NCBI GenBank assembly: GCA_018398765.1
Contig: JAHBMJ010000331.1
Span: 1 to 50,345, forward strand
Reading direction: 5' to 3'
Length of the DNA: 50,345 bases
Source of the DNA: Chromera velia
Lineage: Eukaryota > Sar > Chromeraceae
A program made the position numbers and the translations under genes. Below the pieces are notes generated by a model, which searched no databases, was not told the DNA's origin, and was given only the letters and a program-made list of their open reading frames with translations. Of the stretch, positions 1 through 50,345 are shown in pieces; the stretch's first letter is position 1; each line of letters opens with the position of its first letter.

Positions 1-766
1 GATAGGGACTAAACAGAGAGGTCTAGAGATCGACCATAAAGACTGGGACAAGGAGTGGAATTCTTCCAATATGTCTACTTCTTTTACCAACCCGATTGAA
101 CCAAAAGTTTTCTATATATCCCCTCCCCCCTTCCCTCCTGTCATTCCCCCACCTTAATTACTAGCTCCTCGGCGTTGCCTCGTTAGCTGAGAGGTAGGGT
201 CTCTTTAGCCACGGTGCCCAGGACATATTAAGAGGTGAGATCTATCCTTCCTCCCCCCTCTCTCGTTTGTGGCTCTCCCTTACGCGGAGGTCTAGTATAC
301 AAATTTGTGGAAACTGTCGGCTTCACTCTCAATGCCATCCTCTTCCTTGCCCATTTCCAAAAACGTTTCTCCCGACTGGGTACGGAGTTGGACAGCAAAC
401 AGCTCGTCCACTCCTGTTCAGCTCCGACACCGAAGAAGAAGGCAAACGAGAAGCGTTCTCTCCTGCTCAGCCCTAATATGAGAGGGAAGACGGGCCACAT
501 GTTGGCCTGCGAGGTGATGCCTCTCTCCTCAATCCCAACCCTTTCAACACATTTTTCTCTTCTCTTCACACTGAACGAGACAGAACGAAATCTTGCCACT
601 GTAACAGCTTGTCAGTAATCCATCTCGTCCATAAGTCCAAAAGGGACCGGACCTCCTCCTTTGGTTCATGAAGGAGGAAGAAAGGTCAGCATAGGTCAGC
701 CTCTGCCTTCTACCCATCTCTCCTCCCCTCCCTTCTCATCCCTTCCTCCATTCCCTCTTCATCCAG
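1..766. other. Left-edge sequence, no supported gene
   Basis: I see no sustained coding signal here. Open frames exist on both strands around 228-618, but they overlap each other, use biased pyrimidine-rich codons and show no recognisable motif. A poly-pyrimidine stretch from about 700 to 766 ends in CAG and could be a 3' splice site for the possible exon that follows. Confidence 0.5.
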
Positions 767-1394
767 ACTGAGCGAGACCTATACCAGATTCACCCATACT
801 TTGCCCACTTTCGCACTGCCTTCCGGGGCCGCCCATACATGCATTTCTCTACCATCTTTTTTCTGGCTGGAGAGATCGTGCAAAGTCGAGGTAGGGGGAG
901 ATCTTGGGTCACAGCTCAAGTGACCAAATGGGGGTTTCCAAAGTTGCTGATTACATCTTTGAGGTCGGGGGGGTCTATAGAACAGCCTTTTCTATCAAAT
1001 TTTTATTGGAGTGATAAGAACTGAAAGATTTGCCCATCCGTCTCCGTGCATGCCCCTCTGTCCATATGTGTTGCTTTTTTTTTTCTGCAGGGCACCCACC
1101 AGACCGTCCACCCGGGAGGCTGACGACTCTTTTCTCTCTCTAGGTTAGATTGAGGAATCCTAAGCTGTGACTGAGGCAGTGCACGCTTCTTGTAGGCTGC
1201 AATGCATGAGTGCCCCCTCACTTTTGGGCAGGCTCTTTACATGAATTTATCTAGAGTTTTTTCAAACTTGGTATGTTTAGGTGGAGGACCCGAAACCTCG
1301 GTGGGCAAAGTATGGTGAAATATACGGTAGGAGCGAGACAGAACTGAACCGCATCAAAGCAACAGCTCCACGTGATGCCCTAGAGCACTGCTAG
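767..1394 (+). CDS. Possible 3' exons of an unidentified gene
   Basis: Two short stretches look like coding exons. From 767, after a long pyrimidine tract and CAG, the frame reads TERDLYQIHPYFAHFRTAFR and continues into a hydrophobic stretch (FSTIFFLAGEI). From 1281, after a TTTAG acceptor, a frame reads VEDPKPRWAKYGEIYGRSET and ends at TAG 1392-1394. Both have balanced, non-repetitive composition, unlike their surroundings. I cannot fix the junction. A GTAGGG donor at 890 leaves the wrong phase for the second exon, while weaker donors near 879 (GTGCAA) or 908 (GTCACA) keep phase. Another acceptor (TTTTTCTGCAG) lies at about 1079-1089. Start, upstream exons and function are unknown; a small membrane protein is possible. 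The two stretches may not belong together. Confidence 0.3.
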
Positions 1395-1539
1395 CAGCAC
1401 TAGGAGCACTGTCGCCGTTTTGTTTTATAGAGGTCGCCCCTGCAAACAGCAGGGCCCCAGGGGGGTGTACTTCATCGCTAAGGCTCAGACTACACCCCAT
1501 GGCCCGCCTAGTTTCCCAGGCCGCTAACAAACAACAATC

Positions 1540-1870
1540 TGTTCGCGCTTTGCATGCTGTGCATGGTCTATGGGCTGCTCAGAAGGGACTGCTCCAAAAA
1601 TCGATCCAATGACACAGGACGAAAGGACACTGCTGTATTAATAGCCAATGACATGGCCCTTGTCTTCACCGTTGCCCGTGTTCCCCTCGATCGCTCTCCT
1701 GATGCATGCTGACGCTGCTCTAAGCGCATTCTAAGCGCTATCTAAATCGCCAATGCATGTAAAAAAGCCTCATGCATCATGCATGAGTCGTGCATCATTG
1801 CAACATGCATGCGTACGTAATTCAACATGCAGTCGTGCATGCATGTGCAACACCCTCCGTCTATACTATA
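1540..1870. promoter_or_regulatory. Cluster of TGCATG palindromes
   Basis: At least four TGCATGC or ATGCAT palindromes occur within about 330 bp, at about 1553, 1702, 1805 and 1838, some 400-700 bp upstream of the MYND gene. TGCATGC is a known promoter element in Toxoplasma, and TGCATGCA is the binding site of a Plasmodium ApiAP2 factor. A regulatory role here is inference from that parallel. The same motif also recurs in introns, so it may simply be a common repeat in this genome. Confidence 0.3.
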
Positions 1871-2145
1871 TCGATATATATAGAAGAGAACATCGATCGC
1901 GCGTTTATGCCTGAGATTGTCTGCATGAGCACCGGCCGGCCGCCCTAATTAGCCCCAATGCATCATTCAAAGCGCAACCTGGAAGTGCAATGGAATGCAG
2001 GGGACGTTTGGATCGGATGAAAGGCACTTGACAACGTGAGCTTCACCGTCAGAAAGATCTGTCCATGCACTCCAGGAAAGAACGATCTCTTCAAAAAACG
2101 AAGGTCTCCACACCGTCCATGACCGTCGCAGTTTCCCAAAGACAC

Positions 2146-2158
2146 GCATATATATAGG
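2146..2158 (+). promoter_or_regulatory. TATA-like box upstream of the MYND gene
   Basis: An alternating TA tract, GCATATATATAGG, lies about 70-80 bp before the ATG at 2228, in an otherwise mixed-composition stretch. Its position would suit a TATA box with a short 5' leader. A pyrimidine tract ending in TTTCAG at about 2199-2210 could instead be an acceptor in the 5' leader. Confidence 0.3.
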
Positions 2159-2227
2159 GCAACACTTGCATAACAAGCATTGTGCTGAACTTTTCTTTCC
2201 GCCTTTCAGTTCTCTTGCGCTTCCAAG

Positions 2228-3859
2228 ATGGCAGAGTCTTCTTCTTTGAATTCCCTTTCCGCTTTCCTTCGAGGGATCCAGACGCTTCAACCATGGCACT
2301 TCAACGAAAATCTGGCTGAGGCAAAGCACGCTCACTTGAACACCTTCCAGACAGCCATGGAGAATGTGGTGCCCCCCTTCCGCCCTTGGGTCGCTGACAT
2401 CCGAGCCCAAATCGTCAAATTCCTTTCCTTGAAGCATTGCGTCATCCATTCACTCAGTGAGATTCTTCAAGACCCTCGCAGCAGAACGGGAATGAGGAAC
2501 GTGTCCATGGGACTTATGGAGACTACGGTGACCCTCGGAAACGAAGCAGAAGCCATCGGTGAGGCAATGCAGACCAGATGCCGAGACTGCGTCCTCATGC
2601 AGTGCTCTGCGGTCCCAGGGCTCTTCTCGTCAGCCCTTGAGCTCTTTGCGTCCTTTTCCCGCTTTTCCAACGGTGTAGAGGACGCAAGCCTCTTGTGGGT
2701 GCTCACCTCTCTGTGTTGCATGGGTGCGCTTCTGCTTTCTGCCTTCTTGATTCAACACTCCCGTCTCCGAAAGCTCATTTGGAGAAGCGAAGTGTTCGTT
2801 GGAGGACTAAAGGTTGCCCTCGAAAAAGCCCTCTCCCACCGTTTGGTTGTCTCGAAGCACACCAGCTGCTTGATACAGCTCCTTTCCTCCTTTCTCCCCT
2901 CGGAACAACGAAAAGTCCGTCGCAAAACAGCAAAGACTCTCAACAAGTTCACCCTCCCTGAAGAGATTACTCGCGTAAAAAACAGAGACAATTCTCCCAT
3001 TGATTTCTCTTCCATCATTCGAGCCTTTTACCGTCACAACGAGTGCGAGCATGCCGGCTCCTCCCTCCCTCCCCTCCTTGACCTTTTGACTTACTTCGCT
3101 GTCCCCGCAGAGCTTGAAAAGGCAAAACGGGCGGTGTTTCTCTCCAAACAAGCCGCTGCAGACGCCCTCGAACTCTTCAACAATGCCCTTGACAAACTCA
3201 GCAGCGATACCAACGCCTCTATCCTAGTCTGCGGTTTTCCCGATCACATGAATGACTTTTCCTTTGAGCTCTTGCACGCAGGCCGTCAAAAGAAAGATCG
3301 GCGGGTGTACAGGGGTATCCTGCGTGTAGAGACCCTGCAGCTGTGTATCGTCAACCCAAAGGTAGAAAAGATAGTCATGAAGAGAAAGGACGAGTATCTC
3401 ACAAAGCTTCATGCACTTGCTGAGGTGTTTCTCCCAGACCCCCCCCCTCCCTTCCTAGACCTTCTGGTCGCACGGCTCGAGTGTATCGTCCCAAAATCGC
3501 GAGCCCCCCCGCGTCCCCCCACAGCAGCACAGCGGAGATGGGAGAAACGTTTCCCTGGTGCCGCTTTGAGACGTCTGCGTCTGTCTTCCCTTCCGTCGGT
3601 CGCTGCAGCTGAGCATGCTGCCGCGATGGGAGAAGAAAATGTCTCTGCGTCCATGCGAACCCTGTTAAGGCGTCGAGAGCAGCACTTTCTGCACATGACG
3701 CGGGAGGAACAGAACGAGAAATATGCACTCGAGTGCGATGCAAAAGAGTGCAACGTAAAGAAACCGAATTTGCAGGTGTGTCCAACGTGCCACCTGACGG
3801 CCTACTGTTGCAGGGCGTGCCAACTCAACGATTGGACCCATGGGGGGGGAGAGGAATAA
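2228..3859 (+). CDS. Intronless protein with an incomplete C-terminal MYND zinc finger
   Basis: A single 1,632-bp frame encodes 543 residues from ATG 2228 (AAGATGG context) to TAA 3857-3859. Residues 1 to about 490 are Leu/Ala-rich and probably helical, with one hydrophobic stretch near residues 158-178 (LLWVLTSLCCMGALLLSAFL) that could be a membrane helix or buried core. I recognise no catalytic domain. The last 40 residues form a MYND finger: C-x4-C, C-x2-C, YC-x3-C and then Q-x3-W-x-H. The expected final cysteine three or four residues after the His is missing, because the frame stops at H-G-G-G-E-E. MYND fingers usually bind proline-rich partners, and a regulatory or scaffold role is inference. 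No intron is needed, in contrast to the neighbouring genes, so a retrocopy origin is possible. The stop follows a run of eight G's. Adding or removing one G does not bring a cysteine to the right position. Confidence 0.85.
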   Translation: MAESSSLNSLSAFLRGIQTLQPWHFNENLAEAKHAHLNTFQTAMENVVPPFRPWVADIRAQIVKFLSLKHCVIHSLSEILQDPRSRTGMRNVSMGLMETTVTLGNEAEAIGEAMQTRCRDCVLMQCSAVPGLFSSALELFASFSRFSNGVEDASLLWVLTSLCCMGALLLSAFLIQHSRLRKLIWRSEVFVGGLKVALEKALSHRLVVSKHTSCLIQLLSSFLPSEQRKVRRKTAKTLNKFTLPEEITRVKNRDNSPIDFSSIIRAFYRHNECEHAGSSLPPLLDLLTYFAVPAELEKAKRAVFLSKQAAADALELFNNALDKLSSDTNASILVCGFPDHMNDFSFELLHAGRQKKDRRVYRGILRVETLQLCIVNPKVEKIVMKRKDEYLTKLHALAEVFLPDPPPPFLDLLVARLECIVPKSRAPPRPPTAAQRRWEKRFPGAALRRLRLSSLPSVAAAEHAAAMGEENVSASMRTLLRRREQHFLHMTREEQNEKYALECDAKECNVKKPNLQVCPTCHLTAYCCRACQLNDWTHGGGEE

Positions 3860-4889
3860 GGCCCCGGCAAGGGCCCGGGGGGTGTGTCAGAGTCCAACAA
3901 AAAAGAAGTCTCTGATTCTTCTGATTCTGATTCTTATTGTATGAACTCAAGAAAAGCGAAAGATAGGGTTCCAAGAGGGAAGAAGAGGGAAGGTTGCGAG
4001 AACAAAAGAAGGGAAAGGAATTGCGGAGCAGGGAAAACGAATCAGGAGGTCCTAGAGAGAAAAGGCCACAGAAAGTGGTGTGCAAGCTTGAAAGCTTGTA
4101 TTCTTGATCCCCTCACTTCTCTGACATGGGATCAAATCCTCACTCCCAGCATGAAACTGGTAGAAGCTGAGGCAGCATTGCAGGTTGAGAACTTGCAGCA
4201 GTACAGGAAAACTGAAGCACATCTGGATCTAGATCTGGATTGACAACCAGATAACTTAAGACATTAGTTATATTTGCTTCATGACGTGGTATGACGTGGT
4301 AATTGATCATTCAGTTTAATGCTAGAGACAGATGCTTCCACAATTAAAGTTGTGACACAAACTGAAACAAAACGTAGAAAATACGTTTAAGTAAAACAAA
4401 AGTTTATGCATGCAGTTAAACAATTATTAAGCAATTCCTAGTTTAATAGAATTAAATTGATTTGATTCATTGATTAACTTGAATTAATTGATCGATTCAT
4501 TGATTGTTTGATTGATTGATTGATTGGTTCTGCGCTAGTAGTAGGCTTTCCCGCTAAGTCAAGAATCAAGATGTTGCCACCGCTAACACGGCCCGGCGCT
4601 GCCTCAGGCCCGCCTGCATGGGATGTTATTTCAAACTATATTTATGAAATTATTTGTCTATAATTTAAGAATTTTTACCTATAAGTTAACATATACACTT
4701 TGACTTTGTTAAATGATACTACTCTCATGATGGTCTCAGGCTAGATCTTCTGTTTTAACTTTTGTTTATATTCTGTAGTATTCTGAGGATTGTATAGCCT
4801 AGTATAGCCTTCACAATTTAAGTTTAGAATACCGAGCAGAATATAAATCAAGTGATAAGTCACGTAACTTTGAATATATGTATCGATCA
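3860..4889. other. 3' flank and AT-rich spacer
   Basis: After the MYND gene there is a short purine-rich tract (to about 4243) containing an open frame with no upstream ATG and poor complexity. Strongly AT-rich DNA follows, with ATTGATTGATTG-type repeats near 4440-4527. A GC-richer patch lies at 4530-4620. I see no gene. Confidence 0.5.
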
Positions 4890-5135
4890 TACCCTATAAA
4901 ATTGGAGGTGTTTTGGTATTTTGGATTCTCCAAAAACTGATTTAGAGCTCCAAAAAAATTTTTTGGAGATACATTGGTATAAAAAAACTGAAAGTCCTAG
5001 GAAGGCCTTAGTTAGCACACCTAACATAGAAAATGATGGAGAACACATTTGTAGTACTTATATGATCTAAAACTTTATAGTTGGGTCACCGAAATGCTTT
5101 TAGATTATTTTGGATATTGGGGACCTCCAATTTTT
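4890..5135 (+). repeat. Left arm of the inverted-repeat element
   Basis: The left arm runs from TACCCTATAAAATT to the GGGGACCTCC block at about 5121-5131. It contains the unit CTGAAAGTCCTAGGAAGG and a GATCTAAAACTTTATAGTT block. Both recur inverted in the right arm and directly at about 5228-5335. Confidence 0.7.
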
Positions 5136-5444
5136 TTTTTAGATTTTCCAAAAAAATCGTTTGTAGGTTTTGGAGGTCGAAACTAAGGTCAAAAATCTCC
5201 AAAAAAAAAATTTTGGAGGTGCCTTACTATAAAAAAACTAAAAGTCGTAGGGAGGTCCTAATTAGTGCTCCTAATGTAAAAAATAATTGAAAATACGTTT
5301 CTAGCACTTATATGATCTAAAACTTTACAGTTCAGTCACCAAAATGATTTTGGAGATTGAATTAAGACCTCCAATTTTTTTTTTTTTTAGAATTCTCCAA
5401 AAAAATCATATAGGTTTTGGAGAAATTCTTCAAAAAAAAAAAAA

Positions 5445-5679
5445 TTGGAGGTCCCCAATCTCCAAAAACATTTTAGTGAGCCAACTGTAAAGTTTTAAAT
5501 TATGTAAGTGCTAAAAACGTGTTGTCTACCATTTTTTACGTTAGGAACCTTAACTAGGACCTCCCTAGGACTTCTACTTCTTTCATACCAATTAATGTAT
5601 CTCCAAAAATTTTTTTTTGAGCTCCAAACCACTTTTTGGAGAATCCACAACACCAAAACACCTCTAATTTTATAGGGTA
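5445..5679 (-). repeat. Right arm of the inverted-repeat element
   Basis: Read on the minus strand from 5679, this arm repeats the left arm block by block: terminal TACCCTATAAAATT, GAGGTGTTTTGG, GGATTCTCCAAAAA, GGAGATACATT, AGTCCTAGG, AAAACTTTACAGTTGG and finally GGGGACCTCC. It shows scattered substitutions and small indels. Confidence 0.7.
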
Positions 5680-8600
5680 GTACTGATTTCATTAATTTTT
5701 ATAGCTAGTTCTAGAGCTAGTTTAATAGGTAGTTTCAGTGTGATAGTCCTATAGCCTAGCCTATAGCAGTAGTCTATGGTAGTCTAGATGGGAGTTATCA
5801 ACAAGCTAACAACTTGAAAATGATTTCGCGTTGCCAATGCAAGTGCTAATGATAGTCTCGATCGCAGATTGTGTTTAACATAATATATTAACTTCAATAT
5901 GAAATAGAAGGCCCTAGCTAGCGTACCTTGGCGCGGAAATCAAACAATCATCATGATATGCAATCAACTAATTGATCGATCATCGATCAATCAATCATCC
6001 AATCAATCAAAACCCTACTTGAAATAAAATCAAATCAAATATGGTCGATCATTAAATACCGGTTTGAAACGGCACTTTTCTGCCGTCCAGGAAAGTGTTG
6101 TTTTTTTTTTTTGCTGTCAAAACTTTATCCTAGACTTTATCATATGAAAAAAACTAAGACGTCTGACACTGGTCTGCGACCGTGCAGGCGAACCTTCGAA
6201 GTCCTTCTCGAAGTCAATCAAATCACTGCCTGGTTTTGCTCTTCAGTGTCTTCACAGACTTTCTTTCGATCGCTTCGCTCTTTTCGACTGCTCTCCCTCG
6301 AAGCCTGAAATCTAAATCCAGAGTGCAGCCGGCAGAAGTATGGACCATCTAGTGGACGATGGACAGTGCGCCAAAAGTGACTCCGGTCAACGCCCTGCGT
6401 GCATCTTTCCGATTCATTCGGCCTTCACTTTAGGCCCGTAAGCACCCACTGTCACACAAAATACCGACAGAGTCAAACCAATCGCAAGCCAGCCCGTCCC
6501 ACCGGCCCACACCATGCATTAATTGTGAAGAATGTAAGAGACTGAAGCCGGGGGGTCGCCCTTGCAAGGAGAGAGAGAGAGGGGTGTCAGAGAAACAAAG
6601 CAAAAAAAGCCGGGATCGAGAGGGAAATGAAAGGGAATGCATCTAGATGGATGGATAGCGACCCCTTTCTTTTCGAGTTGAAAGAAAGAAACAGGAGACC
6701 CACCCCATCAAAGTATGCACGTGGACACGGATTCATCTTCCCGTCGGAAGACAAGCCTTCTCGGGGAAGTAGGCGGCCGCCGGCAGTGCTTTTGATGTTG
6801 CGGGCAGGCAGGCAGGATCGATAGAAGGAAGGAAGGAAGGACGGAGAGACAGACGGAATGGAAACGAATGCGAAAATGGAGTGAGTGAAACGGAGTCTCC
6901 ATGGAATGGAAACAGACACGGCGGAAGAGAATCCTCCTGTCCCTCCCTCCCTCCCAGCGATCTACGAAGCGATCGAGCTTTCTTTTTCTCTTTCCCTGCC
7001 CTTTTCTTGCTTTGACTCATGTGTGCGTGTGTGAGTGCGGGCGCGCGCGTCTCCTGTCAGTGCGATAGACGGAACGAGCTCTTCTTCCTACCCATTCTTT
7101 GCGAACTCGCACCTTGTGCACTAACTTCTCTGCCTCCTCTCCTCTTCTGGTCTGCAGACGGACAGAGAACCCAGAACACACTCGTCTCCTTTCTTTGGCA
7201 GGGCAAAACTCTCTCGTCTCTTTCAGCAGAGACGAACAAACCGACACAGCAGTGGGAAAGGTAAAGACAAACTGAAAGAAGTAGTGCGAACGACTTTCGA
7301 GTACACCAAGAACGTCCTTCTCCAATCTGAGGAGGGTGCCACCCCTGCATGTCTTGTCCATCCATCCAGCCCCCCACCCCCTTCCCCCTTTTGCACACCC
7401 TCTCCCTCGGCAGAAGCGGACAATTAGAAACTGAAGGGGATTCAGGTTCACAGGAGGAGAACCCGAAGAAGATAGAAATAGGGAAAAGAAAGGAATGGAG
7501 AGCCCGGAATGACACTCACAACCCCATCCGCCATCCCAACCACCCCTCATGCATCCCAGGCAATCCAACCAACGAGTTCATGCAGCAAATTAACCGACTC
7601 TACTCACCTCCCCATCCTCTATCTTACACCCTGCCCCCGCGTCTAACTGACGCACGCCTCACATCGGCTTCATGTGCCAACTTTTGCCTTATGAGTTTCT
7701 TTCGACTGAAAAAGAAGATCTGTAAGGCAAAAGACGGACGGCACTCCCTTCCCCTTCCCCCTCTGACATCCATCCAGTCGCCGACTTCGAGGACAAGCTC
7801 AGGAGGGAAAGGGGCATAGAAGAGAAAGGAGAGACACCACAAGAAAGACAGGGGGACAGGAGAGTGAACAAAAAAGGAGAAAAAGAAAGAGCAGAATAAT
7901 CGTTCAAGAGGGAAAGAGGGGGAATACAGCAGCAGAGAAGAAAAAGTCCCCCCAGCCAGTGGGGGGTGAGAAGAATTTGACTCACGAAGGGGACAAGAGT
8001 CTCTTTCTATTTTTTCATTCATTCATTCATTCATAGATGTATGAGAGAGACTGAAACATTCCAGTTGGATACGTTCGTCTACCAAGGAGTTTAGAAGAAG
8101 TTGCAAAAGCACGTAGAAAGGACAAAGGCAGGCAAGCAGGTTCAAGCAATACATGCCGATATGATGAAGAGGCAAGCAGACAGCAACCCCACCCAACCTC
8201 CCAGCGCGAAGGCCCACAGACGATCTATGAACGAAGTGGAGGATGCCCTCCCACGCGGGAGGAGGAGAGAAAGGTTGCAGCACTGCAAGCCCCAACGCCC
8301 ACTCACCAACCAACGAAAAATGAGTCGGAGGACATCAATGCAGTCTGCCGAAACACATACAGAGGGACACATACGTTCAATGTCTTTGTGTCTTCTCGTC
8401 GAATGCCTTCAATTGTTCATTCATTTATTCATTCATTTGACTTATTGAACTTTTTTTCTATTTCGTGACTACCATATTCGTCTGAATTGACGCACTCTTG
8501 GTACTCTTCCGCCATTCCTCTTTCCCACTGCGCGATGTCTGTCTCGCGATGTCGCTCGCTTCCCTCCCTTTCTCAGACCCCGAGGACACAAACGGTCTCT

Positions 8601-9697
8601 CAGGCAGGCTAAGCGAAGAAAACCCGCCCACCCGATTTCCGTTGCGTCCACAAGCCACAAGGTCAAGCCAGGAAGAAAAAGCGAAAACTCGAAACAGACT
8701 GTGCAAGAAAAGAGCAAAGCCGGAAAAAGGTACCCCTCATCGACCGCGCGCCGCTTCTACCCGTGTGTGCATGCAGTTTTTTTTCATTGCAGCACACATT
8801 TCGAATGACCAAGAGCAGAAAGAAGAGAGCGCCTTGTGTGTAGTGTCGGCACAGGTAAAGCGGGTCACGCGAACAAAAAGAAGCGGCGGGCGAGAACAAA
8901 AAACAAAAACATGAACGAAAGAACGACGAGTCGAGCCAGCACGACGACAGCACGGACAGCTGGTGGGACGGAAGGACGGAGCGAAGAAGTGGAGTGGAGA
9001 TGAATGACACGCACGTGCAGTAAAGACGACTGGTTGTCAGGACGAATTGCTCTGGAGAAAAGAGGCAAAGCACATAACAGACAGGCAAAACAGGGACACA
9101 CAGACCGGCACGAGAAAGAAGCCTTGAGAGAGAGCGCCAATAGAGACAGGAGCTTGTGCAAGGAATGAAAGAAAAGATACAACTTGCTGATAACGCGAGG
9201 AAATTTCACACACCACCAGCAAGCCAACATCTCTCTCTCCACCCGTCTCTTTCTCTTTCTCTCTGTCTCTGTCTTGCTTCTGATGCCGAAGTCTTTTCGA
9301 CTCTTCCACCTGTGCCAATCGAAGTGTGTCTGCCTACCTTTTTGTCGGCTGCTTGTGAGAAATAGGAAGGAAAAAGGGAAAGAAAGGGGGGGGACAATCT
9401 TCTTAGGTCCATAAAACATCCGCCTACCCCCCCCCCCCGCCCCCATGCTTGCTTCCTGAATAGAGCTCTCTTTTTTCTCTTCAAACAACTCCCCCGACTC
9501 CCTCACAGGCTGGAGAGAATCAGACAGCGCCGTTCAGCCATCTGCACACGCAAGTCTGGGGAAGAGGACTGGAAGGAGAAGGAGTGAGTGAGGGAGAAAG
9601 GAACAGACAACGGTGGAGATCCGAACAGGAAAATGGCGCAACCCCCCTCAAGTCATTCTGGGATGAAAGCGGAGAATGACAGTCTCTGTCTGTCTGT
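5680..9697. other. Long spacer of low-complexity DNA without a supported gene
   Basis: From 5680 to about 6430 the DNA is AT-rich, with GATC/ATCAATCA repeats at 5970-6010. From about 6430 to 9700 it becomes GC-richer with long purine and pyrimidine runs (GGAAGGAAGG near 6823, CATTCATTC at 8017-8034, GAGAGAGA tracts). Many overlapping open frames occur on both strands, but they are Ser/Leu/Pro- or Arg/Lys-biased reflections of these runs. I found no domain, no conserved-looking exon and no convincing splice pair. Confidence 0.55.
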
Positions 9698-9796
9698 GTG
9701 CCGATCGATCGATCGTTTGTTTGTTTGTCTGTCTATCCATCTGTCTATCTATTTATCTCTCTGTCTGTCTGTCTGTCTGTGTGCCGATCGATCGTT
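9698..9796 (+). repeat. CTGT/CTAT tetranucleotide repeat with a duplicated flank
   Basis: A GTTT, CTGT and CTAT repeat tract is bounded by two copies of GTGTGCCGATCGATCG, at about 9697-9712 and 9779-9794. The pattern suggests unequal duplication or slippage. It lies just downstream of the stop codon of the minus-strand gene. Confidence 0.8.
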
Positions 9797-9808
9797 GTGA
9801 GCGCCCCT

Positions 9809-12097
9809 TTAGAACCTCTCGTATTCTGCCCCGTTGGCAAGACGGAAGGAATACCCCTGGAATTGACCCACGACAGTTTGCTCGGCAGCAGGAAACTGCA
9901 CGGAAGTCTGCCTGGAAGTGAACTGCACAGGCTGAGGCTGGTGGATGGGGAGCGTCGGAGGCGGTGGGGGGGGGCGGAGGGTCGAGGAGGGGGGCCGAGA
10001 TAGGGGCGCGCAAGTCGAGCGAGTGGAAAGTGCGCAGAGGGGGGGGGAGCTTGCACGATGCTGAGGCTGTGGAGCGTTGAGAGTGGTGTTACACAGGAGT
10101 GGGAGGGGGGGTTCCTGAGTGTAGACAGCTTGGCAGTGTGGGGGGTGAGGAGGAGGGGGCGGGGGAGGAACACGGGGCCTCCTGGCTTCGTCTGTGGCTG
10201 NNNNNNNNTGGTCACCTGCGACTGCTCTGCCTGCCGCTACCTGGGAGCATGCGGCGATGGAGACACCAGAAAGCTGCGGCACCGGAAGGGCGAAAGAGGG
10301 AAAGGGAGGCGGAGGGGTGCCGGGGGGCGAATAGTCGGAGGAGGAGACGGAGATTGGGGAGGTAGCTCCCGTGGTTGCGGCAGCAGGGGACGACGAGACA
10401 GTGGAGTGACGAGTGGAGCACGAGTGAGGGGACTGCTGCTCAGCACTCGAAAAAGAGACGGTCTTGAGGGTGAACAGAGGGTGCTCAGCGGTGTCAGCAG
10501 CAAATGCCAACGTGTGGTTCTGAGAGAGGGGATAGTAGGAGTTCATATTCTGGACCTGAGAAGAGGAGGAGGAGAAAGACTCCTCACCCCACCCCCCATG
10601 ATCACGTCGGTGCCCCCCCCTTCTTCTTGTTGGTGCTCATCCCATTCTCCGTCTTCACTGTGTCCCATCTCCGCGTCATCCTCCTCATTCTCACCGTCTT
10701 TATCTTCTTCATCCCACTCCGATTCCTCCTCCTCCTCCCCTTCCCGCCCTGCTGCCCCAAAGAGCTCGACCAACTTCTTGTCCAACTCGTCTGTGGAGAT
10801 CTTTTCCTCCAGAGCGTCGTAGGGTTCCAGGAAGATGAAACATTTCAGGGGAGCTCTGCATGGCAAAAAAGAAAAAAAAAAGTCTCACAAAGAGGAGAGA
10901 GAGAGGGGCTGCCTGCTCACATGAATGTCATCATTTTATTTGTCCCACAAGCCAGAGAAACAGCAAAGAAAAGAAGTGGCGCGAAGGGGCGAATAAGCAG
11001 AAGAAGAAAAACACACCCAACAGTTTCTTTCCACACTGCGACACCAACAGGTGGACGCGAAAAAGAAGACGGCTGCACAGAGCGGAGTCACCAACTCAAG
11101 GACAAAAACAAAGAAACGAGTCACCGAGAGAGAAACAGATGGACAGGCTATACATTTCTTCTTCGCCCTTCTTTTTTTCATGTGAAGACAGATTTATGTT
11201 TCTTCTTCTCCCTCCCTTTCTTCATGGAACAACAGAAAAAAAGAAAGAAACAACAAAGACAAAAGAACAAAACGGCCAATGAGACAAGACAGAAAGAGTG
11301 ACAGGTAGACAGAAAGCCGAAGTAACTTACCCTCGATTCGTTGAGTTGACCAGAGTGAACTTCTTGCCATTCACCTCAAGCTTGCCGGAGTGATAAGTGA
11401 AACCCGAGAATCTCACCGTGGTCTTCACTTTGGGGTCGTTCTTAACTTGGTCCCATTTCTCGTCTGCAGGAGACTTGGCTTTCTGCCCCTCCGCTCTCGC
11501 TCTGCTCCCCTGGGCTTTGTTGATGGTCTTTGCTTGGAATGAATGCCATGCTTCCGTCTCGCCGTTCGTGTACTCCACAACGATGATGTCAAGGTCCTCC
11601 GTGACGATGAACAGCTCGTCGGTCGGGTACCGACCGTGCTTCTCCTTGAACGCTTCAGCATTCCTCTCCAACGAAGAGTTGTTCTTCGTTCGAGGCATAC
11701 CCTCGATCCTGTGCCTCTTGTTTCGCCCCTTGGGACACTCCTTTTCCATACAGAGACCCCACACGTGACGAGGAGACTTGAGAAGCATTTTCTTCAGCCT
11801 CTCCATGTTGATGACTGCGCCACGACGCAGAGCCTCTTGAAGCAGAGGCGCACATTCGGACAACTTCACCCTTTTCGGCGTCTTTCCGTGTGCTTCTCTG
11901 GAGAGAGTAGAGAGAACTCTATCGAAGTCTCGAGAGTTCAATTTCTTCAGAGAAATGGGACAGAATTTATCTGCTGATTTTCGGAGTGTCTGGCGGGCCT
12001 GCGCGGCAAGCGGATCTGTCGACACCCCCAGACGTGCCAGGTAGCACAGGAGCCGCATACCCAGACGCACAAACGTACTCACAGGCTGAATTGTCAT
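9809..12097 (-). CDS. Unrecognised protein: basic N-half, acidic middle, Pro/Ser-rich tail
   Basis: I read three segments on the minus strand: 12097-11331, 10855-10588 and 10555-9809 (about 593 residues, stop TAA at 9811-9809). The first intron (11330-10856) is convincing: a GTAAGTTACT donor, a TTTGCCATGCAG acceptor and matching phase 2. The second gap (GTGAGG...CTTCTCAG) is only 32 nt, so it may be a very short intron or a sequencing indel. The first 260 residues are Lys/Arg-rich, with a motif DELFIVTEDLDIIVVEY. Next comes FIFLEPYDALEEKISTDELD and a Glu/Asp-rich tract. The tail is Pro/Ser-rich and contains 8 Ns at 10201-10208. I recognise no family. The start is uncertain: the frame is open above 12097 to a stop near 12177, and an acceptor (CTCCTCCTCAG) at 12138 could feed an upstream exon. 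A possible upstream exon (SWKKVAGKLVHHVCIRTEEV) lies at about 12309-12215. Confidence 0.55.
10201..10208. other. Assembly gap of 8 Ns
   Basis: Eight undetermined bases lie inside the Pro/Ser-rich tail of the minus-strand gene. The true length here is unknown, so the reading frame across the gap cannot be trusted. Confidence 0.99.
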
Positions 12098-12819
12098 CCT
12101 GCTGATCGACTTTGTATGAAAAGAGACGACGAGGAGACTGAGGAGGAGACGGTGTTCGTACTTTTGATTCTCGATTTACACTCTCACAGTGAGGAGACAC
12201 GCACACACACGCAGGCGCAGGTAGGCGCGGATGGCACAGGATCTCTCATAACCTCTTCCGTACGAATGCAGACATGATGCACAAGCTTCCCGGCCACTTT
12301 CTTCCACGACTGAAACGGAAACGTGAGAATGGATCGAGGGCTTCTTCTAGGGGGGAGCCTCCCCGGCCCCGGCTCCCATGCACCCATGCATGCAGAAATT
12401 AAGGTCTGCATGCATGGAGTCCCGCGCGCCCCGCGGAAGTTTGCGGGAGAAAAGCCCACCATCATACACGTGGCCCCCGGAATGAGCCATCGCTTATACG
12501 GAGCATGCCGTGGCCACTAGCTGTGTGTTGTCGACAATTTGCCTTCGCCGTCTCCCTTGACAATTAACAATACTAAGCCGTCTCCCATTGTCTCCATTTA
12601 TCTCCCCCTCTAGGCAGTCAATGACAGTCAACCCGCTCCATTCAGCATCGAATAAGCTGGTGGATGTCTTTCCTCCGCTCAGCGTGCGAAGGTTTGCAAA
12701 GTGGTGCAGGAGGCTTTCTCAACTGAGGTCTTTGCATGTCTGCCTGTCGACATAGGCTGTAATAAAGTTACTTTTCGGTGACGTGTTCGGTTTTCTTTTT
12801 TGTTGTCCAACATACCAGA
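12098..12819. promoter_or_regulatory. Shared upstream region of two divergent genes
   Basis: About 720 bp separate the inferred start of the minus-strand gene from the ATG of lumazine synthase, so this interval could hold promoters for both. Two GCATGC palindromes lie about 24 bp apart at 12384-12416. No TATA-like box is clear. Part of the interval (12215-12309, minus strand) may be coding. Confidence 0.35.
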
Positions 12820-13178
12820 ATGATGTGTGGATCAGCTGTTGGCGTCTTTGTTTGGTTGTCTCTGCTCCTGGTTGCTGCTTCCCATCAGACCCTGAGCGGG
12901 TTCCTTTCGTCCTCGAGTTTGTTTCGATCTAGACATCAGAGACAGGGACAGAGACAAAGGCTCTGCATGGTTGCTCCCCAACAGGGGATCGCCTTCGACG
13001 CAGCGAAGCTGAACGGGACCGACTTGAAATTTGCAGTTGTCCGAACGCGCTGGAATTCGCAAATCACAGAACCGCTGCTCAACGTATGTCCACGAGGCCG
13101 CTGGAACCCGTCTCTTCCATGTCTTCTTTTGCGGTTACCTATACCTGTGTCCTCAGTCTCCCTGGGTGTGCGTGTGCG

Positions 13179-13250
<72 letters not shown>

Positions 13251-13910
13251 GTTTCGAAAAGAAAAAGAGGGAAAAAGGAAAAACAGAAGTCGTATTCGTC
13301 TGTCTGTACTGTCTGTCCGAAAAGAAAAGACGATATAGTCTGTCTGTGTGTACATGAGGAAGGGGAGGAAGAAGAAGAAACATGTAGTTTATCTGTGCAT
13401 GTTTTGTATGTGCGTATGTGTGTATAAATATGTGTGTGCAGGATGTGAAGAAGGCTCTGGTCGACGCAGGTGTGGACCCCGAGAACATTTTCGAGACGGA
13501 CGTGCCAGGGTCCTGGGAGCTTCCCATGGTCACCAAGTACTTAGCCTTTTCGCAGAAATTTGACGGCGTGATTCCGATCGGATGCCTCGTCAAGGGAGAG
13601 ACCTACCACTTCGAATACATCGCAGGAGCAGCCAGCGACGCCCTCATGCAGGTATGGATGGTAACTGTCGGTGGGCATGATTGCATGGTTCTCTCTTGTC
13701 CGTAGCACATCTGTGCGTGGAGGCAAGTTAACTGCCAGGATGAAAGGAAGGGCAAAGGCACTATGAAATCGCACGTCTCCTTCCCCCCCCTCTTTCCCAG
13801 CGTCCCGTCTCTTTCCTGCCTCCCAGTGTGGCCTTCCCTCCTCTCACCAGTCACTGCCTTCCTTCTTCGTCTGGACCCTCATGCAGGGAGGAATGCCCAC
13901 CCCTCCCTCT

Positions 13911-13969
<59 letters not shown>

Positions 13970-14807
13970 CTCCCCCCCCTGATCTTCGCAACACAAACAA
14001 AGAAAGAAACAAACAAACAGAGAAACAAACAAACAAACAGAGAAACAAACAAACAAACAAAGAAACAAACACACAAACAGAGAAACAAAGAAACAAACAA
14101 CGGATGCCCCCCATTTCTTCGATCACTCTGTCCTTCCTTTGATCGACTCTCCCCCCCCCCGCGTTCCCTGAATGGATTCTTCTTCCAGTGCCTTCTTCCT
14201 CACGAGTTGTCAACATGCCTTTTCTTTCTTTTTGAAGTCCCGGGCATATCCAAGATAGTTGCTCATCTGGTTTTTCTTGTGAGCCAACTCCTTGTCACTC
14301 ACTCACTCAGAGAATCAATCAATTTGCCTCCTCGTCCTTCATTCCTCCACCCAATTGTTCCAGAAAGGCATGTCTGTTCTTTTTTTCTCTTCTTTTTCAC
14401 GGAGGACAATAAGAGCTCGCGTGCCGTCGACCGCTCAACCAGGACGAACACAGCGAGAGCAGAGAAGGAAAAAGTTACTGAAAGAAAACATGCAGCGTCT
14501 CTGTTGTCTTCCTACAGCCAGCTGTGCCTGCATGCTCTAGAGGTCCTCCCCTTCTTTTCATCCCATGCATGCAGTTCTTTTCTGCCCTCCTTCCTCTCCC
14601 ATCCGTTCCCCCTCTCCCCCCCCCGTGTTGCCCTCACTCACTCCCTTTCTGACAGGTCCAGCAAAGCTCCGGGGTTCCGGTCACTTTCGGCATTCTGACC
14701 GTGGAGACTCTCGACCAGGCAATGGAGAGGGCGGACGGAGAGAAGAGCCACGGGTACTCGTGGTTGGTTCGACGGAGGGAGGTCTCTCTCTCTCTCTCTC
14801 TCTCTCT

Positions 14808-14874
<67 letters not shown>

Positions 14875-15425
14875 CATCACCTGTCGGAGTGTGCGGGTCG
14901 ATGGTCGGATCTTCGCTTCTTTTCTTTTTTTTTTCGATGCCTTTGAACCTAGAAGAGAGACGGAGGGGGAGAGAGAGCATCATGCACTTGCGTTGTTATC
15001 CTCGATCAAAGGCAGAACTTCAGCTGTGAATTTTGATGTCAGATTCTTCTCCCATTCAGTTGAGTTGCCTGGCTCCTTGTCATGTGCGACACCCACCCAT
15101 TCTGGAAATAAGTGTGGTGGTCCTCAATTGAATACCTTTGGGGCACATGTGTATGCATGCATGTTCGATCCACCGTCTCCTCCCCTCATTCATTCTCTTT
15201 TCTCCTTTTTCCTTCCCTCGCTCTATTCTTTCTTCTCTTTATTTATTTATTTCCTTCCGTGTGTGCAGGGGGCAAACGGCTGTCGAAATGGCGTTGCTGC
15301 GGCGCTGGGCAAGCGGGCGAAAGTCTACAAAGATGGGGTTCGGCGTCTCACCCGAATCTGCGGTCGCGGCGTCCCTGGCGGAGTGGGAAGGGAAGAAGAC
15401 GGACAAGGCCAAGTACCTCTTTTGA
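12820..15425 (+). CDS. ribH: 6,7-dimethyl-8-ribityllumazine synthase, plastid-type leader
   Basis: Four exons (12820-13083, 13442-13651, 14656-14753, 15269-15425) join in phase to 242 codons plus TGA. The enzyme condenses 5-amino-6-ribitylaminouracil with 3,4-dihydroxy-2-butanone 4-phosphate, the penultimate step of riboflavin synthesis. Family motifs are plain: VVRTRWNSQITEPLL near the N-end of the core, DVPGSWELP, then GCLVKGETYHFEYI with the catalytic-type His at about residue 144, and PVTFGILTVETLDQAMERA before GGQTAVEMA. Residues 1 to about 50 start with a hydrophobic signal-like segment (VGVFVWLSLLLVAAS), then a Ser/Arg/Gln-rich stretch without acids, as expected for targeting to a complex plastid through the ER. 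I chose the first Met of the MM pair. Splice sites are GT-AG: GTATGT, GTATGG and GTACTC donors, with TGTGTGCAG or CTGACAG acceptors. The introns carry large microsatellites. Plastid location is inference from the leader. Confidence 0.93.
13183..13248 (+). repeat. (TA)n(TG)n microsatellite in lumazine synthase intron 1
   Basis: An uninterrupted TA tract of about 32 bp passes directly into a TG tract of about 34 bp on the sense strand. It lies between the donor at 13084 and the acceptor at 13439-13441. Confidence 0.95.
13911..13967 (+). repeat. (AC)n(AG)n microsatellite upstream of lumazine synthase exon 3
   Basis: A compound AC then AG dinucleotide tract lies in intron 2. It is the reverse complement, in matching order, of the CT-then-TG tract downstream of exon 3 at 14782-14872. 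Confidence 0.95.
13990..14101 (+). repeat. (AAAC/AAAG)n tetranucleotide repeat
   Basis: About 110 bp of AAAC units are interrupted by CAGAG and AAAG variants, in intron 2 of the lumazine synthase gene. A purine-rich strand bias is obvious. Confidence 0.9.
14782..14872 (+). repeat. (CT)n(TG)n microsatellite downstream of lumazine synthase exon 3
   Basis: Two CT tracts separated by GTGT are followed by about 34 bp of TG. The tract starts 28 bp after the exon 3 donor (GTACTC at 14754). Confidence 0.95.
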
Positions 15426-17234
15426 TCGATCGAAGCATAGAGAAGCCGTGTAAATTCTTTCGTTCCGTGCCTTGTCAATTCTGTGCGGGGTATTTGTCCA
15501 AACGACTTTTTGATTCATTCGTGCATCTCTCATATGGTCGCAGGCAGTCAGACAAGCTAGCTCTCAGCATCCATATATTTTATTCATACTTCGTTTTGAA
15601 TCATATGAAAGTGCTTCAATTCAAGCAACATTGAAGTTGTTGAAAACTTGCAGAGACCGAGTCATAGATTGTTGAAAATCTAGTTGAAAATGAAGGTTGA
15701 ACATTATGTACAGCTTTTGGATACATCTAAAATACATTAAAATATCTAGATCCTGGTTGAATTAAGTATAAATCAAAGCGAACTGCTGTTATAAAGAACC
15801 GCACTGCCTCGTGCATTGCCGCCGAACGCTAGAGGCCTATTCATAAGCCGATAGTGATAGCGTATGATGATGATAATATGTTTTCATGTGTTAATACGTA
15901 TTATTACCTATATAAATAATGCAATACTGTTGAATATGCCGTCAATACATAAACATAATTTTTCTTACATAATTTAGTTGTTCAGTAACTGATCATTGAT
16001 GTTTTGGAGTTACATCCCAAACTTAGCAACGCCAGACCCCAAGCTATTGATAAGGCTTTGAGGGCAACCCAGAGCTCTAGCCAGAGCTAGACCCAGAGTA
16101 CACATTCATTGGGGGGGGGGGGATAAGAAAGCCCGTGCATGCCAAACAGATCGAAGATCATCGAACTTCAATTGAACCGTTTCAACTCGCATAATCAATG
16201 CAATGGAGCTTTTTTGGACACTTGGGCAGCGCTTTGAAGCCGTTTCTAGGTAAGACTGTGAAATTGAGCTCTTATCATATGAGTCTGATTCATGACTGTG
16301 TGCTACAGACTGCTGGTAGCTGACAAAGAGATTCTCTTTATCTAAACATACTCAGACGGTACTCAGGTAATCGCAGCTAAGTTTACTTTGAGGCACTCTG
16401 CTCTGGGGCGAGCAGTGAGAGAATTAATTGACATGGGAGTATATGTTTGCATAGCGTGTTTTGTAGCACTATATTGGAGCTGTTCTTATGCATTAAAGTC
16501 CGTCCTCAGAGTTGCACGTCCACTCAAACTCTGTGGTCAGTTTACGTCAGTTTGAAACAGACTGAAGCGGTGTTACACGATGTAGCACGATGCACAGCTA
16601 GAAGATTTTGTATGAGCTCGTAGGGGCTGTGTGTAAGTAGTAAACGATCGATGTTTTGAAATGATCAATATAAAAAAAATAAAGCTAGACATAAAGTAGA
16701 AGATCAGAGGTAGACAGTCCAAAAAAAGGTTAAAGCTGTAAGTTCCTGTATGTTCCCTCTCTTTAGTGTCTCTCCGGTCTACTCCGGTCTACTCCAGTCC
16801 TGTATCTGGCCCGTATGCATGTTCTTATGGCGGCAATGCGACATTTTTATTTACAATGCGAGACACTGAAGAGAGGTGATATCATCAAGCGCGGAGCCGT
16901 GCATGCATGCCCATGCCGAGCCAGCCATGCGTGCGTGCAATGCCGTGCATGCATGCAGGCGCGCGGAGCCTTGCCGAGCTCTCTGAGTGCCGAGTGGGAT
17001 ACCTCGGAAGCATTTCACCCAACGCGCGCGAACCTGGCAGTGCGTGGGAGACGCCTTTCTTGTGAACCTTGAGCCGTTGATTGAGAGTCGATGCGTAACG
17101 GATAAACGCATCAATCACATTACACCTGCCCAGGCGGCCACACGCCCGAAAGACAGAGTGGCGAGATCTGATTGCAAGCAGTCCCTGAGACCGCAAGCTG
17201 GTTCGATCTCCAGGAGACGGCAACTTCTTTCTCA
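15426..17234. other. AT-rich spacer between lumazine synthase and the giant gene
   Basis: From 15430 to about 16800 the DNA is AT-rich with no long open frame. A G11 run lies near 16110. From 16890 to 17234 composition shifts to GC-rich. This part carries repeated GCATGCATGC palindromes at 16900-16957 and probably contains the promoter and 5' leader of the giant gene. I see no TATA box or RNA gene. Confidence 0.6.
16898..16960. promoter_or_regulatory. TGCATGC palindrome cluster upstream of the giant gene
   Basis: GTGCATGCATGC occurs twice, at about 16900 and 16946, separated by related CATGCGTGCGTGC sequence, about 290 bp before the ATG at 17235. A role as an AP2-factor site is inferred from apicomplexan parallels. 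Confidence 0.3.
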
Positions 17235-20200
17235 ATGTCATCTCCTTCCGAAGCGGGAAGGGAGGAGCGTCCCGAGGAAGTGGAAGGTCTGACTGAATCG
17301 CAGGGTCATTCATTCGAGGTAGAAGACGGGATGGATGGGCACAGTGCAGGTGGAGATGCAGAAATGGAGGCACGAGATGACGTCCCCGGAAAAGACTCAG
17401 TCTGCGAGTCGGAGACGGGAGACGAGACAGCGAGAAAAGAGGAGGCACAAGTTTTGCAAGCGCCAGAGAACCAAGAGGCACCCAATCAGAATGCAGAGCA
17501 AGAGTGTCAACAAGCTCCAGCAGAGATGCCTGTGCCGACCCCTCAGATTCAAATCCGAACTCTTGTCATTGCACCCCGTCTCTGTGAGGGAGAGGAAGCG
17601 TATGTCTTCTTTGGCCCTCCTGTGGGAGACTGGGAGACGGAGGGCATGGTCATTCTGGAGAAGGAGACGGCAGAGCAGAACCAAGGGAGCGGGATGGAGA
17701 CGTTCTCTTGGCGGATTTCCTCTCCCGTCTCTGAAGTTCACGATAAGGCAGTTCCGTACAAGTACGTGAAGGTGCGCAAGGAGGGCGAAGAAAAGATTTA
17801 CGAGAGTCTGGGCACTGCCATTTCAAACCGTGTGCTCAGGTTTGAAAATGCAGACAGAACCCGGGAACATGAGATTTTGGATCCACCAATCGTGTGGTCT
17901 GACACGGACACCAAGGCGGAAGAGGGGCCTGTTCAGGTACATAGATTCTCTCTCGCTTTGCTTTCCTGAACTTGATTACCTCTTTCATTGAGGATTTTTA
18001 CCTCGCCATCCGTCTTCTTTTCTATTGTCATTTTTAGATCTCTTTCGATTTCACCGTCGACACTGTACCGGTGGGCCCAGAAGTGCCCCCCCTTGCTTCC
18101 GTACCTCTTTGCATGCAGCTGCAAATGTGCTCAAACACCCCCCTCCGTTCAACGCCATGTCTGCAGCTTCTCTGCCGTCTCTTCGGACTTCCCGATGAGG
18201 CCGCGGGAAGAGACGCAGGGGTGCGTTTGGCACTTCACGGTTGTGCAGTGATGTCACTTGCTCAGCGGTCGAGCAGCCGTCTCGTTCAGTCTGAGGAGAA
18301 GCTTTTGACCATTTCGGCAGAATCGAAATTTCTCGACGGCTTCATCGCTTTTCTGCGAAATCGGAGGGAGTCTGAACAGAACTCGGCATTTCCCTCTCAA
18401 GATTTGAGAAATTGTAAAGTTATGCTTTCCGGCATCGCGCAGAAGATCATTCTGGAGATTGAGCAGCGTGCGGTCTTCAGAGCGGCCGTCTCGTTTCCGT
18501 ACAGTCCAGGGTGCACTCCTTCATCTCCAGATTCGCCTGTGGGGTGTCTTCTGGGTCGTCTCTATGGACTTCTGCTCCTCGGGGAAAGGAAAATATTTTC
18601 TTCATTGAACGTGGAGTCCCTCCTGACCCTGTCGAGATCTCTTTGTCCATTTGCCGCAGTACGCCAAAAGGGTCTCTTAGGAGAGGGGGGAGAGAAAGAG
18701 AAAGAGGGCGCTGCAGTTCTCTTCCTCGAGACCCTCCAGGCAGAACTTGGTGAGAGGTTTGCGTTCATGCAGAGACAGGAACTGAAAAAAATGGTCGAAA
18801 CTCTCATATTAAAAGTGCATACTACGTCAAACCAGCCCGGCATCTCTGTCACTCTCTCGCAATTTACTCTGCGGCGACTCCTCCTTCGCACCACTTCCGA
18901 GGAGGGAGAAGACTTGAAGGCATGCCAACGCGTCGTTCAGGCCTCTGTGCAATCGTCACGAGGGGTCCGTGGGTGGGAGGGGGCTGGGGGCTCATATGGG
19001 AAAGCGGGTGACTTTCTGGGATGGCTGGGTGTGACTGGTGTGTGGACAGGGGAGGACGTTCGTCGATTCTGCTGTGGCGTGGGGTCCGCGGGGGCAAGCG
19101 TTGACTGGACGGGCGTAGTCGAGACTGTCAGAGGAGACTCTGTGTCACTGCGGTAAGTGGGTACGTCGCTGGATGGGTGGGGATAATCTTGTAAACACTT
19201 CGCGATGTGCGCGGGTTCATTTGTGGCGCCGCTTTAGAAGCCATCTCTTCTCCACTAGCAGCATTGCATAACCTTCGATCTTCTGTTCTTCTTTTCACCT
19301 TGTCTTCGCGGAAACCATTCCGTCTAGGAATGACCATACGATGTCTCCTCATGCGCTCTGCCCGCGTCTCTGCCTGCATTCAATTTGCATGCAGTTCTGT
19401 GGTCGCGTATCTCCTGTACTGCCGTCTCGCTTTCCCTCACCTCTGGGAGGGAGACGCCGGGGCAAGGCTGCATGCGGGTCTGTGCGTGGGTCTTCAGTCA
19501 GCAGGACCGGCAGCAGCGATATCGGCAGTGTGCGTGGCGATGCAGTTGAAGAATAAGGATGAGGTCCCGGCAGGCAGTTTTCCGGAGTTGTTGACGACGT
19601 GCTTGCGGGTACTTGATGGGTCCGTGTCCGCTGCCCTGTACAACAGGGAAGGAGAGAGGGGGGCGGAGGCGGTAGCCGAAGGTCTCCAGGTTGTTAGTGA
19701 TTGTGTGGCGGGACTGCTTCAGGTCGGTGACGATGATGAAGCGACGACATGGCACATCTGCCAGTATGCAGTCTGTTTGAAGGTGTAGGGGCTCTGGACA
19801 ATTAAAGTATGCTCTGTCTGTCTGTCTCTGTTCCTGCCTGTCTGCATGAAATTGCCTTTCGATTCCCTTTCTGGCTTCTCTTTCGGTTCAATTATCTCTC
19901 TGCCTTCCATTTCTCTCTCTAGCTTTTTTTTCTTCGTTCTTCGGTACGGTTCTTTTAATTCTCTCTCTGCCTTCCATTTCGGTCTTAATTCTTTTCGAGT
20001 GTCGGAGATTCATGCATGGTGTCACCAGGTGAGCCCCTTCTCCTTTGTCCTCCCTTCTCTTCTTCCCCGAACAGAATAGAAACCGGATCAAGGAAACACA
20101 TGTACGCATGCTTCTCTACTGTGCTCAATTGCAGAAGGAGTTCTCAGGTTTGTGGAAACGCGCATGCGATGTTCCCAAACCTGTGCTGCCGGGGTTGAGC

Positions 20201-21360
20201 TCGACAGCCGCTGTAGCATCCTGTCGTCAGGCACTAGAGACGGCGTTGTCGTTGTGCCGTTGTGTGGTGGCTGCTGTTGAGATGCTCCGGGGGTGCGGGT
20301 ATGCGGGGGGGCGTGCTGCAGATTCTCTGGCAGAAAGGGTCGTTGCTGAGTTGAAGAGCACTCTCGGGAAGAGGAAAGGAGGGGATGAGGGGGGGTTGGC
20401 CTCAATGAGCATGCTGAGGATCTCGGTGAACAGAGACAAGGCATTTCGGTATACCACTCTGTGCGCGACTCTCGTGCCTTTACAGTCAGACGGAGGAAAG
20501 GAAGCTGCAGACTTGACAAGGATCCGAAGTGCAGTGGGGCAGAGGTTTGCTGGCGAGCTGAGGGCTCTCCAGAACGAAGAAGCTCGGGTTCATGTTTTCG
20601 AACACGTACTCTCAGAGAGGGAGAAGGGGGACGTTTTCGCTTCCGAGGGAGCGAAGGACATTGTGGAAGCAGCAGAACAGGTGACGATGGAGACCCTTGA
20701 CTCTGCTTTGAGTACTGCAGGGGACACGGGGAACGAGAACATTCTGCAGAAGTTACTGGGCGGCTCTCTTCTCCAGAGGCTTGCAGGCGTCCTCTCAACG
20801 GTCATCGTGAGTCGAAAGATCAATTGACTAATTAGTTCTCACATCTTACTGGTATCTGACTCGATCGATCGTTGTCTCTCTGGGAGGAAGGGAGGGAGGG
20901 CCCCTCTCTTCTCGTCTCTTCTCTTCTCTTCTCCTCTTTCTCTTTTCCTCTCTTCTCTTCTCTTCTCTTCTCTTCTAGCGTCTGTTGTTCCCCTCTCATG
21001 TCCATCATGAGGCAGGCCAGTCGAGATAAAAAAGAGAGAAGGAGTGATCCTCTCCCCCCCTCCCCCCTCGTTTGAGTCTGCAGGAAAAGGGGTGGCCCCG
21101 AGAGGTTGCGTCTGCTGTCCTCCGTGGGACTACGGAGGGTCTGAGTGACGTTGTGCTGAAGCACGTGCTCTGGTGGCGCCCCCTCGGCGTCCTCTTCCGG
21201 TTCCTTCTCAACGACCAGAGCGAGAAAGGCCTCTCGAGTCTGCGCCAAAAGGTGGGGGGATGGGGGGTTTGGTTTGGGGGAGGTATTGTAAGGAGAAGAG
21301 GTTGATTGTGCAAACCTCCTTGAGTCCTGCTGGTGAGGCGCCACTCGGGCAAGAGAGATT

Positions 21361-21417
<57 letters not shown>

Positions 21418-24400
21418 CTCAAAGAGAAAGCACCCGTTATCTCTGAACGCAATCACAGACTGGTGATTTTCAGAACAATCTTTCCACTCCCTCATTCGTT
21501 TATTGCTCTTCTTTCTCGCTGGATGTTTCTTTCTGCAGGCCCAGCAGATTCTCCGAACTGCCCGCGACGTCGTCAACTCAGCCGCAGAGCAGGTTGTCAA
21601 CAGAGGGGTCACTCCAAAACTTTTGCGTGTCCTCAAAGACGGGTTTGCTCAAGAATCTCTGGAGAAACTTTGGCGCCTGGCGAATCCAACCAACGTTTCA
21701 GTGGGCGTCACGAGTTCCCTCTCGGAAGCTTTTGTGTCCTGCTTTGAGGGCATCGAATTCTTAGCCGACCTCACGGAAACACTGAAGGGTCTTCACGACG
21801 TCGCAACACTCGCTTTGAAGGGAGGCGGGGGGTTAAAGCAGAATGGCGACGGTCTGAGGGACAGGCTGGGGCAGTTGAGGGAGGGCCTGAGATGTCTCTC
21901 GGCTGTTCTTTCAGCTGACAGGGACGACCTCCCTCTTCGGTCAGGAAGTGCCTTGAGTCCTTCTGTCTTCTGTCGAGACCCTCCTGTTCTGTGACAATCG
22001 TTGTTCAGTGTTTCCTTTCCTTGTCATGATCTCACTCAATATGCTCCCCACCTCACTCGCGGATGGAAATGTGCGCAGGGAACATTTTGATAACTTTCCC
22101 CTACCTGCGAATGCAGAGTTTATTGATTAGTTTCGCTCTGCACCTTGATTGTTCCGGATTCGTTTGGTACTGTGTGGGATAGCGGCATGGACAGAATTCG
22201 AGTGCACACTTTTATGGCTTGTGCATCGAGATCAATTTTCTGTTTTCTTTCTCTCGCATGCTATCAATGCTGAGCGACTGCAGTGCTCTCGTGTCGGTTG
22301 GTGACGATGGACGGATGGCCTCGAAGTTCTTTCACGTGGAGGCAGACAGAGTGGAGGGGCTGCGAGAGGCCTTGCAGGGCGTGCGCGAGTCCCGTCTCGT
22401 TGGGGGAATCTTCCAGCAGTGCGTACGAGAGGTTGGAGCAGGGGTGCTGGGGGAGTCGCAGAACGGGCTTGATGGGGTGTCGGGACTCGTGGATTCTTTC
22501 GTTGACTGCGTGTGGCCGGTCGTGAAGATTCGAGCACACAAGGTGGTGGAAGACTTCAGGGCGGGGACAATGACTGTCGGGATGTGTAGGCAGGTGTTCA
22601 AGCTCTGCTGTGAAGAGGAGGGGAGGCACGGGGGCATCGCGAAAGTCGTGGACGCAGTGGAAGAAGCGGTCGGTCGGTGGGGCACAGGTTTGAATCAACT
22701 AATGAGATTAATTGTGTGTGAACCTGTGCAATTAAGTGATGACCGGTGCTTGATTGTACTCGCTCGCTTCTTTGTTGTTGAGGTTGTCGACCCCATGCAT
22801 GCACGCAGGAAGGAGATTCCTGTATCAGAAGCAACCGCTCCCCCTGATTTGCTTTGTCTGCTCTTTGTGTGCAGAGCCGTGCCGTTCAACTTGGGCTGCG
22901 ACCTCTTGGTGAGAGTCTGTGCAAGCAGAGACGGAGGCAGCTGGAGGCTTTTGCGGTTCTGTCGCCCCCCTTTTTGGAAGGTGGGCTTCTGTCATCATCA
23001 CTCACTCATGCAGTTAGCATATTCGCATGTAATATTTGCCTCCCTGCAAACAAAACTGTGCAGCTTCTTCGTGTTGCCCGGCTTTCCGTGGTCTCTTATT
23101 CATGTGTTTACTCTATTGTGTCGATGCAGCCTTTTTGGTTTGCTTCTCCGTGCCGTGCGTGCAGATGTGCGACGGGTTTTGCGTCTCCGAGAAGTTTTCG
23201 GTCTCTCTGCCTCCTTTGACTCTCTGGAGCACATCTTGACAGGAGGAGAGGGAGGCAAGGCGCTGTTCCCGTCAGACCGCCTGCCTCTGAACACGATGAG
23301 AGTCTCGACTCTCCAAGCAGTCGAGAACATTCGGAACGTGAGGGACGCCTCGGTTGTCTGGGGGAGACACGGGCAAAGTGGCAGTGGGGAGGGCAGGCCC
23401 GGCTTCTTGAGGGGAGTCGGGGTTTCTCAGCTGAGTGGCATGATGGCTTTAGTGGAGCAGCTGACATCTCACAGACCCAGCGGTGAATTTTGCCGTTTTG
23501 TTCGTGACCTTTTCGGAACTCCTGACGAGGCCAAGAGTCTGGTTTTCCTCGCCCAGGGTGCAGGAGACTCTGACATGGAGCTCGACAGGGTGATGTTCCT
23601 CGATCGGGTCGTGTCCTCTCTCGCCCCTCTGATCTTCCTCTCTTCCGACTCGACATGGGATGGTGTGGGACAGGCTCTGATGAGAGTAGCAGAAGGAAGT
23701 GCAAAGGCAGGGGACAGGCAAACGCTTTTGAAGGACCTGAGAGAACTGTCACGAGATGAAGAGAAACTCTGGATAAAACACTTGAGGGACACGTTTGGAA
23801 TGGGTGAGTGCCACATTTCAGAATTCTGTATGAAAATGAATGCATGGATGATATGGGTGAGTGAGTGTCTCAAGCAACGTTCGCATGACTGGAAAAGTTC
23901 TGACGTGTGTTTTTTTCACTGCATGAGCACTTTCTTACACCAACCAGGAACCTTCTCGTATCCGGTTCGACTCCTCCCGTTCCAAAGCTTCAGTGCGTAC
24001 TTGTTGTTCTGGCTTGTCTGGTTGCTTTCTGTAGCCGTCAACACCCATCTCTCTCTCATGCATGCACGCAGTCTGGCTGCACGAGAGAGGCAGTCTCCCT
24101 TTTGGTCGTTTTCTTCCTGCACCTGTGGTTGATCAATCTCGTGTCCTGAATCTATCTCCTCTCCTGTATGTGTGCATGTATGTGTGTGTGCAGATGATGG
24201 GCTGACCCTGAAGGCCCTCGGGGAGATCCAGGAAGGGGGTGTGTTCACTCTCAGGGCTGCGCAGAGCATCGCGACTCTGTCTGACAAGGACGGGAGTTGC
24301 TGCAGCAGTATGGGTGGGGGGACTTCTGCCCTAGCTGCTGCTGTTTCTTTCTCGGTCGTCGAGGCGTCCTCTTGCGCCCCCTCTCTGGCAGTTCCTGTCT

Positions 24401-27400
24401 TCCCTTCCTACGCTGACACGACTGCCATTGCGAGGGCGCTTGGCAGCCAGCTGCAGCAGCAGGGAGGGGGACGGAGCGGGTCCGGGCAGGCGCTGCGCTC
24501 TGTGTGTGAGGTGATGGGTGCGATTCGCGTAAGGGGGGAGGGAGATATTGAAGACCTCCACAACCGTCTGATGCTCGCTGCGTCTGTGAAGCAGAATGAG
24601 CTTTGTTGTCGGACTTATAGAGCGTGTGTGGAAGCTCTCTTCTCTCTCCGGGGGCCTTTGGAGGCTCTCTCCCGTTCCGCCTGCCCTCTCTCAAACTCTC
24701 TTCTTCTCTCTGTTCCATTCCCAAAAATCAAACAACCACCTGAAGAAGAAGAAGAAGAACAAACGGGGGCAACAAAAACTGGTCGTGATGGTCCCTCCTG
24801 CGTGGCTGTCCTCTGCTATGGGTGGGGGGGTGAACTAGAGGTCTGTCTGAGTGCGCCGCCATCTCTCGGAAGGGCGAACCAAAGAGACACACAGACAGCC
24901 GATGACTTCTCAGATGAGAGGGAAAATCCCCCCGCCGCTGTGGGGACTGAGACTGCTCTTCGCGGTTTGCGCGCATGGCTCCGTTCTGTTCACGATGAAT
25001 GGGAACAGTGTGTAGAGGAACTGCGCACACGTTTTCCCGTCTTCAATGCGCTCACAAACCGCCAGCTCGTCTTTTTGTCTGCCAAGCTTCCGTCATTTCT
25101 TCGAGGAGGGACGAGGGAGCAGCTGGTGCCGGAGGAGACTCACCAAGTCTGCCAGCTGTTGCACGTGGCTACAGCCGCATGCGGTGGGGCAGGACAGGGA
25201 GGACGGGGAGATGCACGTGACACAGGCATGGTGGCACGCGAATTGGCGCGGCTTCATGGGTATGTCACGTCAGACGTTGACATGCTGGGAGGTGGGGTGG
25301 AAGTTCGGGGAATTGGTTTGCATGGCGGATCTCAGCTTGCGCCGATCGACGTTGACGCCTCGCCTTTTAGGCCTGTGTGTGTAGAGATTGAAGACTCAGA
25401 GAGGGGCGATGGTGACTCGGACGTTGTGATGGTGGATGTATCTGAAGTCCAAATTCAATCATCTGCTCAGAGCCCTCGGGGGGGATTGACTGAGTCCCAG
25501 CTGGAATCTCTGAAGAGGTCGTGGGGCCTCTTCCTGAAAAGAATGAGAGCAGAAACGGACAGCCTGCCGCCCCCCCCAAAAGGGCAAAAACCAGACGGAG
25601 AGAGTGCCCTGATGAGCCTCGCTTCCCTCGGCGCATTCCTCCACCTCCTGCAGCAACAGAATCAATCAGAGACCTCGGCCTCTCCGTCTCCATCTGCGGA
25701 GGCCGCCTTGTTTCACTCAGGGGGCTTTGCGTCTTCCTCCCCCGTCTCGAGTGCTGCATCGCCTCCTCCTCTTCCTCCGTACATCCGGCGAAACAATTTG
25801 GTGTCCCTGGTCTTGTGCCCAAGAGACGCAGTGTACGCGGCCGTGCTCGGCCTCTGGGCGGACCTGCCCGGAGAGTCCCGCAGACTACCGCGGGGAGATG
25901 AGGTCTTCGTGTGCTCTGGTCACACAACCAGTCAGTGCAGAAAGGAGGGTGGGGACTCAGTCAGCTGCATGGCCGGTATGTGAAGGGTCTGTTTACCCTT
26001 TCAGCCATGCAGAGATTGTTTGAAAGCATGAGAGAGAGAGAGAGAGAGAGAGAGCCAATCCATGGATGGTCCTGTGAGGTGCGGTTTTGCTTGATTCAAG
26101 TTTTGCTTAATTGATTGGCGGGCTTTCTTGTGACCTCGAAGTAGCTTTCTTTTCTTTCACGTCTCTTTTCTTTTGCCGTCTTTGTCCATACTATATCCTT
26201 AGCATTTCCAAGTTTTGCTTCATGTGTCGACAATCGGATGTTGTGCCTATTCGTGGGCTTCGGTGACAGATTACCAATCAGGGTAAGTGATCTCGAATGC
26301 ATTATTCTCTAAATCCTCCCTGTGTGTCGGTCGGAATGCATGCATGCAGGAGAAGAATTGTCAGTCTTCGTCCGCCACGCTTTTGAAGGTCGCGGGGCCC
26401 TGTTTGTCCTCGTCGGAGTCGAGAGACTCTCTTTCGAAGGTCAGAGGAACCGCACCGCCGACTAAATTCGAAATGGATCCATCCGTGTGTCTCTGACATT
26501 CGTGAAACTTCGGACAAATTGTCTGTCTACGGTATGAACTTGATCTGATGCTCTGCTCAGGACGCCTTTCACTTTTCACTGTCACTTTGCGTGTGAGGCT
26601 CCTCACTTGCTTCCTACTCTATTTTTTTGTTGCAGCTGCAAAACATTGCAGTGACGCAATCGGGACCCTCACCGAAAGCCTTGACCATTCTTCCCGTCTC
26701 CACCCCCCTCTGGTGATCATCTGCCCCGTTGAGGACTCCGATTGCTCCCTCCTTTCCAGCAGATTCAACGACTGCCTCGTCCACACGCCACACAGCAGCA
26801 ACAGCAGCAGCAGCAGTGACTCCGGTCAACACGGAAACCTTGGGGTGGCGGGGGGAAGTCGAGGGGTCACTTTTGTAGAAGCCCGACAGGAGCAGTTGAG
26901 AGAGTTCCTTGCAGAGAAACTCCGATTCTCTCCATCTGTCCGTGACAGCTCTCAGCTCGCGTCTCCCCCGATTGTTGACGAGGAGGGTCATTTCTCTGTC
27001 CGAGTTGTTACGTCTGCAGCTGCGGGTATGGGAAAGTCCCTGCTCGTGCTGCGACGTGCAGAGGTCCTTGCAGAGACTCTCCAAGTGCCCTTTCGGAACG
27101 TGTACGTGAAGGTGCCCCTTCACGGCCGAGCTGTTGACGAAGAATCAGTCGTGGACAAATTGATCAGGCAGGACATTGCGCACACCCGTCAGGGGAACTC
27201 CCGGACTCCGCGTGTGCTCCATCTGGTGGTGGGCTCTGAGTGCACTGTGGGTGTGGAGCGTCTGTTGTTTCAACTGGTGGTGCTGGGATGTGTGAGGGAC
27301 TCGGCAGGGCGTGTGTGGACCTTCAGAAACGGAGATTCCCTCTTCGTCGAGTGCACTGCCGACCCCATAGCTCGAAAAGTTCACGAACCCTCCGTAGGCG

Positions 27401-30400
27401 CATGTGCCCGTGTGTCTGAACGTCGTCTGTCAGGTCTCGCAGCTGGCGGTCAGGTTGTGAACCTCTTTCCTCGGGTCGTCTGCAGAAGTCCCAGAGAGGT
27501 TCTGGAGGACCTGCGGGGGGGGAGGTCTCTGTCGTCTTCGTCTCTCGATTTGGGTTTCGATGGGGAAACTCTGAAGAATCGGGCACAGCTGCCTTGCCAG
27601 TACTTGTCCAGGTCGGCCAATCAGTGAAGCAACCAGTTGTTTAGTGAGATTGTCAGTAAAAAAGAAAAAGAGAAAGAAAGGGGAAGGAATGGATGAATGA
27701 AGGAGGAATTCCATCAAAGCGAGAAATTTGAAGAGCATTGGAGTAGGAGGGAAATCGACAGGCGAGAGACACACATAGTCTAGTTACTTGTTGACTGTCA
27801 GTCAGAAATCCAAAGGAGAATTTTGAGGTGCACGTCCTGTTGAATGCTCTTCATCGCTGCGTGCATGCATGCGTCGAATTCAGATACGAGGCCGGAGAGA
27901 ATCTGGACTACTATTCCTTCGAGCCCGAGCAGAGCTGGACTTCAGAAGCTGAACTGACCGCGTACGAGTGTCTGACGGTCCTCACGAACAACTGCAGCCT
28001 TTGCGACCCGACGTGGCGTGACCTTTCGAACTTCCTCTCTTTCCTCTACGAGCAGTTGAGCCGGTGCGAGGGGAATGTGTTCTGTCATGTCCCGGAAGAT
28101 CTGCCTGGCTTCAAGCAGTTTGTGGTTAGACACTTGATTCAGATGTCCAGGGACTTCACGATTGCATCTCTGACCGTGAATGACGATGCATTGGGGCCGT
28201 CACTCCGTCGGAAGGCAGAGGGAAGAGAAGAAGACGACGAAGACGAAGAGATGGTTGCTGCGGGGCAGCCTCGTCAGTCTCGTCCACCACTGCTGCAGGA
28301 GATGAGGAGAAACTGGGAGAGCTCTCCCCACCCTTACCTTTTCTTTAACTCGGACGGCACTTCTTTCTCTTTCCTTGGCATGACGGTTTCGAAGGCAGGC
28401 CACCTGAAGGACCAGCACGGAAATGTCGTGGAGGATCGCATCATGACCCCCGAACTGCGGAGGGCGCTGGATGACCAGTGTATTCAAGGAGTGATCAACC
28501 CTTTTTCGGAATCGTGTCGATTCAATGCCCTCGACAAGGCACAAAAAATTGAGGTCAGCCGGGGACATCAACTATTCGCCTTCAGCGTACGAAAGCACGA
28601 CGATAGCTTTTTGTTGATGCGCATGTATGCATTGGGATTTTTTTCGCAATTGTTTGCCAGCTTCACACCAGCTCTCTTATCAAACAATTCACATCGATTT
28701 GAGCTAGGGCTGTCAAGGAAATTTTTCTGACCGGCTTGACTACAGCAACGGACCGCATAGACTGCATGCGTCAAGTGATTTCAGTTGGATTGTAGCACCG
28801 AGGAGGAGCATTTGCTTGATCGAGATTGGCTTCAAAGCGCAAAGCTTCGTATGGCTTAACGTTTCTGATTTCTCCTGCATGCATGCGGTACATTGATTAT
28901 TTCCTTTCATGCAGTTCCTGGGGCGTGTGATGGGTCTTGACTACCCTCACGATCCTGACGAGAGATTCGAACTGACGGAGGACAACGCACAGAAGATGAT
29001 GGCTGTGGAGATGCGGAGACGGTGTGGGATCCCGGCAGTGACCATGGGAGAGACTGGATGTGGAAAGACTGCACTCCTCACCTACAGATCCGGTTCGTGC
29101 ACGGCTTGAGTTGGCGCTGAATTATTCAGCATAAGAAGAAACGAAACGGGTGTAGGAATGCAGGAATGCAAGGGCATTCATGCACGCTGTGAGAAGTCAG
29201 GGGTGCAAGGACGCACAGTACGGATTTAGGCGAGTGTCTGATCAAGGGGTTCAATGGTGCAGTCGTGCAGAATTATTCAGAAAGAGCAGCGGGAAACAGG
29301 AGAGAGGGATCGATGCGTGACAGTTGCATGTTTCTCTTCATTTGACAGGGGGTCTCTCTCCGGGGAAAGCGGCAGCGGGCTCAACCAATTGATATGTATG
29401 TATGTATGTAAACAAAAACGTGTCACTTCTACGCTCTCGACACATGACATTGTGTGCAGCGTTAAAGATGCCGCCTGGAGTGAGCAGCCTGGGGGACAGG
29501 GAGGCGCCGCCGAACTTGATCACTTTGAGAATCCATGGAGGCACAAAGGTTGATGACGTACGTCTTGTTGTTGAAATTGCTGAACAGCGGGCGGAGGAGA
29601 ACTGGAGGGAGTGGCAGATAGAGGAGACGACCGTGTTCTTTGATGAGGTCAGTGATCGAGGTGTTGTGAGGGGGTGGATCTCCATCGGCAGCTATGGATC
29701 GAGGGAAGCCTGGCTAAAGAACAAGTAATTGCGTGTCGGACAGACGAACCATGCAGGCGTTTGTGTGTTTCCAAATTGGCCTCGGAATGTATTCCGTTTC
29801 TTTTGGCTTGCCTGTCTGCCTGCCTGCCTGCCTGCCTGCCTTCAGGTGAACGCTTCTGACGAGGCTGTGGTTGGACTCGTGAAGGAAATTCTCTGCGACG
29901 GGACAGTCGACGGCCGTCCGATCAGGGGGGGTGTCTGCGAGTGGCAGTACAGGGACGGAGGGAGGAGTGCAGCCTGTGGTGGGGGGAATCGGATCCCGGG
30001 GTCTCTTCTTTTCTTTGTGGCCGCGTGCAATCCCTACAGACGGCACTCTGAGGGGATGATCCGGAGACTCGAGGAGGCAGGGCTCGGGTTCAACAAACCC
30101 CAAGCAGAGACAGAGCGACTCGGGGACACACCGCTGAGACACGTCAGTGAATGGGAGGGTGGAGAATTTAGAAGGGGGGAAATTCTGCATGCCGTGCATG
30201 CCTATGCGCAGGTGAATAGAGGGCGAAAGACAATTAAGGAAGTGGAAAGAAAAGCCTTGATTTAAGCTTCTGTGAAAAAGCAAGCTCAACTCTTTTCGGC
30301 AGAGCTCTCGAATCAGCGGAGCCCTTTTCAAATCCCTCTTTGCAAAAAACAAATACTGTGTGGAACAAGGTCACGGGCCGCATCCATGTGATTGACAGGT

Positions 30401-33400
30401 TGCGGCAAAACTCGTACGGGGTGTCATTCATTGTGTCTCCACTTTGTCCCCCTATAAAATTGGACATGTATGATGGCCATATGCAGTTGGTCTATCGCGT
30501 TTGCGCGCTGCCTCCAAGCTTGGCGTCTCTGGTGTGGGACTTCGGGTCCCTCTCTGAGGAGGCCGAGAGGAAGTACGTAGAGAAGATGGCCTTCTCGAGA
30601 CTCAAGGGGGTCGAGGGAGGATCATCATCGAGGGCGGCATCCACACTCGTCGCAACCACACTCACGTGCTGTCAGGCGTTCATGCGAGCACGGCCAGACG
30701 AGTGTGCGTTCGTGTCTCTCCGAAATGTAGAGAGGGCGCTTTCCGGAATCCGTTGGTTCTCTGGCAAGCTCGGCCTCTTGGACGAGAGCGTCGGTGAGGA
30801 AAGGGGAGGTACAGCTCCTGATGGTTTAGCGACACGCGGCCATGCAGTCACCCCGGTAGCGACCGCAGCAGCAGCAGCTGTGGGGGGACGGAGTGCCGCA
30901 GCTACTCCTCGGAAAGTGCCTTCGTCCTCTTTCTCCACGAGCATGACCCGGCTTCATGATGTTGATGTCGAGGAGGGAAGAAAGGGGTCGGAGGCATCGG
31001 ACGACGTTGAGATGGTGGAGGAAGAGTCGGTTGACGAAATGGAAGAGGAGAGGTTCGTTGGGGGGGGCCTCTCGAGACAGTCTCTAAGGGGTTCGGTGGC
31101 CTCGTCAAGTTCCGGTCTTCTTTCTGAAGGATTTCTCAGATCCTTGCTGCTGTCCGTAGGGGCCTTCTACTGCACAAGCCTGGCCGACGCAGAAAGCAGG
31201 GAGCGCTTTTCCGCAGAGGTCGCCAAGGCCCTGCGCTCGTGTGGCTGTGCTCAGGTGGAAGACTCTGCAGTCGTTGACGAACTAGAGAGAGCTCAGCACG
31301 CAATGTTTGCGGAGACTCGAGACGGATTGGAGGGGAAAGACATTGCAGCAAACGCAGCACTTCTGGAAAGTCAGTGAGTAGTTCTACTCTCAGCAAGTGC
31401 ATGGGGACTGGAGCTATAAGCCGGGCATGCGCTCTATTCATGATCTCTGCTCTGACAATTTTCAAGACCGAAGGAGACCATGCTGTACTGCTGCTGACGG
31501 CTTTTTGAACAATGCGTTGTCCTCCACCTTTTCTTGTTGAAAATTTGCCTTGTAGTATTTATTTGTCGCCGTCTTCTTGACTCCTGTGTGTCTGTGCATG
31601 CATGCAGACTTGTTCATGATGGTAGTGTGTGCTGACATGCGCATCCCCCTTTTCGTCATCGGTCGGCCTGGTTCCTCAAAGTCTTTGGCGAAGGCCCTCC
31701 TTTCCCAGGCGATGAAGGGTCCCGCTCTCTCCGTGTCACCCCTGTTCAGATCCCTCAAAGAGGCCAAGCTCGTGTCTTATCAGTGTTCACCCCTGTCCAC
31801 TGCCGAAGGAATCATTGGCGTGTTCGACCGAGCTGCAAAGCTGCAGAAGGGCAAAGACCTCGAGAACGTCGTCGGCATTGCAGTGCTGGATGAAGTTGCT
31901 CTGGCTGAAGAGTGTCCTCAGAAGCCCTTAAAGCCTCTGCATGGACTCCTTGACGATGGCGTCGCGTCTGGGGGTGCGGGGCGGGGGGGACAGTCTGAAG
32001 TCTGGAGGAAGGTGGCCACGATTGCGATTTCCAACTGGGCGGTCGATCCGGCCAAGACCAACAGAGGTGCTCTCCTTGTGAGGCCGGTCCCTTCGAAGAA
32101 AGACCTGGTCGCCACAGCCCGAAAAATCGCTAGAGCAGGGGGCGAGGTTTTCCCGAATATGTTCAAAGTTTTGGAGAGGGACCTGAAGGGAGCCACAGAG
32201 GCTTTCGACGAGTTGTGCCGTCTGCAGCATCGAGAGTGTTATGGCCTGAGGGACTTCTGGGCTTTGATCAAAATGATGAAGGAGATAGCAAGACGAAGAA
32301 TGGGGGAGCTGACGAGGACCGATGTTGCTTATGCTGTGCGCCGCAATTTTGGGGGCGGGTTGTTGGAGGCAGAGACGGATCCGCTGACCATCTTTGGTAA
32401 GCACATGAAGTGCAGAGCGGAGTTGGAGGACAACGATTGGGCTGAATTGAGAGAACCCGCTGTGGTGCGTCTGATGAGGGATAACCTCAGAGGCTCTCAT
32501 TCCCCCCACATCCCTTGGTCGTCATCCTCGGTGTTGGGGGAGGGAGGAGAGGACACAACTGCATCGGGTGATGCTCCAGAGGATTGCAGGTCAGAGGAAA
32601 AGACTAGCTTTCTTTCTGTCTTTCTGCCGCTCTCTTAATTGTGCTCATTCCCCCGTACGTCTGCATGAAATCCGCCTCTACGGCCTCCGAGTCGGACCTT
32701 GCATCCTGAGCTTGTGAGTGTTTTGCAAAAGTTTAGCAACCAGAGAGAAGTGCTATGGACCGGGGCTCCGTAACTGTCCTGTGCGTGTCTGCATGGGCAT
32801 TTATTCTGTATGCATATGCGGGTGTGGACGTGTTTGATCGCACACGTACGTGTTGGCGGCTTGAAGTGACTGCAGAGACTGCACTGAGGAAGGAAGTGTT
32901 TTCCTGAGTCTTACTTAATTGTCATTGGTACCATTCAGTCCTCCTTCTGCACACCTCGCTATATGCAGGTACCTCCTCGTAATAACAGAGAATTACTCAG
33001 CGTTGGATATTTTGAAGGAGAGCGTTCTTGCTGCATGGGGGGGAAATGGAAGTGGTGCGTCACCGTCTGGCCTCCTCAGCTCTTCCTCGTCTTCCTCTGC
33101 TGCTGGTGGTGGTGGTGGTGGTGAGATTGACTTCAAGGAGAAGGAGGGGAAACTATCATCTCTGAGTCAGCCTCCTGAGTCCTCCTCCGAGGTCGTTATT
33201 CTCTTCGGGTCCTCATTTCCCGGAGACCTCGAATACTCCACCGTCTGCAGAATGGTTGGTCAGCCAGCTGAGTGAGCTTGGAATTAGGGAATGGCAGGCA
33301 TGCAACTTCTTTCTTTAAAGGCCTTCCTGAGGATGGTCCAGTGCATTCATTGAATTCTGTATGAAAATGGATGCCTTCAACCCTTCATTTGGATCAAATG

Positions 33401-36400
33401 CAGGTCAACCGAGTGAAGGACTGCATGGAGACGGGGAAAACGCTGGTTCTTCTGAATTTAGAGACTCTCTACGAATCGCTCTACGATGCCCTCAACCAAT
33501 ACTTCACTACATTTGCAGGCCAGAGGTCAGCCGCTTGAAAGGGAAGAAGAAAGACGTACTCTGAAGGCTGCATGGGGGAAGCATGCACCTGTGTGTGTGT
33601 GTGAGGGAAAGCTGAGAGGGAAGATGCAGATCTTTACGTCCCTGCAGTTCCATCCGACGGGAGGGACCTTTTCGACAACACTGAAGATGTACGTCTGTCT
33701 CGATTGACTATCTTCTCATTCCTCTGTCTGTCTGTCTGTCTGTCTGTCTGTGTGCCTGCCTTTAATTCCCGACAGATACGTCGATTTGGGTCTCGGGAGT
33801 CAACGAGTGAAGTGTCGGGTCCACCGTTCCTTCCGTCTCCTGGTGGTGGCAGAGGCCTCCCGTGTGGCCGCTTACCCGATCCCCCTGCTTGGCCGTTTGG
33901 AGAAACACAGACTCACTGTGAGAGACCTCCTAGCGAGGCCCGCTCTGGCCCAAACCCTGCAGATAGCATCGCAGTGGGCGCGTGACTTTTCGAAACTTTC
34001 CATCAGACACCGAGATGTCCAGATGCGCATGCGGCCTTCAGTTGCAAATTCAATCGAACCGACACGCGCGTTCGCTTCATATTCTGAAGACACGCTGGCG
34101 GCGATTGTCCTGGCAGAAGCGCGGGATCTTGAAGAGTCCGAAGGAGACGATTTCAAATCTACGGAGGGTCTGTCTTTCGAGGAGAAACTCTTTCTGGCTG
34201 TGAAGAGACGGCTTCTTGACACAGCGCTTCCCGATGCAGTTCTGCGTCTCCCCTTTTCTTGTCTTGCTTTTCAGCCAGAGAAGGAGGATGTGGGGTCCCT
34301 ACAGGCTTCGTATTTCGACGACCCTTCTCATGGTAGTCTGGCGGGGGTTATTTGGCGTCTGTTGAATGAGAGAAAGGAGAGGGAACGGAGCCAGACCCCC
34401 TTTCTTTGTTCTTCTTCAAAGAGCGTCGACTTCTCTTTGATCACCACGAGGTCCCGTTTGGTCGTGCAGGAGGATTTAGAATCTGCGTTTACGTCTGCTC
34501 TTTCTCTCTCTTCTCCTTCTGGCGAGAGGTTGGCACGGTCAGAGTGTACCGGGCGGATCGTGGAGGTCTCCCAGTTCTCTGAGGAGACACAATTCCGACA
34601 ACACCTGACGAAGCAGGCGCTGCCGTCGCTGCTGGAACAAAATGAGAACCAGAACAGCAACTCGAAGGATCGGGATGCGTTCCTTCTCGTGCAATGCGAC
34701 GCCGCAGGGCGGGGGGCTTCCCATCTGTTCGCGTGTGTGCAGACAGTTCTGGAGGAGACGACAAGGGAGGCACTCGACCAAAAGGAGAACCTGAAGAGGG
34801 AAGGAGGGACCTGCCATCTGCACGTGCTTCTCATTGCCCGTCTCTCCCCCCCTGTGCTGGAAGAAGACGGCGAGTCGGAGGTGAGTGGGGAAAGTTCAAC
34901 TTCCACCTGCGGTCTGATGACTGCCATAGGAAGGGGGGGAGTCTGGAGGAGGGCGATCCATGTCGACTTCCTCACCCCCGACAGCTCCCCTCAGATGTTA
35001 CCGCCCCTGACACAACTTCGGACTCTCTCCATGGCAGAGACGTGGCAGGCTGCAGACCTATCACAGCAACGGTCTCTTCTCAGATCCTGTGCGCATGAGG
35101 CGTGCACCCGCATGGCCCCGGGTGCTCCCTCGGCATCGGCACAGAGGGGAGCGGCAGGGCGTCTGCGTTTAGAGATTCTCCTGGAGATTACAGAGGAAGA
35201 AGAAGGAGAAGGCGAGAGAGCCCGACAGGGACTCGGAGCGATTGGCAGAATCGATTGGCAAAGTCGTCTGCTGAGACTGCTCTGTCAGGCGGTGGGGACT
35301 AGACTCATCAGACGGGAGGAGAACGTAACGCTCGCAAGTCCGTCCGTCCAGCTCGATCGACTGATTGTCGGAATTTTGATTTGCAAATTAAGTGCTTCAA
35401 CCCTGTTGTCATTTGTCATTTGATCAATAAAAATGTCCTTCCTTCACCATCGGTTGCATGACAGTATATGAATCACCTTTCCAGCGACAGGTTTCTTTGG
35501 TGACACAAACACAGGCAGAAAGAAAGAAAGCGATTGTGAATGGGGCCCTGCTAAGACGACGCCAAAAACTTTTTTTCCCGTGCGTTGCTTTTGTTTCTGT
35601 ACTTTTCTTGTAAAGGGACCATGCACCAATAGGAAGCGTGTCTTCTCTCGTCTCTGTCTGTCTGTCTGTCTGTCACCTTCTCGTGTCGTTCTCTGTCTGC
35701 AGCTGGGAGACGGAGCCAATGGGTTTCTCTGGCAGCTCTGTCGTCCCTTCAGGGGGTCGGCGGCAGGTTTTCTTCTTTTTCTTCTTCTGGTGTTCATCTG
35801 CAGCTGCAAAGAGCGGAGCGGTGCTTCTCTGAGGCGATGCTGCAGGCTGTGCGGACAGAGATGGCACCGCAGCTGCGGGACGTGGTTGAGGTCCTCGACA
35901 GACAAGCAAACATGAGGCTGGCAGGGAGGGGGATGATGCATTTTGAGTTGTCAGTCAAAACAAACATGACCTTTACGAAGACAGAAGCGAACAGTGGTGC
36001 ATGTGAAGCATTTAATTCTCCTCACTCACCTCATCCGTGCTCGTGAATTCTTTCTCCGACGGTACATGTCCTCTTCTTCCATTCTTCTTTTGACTACTTT
36101 CGCTCGAGGTCAACGCGCGCCGCAATTGATGGACACACAACCCTTCCTCCTTTCCTTCCCTTTTCCCTTTCTGTTTGCCTGAGTGGTGCCTGTCTGCAGA
36201 GGGGCTCAGAGGGAAATTGCCAAAGGACTTCCCCGGTGGTCAACGGAGGTCTGGTTCCGTCTTGCTGCTGTGGAGTTGCAAGACTGGCGACAAGGAGGGG
36301 GGGAGGCGGAGGCGGTCCAACTCGTCTCATCTGTCCCTGTCTCGTTTGTGCACTTTCCCTTTGCATGGAGAGTCGCGGAGGTTTTGGACACTCTCACAGC

Positions 36401-39400
36401 GGAGGCGGGGGGCAGTGGCGGACTGCCTCTACAGAGACGGGCATTGCTTCTTGGTCAGAGCCCCCTTGGTTCTCTTTTGAGTCGTGTTCTTCTTTCACCT
36501 GAAGACCTGGAGGAGGGGTGCAAAATTCTCGGGAGAGATCTGGTCTTGCTTCGTGTCAGCGAGATTTCTGGAGTGCCCAACGAGACGGAAGTCCTCGAGG
36601 CGGCTGTGGCAGAGGTCTTTGAGGGTGCAGACAGAAGGCTGACAGGGGGGGGAGAGGAGATGCAGAGTATGACGGATCGCCTTGAGAGCCCTCCTTTTGT
36701 CGAGAACTTCTGTGCTCGACTAGTCGCTGCCTACGAAGAACTGGTGGTGGGCCGAGTCGCGCAGGGGCTCCGGCATGCTGCTATCCTTCTCAAGGCAGCC
36801 CACGCTGTGCTCCCATCTTTCCTGCTTGTCCAGGAGGATGAGGCGGGCGCACGTGGGGAGGGAAGGGAGATTTCCCAACGTGTCCCCGGTAGTTTTGGTC
36901 TGTTGGTTGCGACGTGCATCGTTCGTCGGCTGCAGAGCACATTTGAAGGAGAGAGAAGTCTGAAGAGCCTTACAGAGGTCGCGGAGTGGGTAGTTTCGTT
37001 GGAGAATCCGGTTGGGGCCCTTCTTGCACATTTAGGAGGGGAGAAGGGGAGTACCTCCTTTAGAGTGCGTGCTCTGTCGGCAGGTTGGGAGTCTGTGCGA
37101 GTCTGCGCTCTTCTTGCTCTTAGGGCAGCTCCTGAGATGGGCGCATGTCTGTTCAGGAATTTTCCTGAAGAGAGAGGCGGCCTCAGGAGAACGAGACTGG
37201 AAAGGCAAAAACAGTGTGCAAAAATTGAAGAGGCGGTAGCAGCAGGCATGAGAAGACTCATTCATGAACTGCCAACCAAAGTCCAAAATTCAGAAGCAGC
37301 GGCAGCAGCGACTGTGGCGTCACCAGATGACGTTGCCCTCCTGCGTCCGTTTTCTCTCTCCGTCTCTGTAGTGGAGGGAGTTGAAGGGGTTCTGAACGAC
37401 GCAACACACTCAATTGAAGAGTCAGTGTATCAGACAGAGTGACCGTCCTCTTCAGTTCTTCCCATCTTTTGTCTTCGATTCTTTGAATCCCCCGGAGTGG
37501 AACGTCTTCTTACAGACGGTCGTCTCTCTCCTTTTTCTTTCACTTTGCATGACTCGTGTATACCTCGTAGAGTAGAGAGAGGAAGTGAATAAAGCGATTG
37601 ATGCATGGCACCCGCTCCCCTCCCTGCATGAATTGACCCTCTCGTGATGAGGGGATGACAATGTGTTTCGTTCCCTCTCCTCTCCTGCATGGATTATGCA
37701 GAGCCGCTTTCCAAGGAGGACACGACGCGGCACTGCCAGCCGCCTGCGACAGGTGCGGAGCCATGACTCGTGCGTTTGTGAAGTTGCAGCGCTGCAGTCA
37801 CTCTGTATGCCTCGACTGTCTCCAAGGGGAAGAGGCCGAGAGTGCTCCGCGGAATGTGTGTGGAGTGGGGGGGTGCGGAGAGCGTCTGAGCCCCCTCCAG
37901 CGGGAGGAGGTGAAGAGAGGTCTCGAGCGGCGTCAGAAAGTTGTGGCGGCATGGCGTGCGGTTGCTACCGACTTCTTCACGGACTTTCTCTCAACGTCAG
38001 TGAGAGAGAATTCCATCCAGAGTCTGTCAGATGACAAGGAATGAAGGTTTATTTTATTGTCGGCCTAGCTGTCTTGGACAATAAATTTGGCATGCAGGGA
38101 GTGAACTGTCCGTCCCCACAAACAACCGCTATCCCTCCCGTTATTTCTCGTTCATTGCCCGAAGCTCTCCTTCTTTCTGTGCATTTATGTTGAACATCGT
38201 TTCTCTGCAGGTTCATTTTCACCCACGAGGGGCCGTCAGGAGACGACGCGGAAGCGCTCAGGGCTCGCAACGCAACAAGAGAGGAAGTAGAGGCGAGGAG
38301 ACATCAGAGACTGCATGCGCTCCTCCGGCATCTCCTGAGACACGTCGGAAGGCAGGAGGGGGGAGCTGCTCGGGGTGCAGACGTGCATGCTGAGGTCTTC
38401 TGCGCCCTTGAGTCATCCCCTGTTGTGAGGTCAGCATGCAGAGAGAGTTGCTTCCTGGGGGGGTGATCGATCGATCGATGTTTGGTTTTTGTCTGCCGAC
38501 TGCATCTTGTAGCTTTGCAGCCCGTCTTTCTTTCATTAGCAGTATTTGTCTGTAGAGCTGTGGGCTTTTGTTTCCCTCATTTCTTTCTTTCTTCCTTGCT
38601 TCCCCCTTCCCTCCCTCTGCCTCATTTTTTCTTTTGTTTTCTGTTCTTGCTTCCTTTCTATCTTTGTGTCGATCTATTTAGTGCCTGCCTGCCTGTCGTC
38701 TGTTCGATCGGTCGATTCGTCTCGTCACGTCTGTCTTTCACCCTGATGATCTCTCCCTCTGTGCTGTGCTGCATGTGCATGCAGATCCTTCCTTCTGCAA
38801 CTTGTTCTCCGGCATGGACCCCAACAGGATTCTGACCTGATTCCCCTTCTGGGCTTCTGCCTTCAAAGCGCGGAGGCCCACATAGGCTCGGAGGGGGGAG
38901 GAGAGAACTGCAGCAGGGAAAGAGGGGGGCAGTCGCTGCGGCCTCCAGTTGCACTCCGACGTTTGTTTGTGGAATGTCTGGAAGGAAGAATCGAGGAGAG
39001 CGTTCAGCAGTCCTCCATTTTCTCTTCTCATTCTGGTTTTTCTGAGGGGGCTCACCTTGACGAGGTTTCTCTCTTGAAGGTCGCGAAGGTTCGAGAGGCT
39101 CTAGACCGGCTGCAGAGGGGGGAGGCTCAGGGGGGGGGCGGGGGGTCAAGTGCAGAGAGGGAAGCGTCGGGGCTTCTGAACACTGCATTGGTTCGTTTCT
39201 GCCTCGGGGTCACTGCAGAACTTCTCTGTGATCGGTTTCCTGAAGGCCCGCATTCTGCTGACGGTGGTGCGGGTGTGTTGTCTGAAGCAGAGAAGAAGCT
39301 CTTGGAAGGGGTGCGGGCTGTGGTTTCTGGGAGACGTCTTCTCTTGGGTGTTTCCCCCGGTTGGGCTCTTGTGTTTCTGATGCGTCTTCTGTGCAGACAG

Positions 39401-42400
39401 AAGAGTGTTGTATGGTGGAGGCAACTGAGTGCGCATCCCTCGCTGAAGTGGATTGCCCCTCAGTGGGCAGATGCACAGAGCGGGCAGGGTGGGGGAGATG
39501 AAGCGGACCTGTTTCTGCTCGAAGGAGAGCCCCAAGATCCAAAAGCTGAGCGGACAAAGACGATCGGGCAGAAGTACGGGACGATTCGGGATGCCCTCTC
39601 AGAAGCTCTCATGAGAGGACAAGCATCTGTGCTCACTGATGCACTCACTGCCTCTGACGGTTTACAGGGCACGGAAGGAAACGCTGCCGCAGGCCTACTA
39701 AGAGCCCCTGCGTCGACACAGCTGCATGAGCAGGAGAAGAGGTTCACGCTCGGTCTTGCAGCTTGTTGGAATGCCGTGAGGACCCTTCGAAGCCTTCAGG
39801 AAGGGGCAGCAGACGGGCAGGAGAGACGTCCTCATGCTCAGGGAGAGGGGAGGGGGAGGCGTGAGGTCTGGCAGTCAGTCGAGGCACTGCTCTCGGGAGG
39901 AATGGAGGGAAGTCAGGGTGGTGTGGGGGGGATGCATTTGGCATCTGCTGCAGGCAGTGGGAACATGGACGACGTAGAAAAAGGGGGGGCGGGTGCTTTT
40001 GATGCCCAAGTTCCGTCTTCCTCTTCCTCTAGAAGACAGCGCCGTCGTGAGTCGGCGTTTCACGGAAGGGACGGGGAGAGCGAAGAGACTTTTACACCGG
40101 TACTTCCGGGCCGACTCTCGCCCCTATCCCACTTGATAGAATTCTCAGAGAGGCAGAACACAGTCAGAGTGCACGAGCGGAGACAGGCCATGGGCCCGGT
40201 CCTCCACCTGGGCTGTCTCCTGGCGACTCTGCCTGATGATCGTGAGGGGACGAGGGGGAGTGGAGGGGGGGGTAGAGGGCGGTCACAGGTTTTGTTGCAC
40301 CTCGCTTCCACCCTGAGAAGATTGTTCGAGAATCCAGGGACTGCGCGGCAGCTCTTTCTTCCGGGAATGGAGGCAGACGTCTCGGGGGTGGCGTTGGACA
40401 GAGGGGTTGTGAGCGGCTCCACGCAGTCAGTCAGTCAGTCAGTCAGTCAGTCAGCGCTCAGTCTAGCTTCCTAATCGGCCTCCCATGAGCACTTTTCATA
40501 TCCCCTTTTATCCGATACAGTTTGCAAACGAAATCTCTTTGCTGAGAATGCACGCGTTTTTGCATGCAGCGTCTTGTGCTGAGGCTCTTGCCTGATGCTC
40601 CCTGCCTCCTCATACACCGAATGGACCTGACGCTCCCTGCTTGCATGCATGCATGAATGCAGAGTGTGTGCGTGTCCGAACACTAAATGCGGTGAACCGT
40701 ACCACGTCGGCGACTGTGGACAACTAAACGGCACCGGAAAATGCTCGGTCGGTCGGTAGGTAGGTCATCAGAGAGCAAAAAATGTCAATCGGGCCTACTG
40801 CCGGGAAGAAGTACCGTGGGTCGTGAGAAACAGATGCGATGCTGATCTTCTCTTCAAAAGTTGGGCTTCATACTCCCTATAAAGTGTTGCATGGCAAAAG
40901 GAAGGAAGGAAGGAAATAATTCTGAATGTGGCTGCTTGATGATCTGCTCCCCCCTGTCTGCCTGCAGCATTGCGGAGGGCCGATAGGAAGGGGCACTCGT
41001 TCTCAGGTCTACCAGCGTGCGGCCAGACACGACTCGAAAGGGCATACCTGCGGGGGGGGCGTGGCAGCACAAGGGGAAGTGGCCAGTGGGAGTGCCCAGA
41101 GAGCTCTGCCGGCGTCCGTCTGCCTCCGGAGGCTTGTCACTCACTGTGTCCTGGCTGCTGCGGCGGCACGGCACTGGCAGGGCGCGGCGTCTGCAGTGAA
41201 CCCCCTTCCCGGCACTACCCCTCTGAGGGCTCCCCTTCAGTCTGAGGGCGAGACTGTTGGGTTCTTTTTGGATCACGTGAACGCAGATGCTCAGAGAATC
41301 GCAACGAGTCTCCGTCTGCCTCCTGACGGGGCCTTCGTGCTCCTGCATTCCGTCATAGGGGAGTGGGCATCGTGTGTGCTTGGAGGGAGACTCGGCTGTC
41401 GATCAGATTCTGGTCTGAGGGAGGGGGACGCGAATTTGAACGGCAACCGGGTGGGTCTGGAGACAGAGACCGGAAGGGAAGCTTGGGATCGCGTGTTCAT
41501 GGACGCGATAGGAGGAAGGGCCTTGGGGGGTGCACAGGGGAGGGTGGAGGGATCCCGGAAAGTCCTTCTGGCCGACGGCCGTTTGACTGGAAACGTGATT
41601 TTGAGGGTTGTCTTGGAACAATCCGATCCTCCCTTCTCGTCCTCTTCCTCTGGAGCGTCCTCTAGTTCTCGGGGGAGACAGTACGAGGCAGAGGAAGGAG
41701 ACGGTACGCTGTGGAGGTATCGGCAGGCTACGGGCGTGGAGACGGCAGCAGCTGAGGTGGAGACGGCAGCAGACCGGTGGAAGTCTTCTCAGGAACAGTC
41801 ACGAGGGGGGGGCGCAAGAGGGAGGGGGAGAAACGGAAGCAGCCACCGAGTGATTCACTTGGACGGCGACCCTTCCCAAAGTGCGGCTGAAGGTGGAAGA
41901 CGAAACGGATTTCATCTGGCGCCCCTTCAACTGGCTTTTGCGAATATGCATTCTTTCCGCCTACGTCAGTCAGTTCACTTCTTGGAGCTTAGGAAGGGGG
42001 AAAGATGCTTCTTTGTCCCGTTGCATCTTCTTTCATTTCATTTGTTTACTGACTTATACAGTCTGGCTTTGGTTTGACCAGGCAGGGGAAGGAATGCGAG
42101 AGGGATCACGATACTTGGTCGATCGATCGATCGATCGATAGAATTGTCTCCGTCGCAGAAACAAGATATGCCGAAATTCCATCATGAATGGAAGTGTTCC
42201 TTCCTTCCCTCCTTCCTTCCTTGATGCTCCGTCTGTTCATTTGCTGCCGGTGGGTTTGCAGTGGGTTTGATGCCCTCCGTCCTACGGCTCGTCCGCTTCG
42301 TTAACGCGGCAGCTGAGAGGTCCGGTGCGAGACGTGATGAAAGTATGGTTGAGTGGATGGACATCGATTCAGAAGGCTCAGTTGAAAGAGAGCACAGAAG

Positions 42401-43508
42401 AAGTGCTGCAGCAGCAGCAGCATCAGTGAGGCTCTCTGTGAGGGAAGCGGCGTCGACCCGTCTCAGTGCACTTCTGGGGGATGCAGGGGCGCCGTTCAGC
42501 TCAGCTGAGAGTGCCTTGGAGGCGCATCGGTTGGTGAGGGATGTTGGGGCAGCTTTGTCTCTGGCGTGTTGGGGGTCCCCTCTTCGGCCCGGCGGGTTGA
42601 GGTCTCACCGGCTTTTCAGTTCCGGGGCCCTCCTGAAGGAGGGGGCGGTGGATGTTGCACTGGCGGCGCTGAGGGGGCACGGAGAGAGAGACGGGGCAGG
42701 TGATCTAGATCCGTTTGTGGGTTTCCTGATGCCTCGACGCAAGGGGCAGGGAGCAGTAGTCCTCTGGCTGCTTGACTACATGGCTGCTGTGCACAACAGG
42801 TGCGTCGGATGGACTCTCAGGATGAAGATGAGGGATCGAGAGAGCAGAAAGCAGAGAGAGACCTTTGTGACAAAAAAGGGCACAGTACATGCATGGATGT
42901 TTGACAGTAGTTATCAGTCGTTCAAATGTCAGGCCTGTAAGTGTCGAATGGACTGCATGTGATTTTGCTCTTTCATGAGTCTTCACATGATTGGCTCTCC
43001 GTATTTGGGGGTTGCCTTTTTCCCTTCTTTCTTGCTGCCAGTGGTGGGGCTTCTGCATTTTTTTGTCGTGTTGAGGATTCACTCAAACCTGAGGCTGAGA
43101 TGCGTGAACTTGCACTGCTCTCTCTCATGTGTGACTGTATGTCCATTCTGAATCAATCCACTCTGCTGATCTCTCTTCCCTGTTCATCTCTGCAGCTTTG
43201 TCGACGCCTACTCTGCCGTGGCAGCTCCTGCTGGGCTTTCGTCTGTGCCGGGTGCGGCAGGTCGAGGCCAAGGGAGGGCATCGGGGTCCTCTGCAGGGGG
43301 GCAGTGGGAGAGGGGGAGCTGTCTGGGTGTGCTGTCTTCAGGAAAGGGGCCCGGGGGCGGGCGACAGGAGGGTCATGGCGAGGGGCACTGCCTAGCACTA
43401 CTGGTTGCAAAATGCAGGGAGCACTCCGTGAAGGTGGGCGGGCATGTTGGCGTTCTTGCTTTCTCTTGTAGTCCCTGTCTGGCTCTATGGGTGTGTATCT
43501 CACCATGA

Positions 43509-43557
<49 letters not shown>

Positions 43558-45652
43558 TCTGTATGTATGTGTGTGTGTGTGTGTGTGTGGTGATCGGGAT
43601 GAGGGCTTTGATGATAGAGTGTCATTGGTGGCGCTATTGTCGCAACTTCTTTTTCCTGCAGAGTTTGTCGTTTTTCCCCTTCCTGTCCCCTTTTGAATCA
43701 CTTGCTCCTCAATTCGTGCCTTTCTGTACACGTGCGGTGCAGGTGGCCTCTGGAAGCGGTGGCACTGCATCGTCATCGTCTACCTCGGGTGGACGTCTTT
43801 CCGGGGTCTCCCTCTTTTCTGAGTCTGCCTTTGACCTCCTCTCTCTCCAGAGAGCAGTGCACGAGGGTCCTCTGAAAAACGGGAAGACGCCATCTCTCGA
43901 CAGGCGGGCTCTCGTGGAAGCATCAAGAGGGATCGCGTGTTCCTCCTCTTCCCTCTCAACACCGGTTGTGTCATCTTCATCGGCAGGTCTCCCTCCTTCA
44001 GTGTCCCTCTTCTATGAGTTCAAGGAGGACGCCCACGGACCTGCAGCTGCCACCGCGATCGAGGGGGCTCTTGAGAAGGCGGCGCGCGCTGTGCCTCAAA
44101 GAGCCCTGCCCTGGTGCCTTGTGTCCGCACTTCGTCGTGTCTGCGGGCTAAAGCGCGGAGTCCCCGCACAGGAACTTCTCCAGACTCTGCAGGTGCGTTC
44201 GATGGGCCGGCCCCCTCTTTTCCTTCCTTTAATTCCTCTGTTGCGTGCCTGCCTGTCAGGCTGCCGGACTCTCTTGCTACCTCAAAGGAATATTCGATGA
44301 GAGCATTTGTGCAGAGATCTTCAAATGAAGACAGTCATATGCACGTCGTTCTGATTCGGCATACTTTTTTTTTTTCTCTGTAATGGAGAGTGAGGAAGTC
44401 AGACATGATGCAGTCATAACGTTGGTAGGTGGTGCTGCGTGTCTTCCTTCCGAGCGCAGGCCAGACAGATAGTTCTTTCGTCCGATCGCTCCAGCCAAAT
44501 TGCAAGAATCACAAAGAGACCCGATCTCATCTCCTTGCCTCATTCCCTCCCTCACTCTCTCCTTGTTTCTTTCTTTCTATTAATCGTTCTCAATTGGCGT
44601 GCGTGCAGACGACCCTCCGACTCCTCCCGGCCCTCGGGGGTGACCCTAAGGAATCTCTCGTGTGTGCCCTTAGAAGACTCCAACTGCTCCGGCAGCCTCC
44701 CAGGGCTGCGAACACAGAGAGTGGTCAAGTTCGGTCGGGGATGAGGAGCAGCAGCAGTCAGACGGCGAGGCAGGACGACAAGAGGGAGAGCGGGAGACGG
44801 CAATTGGGGAGGGGACAGGTTGAGTCTGAAGGGGGTGCATCATCATGTGAATCTGCTTTGGAGGCTCTGGAATCTGCTCTGTCCCGTTCTCTTGTCGGAA
44901 GGCACAAAGACGGACCGCCAACGGCACCCGTCTCTCTCTGCCTCGGTCATGCAGGAGCACTAGCAAGTCTTTTGGATTTCGTCCTCTTCTGTGGAGCCTC
45001 CGACGGCGGTGTGGTAAGAGGGGCCACTGCGGCTGCGGCCGCTGGTTCCGACACGGTGAGCGGAGGTCGACAGTCGTCCCTTCGAGTGAGCGTGGATGTG
45101 CTGCCCGAAACCCTGGGAGAGCCACTGAAGGGTGGGGCCGAAGGGCGCCTTCGTGAAAGACTGATGAGAGAAAGCGAGGCGGTCCGTCTGACGGTCGCCT
45201 TCTCCCTCCATGAAGTAATCAGAAGAAGACTTTGGACGGCGGCGGAAGAGACAGAGTCGGTCCCTGCTGTGGTTGCGGGGAGGGTTCAGCAGGTTGATGG
45301 AGGAGAAGTTCAAGTAGAAGCGGAAGGGGAGGCAGAGCGAGATCCCTCGCTTGCTGGCGAGGTTAGTGCGTGGCTTGACGTGCGGGGGGGGCAAGAGGGT
45401 TTGTTTTTGTCTCCGGTCGTTGAGGAGGTGCGAGCTCGGCCTGGGGAGATGGAAGTTCAGAGGGTGCTTGCAGCTGGAGCAGTCGCCGGAATCTCTGGCC
45501 CTGACCCGTTGGTATCGGTACCAGGGTTGGGGGATGAGACTCTGTCGTCGGACTCCCGTGTAATCAAATTCTGGGAGTCCCTGCAGGATGACAGGGAGAT
45601 TCTTGTCAAGCATGCTGCGGGTGCTCTGAATGTTATCGTTTCACTGCTTTAG
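17235..45652 (+). CDS. RNF213: Giant RNF213 (mysterin)-like AAA+ ATPase / E3 ubiquitin ligase
   Basis: Exons: 17235-17936, 18038-19152, 19395-19782, 20075-20806, 21084-21251, 21539-21939, 22284-22668, 22875-22980, 23165-23803, 24194-25930, 26350-26439, 26636-27611, 27884-28553, 28915-29092, 29460-29647, 29846-30142, 30487-31369, 31608-32589, 32969-33254, 33404-33525, 33776-35337, 35703-35949, 36200-37438, 37702-38025, 38211-38429, 38785-40425, 40663-40747, 40968-41964, 42262-42799, 43196-43433, 43743-44192, 44609-45652. They total about 6,542 codons, with phase kept at all 31 junctions; human RNF213 has about 5,200. Domain order: CBM20-like (residues 104 to about 245), helical arm, degenerate AAA module (P-loop near 2284), AAA3 (2748), AAA4 (3236), RING (4712-4755), E3 shell, RZ finger (5430-5456), C-terminal domain. 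RNF213-specific signatures include MGETGCGKT, ILCDGTVDGRPI, RPGSSKSLAK, ISNWAVDPAKTNRG, YVDLGLGSQRVKCRVH, PIPLLGRLEKH and FLMPRRKGQG. The expected product is a cytosolic ATP-regulated ubiquitin ligase; substrates here are unknown. The least certain boundaries are introns 3, 7, 14, 21 and 23. Confidence 0.93.
17546..18100 (+). other. CBM20-like domain of the giant gene
   Basis: From about residue 104 the protein reads IQIRTLVIAPRLCEGEEAYV, then a GDW motif and VPYKYVKVRKEGEEKIYE, which resembles the starch/glycogen-binding CBM20 fold reported in the RNF213 N-terminal stalk. The PYKYV strand is the clearest anchor. The domain crosses intron 1 (17937-18037) into ISFDFTVDTVPVGPEVPP. Residues 1-103 before it are acidic and probably disordered. 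Glycan binding is inference. Confidence 0.6.
20915..20978 (+). repeat. Pyrimidine pentamer (TCTCT/CTCTT)n repeat in intron 4
   Basis: About 60 bp of TCTTC/CTCTT units end in TCTAG, forming an extended pyrimidine tract. The acceptor used in my model is further on, at 21081-21083. Confidence 0.85.
21361..21417 (+). repeat. (AC)n(AG)n microsatellite in intron 5
   Basis: A compound AC then AG tract of the same design as the one at 13911-13967 lies between the donor at 21252 and the acceptor at 21536-21538. Confidence 0.9.
26031..26054 (+). repeat. (GA)n microsatellite in intron 10
   Basis: Twelve GA units lie about 100 bp after the GTCAGT donor of exon 10. Confidence 0.9.
26636..28553 (+). other. 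Degenerate AAA module (AAA2-equivalent) of the giant gene
   Basis: Exon 12 carries a P-loop-like TSAAAGMGKSLLVLRRAEVL. The region where Walker B would be (VLHLVVGSECTVGVERLLF) has no aspartate-glutamate pair, so hydrolysis is unlikely. Exon 13 continues with the RNF213-specific YYSFEP and NNCSLCDPTWRDLSNF blocks, then YLFFNSDGTSFSFLG. Module numbering follows my recollection of the vertebrate protein. Confidence 0.75.
28915..30142 (+). other. Catalytic AAA3 module of the giant gene
   Basis: Exons 14-16 encode ELTEDNAQKMMAVEMRRRCG followed by Walker A GETGCGKT (about residue 2748), the LRIHGGT loop, Walker B VFFDEV at the exon 15 end, then the signature VKEILCDGTVDGRPI and sensor region AACNPYRRHSEG. 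All key ATPase residues of the family are present. The residue after GKT is Ala (GKTAL), where I recall Arg in vertebrates (GKTRL). Confidence 0.88.
31608..34000 (+). other. Catalytic AAA4 module of the giant gene
   Basis: Exon 18 encodes LFMMVVCADMRIPLFVIGRP and Walker A GRPGSSKS (about residue 3236), Walker B AVLDEVALAEECPQ (about 3310) and the sensor block ISNWAVDPAKTNRG. Exons 19-21 continue with YLLVITENYSALDIL, METGKTLVLLNLETLYESL, then YVDLGLGSQRVKCRVH and PIPLLGRLEKH. The ATPase site appears intact. A Ser/Gly-rich insert sits in exon 19. Confidence 0.9.
37745..37876 (+). other. RING finger of the giant gene
   Basis: Exon 24 encodes C-x2-C, 12 residues, C-x-H-x2-C-x2-C, 13 residues and C-x4-C, i.e. 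CDRC, QRCSHSVCLDC and NVCGVGGC. It sits where RNF213 carries its C3HC4 RING and is followed by the family-like AWRAVATDFFTDFLST. The last pair is spaced x4 instead of the usual x2. E2 recruitment is expected from the family, but RNF213 can ubiquitylate without its RING. Confidence 0.8.
40424..40455 (+). repeat. Tandem (CAGT)n array forming the exon 26 donor
   Basis: Seven CAGT units in a row give successive potential GTCAGT donors every 4 nt. The first one (exon end 40425) gives the phase needed to enter the RZ finger exon. Only every third site keeps the frame. Confidence 0.8.
40663..40990 (+). other. RZ finger of the giant gene, split by intron 27
   Basis: Exon 27 (85 nt) reads VCACPNTKCGEPYHVGDCGQ and then LNGTGKCS. 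Exon 28 starts HCGGPIGRGT, so the junction rebuilds a KC-x2-CGGPIG knuckle. This matches the RNF213/ZNFX1-type RZ zinc finger (CPN, then GxCGxxM, then C-x2-C-x3-IG). Vertebrate RNF213 has C-x3-H-x6-C at the first site. Here the His is absent and an extra Cys (residue 5435) with a three-residue insertion is present. In RNF213 this finger is needed for ubiquitylating bacterial LPS. Confidence 0.85.
42117..42139 (+). repeat. (GATC)n repeat in intron 28
   Basis: Five GATC units form a palindromic tract between the donor at 41965 and the acceptor at 42259-42261. Confidence 0.85.
42262..45652 (+). other. C-terminal domain of the giant gene
   Basis: Exons 29-32 encode LMPSVLRLVRFVNA, then DLDPFVGFLMPRRKGQG and LLDYMAAVHN, the hallmark block near the RNF213 C-terminus. 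Exon 31 has SLFYEFKEDAHGPAA and exon 32 LRLLPALGGDPKES. The protein stops at TAG 45650-45652 after NVIVSLL. Low-complexity Ala, Ser, Gly and Glu inserts separate the conserved blocks. Confidence 0.8.
43508..43590 (+). repeat. (GT)n(GA)n and (GT)n microsatellites in intron 30
   Basis: A GT tract runs into a GA tract (43511-43557) and is followed by TCTGTATGTATG and a second GT tract (43563-43590). All lie between the donor at 43434 and the acceptor at 43740-43742. Confidence 0.9.
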
Positions 45653-45871
45653 AGAAGCCGGAACAATTATAAAAGCAAAATGATAGTCATGTGATTCGGG
45701 GGTCCACTTTGGAAATAGTGGATTGGGAGCAGGCGTGCAAATAGTAGCAGATGTACTACCTAAACAGTAACCTGGTGTGACAGTGGTGTCTCTTGTACAA
45801 GTAGGGTAAGTTGAGGGTCAGAGTCCTCTGAATGACTTCTTTCTGATTGTTTTTGAAGTATTTTCTCAAAA

Positions 45872-45901
45872 ACATGCATGCATGCATGCATGCATGCATG
45901 G
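45872..45901. repeat. (GCAT)n repeat
   Basis: Seven consecutive ATGC units form a perfectly palindromic tract about 220 bp after the stop codon of the giant gene. Confidence 0.95.
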
Positions 45902-47239
45902 GGCAGGATAATCCATTTTGACCGGATATATGACCAAAATTCACCAAATCTAGGACCAAATTATTTGGCAATATATTTTCATATGAGTAATCTTTATAGT
46001 CATGCATGCAGTCAATTTTCGGCTAAATATAATAAATTATTCAATTTTATTACAATAAAGCTGGCTCAAATAGTAATGCTTTGACCGTCATTCCTAACAA
46101 CCTTTGAATATAAAAATAAAAAAATAATATTAAATAACAGGTTTGAATCGTGTCCAAAATCGTGTATGCCTAGGTGCATGCGCTATTTGCCATTAATCCG
46201 ATTATTAAGCGAGGATCGAGCAGAGTCTGGCAGAAGGCACCGTTACTGAGTCAAATAGAGACAGTGGAAGACGCACTGCGGCACCTAGAGGCTAGAGACG
46301 CTCACATGCATAAAAACCTGCCAGTCTCATGAAGAGACAAGCGAGGATCGTTACCATAATTAAGGTTCCGGATTGCTTCATGGTCCACTGCCAGGCCTCG
46401 ACTTGCACTTTAGCTTACACCGTTAAACAAACATACACTGTGCTGTTAGGAGTAACTACCAGCCCTTCTTAGAAAGCTTTTGGTTACCATCAAATTAGTA
46501 ACCAAAACTTAGTAACTAGGGGGGTTTGAGGGGATTACCACTACCGCGGTAATCTGGTTGTATCTGCCTACAAATATATTTTTTTTGTTGTTGTTGCATC
46601 GAGATCTAATATAGGAGAAACGCATCTTTGAAAACTGTATACGAATATAGTACGACATAAAAAAGGCCGCCTCGGTAACCAAACTAAGTACTCTTAATAG
46701 TACAGGATTGTAGTTCAGCACAGTGTAGTTTGAGTTGACTCTCCTGAGCCTAGTCTTCATCCATCTTTTAATCCTACACTCGACCTACAGACTAGTGTTA
46801 AATTCAAAGCCAATCTTTTTTCATGGTTCCGAACAAGCCTCAGGCTTTTTTTAGCTGTTGGAGGATATTTGTTATATCTTTGCACATCTATTTAATTTCT
46901 CTTTTAGGGAATGGTTGCCGAGCTTGACTTTTATGAAACGTAAAAAGTTTTAAATTTTGAAAGCTTGGCCACTAGTTTTAGCAAACAACGATAACATATG
47001 ATGATGATGCCTGAATCGTAGCACAAAATAATACTGGATCAAATGAAGGAAGTAAGAAGAATTGGTGGACAAGGAAGGAGAAAGGTGAAAGAAAAGAATC
47101 CAAAAGATTAAAAAGGCGTATATAGAAAGCAGAGATGTCCTGGCATCGTTTGTAATTGGATCGATCTTTGGATTCAGCTCGAGCAATCATTTTCTAACCC
47201 AAAGCATTCAAAGTGAACAAAGAATGTTGGTCGTTGTCA

Positions 47240-47400
47240 ATGACTCGTTTACGGTCTGGGGGAAGCCTCAGGTAGGCCGCAGGGTGCGATCTGAAGCCTC
47301 AGAAATGGGACGCACCTTTACCGATCGCAGAGGCGACTTCTGGTAGAACGGCGATAGTGCTCTACCGAGGGCAGTGGGCACCAACTAAACCAGGGCGGAA
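47240..47400. other. GC-rich patch with two adjacent hairpins, possible structured RNA
   Basis: Within AT-rich spacer, 47283-47288 (GGTGCG) pairs with 47311-47316 (CGCACC), and 47342-47347 (GGTAGA) pairs with 47361-47366 (TCTACC). An AAGCCTCAGG block at 47263 is partly repeated at 47294. No A/B boxes or T-loop typical of tRNA are present. This could be an RNA gene, a SINE remnant or chance. Confidence 0.25.
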
Positions 47401-47860
47401 CATATCAATCAATCAATCAATCACTATCACTATTGAACGCTAGACACTTCGTATAGCTAATTATTATCATTATTATGGTCTATAAACTAGCTAGCAGAAT
47501 GATGACTACTTATAGTTAGCAATGATGTATGATATAATGATAATGATAGACCGTTATACACAATAACTATAGCAAAACAATTAAAGTTATTAAACGTATA
47601 TATATTATAATAATAATATAATAATATAAAATTAACTATTTTTTAAATCATTCAATTCCTTAAATTTTTAAATGCTGCGCAAAAGACTCTCTGAAAGTTA
47701 TACAAGACTTTGTTGACTTACGTTGAATTGATACAATAAATTCAAACCAGGAAACGCTCATCTACCTGGCATTTGTAAGCCTGCACCAGAGAGAAAAGTA
47801 CACAGATGTTGACAAAAAACAAATTACAAAATTCTTCGGTCTTTTCAATGAGAAAGAATT

Positions 47861-48387
47861 TCATGGTCCTCGCAGCTGAAAAGACAGATAGAAAAAGACA
47901 GTTACTCCTTTTCTTCAAGATTCTGAACAGACACTTGAAAGAAAAAAAAAACCTGAGCCCACGACTCAGACACAGGCAGAAGAATAAAGAGACAAACATG
48001 CACCCAGTGAAGATTCGTCGCATCTTCCTCAAAAATTCTCGTTGGTAACAATGTGGCACCACCAGCAGGAAGAATTCTATCCTGTAGAGAAGCAATCATG
48101 TTTTCGAGCCTGTCTCTCTGTCCTTGGTTTGCACTCAGGTACAGCGAACAGACAGCTGCCTGACGGACGGACTCACAGACTGACTGACTGACCACATTCT
48201 TCCTCCCCAGGATACTCCTCGCGATGCGGAAGAAGACGGCGTAGAGATACGCCACCGCTCCGCCCACCACTGGACGCTCATCGTATCTGCACATAAAAAA
48301 GCATCGTGGGAGGGAGGGACGGAGATAGACTATATGACACCGACACACAGACAGACAGACAGACAGACAGACAGACTATATATTTCT

Positions 48388-48418
<31 letters not shown>

Positions 48419-48718
48419 TATATGTTTCTTCTTCTCCCTCCTTTTCAGACAGACAGACTACATGTTTCTTCTTCTCCCTTCTTTTCTTCAGACAGACAGA
48501 CAGACAGACAGAAACTCAATGGACGGACAAGGCACCAAGGTAGCCAGGCAGGCAGGTAGGCGGAGACCCTCGAAAGGAATGGCGTATCTTCCTTCCTTCC
48601 GTTCTGTGTCTTCCTGTCTGACCACGATAGTCTGGGAACAGACAAAAAGAAAGAAAGAAGGAAATAAATAAATAAATAAATAAATAAAGAAAGAAAGAAA
48701 GAAAGAAATAAATAAATA

Positions 48719-48750
<32 letters not shown>

Positions 48751-49347
48751 ATAAGAGAGAGCCATAGACGGGCCAGAGAGGAGGAAGACATCGAAAAAAT
48801 GCACCATGAAGGAAAGGTGAAAAGGGGAGTCAGATCAGAAGCCCATACCTACACGGCATCACTTACCCAACCACTCATTTACTTCCGCACCCAGACACCT
48901 ATCCGCTCGAGAGAGAAATACAGTACTCTCTCTCTCTCTCTTCTCACTTCTTTGTATGGGAGAGGCAGACAAGTGCCTTTTCTCTGGATCTTGTGCGGCT
49001 GCCCTTTTCTTCTTCTTCTTTGCATGCACACGTTTCCTTTTCATTCAATTTTGTCCCTCTTCATTTCTCGTATCATCGTACAAAAAAGGCGACAAGCAAA
49101 AGGAATCCCCCCCCTACCAAGAAGAGGGACAGAGACAGACTATCTATATGTTTAAACCTTCTGATCCCTCCCTAAGGAAGGACGGACCTGAAGATGATGA
49201 TGAAGATGAGGAGGCTCGGCAGAGAGACGCAGAGCTCTATGCCCCTCAGAAGGGCCCCAGTCCATGATCGCTCAGTCGAGTCTTCCAAGAAAAGGGGGAG
49301 GTCGCGATTGCGCATCTGCAGCCATGAACCCAGGCAGGCAGAAGAAA

Positions 49348-49383
<36 letters not shown>

Positions 49384-49819
49384 CACACACACACACACAC
49401 ACACACGCACGCACGCACGCACGCACGCACACACGCACACACGCACACACGCGCACACGCGCGCACACACACAGACACACACACACATGCACAGTCCTCA
49501 ACCACTTACACATAGACGCTTGCCTTCGCACTCTCTGAACACTGACTGACTGACATTTGGATGCATCCCCCAAAGATACTCGCTCCATTTGCGTTTTCTG
49601 ATGCACTGCTCTGCACTGTCTGCGTTCAATAGCGCCGCGTCCACCACCGCCCGTAGCTGTTCTTGCAGCCGCACCTTCCCCGCCTCCATGCGAAGCCACT
49701 CCTTCAGGTCTGCTCTGTCATCCCCTGCCTCCAGAGGAGACCCCCTGCCTAGTGTCCGCGTGGTGCTGCCCCCTACTCCCATCCGATAGGTCTTCGACGC
49801 TAACTGCAGACAGAAGGAG

Positions 49820-49855
<36 letters not shown>

Positions 49856-50227
49856 GCAGAGCATGTGTGTACACGCTTGTGACGTTTCACACAGAAGGCA
49901 AGACTCCTTCCCCTCCTCTCAACCACAGCGAAGGGGGGGGGGCACCCTGTCACCTCCTCTTCCCCCCCCTCCCGAAAACGAAGTGCAGTGAAACAATCTG
50001 TCTGTCTGTCTCAATCTAGCTAGCTAGCGGCATGCACCGTGTTTCGACTGGCCTCCATAAAATAGGACCTCCACTTGATGTCGGCGAAGAACTCGAAAGT
50101 CTGCAGGCCCTTCCCCTCCTGCAGGCCTCTCTTCAACAGGAGGTCCTTCTTTTCACGGGAGAGCAAATCAAGCAACTGTACAGCCGAAACGTCACCTACA
50201 CCACCGGGGGCCTGCCCGTGAATATAC
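47861..50227 (-). CDS. 3' part of an unrecognised multi-exon gene, 5' end outside the window
   Basis: Three exons are well supported on the minus strand. 50227-50038 (YIHGQAPGGVGDVSAVQLLD to MEASRNT) has a GTGCAT donor. 49803-49555 (LASKTYRMGVGGSTTRTLGR to YLWGMHPN) is in phase with it and has a GTCAGT donor. 48286-47953 (YDERPVVGGAVAYLYAVFFR to SESWAQ) has a TTATGTGCAG acceptor. A probable exon lies at 49315-49188 (RNRDLPLFLEDSTERSWTGA), and another possible one at 48631-48536 (TIVVRQEDTERKEGRYAIPF); I could not join the middle ones in phase. A tiny last exon, 47875-47861 (LRGP then TGA), after an intron of about 77 bp, is my guess for the end. The gene continues past the right edge. The family is not recognised. 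Sense-strand TG repeats precede the acceptors of the three right-hand exons. Confidence 0.55.
48345..48515 (+). repeat. (GACA)n repeats
   Basis: Several runs of GACA units (48345-48374, 48389-48418, 48448-48459 and 48490-48512) are separated by two related copies of CTATATATTTCT or CTATATGTTTCTTCTTCTCC. This indicates tandem duplication of a composite repeat inside an intron of the minus-strand gene. Confidence 0.85.
48658..48752 (+). repeat. (AAAT)n and (GAAA)n repeats
   Basis: Alternating blocks of AAAT and GAAA units run for about 95 bp. On the sense strand of the minus gene this becomes a long pyrimidine and TTTA tract upstream of the possible exon at 48631. Confidence 0.9.
49350..49496 (+). 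repeat. (CA)n and (GCAC)n microsatellite cluster
   Basis: CA tracts, a block of CGCA units and mixed CACG units cover about 145 bp. They lie between the donor at 49554 and the acceptor at 49316-49318 of the minus-strand gene. The sense strand reads TG. Confidence 0.95.
49824..49854 (+). repeat. (CA)n microsatellite
   Basis: Fifteen CA units lie about 20 bp upstream (minus-strand sense) of the acceptor for the exon at 49803-49555. Confidence 0.95.
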
Positions 50228-50243
50228 CTGCACTCATTTCCCC

Positions 50244-50244
<1 letters not shown>

Positions 50245-50283
<39 letters not shown>

Positions 50284-50306
50284 CACACACACACGCACAC
50301 ACACAC
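50245..50306 (+). repeat. (CA)n microsatellite with CG interruptions
   Basis: CA tracts interrupted by two CACGCA units lie just upstream (minus-strand sense) of the acceptor for the exon at 50227-50038. Confidence 0.95.
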
Positions 50307-50345
50307 AGAGAGACGCAGGACAATGATGGACCACTTAGTGTTTTC

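Follow-up and report, generated by a model that had tools for sequence, protein, structure and literature searches.

Gene model and surroundings of the RNF213-type locus

The window, a whole contig of 50,345 nucleotides from a genome of 177,833,721 bases in 4,040 contigs, carries on its plus strand a long predicted gene of the RNF213 type (Table 1). Gene finding was performed with stop-to-stop frames and a purpose-built dynamic program for coding sequence and splicing. The curated model comprises 33 exons (20,145 nt) and encodes 6,714 amino acids with one terminal stop and no internal stops. When the gene finder was run without hints and bounded to positions 17200-46000, the same ATG and stop were chosen in all eight settings, with 30 to 48 exons and 6,657 to 6,723 amino acids. 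An earlier run with wider bounds gave identical ends in its first round and drifted after retraining; early models that had drifted to as many as 78 exons, with spurious tiny ones, were discarded. All 32 modelled introns are GT-AG, which the method largely enforced, and have lengths of 48 to 416 bases; in-frame read-through is possible for only one of them, the 48-base intron 22. The GC content at the three codon positions of the model was 0.647, 0.490, and 0.596, as compared with 0.478 in the introns. The borders of exons 3, 5-9, 11, 13, 14, and 22 are uncertain, and some exon borders were chosen with RNF213 as a guide. Since the minus strand here also has long open frames, open frames alone are weak proof, and the case for the predicted gene rests on homology instead. 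The preliminary description had joined 32 exons in phase into approximately 6,540 residues. The open in-phase chain was recovered and its extent was nearly right, while the present model has 33 exons and is approximately 175 residues longer.

The modelled introns share unusual, uniform splice signals: TGCAG closes 27 of the 32 acceptors, and the third base of the donor is C in 20 of 32 cases, often as GTCAGT. Elsewhere in the window, a lumazine synthase gene lies upstream (12766-13630, plus strand), whose first exon encodes a hydrophobic leader that by eye resembles plastid targeting; its match to DMRL_synthase (PF00885) was weak (E=0.072), and the core motif DVPGSWELP...GCLVKGETYHFEYIA is found at approximately 13505. 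The ORF at 2189-3859 (plus strand) ends in a MYND-finger match (PF01753, E=4.5e-4, 20.7 bits with the cut-off at 22.7), and an open frame of approximately 280 codons at 11327-12172 (minus strand) gave no Pfam match at E up to 0.5. Rfam gave no matches within the window.

Table 1. Predicted gene, recognised or candidate segments, and related segments on other contigs of the same genome
Feature	Position	Strand	Evidence
RNF213-type gene	17235-45652	+	33-exon predicted model; ATG 17235, stop 45652
Exons 1-11	17235-17936, 18038-19152, 19395-19782, 20075-20806, 21084-21251, 21539-21939, 22284-22785, 22875-22990, 23130-23992, 24194-25975, 26350-26439	+	
Exons 12-22	26636-27611, 27806-28553, 28915-29092, 29460-29647, 29846-30142, 30487-31369, 31608-32589, 32969-33254, 33404-33525, 33776-35337, 35703-35755	+	
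Exons 23-33	35804-35949, 36200-37420, 37702-37995, 38211-38429, 38785-40425, 40663-40747, 40968-41964, 42262-42799, 43196-43490, 43662-44192, 44609-45652	+	
CBM20-like stretch (doubtful)	17622..17810	+	Pfam CBM_20 E=0.058, 13.6 bits (cut-off 23.3)
AAA2-like segment	26992..27809	+	36.1 bits, domain E=9.8e-9 to RNF213; Walker A GMGKS, residue 2417
AAA3 region, several exons	27906..30765	+	RNF213 match, 304 bits (domain E=1.4e-89); Walker A GETGCGKT at 29047, FFDEVN spanning the 29647/29846 junction, AACNPYR
AAA4	31608..32359	+	E=4e-61 to RNF213; Walker A GRPGSSKS at 31661, VLDEV, ISNWAVDPAKTNRG
Stretch after AAA4, three exons	33195..34283	+	Joined segment E=4.1e-49 to RNF213, both junctions crossed without a gap
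AAA5/6-region fragment	36357..36551	+	-0.7 bits in RNF213 alignment; Smith-Waterman P=5.9e-5, fragment picked from that alignment
RING CDRC...CSHSVCLDC...CGVGGC, last pair C-x4-C	37745..37876	+	Pattern; -1.0 bits in RNF213 alignment; P=6.9e-5
RZ finger, first part	40663..40747	+	C5556, C5561, nucleophile C5570, C5579
RZ finger, second part	40968..41000	+	C5582; R5591 in the position of the general-base His
E3-shell fragment, two exons	42702..43208	+	2.1 bits in RNF213 alignment; P=6.4e-6, fragment picked from that alignment
Last two exons, place of the C-terminal domain	43662..45652	+	Stable in 8/8 gene-finder settings; not recognised by sequence
RNF213-like AAA3/AAA4 segment	C1056:13744-18225		Same genome
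RNF213-like AAA3/AAA4 segment	C2302:14955-9737	-	Same genome; two TAG in the matched frame
RNF213-like AAA3/AAA4 segment	C3877:51606-54471		Same genome

The AAA core matches RNF213

Segments of the predicted protein were searched against solved structures (177,635 distinct sequences), residues 235 to approximately 974 and approximately 3,191 to 3,360 lying outside these searches. The significant matches were to chains 9jw1, 8s24, 6tax, and 7oim, which we take to be mammalian RNF213. A segment of 1,477 residues spanning AAA2 and AAA3 matched RNF213 at E=2.9e-102, with the next other protein at E=0.18, and the next other protein for the AAA4 ORF was at E=0.7. Beyond AAA4, a single ORF matched RNF213 at E=2.8e-18 (next other, 0.42), and when the three exons were joined the next other match was at E=0.59. 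AAA3 and AAA4 have Walker A, Walker B, and sensor I motifs, AAA2 has an ATP-binding Walker A, and the motifs of all three align with their counterparts in RNF213. Identity to the mammalian RNF213 chain was 30% over 209 positions for AAA2, 43% over 324 for AAA3, and 45% over 259 for AAA4, the value for AAA4 being 48% in a second alignment. AAA1 gave no recognisable match in the RNF213 alignment of the 1,477-residue segment (-0.9 bits).

Together with the E3/RZ segment described below, these segments had RNF213 chains as their only significant solved-structure matches, which bears out the earlier assignment of the gene to the RNF213 type. Judged from its sequence, the gene genuinely belongs to the RNF213 family, of which it is a divergent member.

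The E3 side is collinear and far more divergent

The 1,805-residue segment holding the E3 module and the RZ finger matched RNF213 at E=4.6e-5, with the next other protein at E=1.4. Among the pieces of this match, the RZ region alone scored 16.8 bits (domain E=0.0074) and the three others scored -1.0 to 2.1 bits; all four are collinear with RNF213. When the mammalian fragments were aligned to the predicted protein, each mapped best to the same collinear place, with Gumbel P values of 5.9e-5 (AAA5/6), 6.9e-5 (RING and helix), 1.4e-6 (RZ), and 6.4e-6 (shell), which are optimistic because the fragments were selected for having aligned. In none of 500 shuffles was the score of any of the four fragments reached. 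The E3 side is far more divergent than the AAA side.

A RING is present within the E3 module by pattern and collinearity. On the plus strand of 17000-46000 the pattern matches only once, and the minus strand of the window has no match. The best Pfam RING model, zf-RING_5, stayed below its cut-off (E=0.0039, 17.6 bits against 27.9). No Pfam family exceeded its cut-off in 20 ORFs scanned singly (10 + 10), and NCBIfam gave nothing relevant for two proteins.

The RZ finger was missed by the contiguous pattern search and by the ORF-wise Pfam scan because an intron (40748-40967) splits it, and it was detected only once its two exon halves were joined. The joined halves matched PF20173 at E=4.6e-6 with 26.6 bits, 0.4 under the cut-off of 27. 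Run over the whole genome, the RZ profile had no match anywhere, the 14 control genomes included, and this search is therefore uninformative. The available text of PMC12075652 gives the mouse finger as C4451-x3-H4455-x6-C4462-x8-C4471-x2-C4474-x8-H4483, in which C4462 is the nucleophile, H4483 has been proposed as general base, and the remaining residues are the four zinc ligands; mutation of any zinc ligand abolished activity, and mutation of the general-base His lowered it. The finger predicted here reads C5556-x4-C5561-x8-C5570-x8-C5579-x2-C5582-x8-R5591. C5570 aligns with mouse C4462, so that an RZ finger with the nucleophile Cys is present; the three Cys ligands are likewise conserved, and from the nucleophile onward the spacing is x8-x2-x8, as in mouse. 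The general-base His and the full CHCC ligand set are absent: R5591 stands in place of the former, the ligand His aligns with E5563, and an inserted Cys, C5561, lies near the displaced ligand. The His and the CHCC set are a catalytic detail and not a defining feature of the RNF213 family. We infer that the finger may still fold on zinc via C5561 and still carry ubiquitin.

Both ends of the protein

The CBM20-like stretch near the N-terminus had no solved-structure matches, and its alignment-free AlphaFold2 model was strand-rich and unusable (pLDDT 42.3). No RNF213 match to solved structures was found for the arm (868 amino acids searched) or the C-terminal domain (655 amino acids searched). 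The preliminary description had reported the whole RNF213 order. Since CBM20, the arm, and the C-terminal domain are not recognisable by sequence, that description is supported only in part, namely for AAA2, AAA3, AAA4, the stretch after AAA4, the RING, the RZ finger, and the E3-shell piece, which do occur in order.

Host and relatives in the same genome

In the genome, the alveolin family (PF12314) had 11 matches above cut-off and the light-harvesting family (PF00504) had 58 exon-level matches. Among the 14 control genomes, Caulobacter was also positive for alveolin, so this family is not exclusive; a control Synechococcus was positive for the light-harvesting family. The two sets of matches taken together indicate that the host is probably a photosynthetic alveolate, in agreement with the plastid-bearing alveolate proposed from the window; the features fit the chromerid Chromera velia, which is the probable host.

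Three other contigs of the genome carry RNF213-like AAA3/AAA4 segments, which are 25-46% identical piecewise to the window protein. Their scores against the window protein and mammalian RNF213, respectively, were 74 and 75 bits for AAA4 of C2302, 72 and 64 bits for AAA4 of C3877, and 56 and 81 bits for the best AAA3 piece of C1056; the window protein itself scored 240 bits (AAA3) and 220 bits (AAA4) against mammalian RNF213. The three relatives are about equally far from both. These distances are compatible with a duplication before the lineages parted and also with transfer of the gene in the window. In a five-row tree, C1056 and C2302 grouped together (90% bootstrap), and the window protein and C3877 were set apart from the mammal, C1056, and C2302 (83%); this tree is suggestive only, having been built on a window-centred, window-biased alignment. 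Crude RZ and RING patterns revealed no convincing finger in the sequence parts examined of the three contigs. No relative was found in a viral contig collection with the AAA3 protein or a two-sequence AAA4 alignment as query, in a prokaryotic contig collection with the two-sequence AAA4 alignment, or in phages by tblastn. The other eukaryotic sequences compared were only mammalian RNF213 and the relatives from the same genome.

Discussion

In vertebrates, RNF213 acts as an antimicrobial ligase that attaches ubiquitin to invading microbes, and it is also known as the Moyamoya disease factor. Public protein databases already contain RNF213-like sequences from non-animal organisms, and this gene has probably been annotated automatically as well. 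RNF213 and Toxoplasma vacuoles are the subject of PMC9601232, as far as its available text goes. In the open literature, no paper on RNF213 in Chromera was found, nor, judging by title or start of abstract among the papers listed, any on RNF213 in protists. The present gene is a divergent member of this known family, and its catalytic finger carries a difference that can be tested.

The predicted protein and mammalian RNF213 share homology, domain order, and conserved features, namely AAA2-AAA4 with their ATPase motifs, the RING, the RZ nucleophile Cys, and the E3-shell fragment. They differ in length (approximately 6,700 amino acids in the algal model against approximately 5,200), in the low-complexity insertions of the algal protein, in the Arg and the displaced ligand His of its RZ finger, in the C-x4-C last pair of its RING, and in the arm, CTD, and CBM20, which go unrecognised by sequence in the algal protein. 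Based on these results, we consider it probable that the gene is an RNF213 family member in a photosynthetic alveolate and most likely encodes a giant ATP-responsive ubiquitin ligase. Its activity would proceed as described below. A dynein-like AAA core with intact AAA2-AAA4 motifs would control the E3 module, and Cys5570 of the RZ finger would take ubiquitin from E2 and hand it to the substrate. At the zinc site, the inserted Cys may replace the displaced ligand His, and another group may substitute for the general-base His. One transcript would give a working ATPase and ligase. In mouse, RNF213 is stimulated by ATP binding at AAA3/AAA4, according to the available text of PMC12075652.

Several points speak against the ligase reading: the arm and the CTD, the latter being the reported E2 docking site in mouse, are unrecognised; Arg occupies the general-base position, and the ligand His is out of place; each piece of the E3 side, taken singly, gives weak evidence; and some exon borders were set with RNF213 as a guide. 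We weighed an RNF213 homologue with a weakened or dead RZ ligase, in which the AAA machine is kept and the protein acts as a scaffold or a RING-only ligase. The two His changes would fit such a protein, as would the mouse mutants, which were inactive when any zinc ligand was changed and less active when the His was changed (PMC12075652, available text). However, the nucleophile and three Cys ligands are kept at their x8-x2-x8 spacing, an extra Cys lies near the missing ligand, and the Pfam profile for RZ comes almost to its cut-off, so that we regard a dead or weakened ligase as rather unlikely. More doubtful is the presence of two or more genes, an unrelated N-terminal gene of approximately exons 1-10 followed by an RNF213-like gene. 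Although exons 1-10 gave no significant RNF213 match (residues 235 to approximately 974 being outside the search), one frame runs without a stop throughout, no two neighbouring exons are more than 416 bases apart, and the doubtful CBM20-like stretch is placed as in human RNF213 (PMC11549300, available text). Another six-AAA protein, such as dynein heavy chain or Rea1/midasin, is scarcely credible: the layout of six AAA units in one chain is common to RNF213, dynein, and Rea1 (PMC7311170, available text) and dynein-related AAA_5 is the nearest AAA model, but AAA_5 is below its cut-off, no dynein or midasin chain was significant against the AAA4, AAA2-AAA3, or post-AAA4 segments, and a RING and an RZ finger come after the AAA core.

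ZNFX1 also has an RZ finger, with a Cys/His dyad (PMC12075652, available text). It is an RNA helicase, whereas in the algal protein the finger comes after an RNF213-type AAA core and a RING, and the dyad His is missing. A ZNFX1-type reading was rejected, the RZ finger lying behind the RNF213 AAA core and no helicase family being found in the ORFs scanned by Pfam.

As for function, a role of the putative ligase in the alga in immunity, such as surveillance of microbes inside the cell, or in ubiquitylation of lipid surfaces would be a guess extrapolated from vertebrates, and it may serve another purpose. The RZ catalytic dyad has lost one of its two residues, which weakens a direct transfer of the vertebrate mechanism. 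As for origin, we tentatively propose, without holding it to be the likelier case, that RNF213 is an old eukaryotic ubiquitin machine duplicated before the split of alveolates and animals, of which the alga has retained a near-canonical copy alongside three or more divergent relatives, the near-canonical copy working by an RZ chemistry with a Cys-only zinc site and no general-base His. If this is true, RNF213-type transthiolation neither started with animal immunity nor requires the animal Cys/His dyad.

With a copy whose AAA core is well conserved in a free-living photosynthetic alveolate, the origin and the non-immune functions of RNF213 would become testable outside animals. The algal copy provides a naturally varied RZ catalytic site, and so distant a sequence helps to separate essential from incidental residues. 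Since the alga is related to the apicomplexans, it also lends itself to asking whether ligases of this type disappeared during the transition to parasitism.
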